A stretch of 64,000 bases of DNA from Nitrosospira lacus (lineage in GTDB: Bacteria; Pseudomonadota; Gammaproteobacteria; Burkholderiales; Nitrosomonadaceae). The stretch lies in contig NZ_CP021106.3 in assembly GCF_000355765.4 (NCBI RefSeq), positions 1,273,137 to 1,337,136 on the forward strand, in the 5' to 3' direction. Both the position numbers and the translations under genes were made by a program. Under the pieces are notes generated by a model that ran no database searches, had not been told where the DNA came from, and was given only the letters and a program-made list of their open reading frames with translations. Positions 1 through 64,000 of the stretch are shown here, piece after piece. Position 1 is the first letter of the stretch. Every line of letters starts with the position of its first letter.

Positions 1-660
1 ATACATGGGATCCAGTTGATCGATGGTGGTCAAAAGGTTGGTCTGGGCAGAGACCAACCGCCCTTCGTAGAAATGGCTGCGTCCGATGCGGCCGTTTACG
101 GGTGCGGTAATGAGCGTGTTATCGAGATCGAATTTCGCCTTGACCAGATCGCTTTGCGCGGCCTCCAGCGCGGCCCTGGTTCCCAGTACTGCCGCTACGG
201 CATCATCGACATTTTTTCGGCTTACGGCCTGTTCCTCAAGAAGCGGTTTTACGCGAGCCAGGTCCTGCTCAGCCTGGACAAGCTCAGCCTGAGCCTGGGC
301 CACTCTGGCTTTGCCGCTGAGATAGATGGCTCTGAAGGGCACAGGATCGATGAGATACAACCGATCATCCTTTTTGACGTTCCGGCCTTCGGTAAAAAAG
401 ACTTTCTTGATAATCCCGGTTACCTGCGATCGAATCTCCACGGGACGAAAGGCTTCTGTCTGCCCGATAAACTCCGGTTCATCCGGGACCGTTTGAGTGG
501 CTACAGTAATGACTTCCACCTGAGGGATGGGCGGAGGGGGAGCGGGCGCTTTCTCCGAACAGCCGGCAAGGAGCGTCAGGAGCAGCCCGGTACTCATGCG
601 AATAATGGCAGCCCCGTCTTTGGGGGCCAGCATCATCGGCCATTGTATTGTCAAGTTCAT
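1..660 (-). CDS. RND efflux periplasmic adaptor (HlyD/AcrA family), 3' end outside the window
   Basis: This is the N-terminal 220 codons of a membrane-fusion subunit that links an inner-membrane RND pump to an outer-membrane channel. It begins MNLTIQWPMMLAP; a hydrophobic lipoprotein-type signal ends LLTLLAGC (Cys34), so the protein is probably lipid-anchored in the periplasm. After a Pro-rich linker come the first lipoyl half (EIRSQVTGIIKK), an alpha-helical hairpin rich in Ala, Gln and Glu, and the second half (APVNGRIGRSHFYEG). AGGAAGAG lies 8 nt before the chosen ATG; a later in-frame ATG at 597 would leave a signal without its basic residue. The gene follows the outer-membrane channel gene on the same strand after 144 nt, so it probably opens a second RND system. 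The reading frame is open to base 1. Confidence 0.9.
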   Translation of the reverse strand, partial: MNLTIQWPMMLAPKDGAAIIRMSTGLLLTLLAGCSEKAPAPPPPIPQVEVITVATQTVPDEPEFIGQTEAFRPVEIRSQVTGIIKKVFFTEGRNVKKDDRLYLIDPVPFRAIYLSGKARVAQAQAELVQAEQDLARVKPLLEEQAVSRKNVDDAVAAVLGTRAALEAAQSDLVKAKFDLDNTLITAPVNGRIGRSHFYEGRLVSAQTNLLTTIDQLDPMY

Positions 661-804
661 ATGCGTGGCTCTTCCTGACAAAAGGATGAAATATCTGAAG
701 AGTTATGGCGTTCAGGTATTGAAAACTCCCGTTTCCGGAAAATCAGATCCCGGTAGAAATCCAAAGAAACCCTCGGTTCGCGTATGTCAATGACGCGGCA
801 TCGA

Positions 805-2328
805 TCATCCCGGCATCCATCCTCCACCCAGGGCCTTATAGAGTTGAACGACAGACACCAGATGGAAGCGGCGTGTCGCCGTGAGGGCAAATTCTGCATC
901 GAACAGATTGCGCTTGGCAAGGAGCACATCCACATAGCTCGTAATGCCCCCCTTGTAGCGAAGGTCGGCCACATGCAAAGCGGAGCGCAATGCTTCGACC
1001 TGCTCCTGCTGCGCCTTGCGCTGGTCATTGACGGTACGAATAGCCACCAGGGCGTCTTCCACCTCCTTGAACGCCACCAGGATGGTTTGCTCATATTCTG
1101 CCAACACTTGCCTTGCCTGGGCCTCTGCGGCCCGCTGGTCGAAACCCAGGCTTTGCGCATTAAGCAAGGGGCCGGCCAGTCCGAGCCCACCCACTCCGAA
1201 CTCGCTTCCCGAGAGCAGCAGACGGGACAAAGCCGGACTGGCCACCCCCAGAAAGCCCGTGATGGTGAGCTTGGGAAATCGCGCCGCCTTGGCCATCCCG
1301 ATTCTGGCGGTGGCCGCCGCCAGGGTTTGCTCCGCCTGTAAAATATCGGGACGCCGCTGCAGCAGCTCGGAAGGCAGGCCGGCGGGCACTTCCGGCGGCA
1401 TCAATTGTTCCGTCAGCGAGTGGCCCCGCACAATCGGCACCGGGTTTTTTCCCAGCAGTACACTCAGTTCATTTTCCTTCTGAACCATCTGGCGTTCAAG
1501 TTCTGCTACTCGGGTGGCGGCATTGGCCCGCTCCGCCTCGAACTGATCCAGATCGAGGCGGGAAATCAACCCGCCTCGCAATTGGGCCCGGGAAATGGCA
1601 ACGGATTCTTCCCACGACGCCAGGGCGCGCCGGGCAATATCCAATTGCATATCAAATTGCAGCAGATCGAAATAGGACTGCGCCACCGAACTTACTAACG
1701 TTAGCACTATCGCCCGGCGATTTTCCTCGCGTGCCATCAGATCGGCGCGGGCAGCTTCATTGGAACGGCGCAGCCTGCCCCAGATATCCAGCTCCCAGTT
1801 CAAGGTTGTCTGTCCGAAATAACTGTAGGGCGTGGGAAAGCCGGGACGAAGGAAGCCGCCGAGGGTACCCATCGCCGGAGCATTGGCGTTTATGTCCATT
1901 TTGGGAAGGAAGTCCATGCGCGCTATGCTTAGGCGTGCCTGGAGTTCTTCGATACTTGCCACCGCCTGCTTGAGATCCTTATTCTCCAGCAAGGCCTGGT
2001 TGATGAGCCGCTGAAGTTCTTCATCCTGCAGGAGCTCCCACCAGGGGAGGTTGGCGATGGACTGCCCTTCCGTTTGCGCCATGCGAAACTTCTCCGCGGT
2101 GTCGATGGGAGGACGGAAATAGTCGGGTCCCATGGCGCAGGATGTCAACAGAATGCTCGGGAGTAATAACAGTATGCGGATTCGGCGGTAATATCCCTTC
2201 TTCCTCGAGGAAAGCGCGGCCGATGATAACTCTCCGGGGATAGCGGAAAGCGTTGTGGCTGTATCAACCGATTTAACGCCGTTGACCAAGGCAACCACCG
2301 GATGGGGTAATCTTGAATATGGCATCAT
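805..2328 (-). CDS. Outer-membrane efflux channel lipoprotein, NodT/OprM (TolC-like) family
   Basis: This is the outer-membrane exit duct of the tripartite RND pump encoded just upstream. The 507-aa frame contains a lipobox SILLTSC (Cys64) followed by MGPDYFRPP, the usual mature N-terminus of this family, and two outer-membrane efflux repeats rich in Ala, Gln and Glu, ending in a conserved VVQLYKALGGGW. The ATG overlaps the stop of the pump gene (ATGA), which points to translational coupling. The stretch before the lipobox is unusually long (about 47 residues before the RRIRILLLL signal core), so a later non-ATG start is possible. Mature length of about 444 residues is normal. Family assignment is firm; the substrate is unknown. 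Confidence 0.93.
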   Translation of the reverse strand: MMPYSRLPHPVVALVNGVKSVDTATTLSAIPGELSSAALSSRKKGYYRRIRILLLLPSILLTSCAMGPDYFRPPIDTAEKFRMAQTEGQSIANLPWWELLQDEELQRLINQALLENKDLKQAVASIEELQARLSIARMDFLPKMDINANAPAMGTLGGFLRPGFPTPYSYFGQTTLNWELDIWGRLRRSNEAARADLMAREENRRAIVLTLVSSVAQSYFDLLQFDMQLDIARRALASWEESVAISRAQLRGGLISRLDLDQFEAERANAATRVAELERQMVQKENELSVLLGKNPVPIVRGHSLTEQLMPPEVPAGLPSELLQRRPDILQAEQTLAAATARIGMAKAARFPKLTITGFLGVASPALSRLLLSGSEFGVGGLGLAGPLLNAQSLGFDQRAAEAQARQVLAEYEQTILVAFKEVEDALVAIRTVNDQRKAQQEQVEALRSALHVADLRYKGGITSYVDVLLAKRNLFDAEFALTATRRFHLVSVVQLYKALGGGWMPG

Positions 2329-5300
2329 GTCGCTTCTGTCTGCGCATTTTCAACCTGCTTCTCCGTTTGCTTACGAGAAAGCCAGGTAAAAAACAAGGGA
2401 ATGAATATGGTGGCAACAAAGGTTGCAAGTATCATTCCTCCAAACACGCCGGTACCCATTGAGCGGCGGGCAGCGGCTCCTGCTCCTGTGGCAATCACCA
2501 GCGGCACGATCCCCAGCACAAAAGCCATGGAGGTCATGACAATCGGCCGAAAGCGCAGACGCGCAGCCTCAACCGCGGCTTGCGCAACCGGCATCCCTTC
2601 CCGCATTTTCTGACTGGCAAATTCTACAATCAGGATAGCATTCTTTGCCGCCAGTCCTATCAGTGTAATCAGGCCAACCTGAAAATAAATATCATTGGGC
2701 ATCCCGCGAATTAAAACGGCAAGCAGCGCGCCGGTCAGCGCAAATGGCACAGCCATGATAACGGCCAGCGGCAGTGCCCAGGTTTCGAACTGTGCGGCCA
2801 GAATGAGAAATACCATGATGATGGCGAAACTGAAAGCGAGGACTGCGGCCGAACCGGTACGTTTCTCCTGATAGGCCTGTGCTGTCCAGGCAATTTGATA
2901 ATTATCGGGTAAATTCCTTGCCGCAATCTCCTCCACCAGCTTGATGGCGTCACCCGAGCTTACTCCAGGTGCGCCGCTCCCCATAATTTTTGCGGAAAGC
3001 AGACCATTGTAACGCTCCAACTGTTCCGCCCCGACTATGGTGCTGATTTTGCTCAGTGCCGACATAGGCACCATCTCGCCGGATTGTGACCGGACGTACA
3101 CCCTGCCGAGATCCTCCGGTTTCATGCGGTATTGGGGCTCAGCCTGTAATTGCACACGATAAGTGCGCCCGGCCTTATTGAAATCATTGATATAGAGCGA
3201 ACCCATGGTGCTCTGCAAGGTGGCATACAGGTCGGCAATCGACACCCCTTGCGAGATTGCCTTGGCCTCATCCACTTCAATAAAGAACTGCGGCACGGTA
3301 GGCCGGAAAAAGGTGGCTATGCCGGCGAGACGTGGTTCATGGTTGAGTGCGTCAATGAAATTATTCACGACACCCGACAACTGCAAAGGGTCCGAACCAC
3401 CACGGCTTTGCACGTAAACCTCAAAGCCTCCCGCAGTACCGAGGCCACGAATGGCTGGCGGATTAAACGTTATCGCAATGCCGTCCGGCTGCTGCATGCC
3501 GATGCCCGACAGCTTGCCGACGATATCCTCCGCTGTGGCGGTGCGCTCGGACCAGTCTTTAAATGCAACGAACATGGTTGCCGAGCTGGTTTTATTCCCG
3601 CCGCCGATAAGATCGAAGCCATTGACCACAAATTCGTGGGCAACAGCCGGATCTTCCGCAATAGCGGCGCGCACCGCTTCGGCGGTTTTGGTGGTTCGGG
3701 CGAGCGTGGCACCGTCCGGCAAAATTGTTGCGGTTACCACATAACCCTGATCTTCCGGAGGTACGAAGCTTTCAGGAACTATTTTAATCAGGTAGATTGC
3801 GGCGGCGATAATGCCTGTGAATACGAACGTTCCAATGATCCTGTGTTTTAAGGTCGTGCTGACCGTCTGGATATAAAAATTGGTCAGGCGGCTGAAGCCG
3901 TTATTAAATGCGCGAAAAAATGCGGAGTCGCCATGCGTATGTTTCAGCAGGATGGCGCATAACGCGGGCGTGAGCGTCAATGCCACCACACCCGATATGA
4001 TGACCGCGACAGCGACTGTCACCGCAAACTGGCGATATAATTCGCCGGCAATGCCCCCCATGAACGCTACAGGCACAAATACCGCGCACAGTACCAATAC
4101 AATGGCCACTACGGCACTTGCAACCTGCTCCATGGATCGGATGGCGGCTTTCATCGGCGACAGTTTTTCTTCGTCCATCAAGCGTTCGATATTTTCCAGC
4201 ACGACAATGGCATCATCCACCACGATCCCGATGGACAGCACCATGGCGAATAGCGTAAGCGTATTGATGGAGAAACCGAATACCCACAAACCGGCAAAAG
4301 TGCCGATCAGGGAAATGGGTACCGCGATAATGGGAATCAGCGTGGCACGCCAGCTTTGCAGGAAGAGGTAGACAACCAGTATAACCAGGATCATCGCCTC
4401 GCCGAGCGTTTTGACCACTTCCCACATGGAGGCTTTGACGAATTTGCTGGTGTCGTAAGGCACGACATAATCCATTCCTTCCGGAAAATATTGTTTCAAC
4501 TCATCCATTTTTGCCATGAGCGCGTTCGCCGTATCCAGGGCATTCGCGCCGGGCTGCAGAAAGATGGGGATACCCGCGCCTGGCTGGCCATTCAATGCCG
4601 TACGCACGTCGTAACTCAGTGCCCCGAGTTCGATCCGGGCTACATCCCTGAGATAAAGAACTCCCCGGGGACCCTCGGCACGCAAGATGATATTGCCGAA
4701 TTGTTCGGGTTCCAGCAGCCGGCCTTTGGCGTTAACGGTATAAATCAGTTGCTGATCCGCTGGCGCCGGTTCCTGGCCTATCTTGCCCGCAGCATACTGT
4801 GCATTTTGTGTCCGGATAGCCGCAGCCACATCTGTCGTGGTCACTCCCAGTTGCGCCATGCGATCGGGGCGCAGCCAGATGCGCATGGAATAGTCCTGGC
4901 CGCCGAAAACCAGGGCGTCACCCACGCCCTTGGTGCGTTTCAGTTCATCCAGGATATTGAGCGTGGCGTAATTGCTTAAATACAGCGGATCGTATTTTCC
5001 TTTCTCCTTCGAGATCAGCATGAACACCAGCAGGATGTCATTGGACCGCTTTTCTATTTTCAGACCGGTCCGCCGGACTTCGTCCGGCAATCGCGGCAAG
5101 GCAATATTGACGCGATTGCTGGTGTTGAAAGTGGCCTGGTCGATATCCGTGCCGACCTCGAAGGTCGCGGTAATGGTGAGCGTGCCGCTGGAGTCGGCGC
5201 TGGAACTGAAATACAGCAAATTGTCGACGCCGCTCAGCTGTTCTTCAATCGGGGCGGCAACCGTTTTAGCCAGGGTTTCAGCGCTTGCGCCCGGAAAGGT

Positions 5301-5441
5301 CGCAGTTATCAATACGGTAGGAGGCGCGATTTGGGGGTACTGCGCGATGGGCAGTTGCATCGCGGCAGCCAGCCCTGCCAGAACGATGATAATGGACAAT
5401 ACCGATGCAAAAATGGGCCGCGTAATAAAGAATCTGGTCAT
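2325..5441 (-). CDS. RND multidrug efflux transporter, HAE1 family (AcrB/MexB-like)
   Basis: This is an inner-membrane proton/drug antiporter subunit. At 1038 aa it has the normal length for the AcrB class. The N-terminus MTRFFITRPIFASVLSI is typical, with TM1 followed by the first porter domain. The TM4 proton-relay motif is present (GIVVDDAIVVLENIERLM, with the Asp pair), and the second repeat ends in TM helices with PLFFTWLSRK. It sits between adaptor and channel genes and overlaps both by 4 nt (ATGA at each junction), so the three subunits are translationally coupled. Hydrophobic and amphipathic drugs are the expected substrates from the family; nothing here narrows this. Confidence 0.96.
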   Translation of the reverse strand: MTRFFITRPIFASVLSIIIVLAGLAAAMQLPIAQYPQIAPPTVLITATFPGASAETLAKTVAAPIEEQLSGVDNLLYFSSSADSSGTLTITATFEVGTDIDQATFNTSNRVNIALPRLPDEVRRTGLKIEKRSNDILLVFMLISKEKGKYDPLYLSNYATLNILDELKRTKGVGDALVFGGQDYSMRIWLRPDRMAQLGVTTTDVAAAIRTQNAQYAAGKIGQEPAPADQQLIYTVNAKGRLLEPEQFGNIILRAEGPRGVLYLRDVARIELGALSYDVRTALNGQPGAGIPIFLQPGANALDTANALMAKMDELKQYFPEGMDYVVPYDTSKFVKASMWEVVKTLGEAMILVILVVYLFLQSWRATLIPIIAVPISLIGTFAGLWVFGFSINTLTLFAMVLSIGIVVDDAIVVLENIERLMDEEKLSPMKAAIRSMEQVASAVVAIVLVLCAVFVPVAFMGGIAGELYRQFAVTVAVAVIISGVVALTLTPALCAILLKHTHGDSAFFRAFNNGFSRLTNFYIQTVSTTLKHRIIGTFVFTGIIAAAIYLIKIVPESFVPPEDQGYVVTATILPDGATLARTTKTAEAVRAAIAEDPAVAHEFVVNGFDLIGGGNKTSSATMFVAFKDWSERTATAEDIVGKLSGIGMQQPDGIAITFNPPAIRGLGTAGGFEVYVQSRGGSDPLQLSGVVNNFIDALNHEPRLAGIATFFRPTVPQFFIEVDEAKAISQGVSIADLYATLQSTMGSLYINDFNKAGRTYRVQLQAEPQYRMKPEDLGRVYVRSQSGEMVPMSALSKISTIVGAEQLERYNGLLSAKIMGSGAPGVSSGDAIKLVEEIAARNLPDNYQIAWTAQAYQEKRTGSAAVLAFSFAIIMVFLILAAQFETWALPLAVIMAVPFALTGALLAVLIRGMPNDIYFQVGLITLIGLAAKNAILIVEFASQKMREGMPVAQAAVEAARLRFRPIVMTSMAFVLGIVPLVIATGAGAAARRSMGTGVFGGMILATFVATIFIPLFFTWLSRKQTEKQVENAQTEAT

Positions 5442-6676
5442 GATGGTTCCCGCTCACGTCCACTGGCCTGCTTATCTGGGCTGGACTGAGCAGGAGGCTC
5501 GGCGGGCGCCTTCGCCGCAGGAGCTTCTCCGGGTGCATGGAGTGACACTAGCGTGCCAGGACGAAGCTTGATGATGTTATCGACGATGACTTTATCGCCG
5601 GCTTTCAGCCCGCCGAGAATCACCCAATCCTTGCCTATCCACTTACCCGCCTCTACCGGCCGTATCGTGGCTTCATTTTTTTCGTTGACTATATATACAC
5701 TTTTGCCTAGGTCGGACGTTTGCACTGCAACCTGCGGCACGAGAAAAACCCCATCGCGTTCGCCCATGATTACACGCGCCCGGACAAATTGTCCCGGTAA
5801 CAGGCGCTGTTCGGGGTTCTCAAACGTGGCACGCAGTTGTTGTGTACCCAGTGACGGATCGATTCGACTGGCGGCGAAATTCAATTCTCCTTTCCTTTCA
5901 TACTCCGTCCCATCCGGTAATATCAACGTGACCTGCTTTACCCTCTGTTCAGTAAGCGGCCCGCCAAGCTGTACCAGTTCGCTATCGGAAAGACTGAAAC
6001 GTACCCATATGGGCGAGAGCTGAACCAGCGTGGTCAGCAGACTGTCGTTCGCCTCCACCAAGGCTCCCTCGGAGAATTGGAAGCGGCCCGATATACCGCT
6101 CACCGGCGCTGTCACGATCGTATAAGAAAGATTGAGCTCTGCGTCGCGCACGCGCGCTTCGGCCTGCTGCAAGGCGGCACTGACGATTGCACTGTCAGAG
6201 GCGGCGTTGTCATACTCACGCTGACTGATGGCTTGCGTGTCGAGCAGATCACGCAAACGATGCTCTTCCCGCTCGGCCTGTTTGATACGGGCTTTTTGTT
6301 CAGCGAGTTGCGCCCGGGCCTGGGCCAGGGCATTTTGATAAGGCACGGGATCAATCTGAAACATGGGCTGCCCTGCTTTTAACGCGGCGCCTTCTTCATA
6401 CAGGCGTTTGAGCAGAATGCCGCCTACACGAGGCCGTATTTCGACTTCCTTGGCGCCTTCGGTTTGGGCAACGGCTTCGGCGCTTATCGGCACGCTGGTG
6501 GGTTGCACTTCGATCACGCTGACAGGAAGCGCCATTCCGGCTTGGGGCTGATTGGCCGTCTGATCACTTTTGCCGCACGCGCTCAGTGCGATGCCAACTA
6601 TTAGCGCAATGAGTAATTTTGAGTGAATTACCAACGAACTACGAAATTTTTTCTTATAATATCTGGCGATTGCCAT
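5438..6676 (-). CDS. RND efflux periplasmic adaptor lipoprotein (AcrA/MexA-like)
   Basis: This is the adaptor of the first RND pump, 412 aa. A basic N-terminus (YYKKKFR) and hydrophobic core end in the lipobox ALSAC (Cys34). The lipoyl halves are split by a helical hairpin (about residues 100-175; QARAQLAEQKARIKQAERE), followed by the beta-barrel and membrane-proximal domains (QVAVQTSDLGKSVYIV) and a Pro/Ala-rich tail. GGAG lies 8 nt before the ATG. It is the first gene of the operon, transcribed divergently from the AcrR-type repressor, and its promoter region includes the palindrome at 6737-6760. Confidence 0.95.
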   Translation of the reverse strand: MAIARYYKKKFRSSLVIHSKLLIALIVGIALSACGKSDQTANQPQAGMALPVSVIEVQPTSVPISAEAVAQTEGAKEVEIRPRVGGILLKRLYEEGAALKAGQPMFQIDPVPYQNALAQARAQLAEQKARIKQAEREEHRLRDLLDTQAISQREYDNAASDSAIVSAALQQAEARVRDAELNLSYTIVTAPVSGISGRFQFSEGALVEANDSLLTTLVQLSPIWVRFSLSDSELVQLGGPLTEQRVKQVTLILPDGTEYERKGELNFAASRIDPSLGTQQLRATFENPEQRLLPGQFVRARVIMGERDGVFLVPQVAVQTSDLGKSVYIVNEKNEATIRPVEAGKWIGKDWVILGGLKAGDKVIVDNIIKLRPGTLVSLHAPGEAPAAKAPAEPPAQSSPDKQASGREREPS

Positions 6677-6736
6677 TTTTTAACTCCATGCCGGACAAGC
6701 TAAACGTCTCAAACAAAGTGGATCAAACGGAATATT

Positions 6737-6760
6737 TGCATACATTCGTGTTTGTATGTA
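6737..6760. promoter_or_regulatory. AcrR-type operator palindrome between efflux operon and repressor
   Basis: A 24-bp imperfect inverted repeat with left arm TGCATACATTCG and right arm TGTTTGTATGTA. From memory of the published E. coli acrAB operator, I count 20 of 24 identical bases. It is centred in the 143-nt region between the divergent adaptor and repressor genes, where a TetR-family repressor would control both. The overlapping AT-rich stretch (TAAATTATATAC to the right) could hold the repressor promoter. The repeat is seen directly; binding is inferred. Confidence 0.75.
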
Positions 6761-6819
6761 AATTATATACAAAAATCTCTCCATGTAAATAGTAAAGGAA
6801 ACAGGAGAACACTCGCGCG

Positions 6820-7437
6820 ATGGCTCGGAAAACAAAAGAGGATGCAGAATTAACCCGGCAACGTCTTATTCAGGCGGCACGTGAGGTATTCCTGGCGCGT
6901 GGTGTCAGCCGTACCACGATGGAACACATCGCCGTCCAGGCGGGTGTTACGCGCGGAGCCATCTACTGGCACTTCAACAATAAGATCGCCCTGTTTCAGG
7001 CGATGCGCGAACAGGTGTTTCTGCCACTCATTGATCGCATGGATGATACCTTGCTGGTGGAACGCTCTGAAGATCCGCTTGCATGCATAGAAAAGTTCCT
7101 ATGCGGCACGATCCAGATCCTGACCGATAGTATCGAGACACGGCAAATTTACGAAATCATGATGATCAAGTGTGAATATGTGGACGAATTCGCCACCGTT
7201 TTGCGGCAAATTTTATCAAATTGTTCCGGTATAGAAGAAAAGCTTAAACTGGTTTATGAGCGCGCAAAAACCCGCGAGCAATTACACATTTCCCATGATC
7301 CCTCTCAATTAGCGACAGATACGCATCTATTCTTTATCGGCCTGCTGCATATGTGGGTGAAAGATACGGATGGCAATCATTTTCGCCACCAGGCAATAGA
7401 ATTGGTCAAATCCCATATGAGACTCCGCCGACGCTAA
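6820..7437 (+). CDS. acrR: TetR/AcrR-family repressor of the RND efflux operon
   Basis: A 205-aa one-component regulator. The N-terminal helix-turn-helix (about residues 12-58) contains GVSRTTMEHIAVQAGVTRG followed by AIYWHFNNKIALFQAM, the close signature of the AcrR/TtgR/MexZ branch. The C-terminal TetR_C-like domain would bind the pump's ligands and release DNA. AGGAG lies about 12 nt before the ATG. It is divergent from the pump genes with a matching palindrome between them, so autoregulation plus repression of the pump is the likely role. The target is inferred from context. Confidence 0.92.
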   Translation: MARKTKEDAELTRQRLIQAAREVFLARGVSRTTMEHIAVQAGVTRGAIYWHFNNKIALFQAMREQVFLPLIDRMDDTLLVERSEDPLACIEKFLCGTIQILTDSIETRQIYEIMMIKCEYVDEFATVLRQILSNCSGIEEKLKLVYERAKTREQLHISHDPSQLATDTHLFFIGLLHMWVKDTDGNHFRHQAIELVKSHMRLRRR

Positions 7438-7632
7438 CGGCGTGCTTGCAGCAGCATACTGTCTCATTTTCGCTCGACTTCATCGTCAGGGCGTCCGCTA
7501 TGGATGGGGATCGCGAGTTTTTTGCGGCATATCTCCACATACCCCAGGCTTCTCGGCGGCCCCAGCGGCGCTTTATACATATAAACCGGATGGACGAAGT
7601 GTATCCGGCGACAACCATTTTTCCGGTAAAAT
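7438..7632. other. Intergenic segment upstream of the iscR promoter
   Basis: This is the first 195 nt of the 337-nt gap between acrR and iscR. I see no supported gene here; the short frames lack good ribosome sites and recognisable sequence. The right part of the gap (7633 onwards) carries the iscR promoter and operators. Confidence 0.5.
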
Positions 7633-7657
7633 ATAGTTGACCAAATCAATCAAGTAT
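7633..7657 (+). promoter_or_regulatory. IscR type 1 binding site, distal copy
   Basis: A 25-bp site starting ATAGTTGACC and ending AATCAAGTAT. It matches the [2Fe-2S]-IscR (type 1) consensus of E. coli except at a few positions in the centre and right arm. It overlaps the -35 element (TTGACC, 7637-7642) of the putative iscR promoter. It lies 28 bp from the proximal copy, measured start to start. Confidence 0.75.
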
Positions 7658-7665
7658 CTTATAGT
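7637..7665 (+). promoter_or_regulatory. Putative sigma-70 promoter of the isc/suf operon
   Basis: The -35 element TTGACC (7637-7642) and -10 element TATAGT (7660-7665) are separated by 17 bp, giving a predicted start near 7672 and a leader of about 100 nt before iscR. Both elements lie within or against the two IscR sites, so holo-IscR would block polymerase. A second weaker candidate is TTGACC at 7701 with an AT-rich box near 7724. Confidence 0.65.
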
Positions 7666-7685
7666 TGACTAAATCAGTCATGTAT
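7661..7685 (+). promoter_or_regulatory. IscR type 1 binding site, proximal copy
   Basis: A 25-bp imperfect palindrome, left arm ATAGTTGACTAA, right arm CAGTCATGTAT. By my count it agrees with the type 1 IscR consensus at 24 of 25 positions. It covers the -10 and start region of the putative iscR promoter, the arrangement expected for feedback repression by holo-IscR. Confidence 0.85.
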
Positions 7686-7774
7686 TGATCAAGGTACTGA
7701 TTGACCTACGGGCTGAACCAGCAATAATTAATATCTTTATTGATTGAATTTACGAGAGTAAAGAGGAGCTTATC

Positions 7775-8290
7775 ATGAGGCTAACAACCAAAGGACGGTT
7801 TGCGGTAACGGCGCTGCTGGATCTCGCAATGCAGCGCAGCGCCCATCCCGTGACCCTCGCTGAAATCAGCCAGCGTCAACAAATCTCACTATCTTACCTT
7901 GAGCAGCTGTTTGCCAAGCTGCGGCAGCGCGCCCTTGTCGACAGTGTTCGCGGTCCAGGCGGTGGATATTGTCTTGCGAAGGATATGGGGGAGGTGTCGA
8001 TCGCCGAGATTATCCTTGCGGTGGATGAGCCGATGGATTCGACTCAATGCAGTGGAAAGGAAAATTGCCACAACGACAAAAAGTGCATGACACACGATCT
8101 GTGGATAAAGCTTAATGATCTGATTTTCGATCACCTTGGCGCGATAACGCTAAAGCAGCTGGTTGATGACCAGAGAGCGAGGCAAGCGAGACAGAGTGGC
8201 GTGGTACAAATGCTGGATATGCGGAAGGTCATGCCCGAGCGTGAACGTGGAGTCATGTCCGAACGTGAGAACGCCGTATTTTCGGTCTGA
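7775..8290 (+). CDS. iscR: Rrf2-family Fe-S regulator IscR
   Basis: A [2Fe-2S] sensor that represses Fe-S assembly genes when cluster supply is sufficient. 171 aa. The winged helix contains MRLTTKGRFAVTALLDLA and the Gly-rich wing RGPGGGYCLAKD. The cluster ligands Cys92, Cys98, Cys104 and His107 fall at exactly the E. coli IscR numbering. An AGAGGAG ribosome site precedes the ATG. It is the first gene of the suf operon and has two IscR sites in its own promoter, so it is very likely autoregulated. The C-terminal tail after about residue 140 is variable in the family. Confidence 0.96.
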   Translation: MRLTTKGRFAVTALLDLAMQRSAHPVTLAEISQRQQISLSYLEQLFAKLRQRALVDSVRGPGGGYCLAKDMGEVSIAEIILAVDEPMDSTQCSGKENCHNDKKCMTHDLWIKLNDLIFDHLGAITLKQLVDDQRARQARQSGVVQMLDMRKVMPERERGVMSERENAVFSV

Positions 8291-8350
8291 TTTGGCTCGT
8301 ATATGCTTATTTCGATCATCATCATTTAGAATGACGACCGGAGAGTAGTG

Positions 8351-8692
8351 ATGACGATAACACTCACCGAGAATGCCGCGAAACAGATCCGGAAACAACT
8401 CGCGAAGCGTGGCAAGGGATTGGCCTTGCGCATCGGCGTGAAGAAGGTAGGTTGCTCCGGTTTTGCCTACACATTTGGGTATGCGGATGAAGTTTGCGCG
8501 GACGATCAGATGTTCGAGTCTTACCAGGCTAACGTGGTGGTGGATGCCGGCAGCTTCCCGTTTCTCGATGGTTCGCGTATTGATTTCGTCAAGGAAGGAC
8601 TCAATGATTCGTTCAGATTCGACAATCCTAATGTCGAGAATACGTGCGGCTGTGGCGAAAGCTTCAGTCTGAGGGAGCCGGCCAAGATCTAG
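8351..8692 (+). CDS. iscA: A-type Fe-S carrier protein (IscA/SufA/HesB family)
   Basis: Accepts clusters or iron and passes them to apo-proteins. 113 aa from the ATG at 8351, which has GGAG 7 nt upstream; the preceding GTG at 8348 is a poorer start. The three conserved cysteines Cys35, Cys99 and Cys101 (VGCSGFAY and CGCGESFSL) are at E. coli IscA positions. Second gene of the operon, between iscR and sufB. Whether to name it iscA or sufA is arbitrary, because the operon is otherwise Suf-type. Confidence 0.92.
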   Translation: MTITLTENAAKQIRKQLAKRGKGLALRIGVKKVGCSGFAYTFGYADEVCADDQMFESYQANVVVDAGSFPFLDGSRIDFVKEGLNDSFRFDNPNVENTCGCGESFSLREPAKI

Positions 8693-8781
8693 CCTGCTGG
8701 CATAGGCGCGGGGGTGGAAAAGAATTTTAGTAACGAGTTCGAAGTTTTTTTCTTCGACGTGAACGATATTGGAGCAACCTA

Positions 8782-10218
8782 ATGAGTGCAGTATTGCAAA
8801 ATCTGGTCAACCAGCCCTACAAGCACGGCTTTGTTACCGACATCGAATCCGATGTCGCGCCGAAGGGGCTGAGTGAGGACACCATCAAGCTGATTTCAGC
8901 CAAGAAAGAGGAGCCCGAATGGCTGCTTGAATTCCGGCTCAAGGCCTATCAGCAATGGCTCAAAATGGAAGAGCCGAAATGGTCGAATGTCAAATACCCG
9001 AAGATCGATTTTCAGGCCATCAGTTACTACTCCGCACCCAAGCCGAAGAAAAAGCTGAGCAGCATGGACGAGGTTGATCCTGAGTTGCTGCGTACCTTCG
9101 AAAAACTTGGTGTGCCGATGCATGAACGTGCCGCCCTTGCCGGCGTCGCCGTCGACGTCATTTTCGACAGTGTGTCGGTAGCAACCACATATAAGCAGAA
9201 GCTTGCCGAGGTGGGTATTATTTTCTGTTCGATTTCAGAAGCCGTCCATATGCATCCGGATCTGGTGAAGCAATACCTCGGTACCGTGGTGCCGGTGGGT
9301 GACAATTACTACGCCGCGCTTAACTCGGCGGTCTTCACCGATGGCACATTCTGCTTCCTTCCCAAAGGCGTCAAATGCCCGATGGACCTGTCAACTTACT
9401 TTCGTATCAACACTGAGGAGTCGGGGCAGTTCGAGCGCACTCTCATTATCGCCGAGGAGGGGGCGTCGGTTTCCTACCTGGAAGGTTGTACCGCGCCCAA
9501 GTTTGATACCAATCAATTGCATGCGGCGGTGGTCGAGCTGGTGGCGCTCGACAATGCCGATATCAAGTATTCGACCGTGCAGAACTGGTATGCGGGTGAC
9601 GAAAATGGCCTGGGTGGCATCTATAATTTTGTCACCAAACGTGGTCTGGCCAAAGGTGTCAATTCGCGCATTTCATGGACCCAGGTGGAAACGGGTTCGG
9701 CCATTACCTGGAAATACCCTTCCTGCGTCTTGCTGGGTGAGAACTCGGTCGGTGAATTCTATTCCGTTGCGGTCACCAATCATTATCAACAGGCCGATAC
9801 CGGCACCAAGATGGTCCACTTGGGCAAGAATACGCGTAGCACCATAGTCAGCAAGGGTATCTCAGCCGGTCATTCCAACAATAGCTACCGTGGGCTGGTC
9901 AGAATCGCGCCGACCGCCGCCGGAGCCCGCAATTATTCGCAATGTGATTCGATGCTGATCGGCGACGAATGCAGCGCCAATACTTTTCCCTACATTCAGG
10001 TTCGTAACCATACCGCCAAAGTCGAGCACGAAGCATCAACGTCAAAGATCGGCGAAGATCAGTTGTTTTACTTTGCACAACGCGGCATCGGCAATGAGGA
10101 AGCGGTATCGATGATTATTAATGGATTCTGCAAGGATGTATTTCAACAGTTGCCGATGGAGTTTGCGGTCGAGGCGACCAAGCTGCTTGGCTTCAAGCTC
10201 GAAGGGAGTGTCGGATGA
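8782..10218 (+). CDS. sufB: Fe-S scaffold complex subunit SufB
   Basis: Scaffold subunit of the cytosolic SufBC2D complex on which clusters are built. 478 aa, full length. It shows the SufB hallmarks: [18 protein letters not shown], the beta-helix core, and [20 protein letters not shown], whose His-Glu pair is used in cluster binding. GGAG lies 8-10 nt before the ATG. Its last codons overlap sufC (ATGA), so SufB and SufC production is coupled. Confidence 0.97.
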
Positions 10219-11003
10219 TCTACCAGGACAGCAAAACGCTGCTCGACATACGCGGATTGCGGGCGACCGTCAATGGCATCGAGATACTCAAGGGTATCGA
10301 TTTGACGGTCAGAAGTGGTGAAATCCACGCCATCATGGGAACGAATGGTTCGGGTAAAAGTACCCTTGCAAAAGTACTCGCCGGTCATAATGCCTATGAA
10401 GTCACTGATGGCTCGGTGACGTTTGAAGGCAACAACCTGTTCGATCTTGAACCGGAGGAGCGTGCGCGTGCTGGCCTATTCCTTGCTTTTCAGTACCCGA
10501 TAGAGATACCTGGCGTCGCCAACAGCCATTTTCTGCGTCTTGCTTACAATACCGTGCAGGCCCAACGCGGCAAGGAAGAACTTGATCCGCTCGAGTTTGA
10601 GGACTTTGTGCGTGAAAAGATGAAATTGCTTGAAATGAATCCGGATTTTCTCGATCGGGGTGTCAATGAAGGTTTTTCCGGCGGAGAGAAAAAAAGAAAC
10701 GAAATATTGCAAATGGCGCTGCTTGAGCCACGGCTGGCGATTCTTGACGAGACCGACTCCGGCCTCGACATTGATGCCCTCAGGATCGTTACCAATGGCG
10801 TGAACCGGCTTACGAACAAAGACAACGCCATCATACTGGTGACGCATTACCAGCGCCTTCTCAACTATATCGTGCCGGACTATGTGCATGTGATGGAGTC
10901 GGGCCGTATTATCAAGACGGGTGGAAAAGAGCTGGCACTGGAGCTGGAAACGCGTGGTTACGATTGGGTCAGCGTCGAGCAACGCGCCGCAGCCAGAGCA
11001 TGA
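10215..11003 (+). CDS. sufC: Fe-S assembly ATPase SufC
   Basis: ABC-type ATPase that drives conformational change of SufB-SufD. 262 aa. Walker [10 protein letters not shown] (residues 42-50), signature [14 protein letters not shown] and Walker [15 protein letters not shown] are intact. The start overlaps the sufB stop and the stop overlaps the sufD start, both as ATGA. Cytosolic; no membrane segments, as expected for SufC. Confidence 0.97.
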
Positions 11004-12316
11004 GCGTGAGCATGGTCACCGGCAGCAGCTATCTTGAAAGCCTGCTTCAGGGGCAGCCGCAATTGCCATCGAGTCCGCTGGCGTGGCTTAACCAGTTGCG
11101 GGCTGACGCCGTCGATCGTGCCGGTACGCTGAAGGTGCCTACCACACGCGATGAGGAATGGCGCTTTACCGACATCTCACCGCTGTACCGGCTATCGTTC
11201 CAACCGGTGCGTGCCGAGTCATCGTTGAGAACCGCGGACATCGAACACTTCTACCTGGCAGAAACGGCGATCCGCCTCGTATTCGTCGATGGCGTGTACG
11301 CGCCGCAGTTATCCCGGGAGCCGGATGGCGCTAAAGACCCCGGCCTGGTCGTTACGAATCTATCGGGGTCGGCAGCCGCCCATGCGGTGGCGATAGAGCC
11401 GCATCTTGGCCGTCACGCCGGGTTTCAGGACAACGTGTTTGCCGCACTCAATACCGCATTCCTGCACGATGGAGCGCTGATACTCGTGCCACGCAATGGA
11501 GTGGTCGAAGAGCCGGTGCATCTTTTATTTATCGCGACACAAAAGGAAGCGGCAAGTCATCCGCGTTGCTTGTTGATAGCCGAATCCGGCAGCATGGTAA
11601 CGGTTGTCGAGGACTACGTTACGTTACAGGAGGATGCTTACGTAACCAATGCGGTGACAGAGATCGTACTTGCCGACAATGCCCGGGTTGATCATATTCG
11701 CGTTCAGCGCGACAGTACCGAGGCATTTCACATTGCGAATTGCGCGGTGTCGCTCGCCCATGCAAGCCACTACCGGTCAGTCAGCGTCGCACTTGGCGCA
11801 CGTATCTCGCGCTATAACCTGAACACGCTGCTTGCAGCTGAAGGGGCGGAGTGCGCCATTGACGGACTGGCATTGATCACAGGACGGCAACTTGCCGATA
11901 CGCATACCTGCATCGATCACGCGAAGCCTCACGGGACAAGTATCCAGTCACATAAATGCATCGTGGATGGCGCTGCGCACGCGGTATTCAACGGTAAAAT
12001 CGTGGTTCGTCCGGGCGCACAGCGTACCGATTCTTCGCAATCGAGCCGTAACCTGCTGCTGAATGCGAAGGCGCGCGTGGATACCAAGCCGCAACTGGAA
12101 ATTTTCGCGGATGATGTGAAGTGTGCGCATGGGGCAACTGTTGGCCAACTTGATAATGAGGAAGTATTTTATCTCAAGAGCCGCGGGCTATCCGAGACCA
12201 CCGCACGCAACTTGCTGACGTATGCGTTTGGCGCCGAAATCATCGATCGCATATCGATTGCGTCGCTGAAACAACGGCTTGAGCAGACAGTGCTTGAGCA
12301 AACTCAGAGAAACTGA
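11000..12316 (+). CDS. sufD: Fe-S assembly protein SufD
   Basis: SufB paralogue that completes the SufBC2D complex and is needed for iron entry. The ATG at 11000 overlaps the sufC stop (ATGA), giving 438 aa; the frame is open 36 nt further upstream but only inside sufC. The conserved C-terminal block with DDVKCAHGATVGQLDNEEVF and YLKSRGLSETTARNLL identifies it. The N-terminal 150 residues are less conserved, which is normal for SufD. Confidence 0.95.
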   Translation: MSVSMVTGSSYLESLLQGQPQLPSSPLAWLNQLRADAVDRAGTLKVPTTRDEEWRFTDISPLYRLSFQPVRAESSLRTADIEHFYLAETAIRLVFVDGVYAPQLSREPDGAKDPGLVVTNLSGSAAAHAVAIEPHLGRHAGFQDNVFAALNTAFLHDGALILVPRNGVVEEPVHLLFIATQKEAASHPRCLLIAESGSMVTVVEDYVTLQEDAYVTNAVTEIVLADNARVDHIRVQRDSTEAFHIANCAVSLAHASHYRSVSVALGARISRYNLNTLLAAEGAECAIDGLALITGRQLADTHTCIDHAKPHGTSIQSHKCIVDGAAHAVFNGKIVVRPGAQRTDSSQSSRNLLLNAKARVDTKPQLEIFADDVKCAHGATVGQLDNEEVFYLKSRGLSETTARNLLTYAFGAEIIDRISIASLKQRLEQTVLEQTQRN

Positions 12317-12319
12317 ATA

Positions 12320-13579
12320 ATGCAGCTTATCGAATCCGCTTTGAAATCACAATTCGCCTCGATGCTGGACGTTGAAAAAATTCGTGCCGATTTTCCAATT
12401 CTCAAGCTCCAGGTCGGTGGCAAACCTCTGGTCTATTTCGACAACGCGGCGTCCAGTCAGATGCCGCAGCCGGTCATCGACCGCCTGGTGCGTTATCAGA
12501 TCACGCAACATGCCAATATCAATCGTGGGGTGCATTATCTGTCAGAAACCGCGACCGCAGAATACGAGGAATCACGCCGCAAATTGCAGCGCTTCATCAA
12601 CGCGCGCGAAGACAGGGAGGTCATCTTTACCAGCGGTACCACGGATGCGATCAATCTGGTGATGCATGGCTACGGCCGAAAATTCATCGGGGCGGGTGAT
12701 GAAATCATCCTGACTACGCTAGAGCACCATTCGAATATAGTGCCTTGGCAGATGCTGGCGGAAGAGAAGGGGGCAAAAATCCGTGTTGTGCCCATTACTG
12801 ATGCGGGTGAACTTTTAATCGACGAATACGAGAAGCTTTTTAACGAGCGCACGAAATTTGTCGGCGTGATGCATGTGTCGAATGCGCTGGGTACGATCAA
12901 CCCGGTCAAATCCATGATCGCGTTCGCGCATGCGCGCGGGGTACCGGTACTGATCGATGGGGCGCAGGCGGTGCCGCATATGAAAGTCGATGTGCAGGAC
13001 CTCGACTGCGATTTCTATGCGTTCTCAGGTCACAAAATGTGCGGCCCGACCGGTATTGGCATTCTTTACGGCAAGGCCGAGCTGCTCGAGCGCATGCAGC
13101 CGTTCAAGGGTGGCGGCGATATGATTTTGTCGGTGACGTTTGAAAAGACCACCTACAATACCATTCCGCACAAGTTTGAGGCGGGTACGCCCCCGATTGC
13201 GGCCGCGATCGGACTGGGGGCCGCGATCGATTATTTGTTGTCGATTGGCATGGATGCGATTGCTTCGCAGGAATTTGACCTGCTCAACTATGCGACTGAA
13301 CAGATAAGCCGTGTACCGGGTGTGCGTATTATTGGCACCGCCGCCATGAAAACCGCGGTGCTGTCGTTTGAAGTCAAGGGTGTGCATCCGCATGATATCG
13401 GTACACTCCTGAATCAGGACGGAGTCGCGGTACGTACCGGTCATCATTGTGTGCAGCCGGTGATGCTGCGTCTCAAGGTGCCGGCAACCACACGCGCCTC
13501 TTTTGCTTTTTACAACACGATGGCTGAGGTGGATTCATTTATTGCGAGCCTCCGCACTGTACAGAAGATTTTTACGTAA
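12320..13579 (+). CDS. sufS: Cysteine desulfurase SufS
   Basis: A PLP enzyme that takes sulfur from L-cysteine and holds it as a persulfide for Fe-S assembly. 419 aa. The PLP lysine is Lys239 in SGHKMCGPTG and the catalytic cysteine is Cys377 in RTGHHC, a class II (SufS/CsdA) arrangement. The first ATG is 3 nt after the sufD stop; an in-frame ATG at 12362 would give a length closer to E. coli SufS, so the start is slightly uncertain. It overlaps sufU by 1 nt (TAATG). Confidence 0.96.
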   Translation: MQLIESALKSQFASMLDVEKIRADFPILKLQVGGKPLVYFDNAASSQMPQPVIDRLVRYQITQHANINRGVHYLSETATAEYEESRRKLQRFINAREDREVIFTSGTTDAINLVMHGYGRKFIGAGDEIILTTLEHHSNIVPWQMLAEEKGAKIRVVPITDAGELLIDEYEKLFNERTKFVGVMHVSNALGTINPVKSMIAFAHARGVPVLIDGAQAVPHMKVDVQDLDCDFYAFSGHKMCGPTGIGILYGKAELLERMQPFKGGGDMILSVTFEKTTYNTIPHKFEAGTPPIAAAIGLGAAIDYLLSIGMDAIASQEFDLLNYATEQISRVPGVRIIGTAAMKTAVLSFEVKGVHPHDIGTLLNQDGVAVRTGHHCVQPVMLRLKVPATTRASFAFYNTMAEVDSFIASLRTVQKIFT

Positions 13580-14061
13580 TGAGCACAAAATCACTTTATC
13601 AAGAGGTTATCCTCGACCATAACAGGAAGCCGCGCAATTACGGTACGCTCGATAACGCAAGCCATCATGCAGTCGGCCATAATCCACTGTGCGGCGATCA
13701 TCTAGATATCGAACTCAATCTTGATGGGGAGCGCATTGACAGTATTGCTTTCCATGGCGAGTCATGTGCGATTTGCAAGGCCTCCGCATCAATGATGACT
13801 ACCGTCGTAAAAGGCAAGACACGCGCGGACGCTGAAACACTGATTCACGAATTTCGTGATATGGCGATCGGCAAGCTCAATCTGGATGGGGCTCATCATC
13901 TGGGGCGGCTCACCGTCTTTGCGGGAGTGCGGGATCTTCCGACACGCGTCAAATGCGCGATTCTGCCTTGGCATACATTGCAGGCGGCGCTCAATTCCGT
14001 GACCGCCACATCGACGGAGGCTGAAGACGATCCGATGCATGCCTCAATCGGTGATGCTTAA
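13579..14061 (+). CDS. sufU: SufU-type sulfurtransferase / IscU-like protein
   Basis: Receives persulfide sulfur from SufS and delivers it to SufBCD. In Gram-positives this role is Zn-dependent. 160 aa. Metal ligands are Cys38 and Asp40 (NPLCGD), Cys63 (GESCAICKAS) and Cys126 (RVKCAILPWH). The spacing and the insert before the last Cys fit SufU better than true IscU, which would also carry an LPPVK motif, absent here. It takes the place that SufE holds in enterobacterial suf operons. The start codon overlaps the sufS stop. Confidence 0.9.
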   Translation: MSTKSLYQEVILDHNRKPRNYGTLDNASHHAVGHNPLCGDHLDIELNLDGERIDSIAFHGESCAICKASASMMTTVVKGKTRADAETLIHEFRDMAIGKLNLDGAHHLGRLTVFAGVRDLPTRVKCAILPWHTLQAALNSVTATSTEAEDDPMHASIGDA

Positions 14062-14081
14062 TAGGAAGCAGGAAGGGAAAA

Positions 14082-14642
14082 ATGCCAAAGATATCTGAAA
14101 TAGAAGGTACACCAAACAAGAATGCATTGAAATTCATTCTCAAGGAGCCATTGACCTGGGGCGTGACGCACTCGTACGACAACGCCGAGCAGGCGCAGGA
14201 CGATCCCCTTGCCGCCGCGTTATTCGATATCGATCACGTGACCAACGTATTTTATGTCGATCGCTGGATCACGATCACGCAGGATGGTGGCGCCGATTGG
14301 CAGGATCTGGCCCGCGAAGTCGCCGATCCGATCCGGGCTGCGCCTGCGGCGACTTCGCAGTCAGCCGCTACCGTTGCGGCGGCATCCAGCGCCATTGCCG
14401 GTTTGAGCCCGGAGGACCAGCAGCGCCTTGAAACGATCAATACGCTGCTTGATGAGGAGATACGTCCTTATTTGCAAAATGACGGCGGTGATCTTCATGT
14501 GCTCGGCCTCGACGGCAACAAACTCAGCGTTCACTACCAGGGCGCCTGCGGCACTTGCCCGAGCTCAATTTCGGGCACGCTCAGAGGCATTCAGAATTTG
14601 TTGAGGTCGATAGAGCCCGAATTGGAAGTGGTCGCGATGTAG
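14082..14642 (+). CDS. Nfu-type Fe-S carrier (Nfu N-terminal domain plus NifU-like CxxC domain)
   Basis: Delivers assembled clusters to targets. 186 aa. Residues 1-85 resemble the Nfu/NifU scaffold N-domain (FILKEPLTWGVTHSYDNAEQ). An Ala/Ser-rich linker follows at about 85-108, then a NifU C-terminal domain with GACGTCPSS (Cys156 and Cys159), the [4Fe-4S]-bridging motif. AGGAAG precedes the ATG. Last gene of the isc/suf operon, ending 31 nt before a convergent gene. The domain pairing is eukaryote/alphaproteobacterial Nfu-like rather than E. coli NfuA-like, whose N-domain is A-type. Confidence 0.9.
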   Translation: MPKISEIEGTPNKNALKFILKEPLTWGVTHSYDNAEQAQDDPLAAALFDIDHVTNVFYVDRWITITQDGGADWQDLAREVADPIRAAPAATSQSAATVAAASSAIAGLSPEDQQRLETINTLLDEEIRPYLQNDGGDLHVLGLDGNKLSVHYQGACGTCPSSISGTLRGIQNLLRSIEPELEVVAM

Positions 14643-14673
14643 TACCGCTTGTCCGGGTGTAAGGAAGGTGCCT

Positions 14674-15030
14674 TTATCGTAATGTTTCCAGATATTCCTT
14701 TAGCACGACGGCGTTATTGTGATTGAGCTCCCTGGAACCAAAGAGAAGCGTGGCGTTTCCGTTTCCAAGTTTCGCGATGAGTTCCTTGACAGCCGCGTCG
14801 TTGTTCTTAAGCTCTTCCCGGTATCTGCGCCGGAATTCGGGCCACTTCTCCAGCTCATGTTGATACCAGTCGCGTAACTCATTCGAGGGCGCTACTTCCT
14901 TGGCCCAGAAATCGATCCCGGCCTTAGCCTTCGAAAGACCGCGTGGCCACAAGCGGTCGACGAGTATGCGTATTCCATCCGGGTGTGGGGGTGGCTCGTA
15001 TACTCGTTCAAGTCTGAGTCTCATCGTCAT
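14674..15030 (-). CDS. DUF488 (YeaO-like) family protein
   Basis: A small cytosolic protein of 118 aa, function unknown. The family signature is clear: RVYEPPPHPDGIRILVDRLW followed by PRGLSKAKA near the N-terminus, then YQHELEKWPEFRRRYREEL. It is convergent with the suf operon and alone on its strand. The start may instead be Met3 (MRLRLERVYE), 6 nt further in. The family has been linked to heavy-metal or stress contexts only by annotation. Confidence 0.88.
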   Translation of the reverse strand: MTMRLRLERVYEPPPHPDGIRILVDRLWPRGLSKAKAGIDFWAKEVAPSNELRDWYQHELEKWPEFRRRYREELKNNDAAVKELIAKLGNGNATLLFGSRELNHNNAVVLKEYLETLR

Positions 15031-15315
15031 TACACGGCATATCGCCTGCTATCGGTCGGTTATAATTCGACCCATGTCCCAGAAACTCGTTCCTGGTTTC
15101 GGGGTAGTTTGCATGATAATTATTTCCGAAGGTCGCTTAATCCATTCGATGATGCCGATCGGCTATAGTATTATCCTGAAGCCGATAGTTGGTCTCGTCT
15201 CATTGGAACCCGCCAGGGTGGAAGGTCAAGTGATGCGAGGAGTCATTGCCGATCATGTCGCGTAATTGACAAATGAACCGGGAATGAGTGGTCACTGCTG
15301 GATTTAGGTTATCAG

Positions 15316-15729
15316 ATGCTCTGGATAAAATCGCTACATATTATTTTCATGGTGACCTGGTTTGCCGGGCTCTTTTATTTGCCTCGCCTGTTCGTTTATC
15401 ATGCGATGAGCGATGATGCGTCCGGCATTGAGCGTTTCAAGGTGATGGAACGCAAGCTCTATTATGGCATCATGACACCAGGTGCCGTATTGACGATTCT
15501 TTTTGGCCTGTGGCTTTGGCTGGGTTATGGTATTTCCGGCGGATGGTTGCATGCCAAACTTGCATTGGTGATCGTACTGATTGGATACCACCTCTACTGC
15601 GGCAGATTGCTTGCCGATTTCAAGTATGACCGCAACCGCCATAGTCACGTTTATTACCGCTGGTTCAATGAAATTCCGGTGGTGATTCTGATTGTGGTGG
15701 TGATACTGGTCGTGGTGAAACCGTTTTAA
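15316..15729 (+). CDS. hemJ: Protoporphyrinogen IX oxidase HemJ
   Basis: Membrane enzyme for the penultimate haem step, protoporphyrinogen IX to protoporphyrin IX. 137 aa, about four membrane helices, with His8 (MLWIKSLHIIF) and Lys81 (WLHAKLAL), the two residues known to matter in the family, and the C-terminal YYRWFNEIPV. hemE, acting two steps earlier, lies 2.7 kb downstream on the same strand, with aroB and dgt between. The 285 nt before it hold nothing I can identify apart from a TTATAATT box near 15060. Confidence 0.92.
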   Translation: MLWIKSLHIIFMVTWFAGLFYLPRLFVYHAMSDDASGIERFKVMERKLYYGIMTPGAVLTILFGLWLWLGYGISGGWLHAKLALVIVLIGYHLYCGRLLADFKYDRNRHSHVYYRWFNEIPVVILIVVVILVVVKPF

Positions 15730-15854
15730 GAATTGCTATCTTTCATGAAATTCTCCGGATGCAACGCTTTCTATCAGCGGGTAGAGAAGAAAAGCAAGAT
15801 CATGCATTCAAACCCCTCGGAAACCCTTCAAAGTCCTTTCAAACCGGCTAATCC

Positions 15855-16955
15855 ATGAAAACCATCACGGTAGATCTTGATGCTACACCGAGCGAGCGCA
15901 GCTATCCGATACATATCGGCAGCGCCATTTTGAGCCAGATCGAACTCATCATGACCCACTTACCGCGGAAGCGGGTTGCTATCGTGACCAATACCACGGT
16001 GGCGCCGCTTTATCTGGAACGGTTGCGTAGTGCACTGGAGAAGCAAGATGTGGCGTCAGTCCCCATCATTCTTCCTGACGGGGAAGAGTACAAGAATTGG
16101 CAAACACTCAATCTCATTTTTGATGCGCTGCTGACAAACCGCTGTGAACGCGGCACCCCGGTTATCGCGCTCGGTGGGGGAGTTGTCGGTGATCTGGCCG
16201 GCTTCGCCGCCGCCACCTATTTGCGTGGCGTGCCATTTATTCAATATCCGACCACGCTGCTGGCGCAGGTTGACTCTTCGGTCGGTGGCAAGACGGGTAT
16301 TAACCATCCGCTTGGCAAGAATATGATCGGTGCTTTTTATCAACCCAGGGCGGTGGTGGCTGACAGCACGACATTGGAAACTCTGCCCGAAAGAGAATTA
16401 CGCGCAGGCATTGCGGAGATTATCAAGTACGGTTTGATCCGGGATTCCATTTTTCTGGCGTGGATAGAACGGAACATGACAAAACTTCTGGCGCGTGATC
16501 CCGAAGTGCTGATCGAAGCAATATACCGCAGTTGCAGGAATAAGGCCGAAGTTGTGGAGGCCGACGAGCATGAAAGCGGTGTCCGCGCATTGCTGAACCT
16601 GGGGCATACCTTTGGTCATGCCATCGAGAATGCACTCGGTTATGGTACGTGGCTGCATGGCGAGGCCGTGGCGGCAGGTACGATATTGGCAGCGGAATTG
16701 TCACGGCGCATGGGTATGATCAGCCAGGTTGACGTGGAGCGTATCCGCAGCATCTACGTGCAAGCGGGCCTCCCTGTAGCCGCTCCCGATCTGGGCCCGG
16801 AAAAATATATAGATTTGATGGGGCTGGACAAGAAAGTAGCGGAGGGAAAAATGCGTTTCATCCTGCTCCAGCAGATTGGCGAGGCTGTTGTCCATTCCGG
16901 TGTGCCTGCTGAGGCTCTCGCCGAAACGCTTCTGGAATGCACTGCTCATGCATGA
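15855..16955 (+). CDS. aroB: 3-dehydroquinate synthase
   Basis: Second step of the shikimate pathway: DAHP to 3-dehydroquinate, using NAD and a divalent metal. 366 aa. The motifs [46 protein letters not shown] and [11 protein letters not shown] (metal ligands) are all present. The dgt-like gene starts inside its last codons (8-nt overlap), so the pair is translationally linked; this aroB-dgt arrangement is common in betaproteobacteria. aroK is not in the window. Confidence 0.97.
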
Positions 16956-18069
16956 GTTGGCGCCTTATGCGGTATGCTCGATAAACTCGCGCGGCCGCCG
17001 TATCGAGGAAGAGTCGTCCCCCGGCCGTACGGAGTTCCAGCGGGATCGTGATCGTATTATTCATTCCACCGCATTCCGCCGCCTCGAATACAAGACCCAG
17101 GTTTTTGTCAACCACGAAGGCGATCTTTTTCGCACGCGCCTGACACACAGCCTGGAAGTCGCGCAAATCGGCCGTTCCGTTGCCCGGAACCTGCGTCTTA
17201 ATGAAGATCTGGTTGAGGCTATCGCCCTGGCGCATGATTTAGGCCATACTCCATTTGGCCATGCGGGGCAGGATGCGTTGAACGATTGCATGAAGGACTA
17301 CGGCGGCTTCGAGCACAATCTGCAATCTCTGCGAGTGGTGGATGTGCTGGAAGAGCGTTACGGGGCATTTGATGGCTTGAACCTGTGTTTTGAAACGCGC
17401 GAAGGCATACTTAAGCACTGCGCCAGGAAGAATGCCCGAAGACTTGGCGATGTAGGCGAACGTTTTCTCACAGACCAGCGGCCTTCACTGGAAGCGCAGC
17501 TTGCCAATCTTGCCGATGAAATAGCCTACAATAACCACGATATCGACGACGGCTTGCGTTCAGGTCTCATTACGCAGGAGCAGCTTGAGGGGGTTGGTCT
17601 TTTCTCCCGGCACTTGGCGCTGGCTAAAAACCAGCATCCCGGAATCTCGGGACGGCGCTTGATTCATGAGACGGTACGGCGCATGATCAATACGCTGGTA
17701 GCGGATCTGATCAGGCAAAGCGCGATCAATATCGCCGATGCGCGTCCGGATGATTTATCCGCGGTGCGGGCGGCGCCCGTACTGATCGGCTTCAGCAATA
17801 AAATCCTGCGGGAACAGCAGGAATTGAAGAAATTCCTGCGCGACAATCTTTACCGGCACTACCAAGTGGCGCGCATGAGCACCAAGGCGCGTCATACCAT
17901 CGAGATGCTATTCAACGCGTTCCACTCCGATATCCTGTTGCTTCCGCCCAAGTACCAGACCAAATATTCTCAGGGTAAACATCAGGCTATTGCCGACTAT
18001 ATAGCAGGCATGACCGATCGTTACGCTATCCGGGAATACCGGCGATTGTTCGCCATCGACGAGACATAG
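16948..18069 (+). CDS. dgt: dGTP triphosphohydrolase-like protein (HD domain)
   Basis: HD-superfamily dNTP triphosphohydrolase that would hydrolyse dGTP or other dNTPs to the nucleoside and tripolyphosphate, affecting dNTP pools. 373 aa from the ATG at 16948, which overlaps aroB; a longer frame exists but its extra 24 residues are only aroB in another frame. The metal-binding residues are visible: His67 ([10 protein letters not shown]), His96-Asp97 ([15 protein letters not shown]) and Asp in [13 protein letters not shown]. This is the shorter type-2 subfamily, not the 505-aa E. coli Dgt. Confidence 0.93.
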
Positions 18070-18449
18070 GCTCCCCCAATTGTTTCCAATTCGCCCGCAA
18101 CGCGTTCCATAAAGGAAGAGCTGTTCTCCCGGTTCTCCCTTGGCTTCGATTCTTCAAGTCCCGTGGTCTGCCAGATAAATGAGGGGTCTTGAGCCGAACG
18201 CCGGCGTTGGAGCAAATGATAGATGCGATGCATAATCACCGATATCGCCATCGTATTCATCAGGGATAATGTACCGGAAGGCCAATCGCTGGTAATATCG
18301 GCAATTCCGGAAGTGCCAACCACTATCCATCCGCGGAATATTCCTTGATGGAGTCATGTGGATTCACGCCGCGCTGGTTGTTGTCCCGGTGGACACAAAT
18401 TCCGACAGGAAGTTTTTCTCCTGAATTTTTAGCGATTAAATAGATCTCG
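18070..18449. other. 380-nt intergenic region between dgt and hemE
   Basis: No supported gene. A minus-strand frame of 100 codons (18021-18323) overlaps the end of dgt and has no good ribosome site or known sequence. The 16-mer GCTTCGATTCTTCAAG at 18143-18158 recurs at 47722-47737, after glgP. I cannot identify a clear hemE promoter by eye. Confidence 0.5.
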
Positions 18450-19517
18450 ATGACAAAATTAAAAAACGATACCCTGCTGCGAGCCCTGCTGCGGCAGCCC
18501 ACCGAGTACACGCCTGTATGGCTGATGCGCCAGGCAGGCCGTTATCTGGCCGAATACAACCAGACCAGGGCTCGCGCCGGTAGTTTTCTTGCGCTGTGCA
18601 AGAATCCCGATTTTGCCACCGAGGTTACCATGCAACCCTTGGCACGGTTTCCGCTGGATGCCGCGATACTGTTCTCGGATATTCTTACCATACCGGATGC
18701 GATGGGGCTGGGACTTTATTTTTCCGAAGGCGAGGGCCCCAAGTTCGAGCGTCCATTACGAGAGGAATGGGAAATTCGTTCGCTTACGGTACCTGATCCC
18801 GCCATTCATCTGCGTTATGTCATGGATGCCGTTTCACAAATTCGCAAGACGCTGGACAATCGTATTCCGCTGATTGGTTTTTCAGGCAGCCCCTTTACGC
18901 TTGCCTGCTATATGGTGGAGGGATGCGGCGGCACCGATTTCCGTCAAATCAAAACCATGTTGTACCAGCGGCCGGATTTGCTGCATCACATACTCAATAT
19001 CAACGCCCAGGCGGTAACCGCCTATCTGAACGCGCAGATCGAATCCGGCGCCCAGGCGGTAATGATTTTTGATACCTGGGGTGGAGCGTTGTCGCACGCC
19101 GCCTATCAGGAATTTTCTTTGCGTTATATGAGCCAGATATTGGCTGGAATCAAACGAGAGCAGGGGGGGGTGCGCATTCCCAGCATTGTTTTTACCAAGG
19201 GCGGCGGGTTATGGTTGGAGAGCATCGCTGACAGTGGTTGCGATGCGGTGGGTCTCGACTGGACCGTCGATATCGGTGAAGCACGCCGGCGCATTGGCCA
19301 CAAAGTGGCGCTGCAAGGTAATCTCGACCCCGCGGTGCTGTTTTCCACGCCGGAAATAATTACCGCAGAGGTGGAAAAAATTCTCGCCGCCTATGGTGAC
19401 GGCCCCGGTCATGTATTCAACCTTGGGCACGGTATTTCCCAGTTTACTCCGCCCGAGAGCGCCTTGACGCTGGTGGAAGCCGTCCACAGCGTTAGTCAAA
19501 AATATCATCGGCACTAG
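18450..19517 (+). CDS. hemE: Uroporphyrinogen decarboxylase
   Basis: Decarboxylates the four acetate side chains of uroporphyrinogen III to give coproporphyrinogen III in haem synthesis. 355 aa, cytosolic. The signature [16 protein letters not shown] near residue 25 and the conserved [22 protein letters not shown] and GNLDPAVL motifs are all present. It stands alone with a 380-nt upstream gap; no strong ribosome site precedes the ATG. Demand for haem is high in ammonia oxidisers, which are rich in c-type cytochromes (general knowledge). Confidence 0.97.
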
Positions 19518-19790
19518 TTTTTTATAAATATAAAAGGTATAAACTGAAAAACATATCCTTCAAAAAAGGAGAGTCCGTTATCCGGTATATTGCATGAGCC
19601 GGATGTTGATTGCTTGGTATTGCATATGTAATAGTGGAACATGATGATTGAGATCGTGAACCCTTCGTGGTTCACGTGGTTAATCAGAGAATTTCCTGCG
19701 AAGCCGGAAGAAAGCAGGGGTGTCCAGTTTTCGGCACAGTTTGTCAGTTCGGTTGAGCCTTCGTTATCTCATATTTTCGATAGGTCTTTC

Positions 19791-20474
19791 GTGCATATAC
19801 TTATTATTGAAGACGATCCCGCGATTGCCACTAACCTTTACGATTTTCTGGAAGCTCGCGGACACAGTGTTGATGCCGCCGCGGACGGCATCACGGGCCT
19901 GCATCTCGCGGTTACGCAGCGATTTGACGGTATTCTGCTCGATCTCGGCTTGCCGGGCATGGACGGCATTACCTTGTGTCGCAAGCTTCGCCAGGAAGCA
20001 AATCTCGATACGCCTGTGCTGATGCTGACAGCGCGCGATACGCTGGCGGACAAGCTGAAAGGTTTTGATTGCGGAGCGGACGACTATCTGGTCAAGCCTT
20101 TCGCGTTAAAGGAGGTGGAGGCGCGTCTGGCCGCGATGCATAAACGGCACGGAGGCAAAGTTACCAGCCGTATACTGGAAAGCGATGATCTGTCGTTCGA
20201 TCCAAAAACGTTGTCGGTCCGTTTTGCGGGCGCAGCCGTCAAATTGCCGCCAAAATGTATCCGCCTGCTCGCGCTCATGATGGGTGAACCCGGCCGCGTA
20301 TTCAGCCGACGGGAGCTGGAGTCGGAAGTCTGGGGCGATGCGCAGGGGACCAGCGATACCTTGCGCAGTCATATGCACGAATTGCGCCGTGCATTGACCC
20401 GGGCTGGCGGCTATGATCCGATAGAGACAGTTCATGGCCTCGGCTACCGCCTCATTTCCCGTGCCGGGGTTTAA
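19791..20474 (+). CDS. OmpR/PhoB-family response regulator
   Basis: 227 aa from a GTG at 19791 (VHILIIEDDP), the position where this family begins; the frame is open further upstream to 19641 but the extra 50 residues do not resemble a receiver domain. Receiver domain with acidic residues 8-9, phospho-acceptor Asp51 (LLDLGLPGMDG) and Lys102 (YLVKPF), then a winged-helix DNA-binding domain ending HGLGYRLIS. The histidine kinase gene overlaps its last 41 nt, so the two form one operon. Targets unknown. The 273 nt before it contain no gene I recognise. Confidence 0.92.
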   Translation: MHILIIEDDPAIATNLYDFLEARGHSVDAAADGITGLHLAVTQRFDGILLDLGLPGMDGITLCRKLRQEANLDTPVLMLTARDTLADKLKGFDCGADDYLVKPFALKEVEARLAAMHKRHGGKVTSRILESDDLSFDPKTLSVRFAGAAVKLPPKCIRLLALMMGEPGRVFSRRELESEVWGDAQGTSDTLRSHMHELRRALTRAGGYDPIETVHGLGYRLISRAGV

Positions 20475-21729
20475 GCGCGGCCTCCGCCTGCGTGTTGCGC
20501 TGGCATTTGCGGTATTCTGCATAGTTGTTGTTGGGACCCTCGGTATCAGCCTTTATATCGCTTCCGACGATATCGAAGAGGCGCATATCGAGCAGATCAT
20601 CGAAACCGAGATGGATTATCTGCTCCAGCGCTATCGCGAGCGTGCCGATTTTGTGCCGCAGGTCGGATCCAATCTCGAGAAATACATCATCCATGATTCC
20701 ATTGAGGAAGCCCAGCTTCCATCCTATTTGCAGGGCCTCAATTACAGGCGTCACAAGGTTTTCCGGGGTCCCGAGGAGGTTCGCGTCGCGGTACGACACG
20801 TCGATGGCGTGAAATTTCTTGTTGCCTATGAAATCGGACTTCACGACCAGCGGCAGCAGGAACTCAGGCTTCTTATCGTGCTGTCCCTTCTCTCGGTGGT
20901 CGGTGTCGCGCTTGTGGTGGGGTACCTGCTTGCGGGGTTGCTTGTCAAACAAGTCACCGATCTTGCTGAACGGGTAAGACATCTTGCACCGGGCGACGTA
21001 CAGGGCGCAACCATGATACAGCCGGGGCAGGATGAGGAGGTAGCTCAGCTCGCTCATGCACTGGATGATTATCAGAACCGTATTACACGCATGTTGCGGC
21101 GCGAGCAAGAGTTCACCGCCAACGTCAGTCATGAGTTGCGAACGCCGATTACCACGATTCTGACGAGTTGCGAGTTGCTGGTTACGGAGCCCAATCTCTC
21201 CGAGCGAACGCGCTCTCGCATTGGAATGATCGAAGCCGCGGCGACCCGCATGGGCGAGCAATTGCAGGCCCTGCTATTTCTCGCCCGTGAACAGGCCCTG
21301 GGAATTATGGAACCGGTCGCACTCGCCGAGTGTGTTTATGATGCGGTAGAGCCTGTGTGTACGGAGATCTATCGTAAGCGCCTTATTTTCGAGGTCGCGA
21401 TAGCACCAAAAGCTGTCCTTACGTTGAACCGCCAAGCGCTTCATACCGCTCTCGTGAATCTGCTTCGCAATGCGGTGCAATATACCGAACGTGGTTTTAT
21501 CCGGGTGAATTTCAGTCGAAACCGGCTATCGATCTCCGATTCCGGCATTGGCATCGAACCCTTTTATATGCCTCTTCTGTATGAGCGTTTCTTTCGCGGA
21601 TCAAGCCAGGGTGAGGGTTTGGGAATCGGCTTGGCTATCGTCAAGCGTATTTGCGACCACTACGGCTGGATTATCGAGGTTGAAAGTACTCCCGGAAAAG
21701 GAGCGACTTTCCATATCACCTTTCCCTGA
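20434..21729 (+). CDS. Two-component sensor histidine kinase
   Basis: 431-aa membrane sensor: TM1 about 20-43, a periplasmic loop of about 100 residues, TM2 about 145-168, HAMP, HisKA with phospho-acceptor His233 (FTANVSHELRTPIT), and HATPase_c with DSGIGIEP and GEGLGIGLAIVKRI. The first ATG overlaps the regulator gene by 41 nt. The small periplasmic domain has no recognised ligand fold. The next gene on the strand, the carbonic-anhydrase-like protein, starts 92 nt later but has its own promoter-like element, so co-regulation is possible but unproven. Confidence 0.93.
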   Translation: MASATASFPVPGFKRGLRLRVALAFAVFCIVVVGTLGISLYIASDDIEEAHIEQIIETEMDYLLQRYRERADFVPQVGSNLEKYIIHDSIEEAQLPSYLQGLNYRRHKVFRGPEEVRVAVRHVDGVKFLVAYEIGLHDQRQQELRLLIVLSLLSVVGVALVVGYLLAGLLVKQVTDLAERVRHLAPGDVQGATMIQPGQDEEVAQLAHALDDYQNRITRMLRREQEFTANVSHELRTPITTILTSCELLVTEPNLSERTRSRIGMIEAAATRMGEQLQALLFLAREQALGIMEPVALAECVYDAVEPVCTEIYRKRLIFEVAIAPKAVLTLNRQALHTALVNLLRNAVQYTERGFIRVNFSRNRLSISDSGIGIEPFYMPLLYERFFRGSSQGEGLGIGLAIVKRICDHYGWIIEVESTPGKGATFHITFP

Positions 21730-21744
21730 TATGCATACTCCCAC

Positions 21745-21784
21745 TTCACAAATTTATGACATTTTCTATGTTAATATTTTCACC
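21745..21784 (+). promoter_or_regulatory. TTCACAAATT element, copy C, upstream of the carbonic-anhydrase-like gene
   Basis: TTCACAAATT at 21745-21754 and a second TTCAC (TTTTCACC) 34 bp further on. TTCACA (21745-21750) with TATGTT (21767-21772) and a 16-bp spacer could also serve as -35/-10. The ATG of the downstream gene is at 21822, preceded by CGGAG. The same 10-mer recurs at 32722, 37202 and, inverted, at 39502. Confidence 0.55.
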
Positions 21785-21821
21785 TCTCACTTATCCATAT
21801 TAAACGATCGGAGTTCACAGA

Positions 21822-22940
21822 ATGTACACGAATGTTACCCGCCTACCCATCGAAAAGCGTATAGACTGGCTATTCAATCTTGCTGACCGTCACGGTGCGA
21901 CTTTCCGGAGTCCGGACGCCTGGTTGGCACGCGAGCGCTATCTCGCCGAACATCCCACCGCTATTGCTGTGCTGAAGTGTATGGACGGGCGTATTAATCT
22001 TTCCGTAATGACCAATACGCCAGCAGGCATTCTGATGCCGTTCCGTAATCTCGGGGGCGCATTCGATCTGGGCTGGCCGCATTTGGGCGAGGTGCTTGCC
22101 CATCATGTGCAGGGTTGGATAAGGTCCGGCCGACGGGTGCTGTTTCTTGTTACCTATCACTATTCCAAAGGCGATCCGCACCGCGGATGCGCCGGTTTCA
22201 ATTACGATACCGAGGCTGCATTTGCTCACACCAAGGTGATCCGGCGACAGATGGAACAGATCTTCGGCTTGGGGCATACGACCATTTACCCTCTTATCTG
22301 TGGTATTGAAACTGACGAGGATACGATAATCGTGCATGGCTCCACGGGTGAGAAACTCGATTTGTCGCAGCTCACGCCGGATGAGAGCGAAACCTTGGAG
22401 CCTCGTCTTGCCGCATTATTGCCTGATATGCCGCCACAAATGCGCGCCGACCTGTTACCACTGCTGCTCGGTAACCTGGAGAATATCGCGCGAGTACGCG
22501 AGCAAGCGCGGCGCCATGAACGGCAGCTGGAGATCGAGCACCGCGAGTGGATGATCTGCGTCGGCCGTGGCTTTGACTTTTTGCACACGCCCAATCAGGC
22601 TCTGATCATTGGTCCGTACAGCCCGAATCTCGACGTGCCTATCGGCAAGGCAGGCGGCATCATTCAGTCCAACATGCGCGGTGGGCGCATTCCCGATGAC
22701 GGATTCCTGCTTCTGGCGTCTGTTCCCTACATGGAAATTGGCATGGATCGGGCGCGTGCCGAGTTGAAATCTATTTTTCTGGCACGTTTCGCGGCGGAGG
22801 TGCTGCGCAACGAATTCCCGGCGCTTGCTGAAAAGATGTTCGTTCGCACTGCCGTACTTGACTGGCACTCGCGCACGCTCGAAACGGTAAACGACACTCT
22901 GCCTGAGAGCGATCGCAGCCAGATAGCCGCATCATTCTGA
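21822..22940 (+). CDS. Beta-carbonic-anhydrase-like protein (putative, CsoSCA-like motif)
   Basis: 372 aa, cytosolic, no signal peptide. I do not recognise the whole protein, but it carries a beta-class carbonic anhydrase metal site: Cys53-x-Asp55-x-Arg57 (LKCMDGRINL), a typical Cys/Asp/Arg triad, and His113 or His120 with Cys123 (TYHYSKGDPHRGC). HxxC is the classical beta-CA spacing; the more distant His also resembles the carboxysomal CsoSCA spacing. The remaining 240 residues include a helical segment (REQARRHERQLEIEHREWM) and a second compact domain, longer than ordinary beta-CAs (about 200-230 aa). It lies beside the DAB operon (convergent, 153 nt apart) and has a TTCACAAATT element upstream. 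Interconversion of CO2 and bicarbonate is the inferred role; enzymatic activity is not shown. Confidence 0.6.
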   Translation: MYTNVTRLPIEKRIDWLFNLADRHGATFRSPDAWLARERYLAEHPTAIAVLKCMDGRINLSVMTNTPAGILMPFRNLGGAFDLGWPHLGEVLAHHVQGWIRSGRRVLFLVTYHYSKGDPHRGCAGFNYDTEAAFAHTKVIRRQMEQIFGLGHTTIYPLICGIETDEDTIIVHGSTGEKLDLSQLTPDESETLEPRLAALLPDMPPQMRADLLPLLLGNLENIARVREQARRHERQLEIEHREWMICVGRGFDFLHTPNQALIIGPYSPNLDVPIGKAGGIIQSNMRGGRIPDDGFLLLASVPYMEIGMDRARAELKSIFLARFAAEVLRNEFPALAEKMFVRTAVLDWHSRTLETVNDTLPESDRSQIAASF

Positions 22941-23093
22941 TACTTCGGCGCTGTCTCCGCTATAGCATGATCGCTGTGGGTTGGTGTTTCATTCCGCGGT
23001 AGACAGCGAGCTGAGGGAATTTGGAATAACGGATTTCGTCAGCCGGACAGCGGCATTGTATGGTGTGCTTCGCGGAAAGATCGGCGAAGTCTT

Positions 23094-24593
23094 TTAATTG
23101 ATGAGCCGGTTTAGCCACGACTCAGCGGCAATTTTATTGATATCCAGCACGAAGTCAGGAAAAAATCCAAAGAACAATACCAATAATGCGGGGACGCATA
23201 GTAGTCCGAATTCACGAGTACGAAGATCCTGTATCTGATTTAACCTGGCATGAACAACCGGCCCAAAAAATGTCCGGCGCATAAAGGACAACATATACGC
23301 CGCGCCAAGAATAGCACCCAGCAATGCGGCAACCCCCAGGCCAGGATGTGCGTTTAGCGCGCCAACAATCAATAGCAGTTCTGCAGGGAAGCCGCTGGTG
23401 CCCGGTATGCCCATACTGGCTATGGCGAATAAAAAGAAGAAGGTAGTCAGACGGGGCATTACCCTTGCCAAGCCGCCTAGATGGATAACTTCCGTACTCC
23501 CGACGCGATGCTGGATAAAACCCGCAATCAATATCAGGCAACTCGCAATCACGGAAAAATTGAGCAATTGAAAGATGGCTCCCTGAATACCTTGCATGTT
23601 AAGCGTCGCAATACCCACTATCACCAAGCCAACATGACTGATACTGGCGTAAGCCAGCAGGCGGCGCAAGTTCGTCTGGTGCAGCGCAATCATCGCAGCA
23701 TAAATAAAAGTAATGGCACCAAAGATACCCAGTACCCAGGCGTATTCGACGGACGCATGGGGTGTCAATGGCATGGCAAAGCGCAGTATGCCAAATGCTC
23801 CCAGTTTCAGGCCGATCAATAACGCCGTCAGTTGTGTCGGCGCTTCCACGGCTGTAGTGGGCAACCAGGTATGGAACGGTACCAGCGGAGCCTTAACCGC
23901 AAATCCTGTAAGTAAGAGCAGAAAAATAATGACCTGCAAATCATCCGGTATGCGCGTGTTGAGCAGCACGGGAAAGCTGAACGATAAATCATGCGGAATA
24001 GCGCCCCCTGTTTGCATGGCATGATTGACCCCCAACATGATGAGGGCAAATAATATCGGCACGCCGCTGAATAACATATACAGCATGTATTTCATTGCCG
24101 CGCCACGCCGGTGCGGACCGATGCCCCACAAGCCGATCAGAAAGAAAATGGGGGGCAATATCAATTCCCAGAACAAGAAAAACAGCATCATATCCAGGGC
24201 TACAAATACACCCATGGTACCGCCCTCGATAGCCAGCAGCAGGGCAAAATGAAAACGAGGCAGGTGCTGTACCGAGTTCCATGAAGCAATAATGGCGACC
24301 AGGGTCAACAATGCCGACATTGGCAAGAAAAGTACGGATATACCATCGATGCCGATCAGGAATTCAATATTCAAGCTCGGTATCCAAGCGTGTCTTTCGA
24401 CCAATTGAAAATTATTGCCGTCGGTGGCATTAAACCAGTGAACCACAATTAGCGTGACAATCAACTCGAGGCCGGCAATGAATAATGCAACCTTTTTAGC
24501 TAAATTGATGTTCTGGATCGTGCCGGCCGCAATGGCGCCCAATAAGGGCAGCACAATGACAAGGCTTAATATCGGAATATTTGCTTCAATCAT
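23094..24593 (-). CDS. NuoM-like proton antiporter subunit, fifth gene of the DAB-type operon
   Basis: 499-aa polytopic membrane protein of the complex-I/Mrp antiporter family. The ATG at 24593 (MIEANIPILSL) overlaps the previous gene by 8 nt; the longer frame to 24659 lies inside that gene. The proton-path residues typical of NuoM are present: Glu in FFLFWELILPPIFFLIG, Lys in GFAVKAPLVPFHTWLP and Lys in LIGLKLGAFG. No other complex I genes are nearby, so it presumably works with DabA/DabB-like partners rather than in NADH dehydrogenase. Last gene of the minus-strand operon. Confidence 0.88.
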   Translation of the reverse strand: MIEANIPILSLVIVLPLLGAIAAGTIQNINLAKKVALFIAGLELIVTLIVVHWFNATDGNNFQLVERHAWIPSLNIEFLIGIDGISVLFLPMSALLTLVAIIASWNSVQHLPRFHFALLLAIEGGTMGVFVALDMMLFFLFWELILPPIFFLIGLWGIGPHRRGAAMKYMLYMLFSGVPILFALIMLGVNHAMQTGGAIPHDLSFSFPVLLNTRIPDDLQVIIFLLLLTGFAVKAPLVPFHTWLPTTAVEAPTQLTALLIGLKLGAFGILRFAMPLTPHASVEYAWVLGIFGAITFIYAAMIALHQTNLRRLLAYASISHVGLVIVGIATLNMQGIQGAIFQLLNFSVIASCLILIAGFIQHRVGSTEVIHLGGLARVMPRLTTFFFLFAIASMGIPGTSGFPAELLLIVGALNAHPGLGVAALLGAILGAAYMLSFMRRTFFGPVVHARLNQIQDLRTREFGLLCVPALLVLFFGFFPDFVLDINKIAAESWLNRLIN

Positions 24594-26169
24594 GCTTGAC
24601 GCTCCCCGCGGCGCTGCCGGCGGACTCAGCCGGGGCCTCATTAGAATGCTTTCCGCCATACTTGTGATAATACGCGCTCATTCCGGTCGGATCTCTTTCT
24701 ATATAATTTAGCCAAGGCTCCGTATTGAAACCGGTGCCGATAAGCAATGAGCAGATCGTTATGACAATAACGGGTTCCATTCTGACCATGTATTGGGTAT
24801 TTCTGAATGGCTGTATGGTGCGTTTTGAACTCGCCATGAATATCTGCTGAAAGGCCAGCAGCAGGAAGGCGGCCGCCAGCACATTCCCCACCAGAATAGC
24901 GATGGCGATCAACCAGCCATATTCATCTATGGTGCCTTCAATAAGCAGGTGAGCCGCATCAAATCCCGGTGTGCCGGGCATGACCATCGTGCTGAGCGCG
25001 GAAATGAAAAAAAGCAGCGCTATGCTGATGTTGGTATCAAAAAGACCGCCTAGACGTGGGGTAAACGCCGTATGGGTGCGCTCATAAACCAGACCGATAC
25101 TGAACAGCATGCCCGCTGACGCCAAGCCCCACGCCAGCGACAGAAATATGCCACCATTCAATCCATGCTCGTTGAAACAAAAGATTCCGATAACCAGCAT
25201 CCCTGCATGGCTGATGACAGAAAAGGCCAATAGCCGTCGAATATTGATTTGCATAAGTGCCAGCAGCGCGCCGTAAAAAATAGTGATCAGGCCTAGCGTG
25301 ACCACAAATCCTGCCCACTGTTCCGCCGCTTCCGTGACCAGCGGCAGGACGAAACGGGCAGTTGCATAGACGCCCAATTTCAGGCCCACCAGGAAAACAA
25401 CCGCGCTGGCCACGGTTCCCCGCTCCGCCAGTACCGGCAACCAGCCGTGAAATGGAAATAAAGGCATGCGTATGGCAAAGCCGCAAAACAGAAGAATAAA
25501 GATTAACGTTTCGTTTTGTAAAAGAGACTTATTCTGCTTCAGCGTCGACCAGTCGAAACTCAGAGGATGACCGGAATCCATTAATCCAAGGCCCAGCAAC
25601 AGGAAGCCGGCTAAGGTCATCAGCAACCCCCACCCCCAATACTGTAGCAGGTGGGTGATTACCCAACGCTTTCTTTGGCCCGTACCGCCATGGATCGTCA
25701 ATAAAATTACCGGTAGCAATTCCAGCAAGGTCCAAACCCAGAACTGGATAACATTCAATGCACAGAAGGACCCTATCAGGATAGTTTCATAGCCAAGCAG
25801 GTACGCCACGAATTTCCAGTCAACGGTTCGACGAGTAATTGCCTTATAAACCAGAACAAGGAATGCGATAATCGCCGTTAGAGAAATAAACAGGATATTC
25901 AGGCCATCAACGCCAACGCTGTAATAGGTAAAGTCGAAAAGGCGCTGCTGTTCGACCAGTTGAAGCCCGGCTTTTTCAGGATCAAACACGGACATCAGAT
26001 AAAAACTTAGAAGCAAACTGAATAATGTTCCGGCAAAGCCCAGGCTCATGGCGATGACTGTGGAACGTGAAAACAGGACAGCGCACATGGCCACCAAGGG
26101 AATAAGGGTCAGCGTGGTCAGCAGGGGGAACCCCACCGATTCCGACCAGAAAGTGATATCGGTAACCAT
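24586..26169 (-). CDS. NuoM/NuoN-like antiporter subunit, divergent
   Basis: 527-aa polytopic membrane protein. The ATG at 26169 has GAGG 5-6 nt upstream and lies 8 nt after the DabB-like stop; a longer frame to 26217 only reads back into that gene. It belongs to the proton-antiporter family (LLELLPVILLTIHGG and FPFHGWLPVLAERGTVAS), but the lysine of TM7 seen in relatives is replaced: FAIRMPLFPF has Arg where the sister subunits have Lys. The TM8 lysine (VGLKLGVYATAR) is kept. It is the most divergent of the four antiporter-like subunits of this operon and may have a changed role in proton transfer. Confidence 0.85.
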   Translation of the reverse strand: MVTDITFWSESVGFPLLTTLTLIPLVAMCAVLFSRSTVIAMSLGFAGTLFSLLLSFYLMSVFDPEKAGLQLVEQQRLFDFTYYSVGVDGLNILFISLTAIIAFLVLVYKAITRRTVDWKFVAYLLGYETILIGSFCALNVIQFWVWTLLELLPVILLTIHGGTGQRKRWVITHLLQYWGWGLLMTLAGFLLLGLGLMDSGHPLSFDWSTLKQNKSLLQNETLIFILLFCGFAIRMPLFPFHGWLPVLAERGTVASAVVFLVGLKLGVYATARFVLPLVTEAAEQWAGFVVTLGLITIFYGALLALMQINIRRLLAFSVISHAGMLVIGIFCFNEHGLNGGIFLSLAWGLASAGMLFSIGLVYERTHTAFTPRLGGLFDTNISIALLFFISALSTMVMPGTPGFDAAHLLIEGTIDEYGWLIAIAILVGNVLAAAFLLLAFQQIFMASSKRTIQPFRNTQYMVRMEPVIVITICSLLIGTGFNTEPWLNYIERDPTGMSAYYHKYGGKHSNEAPAESAGSAAGSVKHD

Positions 26170-26176
26170 CAGACCC

Positions 26177-27811
26177 TCATAACGCAACCAGCAATATGAC
26201 TGATACAAATAATGCAAGATAACCGGGGTTGAGCAGCAGCCGTTCGATCTTGTTGGCAGCTAATCCAAGTTGGCGGCCGTAGTTAATCAGATCTTCGCCA
26301 ACGCCTCGTATTACCAGCCGATCTTCGAACCAGTACAGGATTGCAGTGACCCAGCGGGTGAGATCCCCCGCAAACCCGCTACCTCGGGCAAAATCGCTTT
26401 CCTGACCCTCCTGCGGCATGGCGGTTTTCTGCTTTTCCAGCTGCGCCAGGCTACCGAAAACGCCCAATGAAGAGTACAAGGATTGCCGCATGGCAACCTT
26501 TCGCTTTTCCATCTGAGCCAAGGTAGATATTGTCCGGACTGAGGGGAGGGGAATTCCCATGGCACGATCAACGATATGATCATCAAAATAGGCCAGATCG
26601 TGGGCCAGTCCGCGTACCGGTTTTACTAACGCCCAATCGGTAATCTGATCCAGCCAGAAACGCTGTAAAGATGCCACATAAATCCAGCGCAAACTCGCGG
26701 TGTCAGGATTAACGGGCTTGATGGGATTGCCCACTATGTAATGCATGAGCGAGGGCGCGAGTAATACCTGATAACCGCGAACCACGGCATGGGCGCAGAG
26801 ATGCCAGCTCGCCAGTTGCCAGAAACCCAATCCGCATTCCAGAAACATCAGGCCCAGTTGCCCGGTTGTCGCGAAAAACAGCGAACTCTTGGCATCGGTC
26901 TGGGTTAACCCTACGATAAAACCATACGCAGCCGTCAGAAAACCTACGATGGCCACCAATGCCATGATCACGGGTGCTCGTTCAAAAATCGGTTGTAACA
27001 GAAGCATGAGATAAACGCCGGCATGCACCATGATCGCGCCATAAAATCCCGCACTGGATGGCGTGGGACCCTCCGCGGCGCGAGCCAACCATGGGGCAAA
27101 AGGTATCTGCGCTGATTTTGCGAATGCCGCCACGGCAAAACAAAGCGCAATGGAGCTTGCCTGTCCGCTGGTCAGCTGTGTCGACAAGGCATTGAGCTGG
27201 GACCAGTCGAGACCCTTGGCCCACGTATAGCTAAGTCCCATCCCCAGAATAAAACCGGCATCACCGATACGGTTGGTGACAAACACACGCGTCGCATTGA
27301 AGGCGGCCACAGGACGGTCATAGGCGTAGGCGATTAATAGATAAGAACAGAGTCCGGCGATCTCCCAGCCGATAAAGGTGCCTATCGCATTACCTGACAA
27401 CACCAGCAGCAACATTGCCGAAGCAAACAGGCTCAGGAGAAAAAAGAAGCGGTGAAAGCCTGCTTCTCTATGTAAGTAGTTGATGGAAAAACGGATTATG
27501 ATAAATAACAGAATGGAAAACAAGGCTGCCAGTATCACACTGAATCCGGTGGTGAGGAAAGTCACCCGAATATTCAAATTACCGCTCCCCAGCCATTGAC
27601 CAATACCGAAAGAGCCGATGTTTTTGCCCTGCAAATCAGCGCCCAGCAACATCAGGGCCAGCAGGCACGACAGTATGATGGCCCAACTGGCGATACGCGC
27701 CGTCATCGTTTCACTGGCTTCGCCAGTGAGCACACCCAACAGATGACCGATACCGATAACGGCAGCGGCGAGCAATGGGAGTAAGGGGATTAGAACAACC
27801 CAAGTATCCAT
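26177..27811 (-). CDS. dabB: DabB-like NuoL-type membrane subunit of the inorganic-carbon accumulation complex
   Basis: 544 aa, multiple membrane helices. NuoL-type motifs are visible: FIGWEIAGLCSYLLI, FVTNRIGDAGFILGM, and KSAQIPFAPWLARAAEG with its PTPSSAG continuation. In known DAB systems such a subunit anchors DabA and supplies proton-motive-force coupling. It directly follows dabA with 4 nt between, the pairing that defines DAB operons, and so is the best DabB candidate. The C-terminal 170 residues carry a soluble loop (LAQMEKRKVAMRQS and LAQLEKQKTAM, an imperfect internal repeat about 30 residues apart) before the last helices. No NADH-binding modules are present in the operon. Confidence 0.88.
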   Translation of the reverse strand: MDTWVVLIPLLPLLAAAVIGIGHLLGVLTGEASETMTARIASWAIILSCLLALMLLGADLQGKNIGSFGIGQWLGSGNLNIRVTFLTTGFSVILAALFSILLFIIIRFSINYLHREAGFHRFFFLLSLFASAMLLLVLSGNAIGTFIGWEIAGLCSYLLIAYAYDRPVAAFNATRVFVTNRIGDAGFILGMGLSYTWAKGLDWSQLNALSTQLTSGQASSIALCFAVAAFAKSAQIPFAPWLARAAEGPTPSSAGFYGAIMVHAGVYLMLLLQPIFERAPVIMALVAIVGFLTAAYGFIVGLTQTDAKSSLFFATTGQLGLMFLECGLGFWQLASWHLCAHAVVRGYQVLLAPSLMHYIVGNPIKPVNPDTASLRWIYVASLQRFWLDQITDWALVKPVRGLAHDLAYFDDHIVDRAMGIPLPSVRTISTLAQMEKRKVAMRQSLYSSLGVFGSLAQLEKQKTAMPQEGQESDFARGSGFAGDLTRWVTAILYWFEDRLVIRGVGEDLINYGRQLGLAANKIERLLLNPGYLALFVSVILLVAL

Positions 27812-27815
27812 GATG

Positions 27816-30800
27816 TCAAATTCCCAGTTCGGGCTGCCTTATGAAGGCGGGCGGTAACGGCAGGGTCTGATTCCGGTAATAGTCTGCTGATTTTTGAAAG
27901 ACCGGCAATTCTTTCGCTTCGGCTTGCCAGGGGATAAAGCCAATCCCGCGTTCAAAGATGAAAATTTCACCGCTATCAGGATCTTTAACGTTCAGATGCA
28001 CCCAGCCGCCCCCGATCAGTTCACGCAGGCTTTCCTGGCGACCATAAATTTGTTCCAGAACCGAAGTTTTTGCTTCGATCAGAACCTGCAAGCGCATCGC
28101 TTCATGAATTTCGATCATTTGCCTGGGTAGACCGGTACGCAAATCGCTGGACGCCCCTTCCATGACACCAAACATTCCCGCAACATTATGCGGAATCTTG
28201 GTCCCGCAACCCAGGCGTTCATTATTGACGGTGGAAAAATAATATTCCAGATTAATGCCGGCACCGACCGGGGTAGCAGCCAGCAGGATGCCTTCCAGAA
28301 TCTTTCCTTCCGGATCCTGCGCCGAATCATAAGAAATCAGAAACACACGCCGATCCAGGAATAGGCCGCGTGTAAATGACCTGCGCCCCACTGCTGCCCA
28401 GGCAACGGTGGCATGCCCCAGTTCCGGCCGTGCCTGGGAAAAATCAGTAGCGCGTTCCTGGATATGCTTCAGAGCTTGCTCCGGCGTAGGATTACGCGGG
28501 GCGGACGCCAATCGGCGGCAGCGTTCGTGCGCGGACATATACTGCGCACGGCGCAGTTCCTGCTGTATCTTTTTCAATGCACCGAGCCGTTCCGCGGGGA
28601 TATCGTCAAGGTCATACCAGATAATATCCTCATTGCAGGTATTGTGTTCGGTGCCAATAAACCAAGTGTCGTCCGGAATACCGATACCACGCTCGGCGAG
28701 CAACTTGCGTATTTGCGGGCGATTGGCCATCGCCGCGAATAGTCTTGCATTCGGCCCCCCGTGACGACCGCTGCAAGCTCCGCAATCGTAAGCGGCCAGG
28801 TGTGGATTGTTCTGACTGATGGAGCCGTGGGCAGACACGAGCACTAATTCCGCGAAGCCATAAGTCAAGCCAATATTGCGTAATAAACCGGCGATACGGT
28901 CAGCCTGTTCCTTATCGGTAAATCCCAGCCTGGGGTGTTCCGGCGTCGCGGCAACCGTCGTATCATCCGTTGATGTAAACATCAGTTCTGTGTCGACGGC
29001 GGGTGCGACAAACCGGCGGACACCCGCCACAAGTTTCTGCTGGGGTTTAGGGAATAGTGATTTGGCCAGCAATCCAAGAAATGTTACCGGCGCGATTGCA
29101 TCAATAAGCGGATGTGATGACACCAGGTTGCGGCGTAGACTCTGATGCAGCAGATTGGCGGTTCGACGGACCCATTTGCGGCCAGTGTTATGCTGGATCA
29201 AGGCGTGCTCAGTTCCCGCTCTAGGTATTTCCCGTACCTCATTGGCCGGTGTTACCACGATGGGACATAGCGGTGTCACTGCGGTATCGTCCAGACCTTT
29301 GTAATTTATGGGCAGGCCAAAAAAACCCGGCGCCCCAAACGTTTCAACGGCAGGATTGAGTTCTTCCAGATGCCTGCGGAAACTTTCTTCGCGATCGTCA
29401 AAGCAGAAAATAACTTGTGACTCGGGACGTGTATCGCGTTTCGCCCATCGGCCCTGATTGTGGTTTGCTTGTATCGCCCGGAAAATGTCGTCACGATAAT
29501 GGCGTTCATAAGCGTACAGCCAGACTTTGCAACGTTCCACCTCGGAAAATTGATCCAGCAGCATCAACATTTCCAGCAAGTCTGCTTTTGGCAGCTCCTG
29601 TATAAAGGAAGCGTTCAATCCCAAGTGCTGGCATAAACGGAACAATCGCCAGCCGCTGCTATAAATCGTATGCTTCTTGCCTCGCCGCTCAGCCAGCGGA
29701 CTGAACTGCCAAGTCTGGATCAGGTCGGCAAGCTGCTGCCAAACCGCACGTTCATGCCGTTCCGAAACAGCAAGCATGGTCAGGGATTCTACCCGTTGGG
29801 TCAGATACTCCGGTAACTCTCCCTTATACAGTTGCCTGCGCGCCATGAATTCGGATAGATTCTTATGAAAATAGGTCTGCAAGCTGCTCAATTTGGCTTC
29901 GATCCGCCAATTTTCCTGACAGACCTGATTTAACCAGAGCCGATCCAGTGTCAACCGGATTGCCAGGTAATCGGCGAGGTTCGGTTTGGCATCGTTCGCT
30001 GTATGATAATCTGGATGGTGCTGACGCCAGTTGATCAAGCCTGACCAGCCAGGCAGCTCAAGCGACAATCGGCGCAGATACCCTTCCCATTTTGTGCGCG
30101 GTATCTCAAGCTGCGATAGTTGCAGAATAATCGTGTCCACCGCATCCATGGGGAGTTGCGCGACTATCTGCCGCCAATCAGGTAACTCTTGCAGAAATGG
30201 ATTGGCATCATACTGGGCAGTTGCCCGCCACGCGGCATAAAGTCCCAACCTGCTGCGCTCAGGTATCTGCCATGCCGCGATACCTTCATCCATGGCGGAA
30301 GCGCAGATGCGGATCAATTGCGGCCGAACGGAATCGAGAATATCGATCCCGCTCAACTCCATGATAAAACCGCGCAAGGTAATGCTATCGCCCAGTTGGT
30401 CCAGTAAATCATCCAGGACCTTGCCTGCCTGGCGCTGCATTTGCTCATGAATCGATGCCCCGTTTCCCTCATAAACGTGTTCAAGCCATTCTTCAGCCTG
30501 TTCCATTGACAAATCCAGCAGATTCTCCGGATGCAGCCCGGCATGCTCCATTTCGAGCTTCGTCAAGATGCTCTCCCAGAGTTGCCTGATGACGTTATCC
30601 GGATAGGTACTATCGGCAAGCAATTGCTTGCGGGCCTGTTCAGAGACGTCGGTTTGCACGGTATCCAAGGCTTGCAATTCTTCTATCTGCCAAGTCAGCT
30701 CGCTGACGCTTAATGGTTGCAGGTCGAATAACAATGCAATGCGATAGAGGTCTTTACGCCGGACGACTTTATCTTTCACCGTGCAGATGATCGTATCCGC

Positions 30801-31100
30801 TTCTAACTTCGGATCATGTGCCAGCGCCGCAAGGATATCGCTGTCATCGATACGCTTCTGCCAGTAAAAAGCACGGCTTTGTGTTTCGGGAAGATAGCCG
30901 CGAATTCCGGTCAATGCTTCGAAGGCCGCCAGAGCTTCTTCAAAGGGAAGGTGCTGGAAGCCGTGGAGCGTATTATGGTGTACAAAATTCAGAATAGGTG
31001 CCTGGCCCGGCAGGACATGATCCAGATGGTTCAGCGCAGCAGTGATGTGCTCACGCGGGCTGCTTGCCTGATCGCCGGATTTAAAATGTGCTTCTTGCAT
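27816..31100 (-). CDS. dabA: DabA (DUF2309): beta-CA-like subunit of the DAB inorganic-carbon pump
   Basis: 1094-aa largely soluble protein that, in characterised DAB complexes, binds zinc and is proposed to hydrate CO2 vectorially at the membrane. The beta-CA-like ligands are clear: Cys566 and Asp568 (VIFCFDDREES), His758 (VSAHGS) and Cys773 (AAYDCGACSGRHGG). The His-to-Cys spacing of 15 equals that of the characterised proteobacterial DabA. The N-terminal HHNTLHGFQHLPFEEA motif is typical of DUF2309. It is about 260 residues longer than the short DabA type, placing it in the long subgroup. The start is 2 nt after the stop of the upstream NuoM-like gene, with a GGGGG stretch as ribosome site. 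Confidence 0.93.
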   Translation of the reverse strand: MQEAHFKSGDQASSPREHITAALNHLDHVLPGQAPILNFVHHNTLHGFQHLPFEEALAAFEALTGIRGYLPETQSRAFYWQKRIDDSDILAALAHDPKLEADTIICTVKDKVVRRKDLYRIALLFDLQPLSVSELTWQIEELQALDTVQTDVSEQARKQLLADSTYPDNVIRQLWESILTKLEMEHAGLHPENLLDLSMEQAEEWLEHVYEGNGASIHEQMQRQAGKVLDDLLDQLGDSITLRGFIMELSGIDILDSVRPQLIRICASAMDEGIAAWQIPERSRLGLYAAWRATAQYDANPFLQELPDWRQIVAQLPMDAVDTIILQLSQLEIPRTKWEGYLRRLSLELPGWSGLINWRQHHPDYHTANDAKPNLADYLAIRLTLDRLWLNQVCQENWRIEAKLSSLQTYFHKNLSEFMARRQLYKGELPEYLTQRVESLTMLAVSERHERAVWQQLADLIQTWQFSPLAERRGKKHTIYSSGWRLFRLCQHLGLNASFIQELPKADLLEMLMLLDQFSEVERCKVWLYAYERHYRDDIFRAIQANHNQGRWAKRDTRPESQVIFCFDDREESFRRHLEELNPAVETFGAPGFFGLPINYKGLDDTAVTPLCPIVVTPANEVREIPRAGTEHALIQHNTGRKWVRRTANLLHQSLRRNLVSSHPLIDAIAPVTFLGLLAKSLFPKPQQKLVAGVRRFVAPAVDTELMFTSTDDTTVAATPEHPRLGFTDKEQADRIAGLLRNIGLTYGFAELVLVSAHGSISQNNPHLAAYDCGACSGRHGGPNARLFAAMANRPQIRKLLAERGIGIPDDTWFIGTEHNTCNEDIIWYDLDDIPAERLGALKKIQQELRRAQYMSAHERCRRLASAPRNPTPEQALKHIQERATDFSQARPELGHATVAWAAVGRRSFTRGLFLDRRVFLISYDSAQDPEGKILEGILLAATPVGAGINLEYYFSTVNNERLGCGTKIPHNVAGMFGVMEGASSDLRTGLPRQMIEIHEAMRLQVLIEAKTSVLEQIYGRQESLRELIGGGWVHLNVKDPDSGEIFIFERGIGFIPWQAEAKELPVFQKSADYYRNQTLPLPPAFIRQPELGI

Positions 31101-31102
31101 CG

Positions 31103-32578
31103 CTAACCCCCTAGAATTTTTAGCCTGACCAGGCTGTTCATCTGCGAGATGGTTGCTGTTGACAAATCAATCAGGGACGCGGGCAGCAGGCCGAACAGGA
31201 CTATTCCAGAAACCAGAATGCCCAGCGCCAGCAGTTCGGGCGGTCTCAAATCTTCAATCTGTTTCATCTGCGGTTTCACCGGGCCGGTGAACAGCAGGCC
31301 TACGGTACGGATCGCATAAGCGGTACTGATCAGAATAGCCAGGCTGAAAAACACCATCAAGCCGCCCCATTGCTGAAAACCACCAACCATGGCGTGTAGT
31401 TCCGCCACTGCTCCGACCGTTCCTGGCATGCCCATTGCGGCCAGCAACGTTATGGTGGTAAAAAATGCGAAACGCGGCATGACCTGAACCAGCGAGCTGT
31501 AATCCTGGATGTTGCGGGTATGGGTGCGGTCATAAAGCAGACCCACCACCAGAAATAATGCACCCGCAATCAGCCCGTGAGCACTCATTTGCAAGACCGC
31601 GCCGGTAAACCCCGTTTCATTTAATGTGGAAATCCCCAATAAGACAATGCCCATGTGACTGATGGAAGAATAGGCGACCATGGCTTTAAGATCACTTTGC
31701 CTCCAGGCCAGCAAACCGCCATAGATCATGCCGAACAGAGCCAGAAAGACGAGTAAGGATTGTAGAGTCTGGGCGGCCGCCGGCAGGATGACCACCGCTC
31801 GGAGTAAGCCGTATGCTCCCATTTTCAGCAATATGCCGGATAGCAGGATACTGACCGGGCTAGGCGCTTCAACGTGAGCCAGCGGCAACCAGCCGTGAAG
31901 AGGGAAAATCGGCATCTTGACGCCGAAGCCGATCAGGAAACCGAGGAATGCCCAAACTTGCTGATCCTTGGGCATGTTTTCGGATACATGACTCATCGCG
32001 CTCATCAGGGAGACATGTTCCGGCACGTATTGATACACCGCGATCAGGCTGACCAGCATAAAAATCGAACCGCCCATCGTATACAGCACAAAATTAAGAC
32101 TTGCCGTCTGCCGCCGCTTGCCACCCCAGCGGTCGATCAAAAAAAACATCGGAATTAAGGTGATTTCCCAGAAAATATAAAAGAGAGACCAGTCCTGGGC
32201 AAGAAACACGCCCAGCATGCCGAATTCGGTCAGCAGTATGCTGATGTGATATCCCTTGACGCCGACGACAATGCTGGAAGAAGCGAGTAGTGCTATGGAA
32301 GTAAGCAGCGTGGCCAAAACCACCATCGGAACGGATAAGCCGTCGACGCCCAATGCGTACGCACTGCCGACTTTGGGGTTGATGGAAAAATATTCGTTGA
32401 ACTGCAGACCGGCGTTGTGCGGGTCGTAATGAAAAAGCAGGTAACAGGTAAGTAAAAAAGTGAAGCCGGCAAATAGATTCCCGAGATAGCGGGCTATATC
32501 GGCGTCCCGGCCGGAGATCAGTGCCAGGATCAGGGCACCAATTGCGGGGGTCCAGAGAATTGCACTCAAAATCCCCAT
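31103..32578 (-). CDS. NuoM-like antiporter subunit, first gene of the DAB-type operon
   Basis: 491-aa polytopic membrane protein, the closest of the set to canonical NuoM: Glu in FYIFWEITLIPMFFLID, Lys in FGVKMPIFPLHGWLPLAHVE, Lys in LLKMGAYGLLR, and YSSISHMGIVLLG. It starts the operon about 68 nt after a predicted transcription start. Its placement before dabA rather than in a nuo operon suggests that it is a membrane arm subunit of an enlarged DAB complex. I infer cooperation with the other antiporter subunits from gene order only. Confidence 0.88.
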   Translation of the reverse strand: MGILSAILWTPAIGALILALISGRDADIARYLGNLFAGFTFLLTCYLLFHYDPHNAGLQFNEYFSINPKVGSAYALGVDGLSVPMVVLATLLTSIALLASSSIVVGVKGYHISILLTEFGMLGVFLAQDWSLFYIFWEITLIPMFFLIDRWGGKRRQTASLNFVLYTMGGSIFMLVSLIAVYQYVPEHVSLMSAMSHVSENMPKDQQVWAFLGFLIGFGVKMPIFPLHGWLPLAHVEAPSPVSILLSGILLKMGAYGLLRAVVILPAAAQTLQSLLVFLALFGMIYGGLLAWRQSDLKAMVAYSSISHMGIVLLGISTLNETGFTGAVLQMSAHGLIAGALFLVVGLLYDRTHTRNIQDYSSLVQVMPRFAFFTTITLLAAMGMPGTVGAVAELHAMVGGFQQWGGLMVFFSLAILISTAYAIRTVGLLFTGPVKPQMKQIEDLRPPELLALGILVSGIVLFGLLPASLIDLSTATISQMNSLVRLKILGG

Positions 32579-32588
32579 TTTCTTAGTT

Positions 32589-32621
32589 GTTAAAAACTCC
32601 CATTTGTTACCCGTTAAAAAC
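32589..32621. repeat. GTTAAAAAC direct repeat in the DAB operon leader
   Basis: GTTAAAAAC at 32589-32597 and again at 32613-32621, 24 bp apart, each followed by CYCC-like bases. The repeat lies between the predicted DAB transcription start and the first ATG (minus strand), so it could be an operator or a leader RNA element. Confidence 0.45.
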
Positions 32622-32652
32622 CCTAACTGCGGGATGGTTATTTGTTATTCAT

Positions 32653-32660
32653 ATTTTATA
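32653..32660 (-). promoter_or_regulatory. Candidate -10 element of the DAB operon
   Basis: TATAAAAT on the minus strand, giving a predicted start about 68 nt before the first ATG. No good TTGACA is found at 16-18 bp; TTGCAC lies 22 bp upstream. An activator-dependent promoter is plausible. Confidence 0.4.
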
Positions 32661-32720
32661 GTGTCATGGATTCGACAAAAAAGTGCAAATTTTTTTGAAA
32701 AATGGAGATTGCTCTCCACC

Positions 32721-32760
32721 ATTCACAAATTAATCACACTTACAAAATGTTTTCTTCACA
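32721..32760 (+). promoter_or_regulatory. TTCACAAATT element, copy A (conserved 40-bp block)
   Basis: The block begins ATTCACAAATTAATC and ends TTTTCTTCACA. Without gaps, 31 of 40 bases equal those of block B at 37201-37240, including the last 10. Two TTCACA copies are 33 bp apart, about three helical turns. TATGTTA follows 5 bp after the block. It lies 143 nt upstream of the DAB operon and about 310 nt upstream of the sbtA operon. Confidence 0.6.
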
Positions 32761-33069
32761 GCGGGTATGTTAATTTCCTTTCAAAACGTAATTCGCATCC
32801 TTTATAACGAAACTGGCCCCTTCATAAAATTACTTATTTGGTTAATATTCAAATAGTTACATTGACTATATTTAAACTAGTGGCTTGTAATTGAGATTTA
32901 ATTCGGAGATTGATTTTCATTAAACTCCAGAAGCTGGAAGAAACCCGTCAGCTTAATGGATGGAGAAGTTTAAAAGAATTTACATAAAAATGATATATGC
33001 AAGCTGGGTTTTACAGTGCGTTAATTCTGCTTGTGTTCCAGAAATTCTCATTTGCCTGCGGAGGATTGT

Positions 33070-33264
33070 ATGACGGTAATATATTTGGAAGATGTAAAAA
33101 GGGCGCGCGCCGAGATCGAAGCGGCAAACAATGTCACCGCCGTCAAGGAGGTAGAAGACGGATGGAAGATTGAGACCAAAACGATTAAAAAATTCATTCC
33201 CGGCTTTCTCTATGAGGGGGTCGAGCAGGTGGTGAGACATCTTTGCCGCAACAATAATAAATAG
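33070..33264 (+). CDS. Small protein of unknown function leading the sbtA operon
   Basis: 64 aa, MTVIYLEDVKRARAEIEAAN at the start, with GGAGG 6 nt before the ATG, a very good ribosome site. It has a charged, mixed helix/strand pattern (AVKEVEDGWKIETKTIKKFI) and no membrane segment or signal peptide. I do not recognise it. It lies on the same strand as sbtA, 149 nt ahead, and is probably co-transcribed. A regulatory or accessory role for the transporter is a guess. Confidence 0.6.
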   Translation: MTVIYLEDVKRARAEIEAANNVTAVKEVEDGWKIETKTIKKFIPGFLYEGVEQVVRHLCRNNNK

Positions 33265-33304
33265 GGTACGTCACGTAAAAGCTCATTCTGAAGGAGATAG
33301 AGTA

Positions 33305-33409
33305 ATGAAACGCCATAAGAGGTCGAAGCAATATAAGGGATGCTGCAACACGGCGCTGGGAAAATCGCGCGAATCGATACCACAATCAATAATGACAATA
33401 GGAGGATGA
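33305..33409 (+). CDS. 34-aa basic peptide between the small ORF and sbtA
   Basis: ATG at 33305 with AAGGAGATAG just upstream, an excellent ribosome site, and stop TGA at 33407-33409, 4 nt before the sbtA start. It encodes MKRHKRSKQYKGCCNTALGK and 14 more residues ending MTIGG. It is rich in Lys/Arg with a Cys-Cys pair. The stop overlaps the sbtA ribosome site (AGGAGG), so its translation could feed ribosomes to sbtA. It may be a leader peptide rather than a functional protein. Confidence 0.45.
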   Translation: MKRHKRSKQYKGCCNTALGKSRESIPQSIMTIGG

Positions 33410-33413
33410 CGCA

Positions 33414-34364
33414 ATGGCGACCATACAACCAGTAGTGCTATTCTTCATCTTGGGGGTTTTAGCCGGCGTGCTGAAATCCGACCTCAAGATCCCCGAGGCT
33501 TTATATAAAAGCCTTAGCATCTTCCTGTTGATCGCCATCGGTTTCAAGGGTGGGGTGTCGATGGCCAAGTACGAGATCATGGAGGTGCTGCCCATCGCCC
33601 TGTCGATGGTTGTGCTCGCGGCGCTGATACCACTGACGGCCTATCCCATATTGAAGAAGCTGGGGAAATTCAATCAGGCCGATTCCGGCGCTATTGCGGC
33701 CCACTACGGTTCGGTGAGCGCGGTGACCTTTGCGGTTGGCATTGCCTTCCTGGATGGTATCAAGGAAACGTCCGAAGGTTACATGGTCCTGATCATGGCG
33801 TTGATGGAGATACCGGCGCTGGTGACCGGCACCATCCTCGCGCGGCGTGGCGCTGGGGGCTCTACCCAGTGGGGCAAGCTGATGCATGAGATCCTGACTG
33901 GGACAAGTATTTTTCTGATGGTTGGCGGGGTCATCGTCGGCTACTACGCTGGAATGGTAAAACTTGTCTCGCCGCTGGATAAGATGTTCATGGACCTGTT
34001 CATGGGCGTGCTGGCCTTGTTCCTGCTGGAAATGGGCTTGCTGGCATCAGCGCGGTTATCGGCAATCAGGGCAAAAGGGCCGTTCCTGCTCGCATTCGGC
34101 ATACTATTCCCATTAACGGCCGGGTTCTTTGGCGCATTCCTGGGCGCTTTATTCAGTTTATCCCTGGGTGGCACCATGATGCTCGCTGTGCTGTACGCCA
34201 GTTGTTCCTACATTGCGGCTCCCGCAGCCATGCGCATCGCGGTGCCGGAAGCGGATCCAGCAGTGTCGATCGGCGCTTCTCTGGGGGTGACCTTCCCGTT
34301 CAACATATTCGTCGGAGTGCCGATCTACTTTGAAATGGCGAAATTTTTCAAAGCAATGTTTTAA
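33414..34364 (+). CDS. sbtA: Sodium-dependent bicarbonate transporter SbtA
   Basis: 316-aa inner-membrane protein of about ten helices. SbtA/DUF897 motifs are present: SDLKIPEALYKSLSIFLLIA, GFKGG, AIAAHYGSVSAVTFAVG and ASCSYIAAPAAMRIAVPEAD. In cyanobacteria it imports HCO3- with Na+ at high affinity. An AGGAGG ribosome site lies 8 nt upstream. It is followed by an SbtB-like PII protein, the standard pairing, and forms part of the carbon-uptake island. Length is shorter than the cyanobacterial protein (about 370 aa) because the central cytoplasmic loop is shorter, as in other proteobacterial forms. Confidence 0.94.
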   Translation: MATIQPVVLFFILGVLAGVLKSDLKIPEALYKSLSIFLLIAIGFKGGVSMAKYEIMEVLPIALSMVVLAALIPLTAYPILKKLGKFNQADSGAIAAHYGSVSAVTFAVGIAFLDGIKETSEGYMVLIMALMEIPALVTGTILARRGAGGSTQWGKLMHEILTGTSIFLMVGGVIVGYYAGMVKLVSPLDKMFMDLFMGVLALFLLEMGLLASARLSAIRAKGPFLLAFGILFPLTAGFFGAFLGALFSLSLGGTMMLAVLYASCSYIAAPAAMRIAVPEADPAVSIGASLGVTFPFNIFVGVPIYFEMAKFFKAMF

Positions 34365-34396
34365 AGCATCGGCATAATCAGCGCAAAAAACTATGG

Positions 34397-34454
34397 ACGT
34401 ACTATCATTACGGAAAAGGCATTAGAAAAGCACTTGTCCGGGGGGATAGTACGT
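34397..34454. repeat. 10-bp perfect inverted repeat between sbtA and sbtB
   Basis: ACGTACTATC at 34397-34406 and GATAGTACGT at 34445-34454, with a 38-nt loop. There is no T-run after it, so it is not a simple terminator. It could form an RNA stem that sets the sbtA/sbtB ratio, or be an operator. Confidence 0.6.
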
Positions 34455-34524
34455 TTCGGTAGCAGGTTATATCAATACCGGGTGGCGCGGTTACACGACA
34501 CTCTTCACTTTCTAGGAGGAAACA

Positions 34525-34842
34525 ATGAATGCCACGATAGCTATGAAACGGTTGGAGATCGTAATTGATGAGGAAAAGCTCGAAGACCTGATAGCCTTAT
34601 TGAATGAGGTCGGCGTGCGGGGCTATACATTCCTCAGGCAAGCTAGTGGGCTTGGCTCGCGTGGTACACGGCGCCCTGACGATATTTTTTTCGAACAAAC
34701 CAACGCCATGATGATTCTCGCCTGCGAAGAAAAGCAGGCGGAGAGACTTGTTACGACACTTCGCCCGAGGTTAAAGGAGTTTGGTGGGATGTGTCTGATT
34801 TCGGATTGCGCATGGGTGATAGGACCCGCAGTTTCATACTGA
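34525..34842 (+). CDS. sbtB: SbtB-like PII-superfamily regulator of SbtA
   Basis: 105-aa cytosolic trimer-type protein with the ferredoxin-like PII fold (MKRLEIVIDEEKLEDLIALL, RGYTFLRQASGLGSRG). In cyanobacteria SbtB binds adenine nucleotides and gates SbtA. AGGAGG precedes the ATG at good spacing. It follows sbtA with a 160-nt spacer containing an inverted repeat. The C-terminal redox R-loop (CGPxGC) of cyanobacterial SbtB is absent; the protein ends CAWVIGPAVSY. It therefore probably lacks the thioredoxin-type control described for the cyanobacterial protein. Confidence 0.85.
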   Translation: MNATIAMKRLEIVIDEEKLEDLIALLNEVGVRGYTFLRQASGLGSRGTRRPDDIFFEQTNAMMILACEEKQAERLVTTLRPRLKEFGGMCLISDCAWVIGPAVSY

Positions 34843-34963
34843 TCCGTTCATCAAACTTGAGACGTTTCGCATGGGTAAAGTAAGCCAGAAACTGTTGCCT
34901 CTTGTTACCACGGCATGACTGTTTTTTTGCATGGTTATGGTTCCAATAACTCAAGGGGTGGTC

Positions 34964-35557
34964 ATGTTACAAGACAGGATATTTGAGAAAACACTGTTGG
35001 GCGGCATTGCGATCTCATTTCTGGCCGGCTTATTCATCACTCAAGCCGCGCCCGTTGATGCGGCGGAACCCCACGCGAAATTTAACAAAGCCGGAGAGCT
35101 CATCCGTCCCACCAAATATCGGGAGTGGGTTTTTGTGGGCTCGCCAGTCACACCGAAAGATATGAACGAGGGTAAACCTGCATTCCCGGAGTTTCACAAT
35201 GTCTACATTGATCCAGCCAGCTGGGCTCACTGGAAAAAAACAGGGATATTTCGCGACGGTACCATTTTTGTTCTCGAAATGGTTAGCGTGGGTGACAAGA
35301 AGTCGGCGAGTGGAAATGGGTATTTTCAGGGAGAATTTGGCGGTATCGCGGCAGCGGTCAAAAGCAAGAGACGCTTCCCGGACACACCCAACAATTGGGC
35401 TTACTTCGGTTTTAGCGACAAACCCACCGCAGCGGCACAACCTGATGAAGCCTGCGCAGCATGTCATAAGGCTAATGCCGCGGATGATATGGTTTTCATT
35501 CAACATTATCCTGTGTTGCGCGCTGGCAAAGGCAAACCCAGGCAAAAGGCTTTTTGA
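34964..35557 (+). CDS. Cytochrome P460
   Basis: Periplasmic c-type haem enzyme known from ammonia oxidisers, which oxidises hydroxylamine (and NO) to N2O. 197 aa from the ATG at 34964, which has AGGGG upstream; an earlier GTG/ATG frame start at 34931 is less likely. A signal peptide (GIAISFLAGLFITQAAPVDA) is followed by the P460 domain (YREWVFVGSPVTP, WAHWKKTGIFRDGTIF), and the haem motif CAACH at residues 164-168. One of the Lys pair 91/92 is the candidate for the unusual haem-Lys cross-link. It stands alone between sbtB and a truncated transposase gene. Confidence 0.9.
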   Translation: MLQDRIFEKTLLGGIAISFLAGLFITQAAPVDAAEPHAKFNKAGELIRPTKYREWVFVGSPVTPKDMNEGKPAFPEFHNVYIDPASWAHWKKTGIFRDGTIFVLEMVSVGDKKSASGNGYFQGEFGGIAAAVKSKRRFPDTPNNWAYFGFSDKPTAAAQPDEACAACHKANAADDMVFIQHYPVLRAGKGKPRQKAF

Positions 35558-35890
35558 ACGTTAGTGTTTCTGATAGTAACAGACCCTACGTCTGAAAACT
35601 TGGCCGGACACGTTCATTCTTCCAACTGTTCAGCCAATTTGGTGATCCTTGTTGGCAAGTCCCGGGTCACATTCGCAATGTGAAAGCTCTCGGATATGGC
35701 GACCAACGGCAGGACCACAGGGGCGCAGTTAACACTCTGTCAATAAGCCGCACATTATGCAGCGTCATGTTTGACAGAGCGTCGAGTGATCGGAAGCATT
35801 TGTTTGATCAAAAGAGACGGAGTCACTGGGACGACGGTTTTCCAAGGTCCATTCTGTAGATTTTACTTATTCACCTGATATGAGTATGCA
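35558..35890. other. 333-nt region after cytochrome P460, possible remnant
   Basis: No intact gene. On the minus strand from about 35731 down to 35614 a short frame reads VVLPLVAISESFHIANVTRD and ends ITKLAEQLEE before a stop. This looks protein-like but has no clear start, so it may be the tail of a lost gene. The 9-bp inverted repeat at 35735-35779 abuts this fragment. Confidence 0.4.
35735..35779. repeat. 9-bp inverted repeat near a transposase remnant
   Basis: CTCTGTCAA at 35735-35743 and TTGACAGAG at 35771-35779, perfect arms with a 27-nt loop. Located 112 nt before the IS630-like fragment. It could be an old insertion end or an operator; no T-run is present. Confidence 0.4.
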
Positions 35891-36382
35891 ATGGCGAGAC
35901 CTGTGACGGGACGTGAATTTGTGAAGGCAGCGAAGGAAAAAATCGTGGCGGCTAAAACGGTTGACGCCCTGCGTGCGGCGCAGGCCTTGCTTCTTCCGCT
36001 GGAGTTCGGACTATCGCTGGAACAGACGGCCACCGTCATTGGGCTCTCCAAGAGCCGGACAGGAAAACTACGGACGCGGTTTCAGCGTATCGAGCTGGGT
36101 GTCGAACAGGTTAAAACAAAAAAAGGGCTTCGTAATCATGCACGAATGAGCCTGGATGAAGAAATAAAATTCCTTACTCCTTTCATTATTGAGGCACAAG
36201 ATACTGGCACCCTGCATATTCCACAATTAAAAGCGGAGCTTGAACGATGCGTGGGCAGATCGGTGTCGACGTCGACGGTTTATCAATTACTCAGACGCCA
36301 CGGTTGGTCAAAACTTGCACAGCATCCGAGAACCGATATGGAAGTGATGCAGGCATGGAAAAGAATGAGTTCAAAAAAATAG
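35891..36382 (+). pseudogene. IS630-family transposase N-terminal fragment (helix-turn-helix only)
   Basis: 163 aa. The first half (ALLLPLEFGLSLEQTATVIG, LSKSRTGKLRTRF) is the helix-turn-helix of IS630/Tc1-like transposases, and the second half (VSTSTVYQLLRRHGWSKLAQ, TDMEVMQAWKRM) is the winged-helix that normally runs into the DDE catalytic domain. Here the frame stops at the point where that domain should begin, and no DDE remnant is visible in the next 1.1 kb. It may be a transposon relic or a domesticated DNA-binding protein. The frame is intact and starts with ATG, so expression is possible. Confidence 0.7.
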
Positions 36383-37560
36383 ACATCACACCAGAAAAGC
36401 ATCGTCAATGAGCTGCATGTTTCCGGGACCTTCCAATTCCCTTTTGTACATTCGCTAGCTGAATCGTTATTCATGCAACTCACCTAACCGGAACCTCTTT
36501 CCGGTTTTCATCTCGCGTAATAAGAAATAGCTTTGGGTCAAATCCCAAGAAGCGGGCGGTGTTCGCCCGCATGAGAAAATCTTCCCTGTTTGCGCCGTCG
36601 CTACAATCTTCATGTATACAAAACACAGCCAATCGGTTATGCAGCTTCTTGGTAAGCCCTAAACGTATCTTGAGCGCGTTACTTTCGGAAATCCATACAT
36701 TCGATAACCGCTTGACTCCATGTAGGTATGTGTTTCCTCCCCGGTAGGTTCTTCAGTACCAGCGGCAAAATCTTGCCTCTGCACATGCGTTTTCGCCAAG
36801 CAGAGAGTTCGAAACCGGGATATTCCGCTGTACAGGCGCTGTTTCACTAGGGTTTGCGTACTGAAGTTTCCCGTTGACCGCTGGATGATCGACCACTGGC
36901 TTGGTGCAAGCTGTACAAATCCACCCGACGAACGAGCTCGTCGTTAGTCCGCGCTCAGTGAAATATCCGCACTAGCCTCATCTGATTCTGGGTTAACCAT
37001 AACGATGTAAAACTAAACATCACAAATAGAAAATTCGTGGATTTTAATTGATCAGCTATGTGAGTCTGATCCCTTCCGACGAAGCATGAAAATATATCGG
37101 TAACTATTTGATAAATAATATTAATAAATAACTAGCCGCCTGATTCCTTAGTATGTGTCTCTGATATGAGTAGTAACTTTACCTGCACGAATTCCCGATA
37201 CTTCACAAATTCTTTACAAATACAGAACGGTTTCTTCACAGATGTAGTGATATGTTAGCGTCGTGTTTAAGGTATTCACGAAGCGCAGCAATTTAATATA
37301 GCGTTTACGGTGAAGACGGCTTGCATAAGCGGTCATGCGAAACACTATCGGATGGGGTAGCGGATGTGTTTTCGAAGGGGTTGGAGTTACCGGAGGAGCG
37401 GGCGGCCATATCTACTTATGAGTTATATAGATCAGCCGCTTATTTATCCGCACGGGCTGCAGGCGTTAAGCAAGATGACAGAACCAGGCTCCGTGGCGGT
37501 TTATTCTTTTTGTATGTAAATCTTTTTGATAGTTAAATTTTTTTAAAAAGGATGGGTATT
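36383..37560. other. 1.2-kb gene-free region before the SulP transporter
   Basis: No supported gene in the first 800 nt, where only short frames occur on both strands. A 71-codon frame from a TTG at 37321 to 37536 has no ribosome site or known relatives that I recognise. The right part is AT-rich and contains block B (37201-37240). The region probably combines decayed mobile DNA on the left with a long regulatory leader for the SulP gene on the right. Confidence 0.55.
37201..37240 (+). promoter_or_regulatory. TTCACAAATT element, copy B (conserved 40-bp block)
   Basis: Begins CTTCACAAATTCTTTAC and ends GGTTTCTTCACA. It matches block A (32721-32760) at 31 of 40 positions without gaps; the two TTCACA copies are again 33 bp apart, and TATGTTA follows at 37251. 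It lies about 320 nt upstream of the SulP start. Confidence 0.6.
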
Positions 37561-38916
37561 ATGAGTTCATATACTTCAGAAAAACCGCTTGTGCCATCGG
37601 ACGATCACCAGTCCGGCGGGACACGGGAATCGGTTACTCCCGTGGGATCAGCAGGATTTCAGGCCAAATACGTTGCCCGCGATATCCAGGCGGGCATCAT
37701 AACCGGGGCGATGGCAATTCCCCTGTCCGTCGGTATCGCCTTGATGTCCGAGTACCCAATCAAGGTTGCTCTGGCAACAGTTGCATTTGCCTGTTTCATC
37801 GGCTGGATCAATGCCTTCATCAGGCCAGGCAACTATATCGGCGCGCCCGGCGTCGCAGCGGGCCTGGCGCCGGTCCTGGCGATGGGGGTTCACAGCTTTG
37901 GCATCGAAAACATGGCGTTCGTTATTTTCCTGACATCCGCCATGCAAGCGCTGATATGGAAATATGACTGGCAGAAATATATTCTGCTGGCGGTACCGAG
38001 CTACCTCGTCGAAGGACTGCTGGCGGGGGTTGGCTTGAAGATCGCCCTCAAGTTCCTGACATTTACCTATGAGCTGCCCGCAGATCAGGAGGCGGCGGAT
38101 GCCTTCTGGAACGGGGCACGCATACAAATGGCGCTCATCTCGCTGGCCGGTTTCGCGACGTTCGTGTATCTGTTCTCGAAATTCAAGGACACGAAACCCG
38201 CCATTCCTTACTTTCTCCTCATCGGGGCAAGCATCGTACTGGCGCAATTCATGCCCATGTCCATGCTGCACGTGGATGATGTGGATCTCGCCCTGGCCTT
38301 GCCGGTACCTCACTTCGACAGCGCATTGACCTGGATGTATGTGATTGGTTTTGCAGCCATGCTGGCGGTGATCGACGTGATCGAACAGGTCATGAGCAAT
38401 GCCGCCATCGAGAAGATCGATCCGCTGAAACGCAAATGCAACACCAACAACAGCCTGCTGGCTATCTGGATAGCCAATATGGGTTCCAGCTTCTTTGGCG
38501 GCATGACCAATCTGGACGGCCTGGCAAAGAGCACCACCAATAAGCTGGCTGGTGCCATGACCAAGTTTTCCGTCTTCATTATCGGCATCGTGGTCACCTT
38601 CTTTGTCATGAATTCCCAGTATCTCGAGTTTCTTCCCAAGTTTTCGCTGGCGGCGATCATGATATTTTCCGGGTGGAAAATGATCATGGGGTTGTGGCAC
38701 GTCGCGCATTACGGACAATATGCCATGATACTTGCCACCCTTTGCGGATTGCTGGTCTACAAGGTGGGAATTTTCGAAGGCTTGCTGATCGCCATGGCGG
38801 TACATGGCCTGGTCAATTACCTGGTTTTCAAGCAAGCTGGCAAAATACCGAGCAAGGTTATTGTCAAAAAGTATTTTGAGAAATTCTCGGCCAACGCAAA
38901 TGGCGGTGCTGACTGA
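37561..38916 (+). CDS. SulP-family anion transporter, probable bicarbonate importer
   Basis: 451-aa membrane protein of the SLC26/SulP family (IQAGIITGAMAIPLSVGIAL, NYIGAPGVAAGLAPVLAMG, TNNSLLAIWIANMGSSFFGG). There is no C-terminal STAS domain, unlike classical SulP sulfate transporters and cyanobacterial BicA. The ATG at 37561 has AAGGA about 10 nt upstream; the ATG at 37552 sits too close to that site. Neighbouring genes and the shared upstream element suggest bicarbonate as substrate. Sulfate or another anion is possible. uspA follows 85 nt downstream. Confidence 0.85.
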   Translation: MSSYTSEKPLVPSDDHQSGGTRESVTPVGSAGFQAKYVARDIQAGIITGAMAIPLSVGIALMSEYPIKVALATVAFACFIGWINAFIRPGNYIGAPGVAAGLAPVLAMGVHSFGIENMAFVIFLTSAMQALIWKYDWQKYILLAVPSYLVEGLLAGVGLKIALKFLTFTYELPADQEAADAFWNGARIQMALISLAGFATFVYLFSKFKDTKPAIPYFLLIGASIVLAQFMPMSMLHVDDVDLALALPVPHFDSALTWMYVIGFAAMLAVIDVIEQVMSNAAIEKIDPLKRKCNTNNSLLAIWIANMGSSFFGGMTNLDGLAKSTTNKLAGAMTKFSVFIIGIVVTFFVMNSQYLEFLPKFSLAAIMIFSGWKMIMGLWHVAHYGQYAMILATLCGLLVYKVGIFEGLLIAMAVHGLVNYLVFKQAGKIPSKVIVKKYFEKFSANANGGAD

Positions 38917-38939
38917 TTGATAGTTTTCTGGAAGTGTAC

Positions 38940-38961
38940 GGCGGGCGGAGAAGTGCCCGCC
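38940..38961 (+). other. Stem-loop between the SulP gene and uspA
   Basis: GGCGGGC and GCCCGCC form a perfect 7-bp GC stem around an 8-nt loop. No T-run follows, so it is more likely an RNA-stabilising or processing hairpin between two co-transcribed genes than a full terminator. Confidence 0.6.
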
Positions 38962-39001
38962 ATCCAGTTTACAGATTTATTCTTTATCAAGAGGAGTTTA
39001 C

Positions 39002-39430
39002 ATGTACAAGAAAATCATGGTGGCTATCAACGATGACAAAACATCGCAAATTGCTTTGCAGGAGGCTCTGCATATTGCTACCACCGATAGCGCCAAACTA
39101 TGCATCGTTCATGCTGTAGCGGAATCCTCCAGTGATGTCGACGACCATGATAACACTGGCCGGCAAAGCGGCGTAGGTCTGCTGGAGAGCGCTAAGTCCA
39201 CTGCAGGTAATGCAATCTCGGTGGAAACGCGTCTATTGGCGGCAGATGGCGAATATGGTCTGAACGGTGTTTCAGAAGCCATCGCCAATGCCGTCACGGA
39301 GTGGGGAGCCGATCTGCTTGTGGTAGGAACGAAGGGTCGCCGGGGCTTGGAACGCCTGGTTATTGGTTCGGTAGCCGGGCAACTGGTGAATACCGTAGAC
39401 ACTTCAATTTTATTGGTTCGGGCGCACTAA
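39002..39430 (+). CDS. Universal stress protein (UspA family)
   Basis: 142-aa cytosolic protein, ATP-binding type: MYKKIMVAINDDKTS at the N-terminus with the conserved Asp, and GTKGRRGLERLVIGSVAG carrying the G-x2-G-x9-G-S nucleotide motif. AGAGGAG lies 6 nt before the ATG. It follows the SulP transporter on the same strand, separated by a GC hairpin. USP proteins next to SulP or bicarbonate transporters are common and are thought to modulate transport by sensing nucleotides (inference). Confidence 0.92.
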   Translation: MYKKIMVAINDDKTSQIALQEALHIATTDSAKLCIVHAVAESSSDVDDHDNTGRQSGVGLLESAKSTAGNAISVETRLLAADGEYGLNGVSEAIANAVTEWGADLLVVGTKGRRGLERLVIGSVAGQLVNTVDTSILLVRAH

Positions 39431-39464
39431 AAATTCAGGGTACTGCAAAAAAATTTAATAAAGA

Positions 39465-39519
39465 TGTGAAAAATATGTGTATAAAGTGTAAAAAACTTGT
39501 GAATTTGTGAAAAATATGT
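39465..39519 (-). repeat. TGTGAAAAATATGT direct repeats with an inverted TTCACAAATT element (copy D)
   Basis: TGTGAAAAATATGT occurs at 39465-39478 and at 39506-39519, 41 bp apart (about four helical turns). Between and overlapping them, AATTTGTGAA at 39502-39511 is the reverse complement of TTCACAAATT. The region separates uspA from the small membrane protein at 39589, and would be in that gene's promoter. Confidence 0.55.
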
Positions 39520-39588
39520 ATACTTTATGTTAAGTAATTGTGAAGTTGATTTGGGTTAAATAAACAACATTTTTTAGGAGTATTTTCC

Positions 39589-39795
39589 ATGAAAACGATC
39601 TTCTCTTTACTCTTGACTGCGGCTGTTGTGCTGCTGTGGGCTTTTCCCGTTTTGACGTCGAAGGAATTTGATGCAGGCCGGTTTGCCATAGACTTTTGCA
39701 TATTTATGGGGACTTACCTAATGCTCGTGTACCCGGAGCTTTTCAGCTCCGTGGCGCGTCGCAAGAGGCAATTTACCAGCCGCGTCCCTGCATAA
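39589..39795 (+). CDS. Small two-helix membrane protein, unknown function
   Basis: 68 aa. Helix 1 MKTIFSLLLTAAVVLLWAFP and helix 2 AIDFCIFMGTYLMLVYPELF are joined by a short charged loop (TSKEFDAGRF); the tail is basic (RRKRQF). AGGAG lies 8-12 nt before the ATG. I do not recognise the family. It sits at the right edge of the carbon-uptake island downstream of copy D of the shared element. Confidence 0.65.
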   Translation: MKTIFSLLLTAAVVLLWAFPVLTSKEFDAGRFAIDFCIFMGTYLMLVYPELFSSVARRKRQFTSRVPA

Positions 39796-39944
39796 CGGAG
39801 CAGTCTCTTCGTTTGGCGGGCAAGCGGAAGCGAATATAAAAAGCTTTTATTTGATTTATCGGGCTTTAGCTTTCAGATTAATTGTGATCGATCGCAAATC
39901 CGCTTGATCCAAGTGTTCGTTGGTTCGCATTTTTTGGAAGTTAC

Positions 39945-40373
39945 ATGAGAAATGGCGTAATTAAAGTGCTTCTGCTCGTAGGTGCAATGCTCACCGGATT
40001 TCCGGTTTTTGCGCAGGGCGGTACAGGCAAGGACACGCTCAAGATAGATGTCTCCTGTATACAGAATGCAATCGATGAACGTGATACTGCATTGGCGACT
40101 ATGGTTGATACCTGGTCGTCATCTGTCAAAAGTGCGCTTGAAACACGGCGTGACTTAGAAAAGGCCAGTTGGAATATCACCAGCTATAAGGAACGACGGA
40201 TCGCTCAAAGAAAGGCGTGGAGCGACTATGGCAAGGCTCTTCGTAATGCGAATACCAAAAAAAAGAAAGAGCGAGTTAGTGCGTGGAAAAAATTTGATCA
40301 TGATCGCAAAGAATGTGACGGAGCTTACTCTCCTGAAATGAACACAGGGAGTACTTATGACGCAAATCTCTAG
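39945..40373 (+). CDS. Secreted Lys/Arg-rich helical protein, unknown function
   Basis: 142 aa. The signal peptide (VIKVLLLVGAMLTGFPVFAQ) is cleaved near residue 23-24. The mature part is almost wholly helical and charged, with a pattern CIQNAIDERDTALATMVDTW, ALETRRDLEKASWNITSYKE, RRIAQRKAWSDYGKALRNAN and WKKFDHDRKECDG: regularly spaced Trp/Ala and basic residues, and two Cys bracketing the domain that could form a disulfide. Similar helical patterns occur in small exported proteins of other bacteria, including Patescibacteria (from memory). GGAAG precedes the ATG. Nothing in the context fixes the role. Confidence 0.7.
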   Translation: MRNGVIKVLLLVGAMLTGFPVFAQGGTGKDTLKIDVSCIQNAIDERDTALATMVDTWSSSVKSALETRRDLEKASWNITSYKERRIAQRKAWSDYGKALRNANTKKKKERVSAWKKFDHDRKECDGAYSPEMNTGSTYDANL

Positions 40374-40602
40374 AATAAGAAAATAATTGCATAAGCCATG
40401 CAATATGAATGAATTGCCTGAGGTACAACTCTTGCAAGATTCGCCAGTTAAAAGCAGGGAAAAAATGTTAGGAAAGTACGCTGAATAATCAGTCATTGAA
40501 CGCGCGATCCTTATCCTAATTGTTAAATGTTAGACGATTTATTTAAGTTTTGCATAATGCATTTTTAATTTTTTCTAACCCCTTTTATATATATATTAAA
40601 TC

Positions 40603-41193
40603 ATGTTAAAAACATCTACATCAACCAGCACATTTCTTTATTTTGCATATGGCGCAAACATGTTATCACGGAGGCTTCATACGCCGGATAGAGCGCCATC
40701 CGCTGTAGCAATAGACCTCGGGTTTGTTCAGGGGCGGAGATTCTCTTTTGGCAAGGTGAGTCGCGATGGGTCCGGCAAATCTGATCTTGAAGCAACCGGC
40801 AACCTGAAAGATCGGGCTTATGGGGTTCTTTTTAAAATAAATGTAAAAGAAAAGCCGAGCCTTGACGAGGCAGAGGGCCTCGGAATTGGATACAGCGAAG
40901 CGAATATTCAGGTCGTTACCGCAACGGGTGTCTACAATGCGTTAACGTATGTGGCGAGCTATAAAGAAAGTCCTCTCCTGCCTTATCAATGGTATAAAGC
41001 GTCTGTCATAGCGGGGGCCGTAGAACATGGTTTGCCGGCTGAGTACGTTGAATGGCTAAGAACATTTGAAGCACAACCTGATGCAAATACGAAGCGCCGT
41101 ACCGAGAGGGAAGCGTTGATATTCGGTGATTTGCCGCTGCATCGCTTCCAGTTCGACATGAGTAGGCGCCAGGCAGCCGTTAACGAGGCATAG
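40603..41193 (+). CDS. Gamma-glutamylcyclotransferase-like protein
   Basis: 196 aa of the GGCT/AIG2 superfamily, cytosolic. The substrate-binding motif YFAYGANM is at residues 13-20 and the catalytic Glu is in DEAEGLGIGY. The family converts gamma-glutamyl compounds into 5-oxoproline; the substrate here is unknown. The start is uncertain: the ATG follows an AT-rich TATATATAT stretch without a ribosome site, which could mean a leaderless transcript or a non-ATG start. It is isolated between intergenic regions. Confidence 0.85.
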   Translation: MLKTSTSTSTFLYFAYGANMLSRRLHTPDRAPSAVAIDLGFVQGRRFSFGKVSRDGSGKSDLEATGNLKDRAYGVLFKINVKEKPSLDEAEGLGIGYSEANIQVVTATGVYNALTYVASYKESPLLPYQWYKASVIAGAVEHGLPAEYVEWLRTFEAQPDANTKRRTEREALIFGDLPLHRFQFDMSRRQAAVNEA

Positions 41194-41324
41194 GAGTAGG
41201 CGTTTCTCATTGCCGAAACGCGTCAGCAGCGGTGCTCATGGGTAGTTGAGTACAAAGTCGTAGCACAGGGCTATTTTTCTACAGCGAAGCGATATTTAAT
41301 CGTCTTTCGGGCGTAGATTCAAGC

Positions 41325-42263
41325 TCACGATATAGTGCCCGATAATGTGGCAAGCTTGTGATAGAAATTAAAGCGCCGTCTGCTGATTTTTCCGTCGTGC
41401 GCCGCTTCGGCGAGCGCACAGCCAGGTTCATCGGCGTGACGGCAATCATTGAATTTGCATCGTCCGATATAAGGGCGGAATTCAATAAATTCCCATGCCA
41501 AGTCCTCGCCATCAATATGGCGCAGCCCAAATTCCTGCATCCCTGGGGAATCAATAATGCAAGTACTTTCATCGAGGTGAAAGAGCCGGGCGTGGGTAGT
41601 TGTATGACGCCCGGTATCAAGTGCTATGGAAATTCCGGCGGTAGCACGTTCAGCCTCCGGAATCAGAGCGTTGATGAGAGTGGATTTGCCCATGCCGGAC
41701 TGACCTACCATAACGCTAAGCTGGCCTTTGAGGTAGGGCAGAAGAGGCGCAGCGCTGGTCTTGGCGCTAATTTGCAGCAGAGGATAACCAAGTTCCCGGT
41801 AGAGGGAGAGTGAGGCAGCGGCAGTACGTGTAGGTTCGATAAGATCACCCTTGTTAAGTATAATCAATGCCCTGATACGCTGATTCTCCGCGGCTGCGAG
41901 ACAACGGTTGATAAGTTCTTCGCTAAAGCTTGGGACGGCGGCCACCACGATAATCATTTGGGTGACGTTGGCGGCGATGAGTTTCTCACGGTAAGCGTCA
42001 CTACGATAAAGCAGGGTACTACGTGGCAGAATAGTTTCTATCACCCCCTGTCCTGATGTGGTGAGTTTGATTTCGACTCGATCACCGCACGCTGCGCCCC
42101 CCTTTTTTCCGCGCATTACGCAGGAAAGCAATGCATGGTTCGCGGTTTTAACAAGAAAATGCCTGCCAAATGCAGCGACTATCTGTCCAGGAACTGCAGA
42201 TGGGTTAGAAACGCGGCAAGTTGAGCTCAAATCTTGAATAGCGTGTCTATTTTTGCGGCACAA
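41325..42263 (-). CDS. rsgA: Ribosome small-subunit biogenesis GTPase RsgA
   Basis: 312-aa circularly permuted GTPase that helps mature the 30S subunit. N-terminal OB domain (FGRHFLVKTANHALL), then the permuted order G4 (LNKGDL), G1 (GQSGMGKSTLINAL), G3 (IIDSPGMQEFGL), and a C-terminal zinc knuckle (CKFNDCRHADEPGC). The ATG lies 37 nt inside the upstream dehydratase gene. A start nearer the end of that gene would also be possible, because a TTG overlaps its stop (ATTTGA). The two genes are probably co-transcribed. Confidence 0.95.
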   Translation of the reverse strand: MCRKNRHAIQDLSSTCRVSNPSAVPGQIVAAFGRHFLVKTANHALLSCVMRGKKGGAACGDRVEIKLTTSGQGVIETILPRSTLLYRSDAYREKLIAANVTQMIIVVAAVPSFSEELINRCLAAAENQRIRALIILNKGDLIEPTRTAAASLSLYRELGYPLLQISAKTSAAPLLPYLKGQLSVMVGQSGMGKSTLINALIPEAERATAGISIALDTGRHTTTHARLFHLDESTCIIDSPGMQEFGLRHIDGEDLAWEFIEFRPYIGRCKFNDCRHADEPGCALAEAAHDGKISRRRFNFYHKLATLSGTIS

Positions 42264-42568
42264 ATGAAATCATTTTCGGACAACCCGTCGATGGCGTGTG
42301 TGGTGTATTCCACACGGCATTTATTATAGCTGACAGTAATGTCCGGATGGTGGTCTTCGCGATGCGAAATCCATGCGATGGTATTGACAAAAGCCATGGT
42401 CTGATAATAATTGTTGAAATTGTAGGTCTTTGCAATAAATTTATCGGAAAACTCCCACCCCTCAAGCTGGTCCATCAGTATGGCAATTTCCGACGGTGAA
42501 AGCGGCGGCATCCCGCCTTCACAGGGCCTGCATTGTTTGGTGGCCAGATCGTTGACAATAGTATCCAT
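42227..42568 (-). CDS. phhB: 4a-hydroxytetrahydrobiopterin dehydratase (pterin carbinolamine dehydratase)
   Basis: 113-aa PCD/DCoH family enzyme that recycles the pterin cofactor. The family motif is present: HREDHHPDITVSYNKCRVEY followed by TTHAIDGLSENDF. The N-terminal PPLSPSEI and LEGWEF are typical. No aromatic amino acid hydroxylase is nearby, so the physiological pterin is unknown; the same protein family also serves molybdopterin-related functions. First gene of the pair with rsgA. Confidence 0.92.
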   Translation of the reverse strand: MDTIVNDLATKQCRPCEGGMPPLSPSEIAILMDQLEGWEFSDKFIAKTYNFNNYYQTMAFVNTIAWISHREDHHPDITVSYNKCRVEYTTHAIDGLSENDFICAAKIDTLFKI

Positions 42569-42770
42569 TAGGGCTCCTGGTTAGTGATTAATCAAGCCGA
42601 TGCTTATGTTCAAGAAAGGGCACCTCGAAACATTAATTTGGCAACCATTTGATTGCAGGTGTCCGCTTACGTCGTTTCATCGCCACAATACATTGCTCAC
42701 GCCTCCGATTTGATCAGTCTCTTTAAGTGCAAACTTGAGTTTTCGGTGCGGTGCAGGCATCAAGCAAACA

Positions 42771-44027
42771 TCAATTATGCGCCAGGTTTTGTAGGCGCGC
42801 TATTCTGATCGCCGCTGGCGGATGTGTATCATAAAACGCCGAATGCAGGGGATCGGGAGTAAGCGTTGCGGCATTGTCCTGATAGAGTTTAACCAGCGCT
42901 CGTATGAGATCGCTGGCAGATGCATTATGCGCTGCATACTCATCTGCCTCGAACTCGTGCTTGCGCGAGTATAGACTTGCCACCGGCTGGAATAGAGAGG
43001 TAAACGCGGGCATTATCAAAAAAAACAGAAGCAGCGCCATTGCGGTTGAAGGGATGGAAGAAACAGAAACACCCAATCCCCGGTAAAACCAGTCCTGCTG
43101 CATCAAATAGCCCAGTACCCACAAGAACGCCAAACTCATGGCAAACGTCCACAGGATGCGCTTAACAACATGACGACGCTTGAAATGTCCCAATTCATGC
43201 GCCAATACCGCTTCAATCTCGGATCCATCCAGACGAGAGAGCAGGGTATCAAAGAAAACGATCCGCTTGGTTTTGCCGAAGCCGGTGAAGTATGCGTTGC
43301 CGTGATTGCTGCGACGCGAGCCATCCATTACGAAAAGCCCGCTGGACTTGAAGCCGCATTTCTGCAACAGCTGTTCAATACGCACCTTTAGCGGAGCATC
43401 TTCCAGCGGCGTGAATTTATTGAACAGGGGCGCGATCCAGGTGGGGTAAATAGCCAGAACCGCCAGGTTGAAGCCCATCCACGCGAGCCAGACATATATC
43501 CACCAGTTTGTACCCATTTGTTCCATTAGCCACAAAACGGCAAATAGCAGGGGTGTGCCCAATAGTATTGACAGCAGGGTTCGGCTTGCGAGATCCTTCA
43601 GGAACATGCGAGGTGTCATTTTGTTGAAGCCGAATTGCTGTTCAATAACAAAAGTCCGATAATAACTAATGGGGATTGCAGCCAGACTCATCAGCGACAC
43701 GGCGCTGATGATGAGAGCCATGCCATGAAAAAGTGGATCGCTCAGCCAGTTCGACCAGAATGCATCCAGGACATTCAGTGCGCCTCCCAAGGTGAATATC
43801 AGCAAAAGTACTGTTTCCAGCAATATGCTGGCGTAGCCCAGGCGAGTTTTCGCACATGTGTAGTCCGCAGCCTTCCGATGCGCTTCAAGATTGATCCGTG
43901 AAGAAAAATTTGCCGGCACGTTCTCCCGGTGGGCGAGGACATAATGGATATGCCGCATCGCCAGCCACATCCGAACACAGAATGTGAGTAGCAGCGCAAA
44001 GAGAAATACAGCTGTGAAGGCTTCCAT
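42771..44027 (-). CDS. M48-family membrane metalloprotease (Ste24/CAAX-protease-like)
   Basis: 418-aa inner-membrane zinc protease. About six membrane helices with the catalytic HELGH motif (VLAHELGHFKRRHVVKR) and a downstream EFEADEYAA third-ligand motif. The ATG at 44027 (MEAFTAVFLFALLL) matches the family start; the frame is open to 44093 but adds 22 residues without similarity. It is divergent from orn with a short shared promoter region. A membrane-protein quality-control role is likely; prenyl substrates are not expected in bacteria. Confidence 0.93.
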   Translation of the reverse strand: MEAFTAVFLFALLLTFCVRMWLAMRHIHYVLAHRENVPANFSSRINLEAHRKAADYTCAKTRLGYASILLETVLLLIFTLGGALNVLDAFWSNWLSDPLFHGMALIISAVSLMSLAAIPISYYRTFVIEQQFGFNKMTPRMFLKDLASRTLLSILLGTPLLFAVLWLMEQMGTNWWIYVWLAWMGFNLAVLAIYPTWIAPLFNKFTPLEDAPLKVRIEQLLQKCGFKSSGLFVMDGSRRSNHGNAYFTGFGKTKRIVFFDTLLSRLDGSEIEAVLAHELGHFKRRHVVKRILWTFAMSLAFLWVLGYLMQQDWFYRGLGVSVSSIPSTAMALLLFFLIMPAFTSLFQPVASLYSRKHEFEADEYAAHNASASDLIRALVKLYQDNAATLTPDPLHSAFYDTHPPAAIRIARLQNLAHN

Positions 44028-44129
44028 ATCTATTCGCCGATGATTCAATTGATGAGCCCAACGAAAGATGACGGGGGTCCATCGATATGACACAATTACA
44101 AATGGTAAATTCAGGAACTTGGTTCAATT

Positions 44130-44675
44130 ATGGCACAAGATAGCAATAACCTCATCTGGATAGATATGGAAATGAGTGGGTTGAGCCCGGACAATGACCG
44201 AATCATGGAAGTTGCTCTGGTAGTCACTGATTCTCAATTACAGGTGCTGGCTGAAGCGCCGGTACTCGTGGTATCGCAATCGGAAGCGGTGCTGGATGGA
44301 ATGGATAGCTGGAATAAGTCCACCCACGCCAAATCCGGTCTGATTGACAAGGTCAAGGCATCCAGGCTTAATGAAGCCGAGGTAGAAATGCGCATGACCG
44401 CGTTTCTGCAAGAACATATCTTGCCCGGCGTTTCTCCCATGTGCGGTAACTCGATCTGCCAGGATCGGCGTTTCCTGGCTCGCTGGATGCCCCAACTGGA
44501 AGCATATTTTCATTATCGCAATCTCGACGTGAGCACCCTGAAGGAATTGGTAAAACGCTGGAAGCCTGAAATTGCGGCAGGGCTGACCAAGCAATGCAAG
44601 CATGAAGCGCTGGCGGATATTTACGATTCCATTACCGAGATGAAATATTATCGCGAATACTTTATTAAAACATAG
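44130..44675 (+). CDS. orn: Oligoribonuclease
   Basis: 181-aa DEDDh 3'-5' exoribonuclease that degrades 2-5 nt RNAs and pGpG. Start [20 protein letters not shown] carries the first acidic pair; [16 protein letters not shown] and the C-terminal [19 protein letters not shown] supply the rest of the catalytic site. Divergent from the M48 protease gene. Essential in many proteobacteria. Confidence 0.97.
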
Positions 44676-45020
44676 AATCACCCCAAATCCGGTAGTTGAC
44701 CGACCATTTAATCGATTACTGTTAAGATCAATAATAATATTTCGTATTATTTGACGCTTACCTTTAGCTGAAGTCGCGCTATGGGATGAATTGCACCGTT
44801 TTTGCGGCATAGGGCTGCAACTTCTTCGGATGGACTCCAGGGACCTCGCGAAGCGAGGGCCGGGCAGCTTAAGGGATACCGCGAACACGTATGCGCTTGG
44901 TTGCATCTTGCACGGCACCTCAAAAACCACACACTTCACTCATCCAGCTAATAGATTCAGGGTAAGTGCGATCTCCGTGTCGAGATCATCTTTTTCCAAC
45001 TCTTTCAAGGAAAATCACGT
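44676..45020. other. 345-nt region before glgP
   Basis: No gene. Two small hairpins are visible: AATAATA-TTTCG-TATTATT at 44733-44751, a candidate weak orn terminator, and CCTCGC-GAA-GCGAGG near 44844-44858. A GATCTC/GAGATC pair follows near 44970. None has a clear T-run. The glgP ribosome site AAGGA is at the right end. Confidence 0.5.
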
Positions 45021-47576
45021 ATGTCTTCGGGCACCGCTTTCACTATTGCTGTCAATCCCAAGATTCCTGCTCGCCTGGCGCGTCTCGATGAGCTCGCCAA
45101 CGATCTCTGGTACAGCTGGGATCGTTCCACGCGCTCGCTGTTTTCGCGCCTGCATCCCGGACTCTGGGGAGCGGTGGGGCATAACCCTAAGGCTTTTCTC
45201 AAGCGGGTGGACGAATCGATATTGCTGAAAGCGACGGAAGATCCGGTGTTCATGGCTAATTACAACAGCATAATATCCGCTTACGATTCCTATCAGTCGG
45301 GACCGGCACACCCGGATAGCGGCGGAGGTTTTCAGCCAAATGACCAGGTGGCATACTTTTGCTTCGAATTTGGATTTCACGAAAGTTTTCCAATTTATTC
45401 CGGCGGGCTTGGCATTCTGGCCGGCGACCATTGCAAGGCGGCGAGTGATTTGCGCCTGCCATTGATCTGTGTCGGCCTACTCTATCGTCAAGGGTATTTT
45501 TTCCAGACCATCGATAATCAGGGGAATCAGCAAGTCACCTATACTGACTCGGACTTCGAGGATCTGCCGGTAATGCCTGTATTGCATGAGAACGGTTCGG
45601 AAGTACGCATCGAAGTGGATTTGCCACACCGCAAGGTGGTGGTGAAGGTCTGGCGGGCAAAAATCGGCCACGTTACGCTCTATTTGCTTGATACCGATCT
45701 GCCGGAAAATTCACTAGACGATCGTGATATCACCCATCAGCTCTACGGCGGCGACAGAATCATGCGCATCGAGCAGGAGATAATACTCGGCGTGGGTGGT
45801 TCCCGTGCGCTACGAGAAATCGGAATAGCACCGACGGTATGGCATATCAACGAGGGACATGCTGCATTCATGATGCTGGAGCGCATGCGTGATCTGGTAC
45901 AGCACGGCCTGGATTTCGCTGGCGCACTGGAGGCGGTGGCGGCAAATACCGTGTTCACTACCCATACCGCGGTCCCGGCGGGGCATGATTATTTCAGCAA
46001 TGATATGATTTCAACATACTTCGAGGGGTTCTGCCACGACCTCAAGATCACTCGCGAGGAGCTTATTTCATTGGGCCGTGTACCAGGCAGCAACGATTTC
46101 AACATGACGGCCCTCGCTATTCACGGTTCGCGCTTTCATAATGGCGTAAGCAAGATACATGGCAACGTATCGGCCCGCATCTGCAAAGATTTATGGGCTC
46201 AGATCGAGCCTGAAGAGAATCCGATGGCATACATCACCAATGGGGTTCACGTACCAACTTTTCTGGCGCAGGAATGGTCCGATTTATTCGATCGCTATCT
46301 CGGCTATGAATGGCGCACCAATATTACCGACCCTGAGTATTGGTCGCGTATAGAGGCTATCCCTGATCATTTGTTCTGGAGTGTGCGGCAAACATTGAAA
46401 TCGCAAATGCTCTATGGCATCCGTGCCCGTCTTGCCTTTCAAAATTCGCGCAATCACGGTTCCGAAGCGCATCTTGATCGCCTGCTCAGATTCACCGACC
46501 CCATTAATCCAAATATCCTGACACTCGGCTTTGCCCGCCGCTTCGCCACTTATAAACGCGCTGCGCTTTTGTTTGAAGATCTTGACTGGTTGCGAAGAAT
46601 CGTGATTCATCAAGAACGCCCGGTATTGATGATTTTTGCGGGCAAGGCACATCCCGCTGATGTGCCGGGGCAGGATTTGATCCGGCGCGTCAGCCAGATT
46701 GCGCAGCGTCCTGAATTCGAGGGGCAGCTTCTGCTGGTGGAGGGTTACGATCTCCGCCTTGCCCGCCGTCTTGTGGCGGGAGTGGATGTGTGGCTTAACA
46801 GCCCTGTGTATCCTCTGGAAGCGAGCGGTACCTCGGGTATGAAAGCGGGCATAAACGGGACGATTAACCTGAGTGTCCTCGACGGCTGGTGGGGAGAAGG
46901 TTACAACGGCAAGAATGGCTGGGCTATCAAACCGGGCCCGGAGAATATGGCTCCATCGTTACGCGACAAGGAAGAGAGCAGGGATTTCTATGAAACACTG
47001 CAAGACCATGTCGTGCCGCTTTATTACAACCGCGATAAATTCGGTTATTCGCCAGAGTGGGTGAAAATGGCCAAAAACTCGATGATGTCGTTGCTACCGC
47101 GATACAACGCAGCACGCATGGTTGGCGAGTATGCCAAAAATTTTTATGTGCCGGCCAGCAGGCAGGGTGCGCTATATGCTGATAAAGATTTCAGCGGCGC
47201 AAAAAAAATTGCCGCATGGAAGGCTTTTGTGCGGAAGTCGTGGCGCGGCGTATCGATACGCCGCCTGGACACCCCAGGCAAGTGCATTAGTTTTGGCGAG
47301 ACTCTGTACTTTGATGTCGCGGTGAGATTGAATGGCTTGCAGCCTGAGGATGTAGTGGTCGAACTGTTGATTTGCCGTCAGTTCAAAAAGACTAAGCTAT
47401 GCGATTTCAAACACTTCAAGTTCGAATTTTCCGGTATCGAAGAGTCGGGTGAGCACCAGTTCACATTGAACCTTACCCCGGATTTATGCGGAAAACTGGA
47501 ATATTTCATACGTGTTTATCCATCTCATCCATTGCTGACGCATCCTTTCGAAATGGGCATGATGGTTTGGCTGTAA
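45021..47576 (+). CDS. glgP: Alpha-glucan phosphorylase (GT35)
   Basis: 851-aa PLP enzyme that releases glucose-1-phosphate from glycogen. It belongs to the alpha-glucan family with the N-terminal DUF3417 domain (IPARLARLDELANDLWYSWD), not the E. coli GlgP/MalP subfamily. The PLP lysine lies in ASGTSGMKAGINGTINLSVL. AAGGA lies 8 nt before the ATG. It is convergent with glgA, 190 nt away. It supplies glucan breakdown in the glycogen cluster. Confidence 0.95.
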   Translation: MSSGTAFTIAVNPKIPARLARLDELANDLWYSWDRSTRSLFSRLHPGLWGAVGHNPKAFLKRVDESILLKATEDPVFMANYNSIISAYDSYQSGPAHPDSGGGFQPNDQVAYFCFEFGFHESFPIYSGGLGILAGDHCKAASDLRLPLICVGLLYRQGYFFQTIDNQGNQQVTYTDSDFEDLPVMPVLHENGSEVRIEVDLPHRKVVVKVWRAKIGHVTLYLLDTDLPENSLDDRDITHQLYGGDRIMRIEQEIILGVGGSRALREIGIAPTVWHINEGHAAFMMLERMRDLVQHGLDFAGALEAVAANTVFTTHTAVPAGHDYFSNDMISTYFEGFCHDLKITREELISLGRVPGSNDFNMTALAIHGSRFHNGVSKIHGNVSARICKDLWAQIEPEENPMAYITNGVHVPTFLAQEWSDLFDRYLGYEWRTNITDPEYWSRIEAIPDHLFWSVRQTLKSQMLYGIRARLAFQNSRNHGSEAHLDRLLRFTDPINPNILTLGFARRFATYKRAALLFEDLDWLRRIVIHQERPVLMIFAGKAHPADVPGQDLIRRVSQIAQRPEFEGQLLLVEGYDLRLARRLVAGVDVWLNSPVYPLEASGTSGMKAGINGTINLSVLDGWWGEGYNGKNGWAIKPGPENMAPSLRDKEESRDFYETLQDHVVPLYYNRDKFGYSPEWVKMAKNSMMSLLPRYNAARMVGEYAKNFYVPASRQGALYADKDFSGAKKIAAWKAFVRKSWRGVSIRRLDTPGKCISFGETLYFDVAVRLNGLQPEDVVVELLICRQFKKTKLCDFKHFKFEFSGIEESGEHQFTLNLTPDLCGKLEYFIRVYPSHPLLTHPFEMGMMVWL

Positions 47577-47766
47577 AAAATCGATGGAACTGGCAGCCTG
47601 TCGGATTTAAGGGAAGTCGGCTGCAAAAACCCTGCTTGGGTCCATATTTCGCACTTTTCGGCCAATGAAACGACTGAATGACTATGAGCCCTCAAAATCC
47701 ATCCCGTCCCGCCACTCTTCCGCTTCGATTCTTCAAGCCCGGCAAGCAGCCAGGATCAAGGCCGAA

Positions 47767-49251
47767 TCAGGATAATAGCGACAAATAGATTCTCCGGTAG
47801 GCGGCAGCACTGGAGCGCCAGCTGAAATCTTTGGCCATGCCATTTTTCATTAACCGGCGCCAGACGGGTTTGTTATTGTAGGCGATGGTGACGCGGCGGA
47901 TGGCGCCCAGGAAACTATCAGCAGTCATATCGAAAAACAAAAAGCCGCTGGCGCTTCCGTCAGCCAGGGTTACAGGAGTGCAGTCGACCACTGTGTCTAC
48001 AAGACCCCCTGTCGCATGTACTACCGGGGGCGTTCCATAGCGTTGACTATACATCTGATTCAGGCCACAGGGCTCGAAACGGGAGGGCATCAGGAAGCTA
48101 TCCGCTCCGGCTTCGATCATGTGTGAGAGCTTTTCATCAAATCCGATACATACGGCGATTTTCCCGGGATTGTTTTTCGCCAACGCAGTCAATGCCTGTT
48201 CCAGCATGGCTTCGCCACTACCCAGAATAGCCAGTTGTCCCGGCATTTCGGTGAGTTGCATCGCTACTTGAAGTATTAAATCGTAACCTTTTTGGTAAGT
48301 GAGCCGGCTTACGGCCCCGAACAAAGGAATACCGGGATCGATAGCCAATCCCAGAAATCGTTGCAGTGCCCGTTTATTGGCGGCTTTGGCGGCAAGTTTA
48401 TTGGCGGTGTAATTCCGTGAAATATCGGGATCGGTGGCGGGGTCCCAATCGGCGGTATTGATACCATTGACGATGCCGCTGATATGATTGCGGCGCGCGG
48501 ACAGTAAACCCTGCATGCCAAAGCCCAGGGTTTCCATCTGAATTTCCCGGGCATATGTAGGACTGACGGTGGCGATATGATCGGAATAATAGAGGCCTGC
48601 CTTGAGAAACGACATGCCACCATAATATTCGGCGCCGTTTATATGGAAGCTGGCGGCGGGCAGCCCCAACTGGGCAACAGTATCAGCGGAAAATATACCT
48701 TGGAAAGCGAGATTATGTACCGCCATCAGGGAAGCCGCTTTTTCGCCTTGATGGAAATGCAGATATGCTGGCACCAGACCGCTCTGCCAATCGTTACAGT
48801 GCGCAACGTGTGGGCGCCACGCGAGCGGGCTGGCATCGCTCGCCAGAATTGCACCGATTCTTGAGAGTAGACCGAAACGCAACGCGTTATCCGGCCAATT
48901 GTGACCGGCCGCATTCACATAGGGGCCGCCTTCCCGTTGGTAGAGAACGGGACAATCAATGATAAATACCGGAACGTTCCCGGAGGTTCCTAACGGGAGC
49001 TTGGCGGATAGCAGTACCGAGGGCGGGAATGGAGGCTGAGCGGTGAACTCCGCAACTCTGCGTTTGTGTTTAAGTCCACTCAATACCTGAGGATAGCCTG
49101 GTATAAGTAGGCGCGCGTCCACCTTGATCTCCCGCAATGCCGCCGGCAACGCGGCGCTTACATCACCTAGACCGCCGGTTTTGAGTAATGGATAGACCTC
49201 TGGTGTTATGAACAGAACGCCAGGAAGTGAAGCTGGTGGAGCAAGCGTCAT
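47767..49251 (-). CDS. glgA: Glycogen synthase (ADP-glucose, GT5)
   Basis: 494 aa from the ATG at 49251, which gives the usual short lead to LFITPEVYPLLKTGGLGDV (ADP-glucose-binding KTGGL). The frame is open to 49350, but the extra 33 residues are not GlgA-like. The C-terminal catalytic region MPSRFEPCGLNQMYSQRYGT carries the conserved Glu. It uses the ADP-glucose made by GlgC; GlgB, encoded 347 nt upstream on the same strand, branches the product. No strong ribosome site is visible at either start. Confidence 0.95.
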   Translation of the reverse strand: MTLAPPASLPGVLFITPEVYPLLKTGGLGDVSAALPAALREIKVDARLLIPGYPQVLSGLKHKRRVAEFTAQPPFPPSVLLSAKLPLGTSGNVPVFIIDCPVLYQREGGPYVNAAGHNWPDNALRFGLLSRIGAILASDASPLAWRPHVAHCNDWQSGLVPAYLHFHQGEKAASLMAVHNLAFQGIFSADTVAQLGLPAASFHINGAEYYGGMSFLKAGLYYSDHIATVSPTYAREIQMETLGFGMQGLLSARRNHISGIVNGINTADWDPATDPDISRNYTANKLAAKAANKRALQRFLGLAIDPGIPLFGAVSRLTYQKGYDLILQVAMQLTEMPGQLAILGSGEAMLEQALTALAKNNPGKIAVCIGFDEKLSHMIEAGADSFLMPSRFEPCGLNQMYSQRYGTPPVVHATGGLVDTVVDCTPVTLADGSASGFLFFDMTADSFLGAIRRVTIAYNNKPVWRRLMKNGMAKDFSWRSSAAAYRRIYLSLLS

Positions 49252-49597
49252 GGATGAGCCGTGTTTTGTTACGTCAATTATTTGATGGTTTTCGGATGCC
49301 AAATACTCCTGGCAAATCTTAACCGTTTCGCGCCGGCAATAATCTGCCACGCAAAACGTACCTTATTTTCCTGATAATCCGATTTTCGCCATCGTATGGG
49401 AGGGCTGGGAGCGCTTCACAGCGATGTGTCGGCAGACTATGCCACTATCCGGTTTCAGACCGGGAACTCCTCAAAGCCGACCTGCGGCTTGGGAATCCGT
49501 GATCAGCCGCGGCTTGCCTTCCTGCTGTTTGCCTGCTCTACAGGAGTTTGGGCGCGATAGTGTAACTTTGGCAGGAAAATGTAGATTCACGCCTCAT

Positions 49598-51784
49598 TCA
49601 TACCCCGACATCACGCGAGCTTTCAAGCGAAAGAATAATTCCTGCGAGCGGTGGGAGTATGATAATAATAGAATCCGGCAGCCCCATCCAGGGCTGACCT
49701 GAAGTCTCGATTTCCCCCATATTGCCCAGATTACTACCACCATAGTGTGAAGAATCACTGTTGAATATCTCATGATAAGTTCCCCGGGAAGGAACACCAA
49801 TCCGGTAGCCCGTTCGCGGGACGGGGGTAAAATTAAGTATGATCAGCGCAAATGAGCCGTCGCATGCGCGCCGGATATAACTGATAACAGAGTTATCGGC
49901 GTCGTGGCAGTCTATCCAGGCAAAACCTTCCGGTAAAAAATCGAGCTCATGTAATGCGGGGATATCGCTGTATAGGTGATTGAGGTCGCGCAACGCCGCG
50001 TGTACGCCACTGTGCTGTTCATAACTCAGCTGATACCAGTCCAGCTCCCGGCTGGAGTTCCATTCGCGCCCTTGTGCAAATTCGTTGCCCATGAAATTGA
50101 GTTTCTTGCCGGGATAGGTCATTTGATAAGTAAACAACAGGCGCAGATTTGCGAATTGCTGCCATGCGTCACCTGGCATTTTACCCAGCAGCGAGGCCTT
50201 GCCATGTACCACTTCATCGTGTGAAAACGGCAATACGAAATTTTCTGTGTACGCATACAGCTGGCCGAAGGTAAGCCTGTCATGGTGAAAGCGCCGATGC
50301 ACCGGATTCTCGAGCATATAAGAAAGCGTATCGTTCATCCAGCCCATGTTCCATTTCATTGAGAATCCCAGACCGCCAACATAAGTGGGGCGGGATACGG
50401 CTGGCCACGCGGTGGATTCCTCGGCCAGTGTCAAGGCGCCCGGGAACTCCTCATGTACCATTATGTTCAGCTCACGCAGGAAATCTATTGCCTCCAGATT
50501 TTCCCTGCCGCCATATCGATTGGGCAGCCATTCGCCCGGGTGACGGGAATAGTCCAAGTAGAGCATGGATGCAACAGCGTCCACACGCAATCCATCAAAA
50601 TGAAATTCCGATAACCAGTAATGGGCGCTGGACATCAGAAACGATTTCACTTCGTTACGCCCGAAATTAAAAATGTACGTGCCCCAATCCTGGTGCAGGC
50701 CCACACGCGGATCTTCATGCTCATACAAGGCGGTGCCGTCAAATCGTGATAGGGCGAATGCATCTTGCGGAAAGTGCGCCGGTACCCAGTCGAGCAAAAC
50801 GCCGATGCCCGCTTGATGACAGGCGTCGACAAAAAATTTTAGATCATCGGGTGAACCATAGCGGCTGGTGGCGGCGAAGTAACCCGTTGTCTGATATCCC
50901 CAGGATTCATCGAGAGGATGCTCCGAAATGGGGAGTAATTCGACATGGGTATAGCCCATTTCGCGTACATAGGAAGTCAGGTGCCGGGCAAGTTCGCGGT
51001 AAGAATAAAAGCGTCCATCCGGATGCCGCTTCCAAGATCCTGCGTGAATTTCGTAAATATTCAACGGCGCCTGCAGCCAATTCCATGCCGCACGATTTGC
51101 CATCCAGACTGAATCCAGCCAGGTTATTTCGCCTCTTTCAGGCGTGCGGGCAGCATTATTGGGCCGTAACTCGTAAAATCTGGCATAGGGGTCTGTCTTG
51201 AGAAGAATTTCACCGCTGTTACGGTTGCGTATCTCATATTTATAAAGTGATCCCGGCGGCAGACCGGGGATAAATAGCTCCCATACCCCGCTTGATCCAT
51301 GAACCGCCATCGGATGTACCCGCCCGTCCCATCGGTTGAAGTTTCCCACCACGCTGACTCGCTCCGCATTGGGTGCCCATACAGAGAACAGTACACCGGC
51401 GATACCCTTGATTTCCGTGGCATGAGAGCCCAGGGTGCGATAAGCTTGCCGTAGCCGGCCTTCATTGAATAGATACAAGTCCTGATCAGAGATTTGCGGA
51501 GGGAAAGCATATGCATCATAGGTTTCATATACTGTTGCCTCGGGTGCGGCGTTACCGTCCTCAATACGCAGGCGATACGGCATCTGCGGCAAGACTGTGC
51601 CGCACCATTCGAAAACGCCGCCGGGATGGATGCGCGCCATTGGCTCGAATTCGCCTGCGATATTGATCCACACATTAGTGGCGTAGGGATAAAACGCGCG
51701 CACCAAATTGTAATTCTGCTCCACGCGAGCGCCGAGATAAGCGAAAGGATCATGCAGCCGCGCGGCCAATAGAGCCTCCAGCAT
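49598..51784 (-). CDS. glgB: 1,4-alpha-glucan branching enzyme (GH13)
   Basis: 728 aa from the ATG at 51784, which has AGGA 8 nt upstream. A longer ATG start at 51832 exists, but a TATAAT box sits just before it (51839-51844 on the minus strand), making 51784 the better choice. The N-terminal domain ([14 protein letters not shown]) and CBM48 ([20 protein letters not shown]) are followed by the GH13 barrel with the nucleophile Asp in [12 protein letters not shown] and the acid Glu in LAEESTAWP. Same strand as glgA; divergent from glgC. Confidence 0.95.
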
Positions 51785-51832
51785 TGGGTTGTTCCTGAAG
51801 GGAATACCGGATTTGATTGGATTAGGGTTCAT

Positions 51833-52298
51833 GCCGGGATTATAGCTTGCTTGTGCGCGGCTATGGATTTAGATCGGTTCAAAACCATTAGGACGCGAGA
51901 TGATGTGAGGCGGGTTGCGAGATAGTTTCGCCGGTTGGGAGAAATCCATAGCCTGGTCTATGGACGCCGGGGCAAGCGGCGAAAATGGTCGCAAACTGAC
52001 CGCCAGCACTTGGGCAGGCTCGAGCCTGCCTGGTGGATTATCCGGGTTTAACACTACGGTAAACATCGCAATTGCAATAGGTGCACAGGCGGAAAAGAAG
52101 TGGTATAAACATAACCCGGATGTTTCATGAATTGGCATGTGTCCGCGCTGGTCTTTTGTTTCGTATGGAAATTTTGTTCACTTGGGCGTATGAATAACTA
52201 CGCCAATCTCACACACAAAATTCCCTATAAAACAAAATACTGCACAATCATCGCGTGAATTTACGAAATATCCGGAATAAACATACAAGGACTATCCG
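51833..52298. other. 466-nt divergent region between glgB and glgC
   Basis: Carries the glgB promoter side (TATAAT on the minus strand at 51839-51844) and the glgC leader (AAGGA at 52288-52292). Overlapping frames of 89 (minus) and 71 (plus) codons at 51869-52138 have no recognisable sequence; I do not call them genes. Confidence 0.5.
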
Positions 52299-53576
52299 AT
52301 GACACAGGAAGCGGATTTACGTTTTCATAGCCAGATTACGCGTAATTCGATCGCGTTGATACTCGCGGGCGGCCGTGGCAGCCGATTGCGTCAACTCACC
52401 GACTGGCGTGCCAAGCCCGCGGTACCGTTCGGAGGAAAATTCCGCATTATTGATTTTCCCCTCTCAAATTGTGTGAATTCCGGTATTCGCCGTATTGGCG
52501 TCGCTACCCAGTACAAGGCGCAGAGTCTTATCAGTCATATTCAACACGGATGGGGGTTTCTCGACGGACGCTTCAAGGAATTTGTCGAGCTGCTGCCGGC
52601 TCAGCAGCGCATTGAGGAAACCTGGTACCAGGGAACTGCCGACGCCGTGTACCAGAATATCGACATCCTCCGCCGTCACGACCCTCAATATGTGCTGATA
52701 CTGGGTGGAGATCATGTTTACAAGATGGACTATAGCAAATTGCTGGCCGATCACGTAGAGAAGTCCGCGGACATGACAGTGGCTTGCATTGGCATTCCGG
52801 TGGCTGAGGCAGGCGCCTTTGGGGTCATGAGTGTCAACAACGATTGGCGGGTCACCAGTTTTGCGGAAAAGCCCGCGCACCCCACGCCCATTCCGGGGCA
52901 GCCTGGGCAGGTGCTTGCGAGTATGGGCATATACGTGTTCAATGCATCATTTCTTTTTGAGCAATTGATCCATGATCATGATGAACGGCGCTCGTCCCAT
53001 GATTTTGGAAAAGATCTGATTCCGTACCTTGTGCCTCGTCATAAGGTATTCGCCCACCGTTTTTTTGACAGTTGCGTCAATATGGCATCCGGTGTGCCCT
53101 ACTGGCGAGACGTGGGTACCATCGATGCTTACTGGGAGGCGAATCTCGACCTTACTCATGTGACACCGGATCTCAATCTGTATGATGAGGACTGGCCGAT
53201 CTGGACCCATCAGGAACAACTGCCGCCCGCGAAGTTTGTATTTGATGACGATGATCGGAGAGGTCAGGCGCTCGACTCGATGGTTTCGGGCGGATGCATT
53301 ATCAGTGGTTCGACAGTGCGCCGCTCGCTATTGTTTTCCAATGTTCAGGTACGCAGCTACAGCAGCATTGAGGATTCGGTAATTCTACCCAATGTGGATA
53401 TCGGCCGCAATGTGAGCTTGAGGCGGGTAATAGTAGACAAGAATTGCATGATTCCACCTGGCTTGATGGCGGGATTTGATCCGGTGGAGGACCGTAAGCG
53501 GTTTCATGTCACCGAAAATGGCGTTACGCTGATTACCCCGGAAATGCTGAACCAGAAAATACATCATGTCCGTTAA
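52299..53576 (+). CDS. glgC: Glucose-1-phosphate adenylyltransferase
   Basis: 425-aa enzyme making ADP-glucose, the committed step of glycogen synthesis. The nucleotidyltransferase domain shows [20 protein letters not shown] and GTADAVYQN; the catalytic Asp is in [21 protein letters not shown] binds the sugar phosphate. The C-terminal left-handed beta-helix is present ([20 protein letters not shown]). AAGGA lies 8 nt before the ATG. GH57 genes follow on the same strand. Allosteric residues are not resolved by eye. Confidence 0.97.
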
Positions 53577-53730
53577 CCGGGGGACAATGCTCAATGAATC
53601 CCTAAATAAGTCCGGAGTTTGGCGGCAACACGCTTCACCCGGGACCTATGCAGGGATTCCTTAAAGAATCAGGAACCGAAATTATGAATAATTTAGGGCA
53701 CGCAAGCTGTTTAATCAGGTCTATATCGAA

Positions 53731-55431
53731 ATGCAACCAATAAATTTTGTCCTTCTGTGGCACATGCATCAGCCGGATTATCGCAATTACGAGACGGGTG
53801 AATTCATGCTGCCGTGGGTATATCTGCATGCCATCAAGGATTATACCGATATGGTATCTCATCTCGAGGCGCACTCTTCAATGAAGGCAGTGGTAAATTT
53901 TGTGCCGGTGCTGCTGGATCAACTGGAAGACTATGCCGCGCAGTTCGCCATGGGAGAGATACGGGACCCGCTGTTGCGTTTGCTGGCAACACCCGACCTG
54001 CAGCAAGTGTCCGCCAGTGATCGCCTGCGCGTGTTCGATAGCTGTTTTCGCAGCAATCATGTAACGATGATGCAGCCATACCCGGCATATAAGCGTCTGT
54101 ATGATTTGCACGAAACGTTGCGGGGACACGGCGAAGCTGAACTGGCCTATCTTTCCGCCCAGTATCTGGCCGATCTGCTGGTATGGTATCACTTGGCGTG
54201 GACCGGCGAGAGCGTGCGCAGAACGAATGAGACTGTGGTGCGGTTGATGACGCAAGGCGGGGGTTTCAGCCATGCCGATCGGATGCAGTTGCTCGACCTT
54301 ATCGGTGAGTTGATACGGGGATTGATTCCGCGCTACCGCAAGCTGGCCGAGTCAGGTCAGATCGAATTGTCCACCACGCCGCATTACCACCCGCTCGCTC
54401 CGCTGTTGATCGATTTCTCCTCCGCTCGCGATAGCATGCCCCATGAGAATTTGCCAGCAGAACCCGCTTACCCGGGAGGGAGGGGGCGCGTAGCGGTTCA
54501 TGTGGCATCGGCCATCGAGAGTCATACGCGGCGCTTCGGCATACGCCCCAATGGCGTATGGCCTGCGGAAGGTGCCGTATCCGCGTCATTCCTGGAAATT
54601 CTGGCGGAACATGGTTGCCAATGGAGCGCCAGCGGTGAAGCTGTGCTGGCTAACAGTCTGCGCCATTCGTACCCCAACCAGCACCTGCCGGACCGAGGCC
54701 GTTATCTCTATCGTCCCTACCAGGTACAAGGTAAAGTCGATAGCGTTACCTGCTTCTTCCGCGATGAGAAACTCTCCGACATGATCGGCTTCGAGTATGC
54801 AAAATGGTTTGGACGCGATGCCGCCGAGCATTTGGTGCACTCCCTTGAAGATATCGGCCGTCATGCGCTGCCCGGGGAGGATCCGGTGGTGAGTGTGATT
54901 CTGGATGGCGAAAATGCGTGGGAATACTATCCTTACAATGGTTATTATTTTCTTAATGATCTGTATGACATTCTTGAGAACCACGCTTCGATTCACGTCA
55001 CCACTTATCGTGACTATATCGCATCAATGAAACACGTTGATGCCGCCGTTCTGCCGGTATTGGCGGCGGGTAGCTGGGTATACGGAACATTTTCCACATG
55101 GATCGGGGACCGCGACAAGAATCATGCGTGGGATCTTCTGTGCGCCGCCAAGCATAGTTACGACCTGGTGATGCAAAGCGGGCGGTTGACCGGCGAAGAA
55201 ATGCTCAAAGCCGAGCGGCAGCTGGCTTCCTGCGAAAGTTCAGACTGGTTCTGGTGGTTGGGTGACTATAATCCGCCTTACGTGGTATCGAGCTTCGACC
55301 AGTTATTCCGCGATAATCTGGCCAATCTTTACGGTCTGCTAAAATTGCCAACGCCGAAAACGGTACTCGAACCCATTAGCCATGGCGGTGGGGCCCCCGA
55401 GTCTGGCGGCACGATGCGGCGCGCTTCTTGA
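53731..55431 (+). CDS. GH57 family glycoside hydrolase (alpha-amylase/glucanotransferase-like)
   Basis: 566-aa GH57 enzyme acting on alpha-glucans. The N-terminal HMHQPDYRNYETGEF carries the family HxHQP motif; the candidate nucleophile is Glu280 (NGVWPAEGAVS) and the acid/base Asp392 (VILDGENAWEYY). No signal peptide, so cytosolic. It lies 154 nt after glgC. No ribosome site is visible before the ATG. The exact activity is not determinable; relatives are annotated as amylopullulanase-like or unknown. Confidence 0.9.
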   Translation: MQPINFVLLWHMHQPDYRNYETGEFMLPWVYLHAIKDYTDMVSHLEAHSSMKAVVNFVPVLLDQLEDYAAQFAMGEIRDPLLRLLATPDLQQVSASDRLRVFDSCFRSNHVTMMQPYPAYKRLYDLHETLRGHGEAELAYLSAQYLADLLVWYHLAWTGESVRRTNETVVRLMTQGGGFSHADRMQLLDLIGELIRGLIPRYRKLAESGQIELSTTPHYHPLAPLLIDFSSARDSMPHENLPAEPAYPGGRGRVAVHVASAIESHTRRFGIRPNGVWPAEGAVSASFLEILAEHGCQWSASGEAVLANSLRHSYPNQHLPDRGRYLYRPYQVQGKVDSVTCFFRDEKLSDMIGFEYAKWFGRDAAEHLVHSLEDIGRHALPGEDPVVSVILDGENAWEYYPYNGYYFLNDLYDILENHASIHVTTYRDYIASMKHVDAAVLPVLAAGSWVYGTFSTWIGDRDKNHAWDLLCAAKHSYDLVMQSGRLTGEEMLKAERQLASCESSDWFWWLGDYNPPYVVSSFDQLFRDNLANLYGLLKLPTPKTVLEPISHGGGAPESGGTMRRAS

Positions 55432-55638
55432 GATGGAGTCTCATAATTCCCCTGTTTCAAATACGGCAGTTTCCTGTCCGGGAATTCCAGAAGTGGAATT
55501 CCCGTCATATTTATTTGGTGAGAATGGACGTCCTGCATGGATATACGCATAAAGAATAGCGCCAAGCCGCCGTGACGTCACGCCCGCGAGCATCCGTACA
55601 AGTCCGTGGCGAAAAAACTCCCCTCCGAGGATAACTCG

Positions 55639-57660
55639 ATGCCCCAACCAGTCTCCCTGCTTTTCGGTGTTCATGCTCACCAGCCTGTCGGCAATTTTCC
55701 AGAGGTACTCGCTGACGCACATCTGCGCTGTTATCAACCCTTCCTGCATGTACTTTATCGTTATCCGGATTTCCGTTTCGCGATGCACATTTCCGGCTGG
55801 CTATTGGATTATCTGATTGCCAATTATCCCGAGGACATGGCGTTGCTGCGGGAAATGGTGGCACGTGGACAGGTTGAGCTATTCGGCGCGGGCGATACCG
55901 AACCCGTATTGGCGGTGATTCCCAATCGCGATCGCATCGGACAGATCCAGACATTCTCGGATAAGCTGAAAACGAAACTGGGGCAGCGTCCCCAAGGGGC
56001 GTGGCTGACTGAACGCGTTTGGGAGGCGACGGTGGTTCCGGCACTGGCCGATTGCGGGATCCGTTATGTGATCGTGGATGATTATCATTTTCTCTGCGCA
56101 GGTAAAGCCGCAACGGAACTGGATGGTTATTTCACCACTGAAGAGGACGGACGTGAACTCGATCTCTTTCCTATCTCGGAAACATTGCGTTACAAGTTGC
56201 CGTTTTCTCCGGCCAACGAAGTCGTGGCCTATATCGAGTCACTCGCAAAAAACGGAATGACTGGTGGTGGAAATGCGGCGATTTATTTTGACGACATCGA
56301 AAAGTTCGGGATATGGCCGGAAACGCATCAGTGGGTATATGAGCAGGGGTGGCTCGATAAATTCGTTCAGGGCGTGTTGGCATCCTCCAGGATTCGTACT
56401 CAGCATTACCGCGACTACCATAGGGCGGGAAGAACCCGTGGCATCGTATATTTACCCACCACTTCATATATCGAAATGAATGAGTGGACATTGCCTGCCC
56501 AGCCAGCCAATATCTATGCCGATCTGGTGCATCAGGCCAAAATAGCAGGCTGGTATGATAGCCACAAGGCATTTTTGCGAGGAGGGATCTGGAAAAATTT
56601 CTTTTCCCGCTATCCTGAATCCAACTGGATGCATAAACGCATGCTCGGCCTTTCCGCGCGGCTGGCTGCGCTGCCGGAGGGGCAGAACACCGTCGTCATG
56701 AAGGACAAGCTCTACGAGTCCCAAGCCAATGATGCCTATTGGCATGGCTTGTTCGGGGGCTTGTATCTACCCCATCTGCGGCGTGCGGTATACAAAGCGA
56801 TTGTGGAGCTGGAAGCGATGCTCGATACGTGTGTGCCGCGCCCCGCGCGTTTCGTGGAAGATACCGATCTTGACGGGAAGGAGGAAATATATTTACAGAA
56901 CGGTGTAATCCAGGCAGTGCTGAAACTGGATGGCAGCGGCACCGCTTGCGAGCTTGATTCCTACGCATTAAAGCATAATTTTGGCGACACATTGCGGCGC
57001 CAGGCTGAACATTATCATCATAGAATTCATCGAAGCGGGCATGGCGCACGCGAACATAGCGGTGCGGGTATCGCGTCGGCGCATGACCGCATCAGTTTCA
57101 AGCATAAGATAGATGCTATTGACATGGAAGCCGATGAGCATGCCCGAGGGATGTTCATGGATCGTTTGAATGGCGCATTGGTGACCTATCGACATGAGCC
57201 ATCCGCCGTCGATGGAGTATGTTTCCGCGCGGATGTATTTCCGTTGCACATTAAAAAAAGTTTTGGTCTTGCCAATAACCGGCTGCTCGTGTCATACCAT
57301 TTTACGGGTGAAGTGGAGGGCGTGTTGAGTACCGAGATCAATCTTGCCATGCCAAGTTGCGACGGCTGGAGCGGTCGCTATATTCATCAGGGCCATATCC
57401 CCGGGGGATTCGGTCAACTGCTTGAATTGTCCGCCATGAGCAGCCTGACACTGGATGACGATGAGCTGGCCGGAAGTATCGTACTGAATGCCTCATCTCC
57501 CGCTGCATTACGCGCGCTGCCCCATTATTCGGTATCACAGTCGGAAGGCGGATTCGAGAAAATCATGCAGGCTGTGACACTGAAACTGGAGTGGCCGCTA
57601 AGCGTGGGGGAATTGATCGTTACTCTAGAGTTCAACACAAAAAAAGCATTGTGCCCATAA
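55639..57660 (+). CDS. GH57 4-alpha-glucanotransferase/alpha-amylase with C-terminal DUF1926
   Basis: 673-aa cytosolic enzyme. The ATG at 55639 has GAGGA 8 nt upstream; a GTG at 55606 is poorer. Domain order: GH57 barrel (VHAHQPVGNFPEVLAD) with nucleophile Glu125 in GAWLTERVWEA and acid/base Asp218 or Asp219 in IYFDDIEKFG, at almost the same positions as the Thermococcus litoralis enzyme (Glu123, Asp214), then DUF1925/DUF1926-like beta domains (MLGLSARLAALPEGQ and DKLYESQANDAYWHG). It differs clearly from its GH57 neighbour, so the two are not a recent duplication. Confidence 0.92.
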   Translation: MPQPVSLLFGVHAHQPVGNFPEVLADAHLRCYQPFLHVLYRYPDFRFAMHISGWLLDYLIANYPEDMALLREMVARGQVELFGAGDTEPVLAVIPNRDRIGQIQTFSDKLKTKLGQRPQGAWLTERVWEATVVPALADCGIRYVIVDDYHFLCAGKAATELDGYFTTEEDGRELDLFPISETLRYKLPFSPANEVVAYIESLAKNGMTGGGNAAIYFDDIEKFGIWPETHQWVYEQGWLDKFVQGVLASSRIRTQHYRDYHRAGRTRGIVYLPTTSYIEMNEWTLPAQPANIYADLVHQAKIAGWYDSHKAFLRGGIWKNFFSRYPESNWMHKRMLGLSARLAALPEGQNTVVMKDKLYESQANDAYWHGLFGGLYLPHLRRAVYKAIVELEAMLDTCVPRPARFVEDTDLDGKEEIYLQNGVIQAVLKLDGSGTACELDSYALKHNFGDTLRRQAEHYHHRIHRSGHGAREHSGAGIASAHDRISFKHKIDAIDMEADEHARGMFMDRLNGALVTYRHEPSAVDGVCFRADVFPLHIKKSFGLANNRLLVSYHFTGEVEGVLSTEINLAMPSCDGWSGRYIHQGHIPGGFGQLLELSAMSSLTLDDDELAGSIVLNASSPAALRALPHYSVSQSEGGFEKIMQAVTLKLEWPLSVGELIVTLEFNTKKALCP

Positions 57661-57861
57661 AGTTCCGGCGGTGGAATGGAACGTGCCTGGCACATGAGCT
57701 TGAAAGTGCGGCGCCGATGCTGCTCGATCAATCTCATCCCAGCGCTTAAGCCTTGGTAATGACGTGGCTATCCGTCGCAGAGCCGAATAACAGAGTCTGG
57801 CGGTGTCCATAAAATTTCTGGTAAAATTGCGGATTCTCAAAGAGCCAAGCAAGGACCCGTC

Positions 57862-58185
57862 ATGACTTATGTGGTAACTGAAAGCTGTATCAAATGCAAA
57901 TACACTGATTGCGTAGATGTGTGCCCGGTGGACTGCTTTCGCGAGGGGCCCAATTTTCTGGTGATTGATCCGGACGAGTGCATAGATTGCACACTATGCG
58001 TAGCGGAGTGTCCCGTCGAGGCGATTTTCGCCGAGGATGACGTGCCGACGGATCAACAGCATTTCATAGCACTTAACTCCGAATTATCAAAAGACTGGAA
58101 ACCCATCATTGAGAAGAAAGATGCTCTGGCCGATGCCGATGATTGGGCAAAGGTAACGGGCAAGCTGGATAAGCTGGAACGCTGA
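57862..58185 (+). CDS. fdxA: Seven-iron ferredoxin FdxA
   Basis: 107-aa [3Fe-4S][4Fe-4S] ferredoxin, cytosolic low-potential electron carrier. The cysteines Cys9, Cys17 and Cys50 (3Fe site) and Cys21, Cys40, Cys43 and Cys46 (4Fe site) match Azotobacter ferredoxin I, shifted by one. AAGGA lies just before the ATG. Clusters would be supplied by the suf system at the left of the window. The electron partner is unknown. Confidence 0.95.
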
Positions 58186-58211
58186 TCCGGCACGCGGTAG
58201 CCTGTCACCGC

Positions 58212-60968
58212 ATGTTTTCCATCTCAAACTTTCCACAAGCACCTCTCAGCGACATTTTTATGGACCTCGCCGCCGGCTTGAATGCCGGCGTCACGGTAAT
58301 CACGCCTAATCGGCGCCTTGCGATCGCGCTTAAACGCGAGTTCGACGGGGGACAGGCCGGCCGGGGAATTACGGCCTGGCACTCGGCGGATATCCTGCCG
58401 TTTTCTGCATTCGTTGAACGCCTTTACGAAGATGCGTTTTATTCCGGGCAATCCCCAGAATTACCCACGCTCCTTACCCCCGCTCAGGAACAGATTTTGT
58501 GGGAGGATGCCATTGCCCATTCAGATACCGGCGCGGCCTTGCTTGCCGTGGGGGCCACCGCACGGCTTGCGTGTGAAGCATGGCAGCTCACCCATGCATG
58601 GCATCTCGTTCCGCAACTCAGAAATCTCTCGCTCAATGAAGATTGCAAGGCGTTTCAGGATTGGTCCCGACGCTACGAGAAAACGACCCGTCGTGCACAG
58701 CAGATCGATCACGCGCGCCTTTGCGACCTGGTAGCCGACCTATGCGAAGACGCAGTGGTCAGCAAGCCGAAGTGCCTGGCTTGCTACGGTTTTGATATTG
58801 CCACGCCACAACAGGCGGCGCTACTGATAAAGCTCGAGAAGGCGGGTTGTGAGGTGATAAGGGTGAAGCCGCAGCCGCGCAGCGGCAATGCGCGTCGCGT
58901 GGTATGTGATGACAGAGATGACGAGATTCGTCGCGCAGCGGTATGGGCGCGGGCGTGCATCGAGGCCGATGCTACGGCACGCGTTGGTGTGGCCATTCCG
59001 GAATTTTCAAAGTATCGCAGTGCAATCACGCGTATATTCAGTTCCGTGATGGAACCGGATGTTCAGCAATCGCTGCCGGGCGCCGCCAAGCGCATACCGC
59101 CCTTTAACGTATCGCTTGGTCCGGCTCTGAGCACTTATCCACTTATAGACGCAGCTTTCCTGATACTCGAACTCGTTGGGCAGGAAATTGAGTTCGAGCG
59201 CGCAAGTCTCTTGCTTCGTTCGCCCTTTTTTGGCGGGGCTGAGGCTGAAATGGACAATCGCGCCCGACTCGATGTGCAGTTGCGCAAGCGCGCCGAGCCT
59301 ATGATTACGCTCGAACGGCTACTTGTCCTGATTGAGCGTGACGACGGCGGAGCAAGCTGCCCGATTCTGGCGCGCAGGCTATCGGCTCTTGCCGAATTCC
59401 GCAAGGCAATGTTATCCAGTCCGTACACGCCCTCAGCATTGACGAGAGCAATTTCTGAGACCCTGCAAATTGCCGGGTTTCCTGGCGAGCGTACCCTGGA
59501 TTCATCCGAGTATCAGGCACTGGAAAAATGGCATGAAGTTCTTGCCGCCTTTGCGACGCTCGGCTGTGTTGTGGCGCGCATGCGGTACAGCGAGGGGGTA
59601 TCACGTCTCTACCGCATGACGGCGGAGATGCAGTTTCAACCCCGTACACCCGATGTTCCGATCCAGATACTGGGTGTGCTTGAGGCCGCAGGCATGGAAT
59701 TCGACTACCTTTGGGTAATGGGGTTATCCGACGAGGTATGGCCATTGCAGCCAAGTCCAAATCCGTTTCTGCCGATTGAATTACAGCGAGCGGCGAAGTT
59801 GCCGCGGGGCTCGGCAGTCGCATCACTGGAACTCGCGCAGCGGCTTACTGATGCATGGCTGTCGAGCGCGGATGAGGTCATTCTCAGTCATCCGCGGCAC
59901 GGCGATGTTCGCGATGCCCGCGAACTCGCGCCCAGTCCGCTGATCGCAAACATTGCTGCGTTCGAACTTGTATTGCCCATTTATGCAAGCCACCGTGATC
60001 TAATTTATAGTGCGGGCCGGCGTGAGTCCATCAATGACGACAAGGCACCGGCGCTTGACCAGGCGCTTACCGGAAACGGCGATGTCGCTGGTGGCACGGC
60101 GGTGATAAAAGATCATGCCGCCTGCCCATTTCGTTCGCTGGCAGTGCATCGGTTTGGTGCGGAAAACATGAGAATTCCTCACACCGGGCTTGATGCAATG
60201 GAGCGCGGTACCTTGGTGCACCATGTGCTCGCACAAGTATGGAATGAGCTCAAGACCAAAAGCGCACTGGATGCCATTAGTGACGACAATCTTGAATCGA
60301 TGCTCATGCATGCTGCAGATGAAGCGATCGCACGTATCCATCGCGATCGTCCAACCACGCTTTCGGGGCGTTTCGCGGGGATCGAGCGCCGGCGCCTGGT
60401 GCGGCTGGGACGTGCGTGGCTTGATGAAGAGCGCGGGCGTGGTGATTATGTTGTCATAGCCATCGAAGATAAGCGCAGTATCGAGATCGGCGGACTCCGG
60501 TTGTCGATGCGCCTCGATCGCGTAGATGAATTCGGCGATGGACGTCGTATCATCATCGATTACAAGACTCGGGCGCCGGCCGTGAGTACCATGCTTGGCG
60601 ATCGTCCAGAGGAGCCCCAGCTGCCATTGTATCTCGTCACCGCCGAACCGGATGCCGCTGCGATTGCATTCGCTCAGGTCAAGATGGGTGACACGCGATT
60701 CGCCGCCCTTGTACGCGACAGTGATTTGCTGCCTGGAGGGAAGGCGCTATCCGAATCGAGCCTGGGTAACCGATACGGCTCATGGGAGGAGCTGGTTATC
60801 GCCTGGCGCGCCGATCTTGTTCGTATCGCGGCCAGCTTCTCCAGCGGTGATGCCCAGGTTGGCCCCAGGAAATTTCCGCAGACGTGCCGCAACTGTGACT
60901 TGCGATCCTTCTGCCGTATCGATGAGCGGATGCGGCGCGTGTTTACCGGACAGGAAGACGAGGAGTGA
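58212..60968 (+). CDS. AddB-like PD-(D/E)XK nuclease, putative DNA repair protein
   Basis: 918 aa. The N-terminal region (VTVITPNRRLAIALKREFDG, ITAWHSADILPFSAF) is an inactive helicase-like AddB fold; the C-terminus carries a PD-(D/E)XK nuclease (IIIDYKTRAPAVSTMLGDRP) and cysteines for a 4Fe-4S staple: one upstream (AACPFRSLA) and CRNCDLRSFC at the end. The pairing with the following UvrD-like helicase, whose GTG start overlaps the stop, is a known betaproteobacterial arrangement and implies a double-strand-break end-processing complex like AddAB. Confidence 0.9.
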   Translation: MFSISNFPQAPLSDIFMDLAAGLNAGVTVITPNRRLAIALKREFDGGQAGRGITAWHSADILPFSAFVERLYEDAFYSGQSPELPTLLTPAQEQILWEDAIAHSDTGAALLAVGATARLACEAWQLTHAWHLVPQLRNLSLNEDCKAFQDWSRRYEKTTRRAQQIDHARLCDLVADLCEDAVVSKPKCLACYGFDIATPQQAALLIKLEKAGCEVIRVKPQPRSGNARRVVCDDRDDEIRRAAVWARACIEADATARVGVAIPEFSKYRSAITRIFSSVMEPDVQQSLPGAAKRIPPFNVSLGPALSTYPLIDAAFLILELVGQEIEFERASLLLRSPFFGGAEAEMDNRARLDVQLRKRAEPMITLERLLVLIERDDGGASCPILARRLSALAEFRKAMLSSPYTPSALTRAISETLQIAGFPGERTLDSSEYQALEKWHEVLAAFATLGCVVARMRYSEGVSRLYRMTAEMQFQPRTPDVPIQILGVLEAAGMEFDYLWVMGLSDEVWPLQPSPNPFLPIELQRAAKLPRGSAVASLELAQRLTDAWLSSADEVILSHPRHGDVRDARELAPSPLIANIAAFELVLPIYASHRDLIYSAGRRESINDDKAPALDQALTGNGDVAGGTAVIKDHAACPFRSLAVHRFGAENMRIPHTGLDAMERGTLVHHVLAQVWNELKTKSALDAISDDNLESMLMHAADEAIARIHRDRPTTLSGRFAGIERRRLVRLGRAWLDEERGRGDYVVIAIEDKRSIEIGGLRLSMRLDRVDEFGDGRRIIIDYKTRAPAVSTMLGDRPEEPQLPLYLVTAEPDAAAIAFAQVKMGDTRFAALVRDSDLLPGGKALSESSLGNRYGSWEELVIAWRADLVRIAASFSSGDAQVGPRKFPQTCRNCDLRSFCRIDERMRRVFTGQEDEE

Positions 60969-63900
60969 GCGCTGCTTCGATTGTGCCCGATACCCCCGAT
61001 TTTACCGAGCGCCACCGTGCGCTTCACCCCGAATGTTCTTTTATCGTTCAGGCACCTGCCGGATCAGGTAAGACCGGGCTTCTGATTCAGCGCTATCTCA
61101 CGCTGCTTGCGTGCGCCGATGAGCCGGAAGAGATCGTAGCGATTACATTTACCCGGAAAGCCGCGGCGGAGATGCGCGAACGGGTTGTGGCGGCACTTGT
61201 GAAAAGCGGCAATGCACCTGGCTCTGCTCATACCCTTGAGACAGGGCACCAAAAACTAACAGGCGAGCTTGCGGATGCCGTCCTGGAGCGAGATGGGCTG
61301 GCTGGCTGGGACATCGTCAAAAATCCGTCGCGATTGCGCATTCAAACTCTCGATTCATTGTGCGCATCACTCACGCGCCAGATGCCGATTCTATCGAAAT
61401 TTGGCGCGCAACCCGAAACGATCGAGGACGCATCTGATTTATATCTCGAAGCGGCGCGCGCAACCATTGATCTGGTGGAGGGTCACGATGCTGTAGCGCA
61501 GGATATCCAGCGTTTGCTGGAACACCTCGACAACGATGTAGCTCGCATGGAAGACCTGCTTGCCGAAATGCTGGCGCGGCGCGACCACTGGTTACGCCAT
61601 ATCCACGGCAGGGAGCGCGATGAGCTGGAAGCGGCGTTGAAAAATACACGACATGGGGCACTGAAGCACCTGTGCAACCTATGCGAACGCTATCCTGTCT
61701 CGATACAAAGCGAGCTGGCGAGGCTTGCCCACTATGCTGCCAGTCATTTAACCGCTGGCAGCGGGGGAGCACTCCCCGTGACGCCTGAGAGACTCGATAC
61801 AAGCGGGGAATTGCCCGGCCATGAGGAGCAGGATGCTGACCGCTGGATAGCCATTACCGATCTGCTGCTCACAAAAGAAGGCGCCTGGCGCAAGCAGTAT
61901 ACGGTCCGGGAGGGTTTTCCCCCCGGCGTTACCAAGGCTGAAAAAGTCGTCGCAAAATCATGGAAAGACAGAGCGCTGGCGCTCACCGCGGCGCTGGCGG
62001 CCACCGACGGCGAGACACTGCACCATGCATTGCACGAGATTCGTTCCCTGCCTCCATCCGGTTACACCGAACAACAATGGGACGTACTCGGTTCGATCAT
62101 GCGACTGCTGCCGCGCGCTGCCGGGCAGCTCAAGCTCGTATTTCAGTCACATAACAAGGTCGATTTCACGGAGGTCGCACAAGGGGCCCTGCGTGCACTT
62201 GGCGAACCCGAGATGCCTACAGATCTCGCGCTCGCGCTCGACTACCGTATTCGACATTTATTGATCGATGAGTTCCAGGATACATCGATCAGCCAGTATG
62301 AACTCATCACGAAACTCACCGCCGGCTGGGAAGCGGGAGATGGCCGCACTGTGCTGGCGGTCGGTGATCCGATGCAGTCCATCTATCGTTTCCGCGAAGC
62401 GGAGGTTGGATTATTCCTGCGCGCGCGCGCAGCGGGGATAGGCAACATCGTCCTGCATCCGGTTTCTCTTTCCAGCAATTTTCGATCGCAGCGTGGTATT
62501 GTGGACTGGGTTAACAAGACCTTCGAGCAGGTGATGCCGCGGCGGGAAAATATCACGCTTGGCGCGGTTTCCTATACGCCATCGGTTGCGACGCAGGGCT
62601 TGCTCGCTGGCGCGGCGGTCAGTGTGCATCCGTTTTTCAATAACGACCACGCTGCCGAGGCGGCGAAAGTGGTGGAAATTGTCATGCAGGTTCAGCGCGA
62701 TGATCCGTCCGCCACCACGGCAATTCTGGCGCGCAACCGCAATCATCTTGATCAAATCGTGCCTCGGCTCAAGGAGGCCGGGAAAAGGTTTCGTGCAATC
62801 GAAATTGAAGGATTGGGCCACAGGCCGGTGGTGCAGGATTTGCTGGCGTTGACACGCGCGCTGGTGCACCCAGCGGATCGTGTGGCATGGCTTGCGTTGC
62901 TGCGCGCGCCATGGTGCGGTCTTACGCTGCGGGATATTCACACGCTCGTTTCGACACATTCAGCCGCTGTTTCCGGCGGCGCAGGCGATCCAGCCGGGGT
63001 TGAGGGAGCGGGAAGAAATAATCGAACAGTGTGGGAATTGCTCAATGATGGTGCGCGCATGACGGCCGTTTCCCGTGATGGCCGCGTCCGGCTACTGCGC
63101 GTGCGCGAGGTACTGAAGAATTGCATGGATAATCGCTGCCGTCAATCGCTCCGTGTAACCGTTGAGGCGGCATGGCTTGCGCTGGGAGGTCCCGGCTGCA
63201 TTGACAACTCGACAGACCTTGAAGACGCCGCGATCTATCTTGATTATCTCGAAGCGCACGAGGAGGCTGGCAGCATTCCTGTGCTTGCGGCATTGGAAGA
63301 AGGACTCGCAAAACTCTACGCGTTACCTGACTTGGAAGCTGACGATAGGCTACAGGTGATGACCGTCCATAAGGCCAAGGGACTGGAGTTCGATTGCGTG
63401 ATCGTGCCCGGCCTCGGACGCCCGTCACGTACCAGCGACAAGAAGTTGTTCCTGTGGATGGAACAGCCGCGTGCCGAACCGTCGACGGGAGAATCGAATG
63501 AAGGAAGCGATTTATTGCTTGCACCCATTCAGGAAACGGGTGCGGACGCTGATCGCATCTATTCCTGGCTGGAGAAACTCGATGACGAGAAAGAGCGCTT
63601 CGAGGACGAACGTCTGCTCTATGTTGCCGCAACACGCGCCAAGCAGCGGCTGCATCTGCTTGGCAGTACGGGTATTGTTTACGACGGCGATGGGGGCTTC
63701 GAACTGAAGCCCCCCGCCGAAAAAACATTGCTGAGAAAGATCTGGTCCGTGGTCAAGCCTGTTTATGCGGACGTCGCGGCGAGAAGGGTGGCTCCGGATA
63801 TGCACTCGATCATGGATGCGAAAGAAGGTGAAAAAGAGGAAAAGTCCTCGATCGATCAATCCTTGCATCGCCTTGTCCCTGATTGGACATTGCCAACCGC

Positions 63901-64000
63901 GCCGCCGCCGGTGAGGTGGAACGCGCAGCCGCAGACGATGCCGGTGAGGAGTGATATCGAGTATTCATGGGCCGGTGAAACAGCTCGCCATATTGGAACC
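60965..64000 (+). CDS. UvrD/AddA-like helicase, 3' end outside the window
   Basis: Starts with GTG at 60965, overlapping the AddB-like stop (GTGA), and stays open for 1012 codons to the right edge. Superfamily 1 motifs are visible: Walker A APAGSGKTGL, motif II LIDEFQDTS, QSIYRFREAEVG, MTVHKAKGLEFD and motif VI LLYVAATRAKQRLHLL. The C-terminal nuclease domain expected of AddA, if present, lies beyond the window. It probably acts with the AddB-like protein in end resection or recombination repair. Confidence 0.9.
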   Translation, partial: MSAASIVPDTPDFTERHRALHPECSFIVQAPAGSGKTGLLIQRYLTLLACADEPEEIVAITFTRKAAAEMRERVVAALVKSGNAPGSAHTLETGHQKLTGELADAVLERDGLAGWDIVKNPSRLRIQTLDSLCASLTRQMPILSKFGAQPETIEDASDLYLEAARATIDLVEGHDAVAQDIQRLLEHLDNDVARMEDLLAEMLARRDHWLRHIHGRERDELEAALKNTRHGALKHLCNLCERYPVSIQSELARLAHYAASHLTAGSGGALPVTPERLDTSGELPGHEEQDADRWIAITDLLLTKEGAWRKQYTVREGFPPGVTKAEKVVAKSWKDRALALTAALAATDGETLHHALHEIRSLPPSGYTEQQWDVLGSIMRLLPRAAGQLKLVFQSHNKVDFTEVAQGALRALGEPEMPTDLALALDYRIRHLLIDEFQDTSISQYELITKLTAGWEAGDGRTVLAVGDPMQSIYRFREAEVGLFLRARAAGIGNIVLHPVSLSSNFRSQRGIVDWVNKTFEQVMPRRENITLGAVSYTPSVATQGLLAGAAVSVHPFFNNDHAAEAAKVVEIVMQVQRDDPSATTAILARNRNHLDQIVPRLKEAGKRFRAIEIEGLGHRPVVQDLLALTRALVHPADRVAWLALLRAPWCGLTLRDIHTLVSTHSAAVSGGAGDPAGVEGAGRNNRTVWELLNDGARMTAVSRDGRVRLLRVREVLKNCMDNRCRQSLRVTVEAAWLALGGPGCIDNSTDLEDAAIYLDYLEAHEEAGSIPVLAALEEGLAKLYALPDLEADDRLQVMTVHKAKGLEFDCVIVPGLGRPSRTSDKKLFLWMEQPRAEPSTGESNEGSDLLLAPIQETGADADRIYSWLEKLDDEKERFEDERLLYVAATRAKQRLHLLGSTGIVYDGDGGFELKPPAEKTLLRKIWSVVKPVYADVAARRVAPDMHSIMDAKEGEKEEKSSIDQSLHRLVPDWTLPTAPPPVRWNAQPQTMPVRSDIEYSWAGETARHIGT

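Follow-up and report, generated by a model that had tools for sequence, protein, structure and literature searches.

The 10-mer and its copies

A 10-bp word recurs in the inorganic-carbon (Ci) island of Nitrosospira lacus, and its placement raises the question of which factor reads it and for what purpose. To our knowledge, the sensing of inorganic carbon and adjustment to it in ammonia-oxidizing bacteria have been little studied, and the literature searched described no two-component regulator of their inorganic-carbon supply. The window analysed here is a stretch of 64,000 nucleotides that contains the island. A sequence-only reading had proposed that the word marks a regulon for CO2/bicarbonate uptake, with a LysR-type regulator as one guess at its factor. 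More likely, as judged from sequence comparison, the word is the upstream half-site within a promoter box that the adjacent, ColR-like regulator of the OmpR/PhoB family would bind, and the box would drive a regulon for Ci acquisition.

Direct search of the window recovered the 10-mer at all five places where it had been reported. A sixth exact copy, overlooked before, lies at 18833-18842 (+) within the hemE frame (18450-19517); it has no array and is probably due to chance. The inverted copy at 35916-35925 (-) lies within a helix-turn-helix frame (35891-36382) and is again counted as a chance copy. The expectation of about 0.1 copies per window was too low, the computed value being 0.25 (100 dinucleotide shuffles, largest 2). 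The genome of 3.26 Mb has 14 copies, 6 of them inside the 64-kb window (binomial P 1.5e-7). Copies with one mismatch are not unusual in number (8 in the window versus 5.5 expected), so it is the exact word and its extension that count, not its loose relatives.

Architecture of the element

The 10-mer opens a longer promoter composed of 11-bp direct repeats, TTCACAAATTn/nTCACAnnnnn, in two or four units. Downstream of these is an extended -10 box, TGnTAnnnT, in fixed register. As in sigma70 promoters of the extended -10 type, it stands at a constant distance from the repeats (+46 in 25 of 31 sites, with TG there in 30 of 31); at the other offsets between 30 and 51 it matched once at 41 and four times at 51. 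These columns are independent of site finding, the search matrix having ended at +38. Predicted operators span 33-57 bp. In six sites of the same genome, identity is 66% within the element versus 25-33% in the flanks.

A strict 22-mer search of 125 family genomes yielded 19 sites in 10 genomes, all of the same genus, and none in the reversed control. Once 4 of the 19 had been removed, namely the carbonic anhydrase site and three that a near-identical genome repeats, the columns outside the searched 22-mer (25, 29, 33, 34, 36 and 37) were identical in 15/15 sites. In 45 gaps between the kinase and the next gene, TT[CG]AC pairs occur 21 times at 11 bp, 3 times at 22 bp and 8 times at 33 bp; mononucleotide shuffles predict 0.065 at 11 bp and 0.08 at 33 bp. 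The two-unit model (R2) gave many weak matches, which makes genome-wide calls of the short boxes uncertain.

In the window, a response regulator of the PhoB/OmpR family (19791-20474, +; Pfam Response_reg and Trans_reg_C; frame open from 19641, homology from about 19791) is followed by its partner, a sensor histidine kinase (20434-21729, +; HisKA and HATPase_c), whose periplasmic domain is short, at about 95 residues. Element 1, with two units (21745-21777, +; TTCACAAATTT / ATGACATTTTC / extended -10 TGTTAATAT), is 15 bp past the kinase stop and 44 bp ahead of a CsoSCA-like carbonic anhydrase gene (21822-22940, +; PF20686 E 4e-7; TIGR02701 E 8e-12, below cut-off). It is the sole match to core plus -10 in the window, where mononucleotide shuffles predict 0.04. 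A DAB-type operon follows (23094-32578, -), with DabA (27816-31100; PF10070, E 8e-248) and four antiporter-like subunits, of which the two scanned carry PF00361. Element 2, with four units (32722-32776, +; TTCACAAATTA / ATCACACTTAC / AAAATGTTTTC / TTCACAGCGGG, then TG-T-TAATTT), is oriented to sbtA and divergent from dab (144 bp); it is the best match to model R1 (E 2e-15, a training site). The sbtA operon opens with a small ORF of 64 aa (33070-33267, +; no domain in the Pfam scan) and continues with the Na+-dependent bicarbonate transporter SbtA (33414-34364, +; PF05982 E 3e-110) and a P-II-like, SbtB-like protein (34525-34842, +; PF00543). The helix-turn-helix protein at 35891-36382 (+; HTH_33/HTH_23), formerly called IS630-like, is conserved beside sbtA-PII. 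Element 3, also with four units (37202-37256, +; TTCACAAATTC / TTTACAAATAC / AGAACGGTTTC / TTCACAGATGT, then TG-A-TATGTT; R1 match E 8e-14, a training site), precedes a SulP-family, putative bicarbonate transporter (37552-38916, +; PF00916), and a universal stress protein comes after it (39002-39430, +; PF00582).

Two further regularities noted earlier around the first three sites can now be placed. A second TTCAC 33-34 bp on is indeed found at +33 in the sites at 32722 and 37202; at 21745 it sits at +34, past what would be the -10 box, and probably has no role. TATGTTA is present near each word, but its start varies (+44, +49 and +22 from the word), a mismatch that vanishes once TGnTAnnnT is taken as the -10.

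The regulator-kinase pair

The regulator matches PF00072 and PF00486 above the gathering score, the architecture of the OmpR/PhoB family. Its best NCBIfam match is TIGR02154 (PhoB), at 167.7 bits versus a curated cut-off of 296.2; PhoB proper, of the phosphate regulon, was rejected on this ground. Its solved relatives include BasR/PmrA, RpaA, RegX3 and KdpE, with 8jo2 and 4s04 among the best. The elements have the head-to-tail 10-11-bp repeats of OmpR/PhoB sites, and it is very likely, from what the sequences tell, that the pair at 19791-21729 is the one that acts on the boxes.

An orthologue of the kinase (at least 86%) is found in 22/23 genomes of the genus. The order hemE-regulator-kinase is kept in 21 of these 22, the remaining contig beginning within the regulator gene, and the next gene of known type is a Ci gene in 22/22. 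The neighbour of the pair is likewise a Ci module in 7/8 fetched loci of genus g3 and 7/7 loci of genus g4. Beyond this module, referred to as X, rsgA is seen in 16/22 loci of the genus, those where the fetched stretch reached it. Where X is DAB2, a non-orthologous DAB, 9/9 kinase-dabA gaps hold TTCACGAATTC TTCACA plus TnTGnTAAnTT, the promoter there again combining TTCAC repeats spaced by 11 bp with the -10.

Just before the second transmembrane helix the kinase has HxxR, with both residues, His and Arg, unchanged across 20 orthologues; 9/11 distant homologues also have HxxR. Some distant homologues with 11-bp TCAC repeats have a PAP2 gene (L336), glycosyltransferase and ArnT-like genes (L340, L341) or an EptA-like gene (L346) alongside. 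No lipid-A or envelope genes were seen next to the pair in the Nitrosomonadaceae loci examined. A few loci depart from the general pattern. Genome G106, assembled in about 260 contigs, has elements, and the orthologous kinase was not found among these contigs. In G075 (L334) the pair is present with no neighbouring Ci gene or repeats. At L153 a paralogous regulator-kinase pair has a weak box nearby.

Conservation and target genes

Predictions cover about 40 genomes: 23 of the same genus (g1), 8 of g4 and 10 of g3. Conservation at orthologous loci extends to these sister genera, and within the genus an R1 match lies within 1 kb upstream of 21/21 sbtA genes and of 12/12 sulP genes situated in the island or at the kinase locus, most of these matches being training sites. 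By the same criterion none of 13 sulP paralogues elsewhere in the genus has a match. The dab operon, carbonic anhydrases and outer-membrane proteins are also found downstream of elements. A model built from g1 alone gave strong matches (E<1e-11) in seven g4 genomes, 7/7 of them between kinase and sbtA/sulP. Among the six strongest g3 matches, which are the ones with target calls out of matches from 25 genomes, five are ahead of an alpha-carbonic anhydrase, dabA2 (2), a DUF2490 protein and sbtA. Related genomes are not independent samples.

The 77 mapped sites (E<=1e-5) divide into 41 ahead of Ci genes and 36 ahead of genes that are unnamed or of no known carbon role, two of the assignments having been changed by eye. 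Target names come from comparison with a small reference set, and lipid-A genes may be among the unnamed ones. Outside model training there are 46 sites, 12 ahead of Ci genes (8 of these alpha-carbonic anhydrases) and 34 ahead of others, including 13 that precede outer-membrane proteins and 8 that precede a 133-aa membrane protein. The element was not seen to be equally common before unrelated genes, and the idea of a CO2/bicarbonate-uptake regulon is well supported by conservation and target genes, but the set reaches beyond carbon. That Ci acquisition is what the regulon serves is probable, slightly less so after the recount without training sites. At both RuBisCO loci of the window genome (about 1.5 kb flanks) the element is absent; the best score is -8.5, with no 11-bp T[CG]AC pair.

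Comparison with known systems

The ColR box of Pseudomonas has the consensus (T/C)(T/C)NA(C/G)NN(T/C)TTTTT(C/G)AC, and a T[CG]AC direct repeat at 11 bp, as in the elements, occurs in 7/7 DNase-footprinted ColR sites (PMC2689224). ColRS also has an OmpR-type regulator and many membrane-protein targets, one of them of the PAP2 family (PP0900), like the gene beside the distant homologue at L336. In contrast, the spacers between the first two units here are mostly AAATTn or GAATTC, with no TTTTT tract (some third units are T-rich), most long elements are four-unit arrays, and genes for carbon transporters and carbonic anhydrases are among the targets. ColS is described as having an ExxE metal motif adjoining the second transmembrane helix (PMC8306577). 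A ColS-type kinase is not supported, since the 20 orthologues have HxxR and no ExxE at that position, with ColS compared by description.

The Pho box of PhoB is described as two 11-bp direct repeats with a CTGTCAT core (PMC2648988). The elements resemble it in having head-to-tail 11-bp units ahead of a -10 without a -35, but differ in half-site (TTCACA versus CTGTCAT) and in the extended -10 TGnTAnnnT. The repeat-to--10 spacing of PhoB promoters served as the comparison. No phosphate genes were noticed among the identified targets. BasR/PmrA regulators share the domain architecture, and PmrA controls lipid A, which fits the neighbours of some distant homologues; the PmrA box probably differs in sequence from the elements. 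CbbR/CcmR control shares the theme of inorganic carbon, but the family of the protein, the geometry of the sites and the genes targeted are different.

Proposed mechanism and alternatives

In the proposed mechanism, the phosphorylated regulator would bind the head-to-tail repeats TTCACAAATTn and nTCACAnnnnn as one dimer at the carbonic anhydrase and DAB2 promoters and as a pair of dimers in front of sbtA and sulP. The unit nearest the promoter lies directly upstream of the extended -10 TGnTAnnnT, which lacks a -35 box; for this reason the regulator would be expected to bring in sigma70 RNA polymerase in the manner of PhoB. It would activate rather than repress. The core of the predicted regulon comprises SbtA, DAB, SulP, carbonic anhydrases and outer-membrane proteins, with RuBisCO of the window genome outside it. 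In this preferred reading, an envelope-type, ColR-like two-component system would have been recruited to activate Ci acquisition in ammonia oxidizers. Carbon, or an accompanying change in pH or bicarbonate, would be the signal; bicarbonate/CO2 as the direct stimulus is conceivable, at somewhat less than even chances. A fuller reading is offered only tentatively: a system of ColRS/PmrAB lineage, captured early in Nitrosomonadaceae, would have become a dedicated inorganic-carbon master switch. Its kinase would sense periplasmic bicarbonate/CO2 (or linked alkalinity) through the domain with HxxR where ColS has ExxE; its regulator would act jointly on transport, on hydration in the periplasm and on the permeability of the outer membrane, with RuBisCO controlled by a LysR protein instead; and the system would keep one locus, hemE-regulator-kinase-X, while X is swapped between non-orthologous types.

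The same regulator and boxes could instead still serve an envelope, metal or acid-stress sensor of ColRS/PmrAB type, answering to pH, metal or surface stress; the carbon genes would then be targets because the medium turns acid and loses bicarbonate as ammonia is oxidized. This is rather unlikely, though the PAP2, glycosyltransferase, ArnT-like and EptA-like neighbours of distant homologues speak for it, as do the outer-membrane and 133-aa membrane proteins among the non-training targets and the response of ColRS to metals reported in PMC4074579. The Ci module that adjoins the pair in all three genera argues against it, and so does HxxR in place of ExxE, within the limits of a ColS position taken from description.

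It is improbable that another response regulator, or a factor encoded elsewhere, reads the boxes and that history alone links them to the adjacent pair. Each genome of the genus has 10-30 kinase matches, and one of these many paralogous systems could read the box; the sites without the pair in G106 and the weak box at L153 would agree with this. However, pair and boxes stay together across three genera despite the exchange of DAB/SbtA for DAB2, and G104 carries a second regulator copy that is preceded by an element of its own (L259). A LysR-type regulator (CbbR/CcmR), the factor first suggested, is very improbable. LysR sites follow a T-N11-A inverted pattern, and the sites here are tandem 11-bp direct repeats like those of the Pho box, the first of them adjoining a two-component pair. 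CbbR is reported to control the cbb operons of other autotrophs (PMC6458275), and a LysR gene adjoins RuBisCO in the window genome (L370), but the element is missing there as at the other RuBisCO locus, and no LysR protein was found among the scanned island genes. Hardly any likelihood is left for a chance cluster or for remnants of a duplicated or mobile segment. Intergenic DNA is AT-rich and one-mismatch copies show no excess, yet at a matrix score >=16 there are 50 sites over 783 kb (training sites included) versus 0 in the reversed control, and the elements are conserved in other genera, with identity dropping at their borders.

For the genomes covered, the predictions of regulator, operators and targets reach base resolution, and a test of the preferred reading, the ColR-like regulator of Ci acquisition, would need no more than a single purified protein and a few DNA fragments. 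The predicted switch bears on how nitrifiers tune their carbon supply, and provides a case of a regulator that holds its place while the adjoining transporters are exchanged. It also gives a shared context to uncharacterised genes, namely those for the 133-aa membrane protein, the DUF2490 and BBP2 outer-membrane proteins and a PEP-CTERM alpha-carbonic anhydrase.

The inverted arrays downstream of usp

The inverted copy reported after the universal stress protein gene is where it was said to be, but it is not a lone word. It belongs to element 4 (39460-39544, -), two successive four-unit arrays that start at 39544 and at 39503 and separate usp from a small membrane-protein-like ORF of 68 aa (39589-39795, +; no domain in the Pfam scan). 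No -10 lies downstream on its own (-) strand, and the element fits no promoter there; the 68-aa ORF is a possible target. Paired arrays 41 bp apart, as in element 4, have been detected in relatives (L120, L125, L126, L130, L142 and L149). At L237 a similar small gene is found with an array divergent from it.

Clustering of the 10-mer

The 10-mer TTCACAAATT is found six times in the window. Five copies lie where the sequence-only reading had placed them, and a sixth, absent from it, is at 18833 inside hemE. By chance 0.25 copies would be expected, with a maximum of 2 in shuffles. The whole genome (one contig of 3,261,088 bases) holds 14 copies, so that six within 64 kb form a strong cluster (binomial P 1.5e-7, or 6.5e-5 for 4 of 12 when the two in-frame copies are left out). 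A one-mismatch search for the 10-mer within the window was uninformative. Outside the window there are eight copies, five within long reading frames (loci L001 and L011-L014) and three intergenic. One of the intergenic copies (L002) has no repeat array and another (L004) has a weak one, with an E of 4e-4 for R1, a profile of the long, four-unit element. The third, at 751533 in L003, extends as TTCACAAATTGGTCACATTTACAAAATCTTTCCTTCACAGGGGGTATGTTAATTT directly before a second SbtA-like gene, which lies some 550 kb outside the island, and is a first sign that the 10-mer may be part of a real regulon.

Element Architecture

The four elements of the window are arrays of 11-bp repeats at 21745 (before a carbonic anhydrase, CA, gene), 32722 (sbtA), 37202 (sulP) and 39460-39544 (after the usp gene). 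Gapless alignment of the long elements gives the successive units TTCACAAATTn, nTCACAnnTnC, a weaker third unit and TTCACAnnnnn; at sbtA the array is followed by T[AG]TGnTAATTT. Among bases 22-38, which lie outside the strict 22-mer used as a search pattern, six are identical in 15/15 sites and most others are biased. Of 31 sites, 25 have an extended -10, TGnTAnnnT, at offset 46, and 30 have its TG there; the six sites that depart from it carry TGGCAATCT (five) or GATTATATT (one). The TATGTTA noticed earlier close to the 10-mer is indeed present. Its register differs between sbtA and sulP, and it is when read as TGnTAnnnT that its position becomes constant. Counted from the TTCACA in the last unit, the distance is 7 bp both for TGnTAATTT, which most sbtA promoters have, and for TGnTATGTT, the form of the sulP promoters. 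The CA promoter is a short form, two units followed directly by TGTTAATAT (21745-21777), and is the only match in the window to the core plus -10 (0.04 expected). A second TTCAC at +34, which had been counted as a shared feature of this site, is out of register there and lies past the -10.

Element 4 (39460-39544) consists of two four-unit arrays in tandem, oriented the opposite way, and precedes a membrane-protein-like gene of 68 aa at 39589. The inverted double array is kept in relatives, has no -10 on its own strand, and may control the 68-aa gene from the opposite side. In locus L237 a similar small gene is accompanied by an array likewise divergent to it.

TCACA is also a CRP half-site; as the repeat units are direct rather than inverted, a CRP-like palindrome was dismissed. 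A classical promoter with TTCACA as the -35 box would leave only 10 bp to the -10 and was set aside as well; no -35 hexamer is seen at 17 bp in these promoters. A LysR protein of the CbbR/CcmR type had been guessed as the controlling factor, and one of the two RuBisCO loci of the genome adjoins a LysR gene (L370:3028-3927). Neither RuBisCO locus has an element (best score -8.5), and the repeat geometry is unlike that of LysR sites. Together with gene content, this makes LysR control of the element very unlikely. The layout is that of a PhoB-type activated promoter, with 11-bp direct repeats before a -10 and no -35; on the PhoB side, the comparison uses the distance from the PhoB box to the -10. 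Binding of PhoB to two 11-bp direct repeats is stated in a passage of PMC2648988. From the position of the box relative to the -10, we infer that the regulator of the PhoB-type layout would be an activator.

The Regulator-Kinase Pair

Just before element 1 lie a PhoB/OmpR-type response regulator (19791..20474) and a histidine kinase (20434..21729). The kinase is present in 22 of the 23 genomes of the genus, the other 21 copies being 86-99% identical to that of the window. The order hemE, regulator, kinase is found in 21/22; in G108 a 4-kb contig begins inside the regulator. In 22/22 the next gene of known type after the kinase is a carbon gene (CA, sbtA, sulP or dabA); a small ORF intervenes in some loci, and a kinase fragment does so in L139. 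Nine genomes without sbtA have a different, non-orthologous DAB (DAB2; DabA 34-35% identical, the one member scanned being DabA by PF10070) plus a distant SulP after the kinase, and in 9/9 the kinase-dabA gap contains TTCACGAATTC TTCACAnnnnn TnTGnTAAnTT. In L137, where sulP is next to the kinase, three TTCAC units follow one another at 11 bp. That non-orthologous modules should be preceded by the same regulator and the same type of box would be difficult to account for if regulator and box did not belong together. In 45 kinase-to-next-gene gaps, with related genomes all included, TT[CG]AC pairs occur 21 times at 11 bp and 8 times at 33 bp, where mononucleotide shuffles give 0.065 and 0.08. One assembly (G106) has elements and lacks the pair.

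For both regulator (best 25 of 98 NCBIfam matches) and kinase (best 25 of 78), every family is below its cut-off. The AlphaFold model of the kinase is poor, with a mean pLDDT of 53.6 and values of about 68-86 for residues 31-110, and the 50 Foldseek matches listed comprise kinase cores, light-sensing kinases and similar entries, with no ligand clue. Carbon limitation, pH/alkalinity or metals are possible stimuli.

Across the hemE-rsgA interval (for example in L131-L140 compared with L120-L130) regulator and kinase are constant and the carbon module is swapped among non-orthologous forms: SbtA/SulP, either alone or accompanied by DAB; DAB2 together with a distant SulP; and SulP-Usp-DAB-CA. In L139 (G112) the end of the kinase gene is partly duplicated downstream (50 residues, 78% identical), and a TTCAC-TGnTA box follows each copy. 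A second response-regulator copy, 82% identical and with an element upstream, is found in L259 (G104:C10:40867); autoregulation or a duplicated circuit is possible.

Conservation in Relatives

A search of 125 family genomes with the strict 22-mer gives 19 sites in 10 genomes, every one of them from the window's own genus, which is represented by 23; the reversed pattern gives none. A position weight matrix at a score of at least 16 finds 50 sites, training sites counted, in 783,474 bases of fetched loci and 0 in the reversed control. R1 was trained on 31 chosen sites, with sites repeated in near-identical genomes, weak copies, tandem extras and the inverted usp arrays omitted; R2, a two-unit model for short boxes, gives many weak matches and has a supporting role only. 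Within the genus, 21/21 SbtA genes have an R1 match within 1 kb upstream, 14 of them encoding an SbtA only 41-44% identical to that of the window. Of 25 close SulP genes 12 have one, those in the island or adjoining the kinase; of the other 13, SulP paralogues elsewhere (76-88% identical), 0 do. These counts are of R1 matches from the genus list near the genes, most of them training sites. Across nine retrieved paralogue loci (L150-L158) the matrix has a single match of at least 10, scoring 14.5, in L153 near another two-component system. Six own-genome elements have a mean pairwise identity of 66% inside the element against 25-33% in the flanks, so the promoters are not simply carried as copies of a larger segment. 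An unusual operator density is seen in L124:15352-16415 (G115), with five elements in about 1.1 kb between divergent DAB and sbtA.

As an out-of-training test, R1, built from sites of the window's genus only, was run over the 125 family genomes. Matches at E<=1e-3 are found in 23/23 genomes of that genus, and in 8/9, 25/85 and 0/8 genomes of three other genera, g4, g3 and g2. The strongest g4 matches (E<1e-11, seven genomes) all lie between the kinase and sbtA or sulP. In g3 the six strongest are before an alpha-CA (G013), the DAB2 gene dabA2 (G012, G021) and a DUF2490 protein (G071), in the kinase-sbtA gap (G087), and, for the sixth (also G071), before none of these gene types. In seven of the eight g3 kinase neighbourhoods covered, the kinase is followed by a carbon gene (sbtA 5, dabA2 1, sulP 1). 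Six of these seven match the full box, and the sulP locus L331 has an 11-bp pair with the -10 one base closer; the eighth neighbourhood (L334) has neither carbon gene nor repeats. Named relatives of the kinase are from Nitrosospira and Nitrosovibrio (86-99% identical) or from Nitrosomonas (65-68%), apart from a single weak match that is unrelated. From the agreeing kinase identities we infer that g3 is probably Nitrosomonas. The small-genome sister genus g4 may be the streamlined lake lineage for which a section of PMC9239080 gives only 5-8 two-component systems. Six g4 loci (L312, L314, L316, L317, L320, L327) have another conserved site, TTCACGAATTC then TnnACAA..., GCGACACTTTC and TTCAC, before two unidentified genes, which in five of these loci are followed by a distant match to a histidine kinase.

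Content of the Predicted Regulon

At E<=1e-5 R1 finds 84 sites in the genus, of which 77 have a fetched locus and are tallied by class (the other seven, in G097, G098 and G105, are left out). The first downstream gene is SbtA at 19 sites, plus the sbtA operon of the window, SulP at 11, a DUF2490 outer-membrane protein at 9, a 133-aa membrane protein at 8 and alpha-CA at 7 (before reassignment). BBP2 porin and a 530-aa outer-membrane-like protein follow at 3 sites each, a second regulator copy and an MBL-fold protein at 1 each; 3 sites have divergent genes and 11 none of the reference genes. Two rows of this last class were moved by eye, G115:C22:505196 to sbtA (confirmed) and L238 to alpha-CA. 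With these and one site in the dab-sbtA gap, carbon genes account for 41/77 sites. R1 training sites make up 31 of the 77, and 29 of these precede sbtA or sulP. Among the 46 non-training sites, 12 stand before carbon genes (alpha-CA in 8 cases), 13 before genes for outer-membrane proteins, 8 before that for the 133-aa protein and 13 before others or unidentified genes. The carbon label therefore depends on the promoters of sbtA, sulP, dab, the CsoSCA-like gene and alpha-CA taken as a whole; a sizeable set of predicted envelope genes is also taken in by the R1 model. Pfam matches, for one member each, are PF00194 for alpha-CA (E 2e-35) and PF07642 for BBP2 (E 9e-91), with none for the 133-aa and 530-aa proteins. 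Additional alpha-CA, BBP2 and porin loci come up among the weaker R1 matches. In eight genomes (L221, L225, L229, L235, L242, L244, L249, L254) a conserved element goes with a membrane protein of about 124-141 aa that has no Pfam match; this protein is a candidate new component of the regulon.

Likeness to Envelope Systems

Table 1 of PMC2689224 has seven DNase-footprinted sites of Pseudomonas putida ColR, from an envelope-type two-component system. T[CG]AC pairs 11 bp apart are present in 7/7 of them, from which it is predicted that the element works like a ColR box. In contrast to the ColR consensus, the T-tract is missing between the first two units of the element. The ExxE metal motif of the ColS kinase is described in part of PMC8306577; in the stretch given there for that motif our kinase has HxxR, which does not vary among 20 orthologues and recurs in 9/11 distant homologues. 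For these two reasons the name ColRS is withheld, the comparison being with published descriptions of ColR and ColS.

The nearest homologues beyond Nitrosomonadaceae have regulators 49-74% identical. Repeats of T[CG]AC at 11 bp follow the kinase in the distant loci L336, L343 and L344, and by eye also in L340, L341 and L346; L337, L338, L339, L342, L345 and L347 have no clear repeat there. In L336 the neighbour is a PAP2 phosphatase, in L340 and L341 there are glycosyltransferase and ArnT-like genes (ArnT named by eye), in L346 EptA, in L343 a periplasmic binding protein and in L344 a SulP. These repeats and neighbours suggest an envelope-type system whose target set would have changed in ammonia oxidizers.

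In the open-access literature, judged by titles and abstract openings of the matches listed, a two-component regulator of carbon uptake in ammonia oxidizers is not described, and the listed matches on DAB or inorganic carbon with two-component systems are mostly cyanobacterial. CbbR and SulP in Acidithiobacillus appear in passages of PMC6458275; 'two-component' and 'CbbR' are absent from the main text of a 2024 review of inorganic-carbon toolkits (PMC10880623). The novelty of the putative two-component carbon switch applies only to the open literature as searched, among the papers listed.

The frame at 35891-36382, formerly called IS630-like, is not an insertion-sequence remnant. Seventeen retrieved loci have a homologue (68-92% identical) in their sbtA-PII cluster, among them L145, L146, L147, L148 and L159, which are paralogous sbtA loci, and the frame looks like that of a domesticated helix-turn-helix protein (HTH_33/HTH_23) of the sbtA operon.
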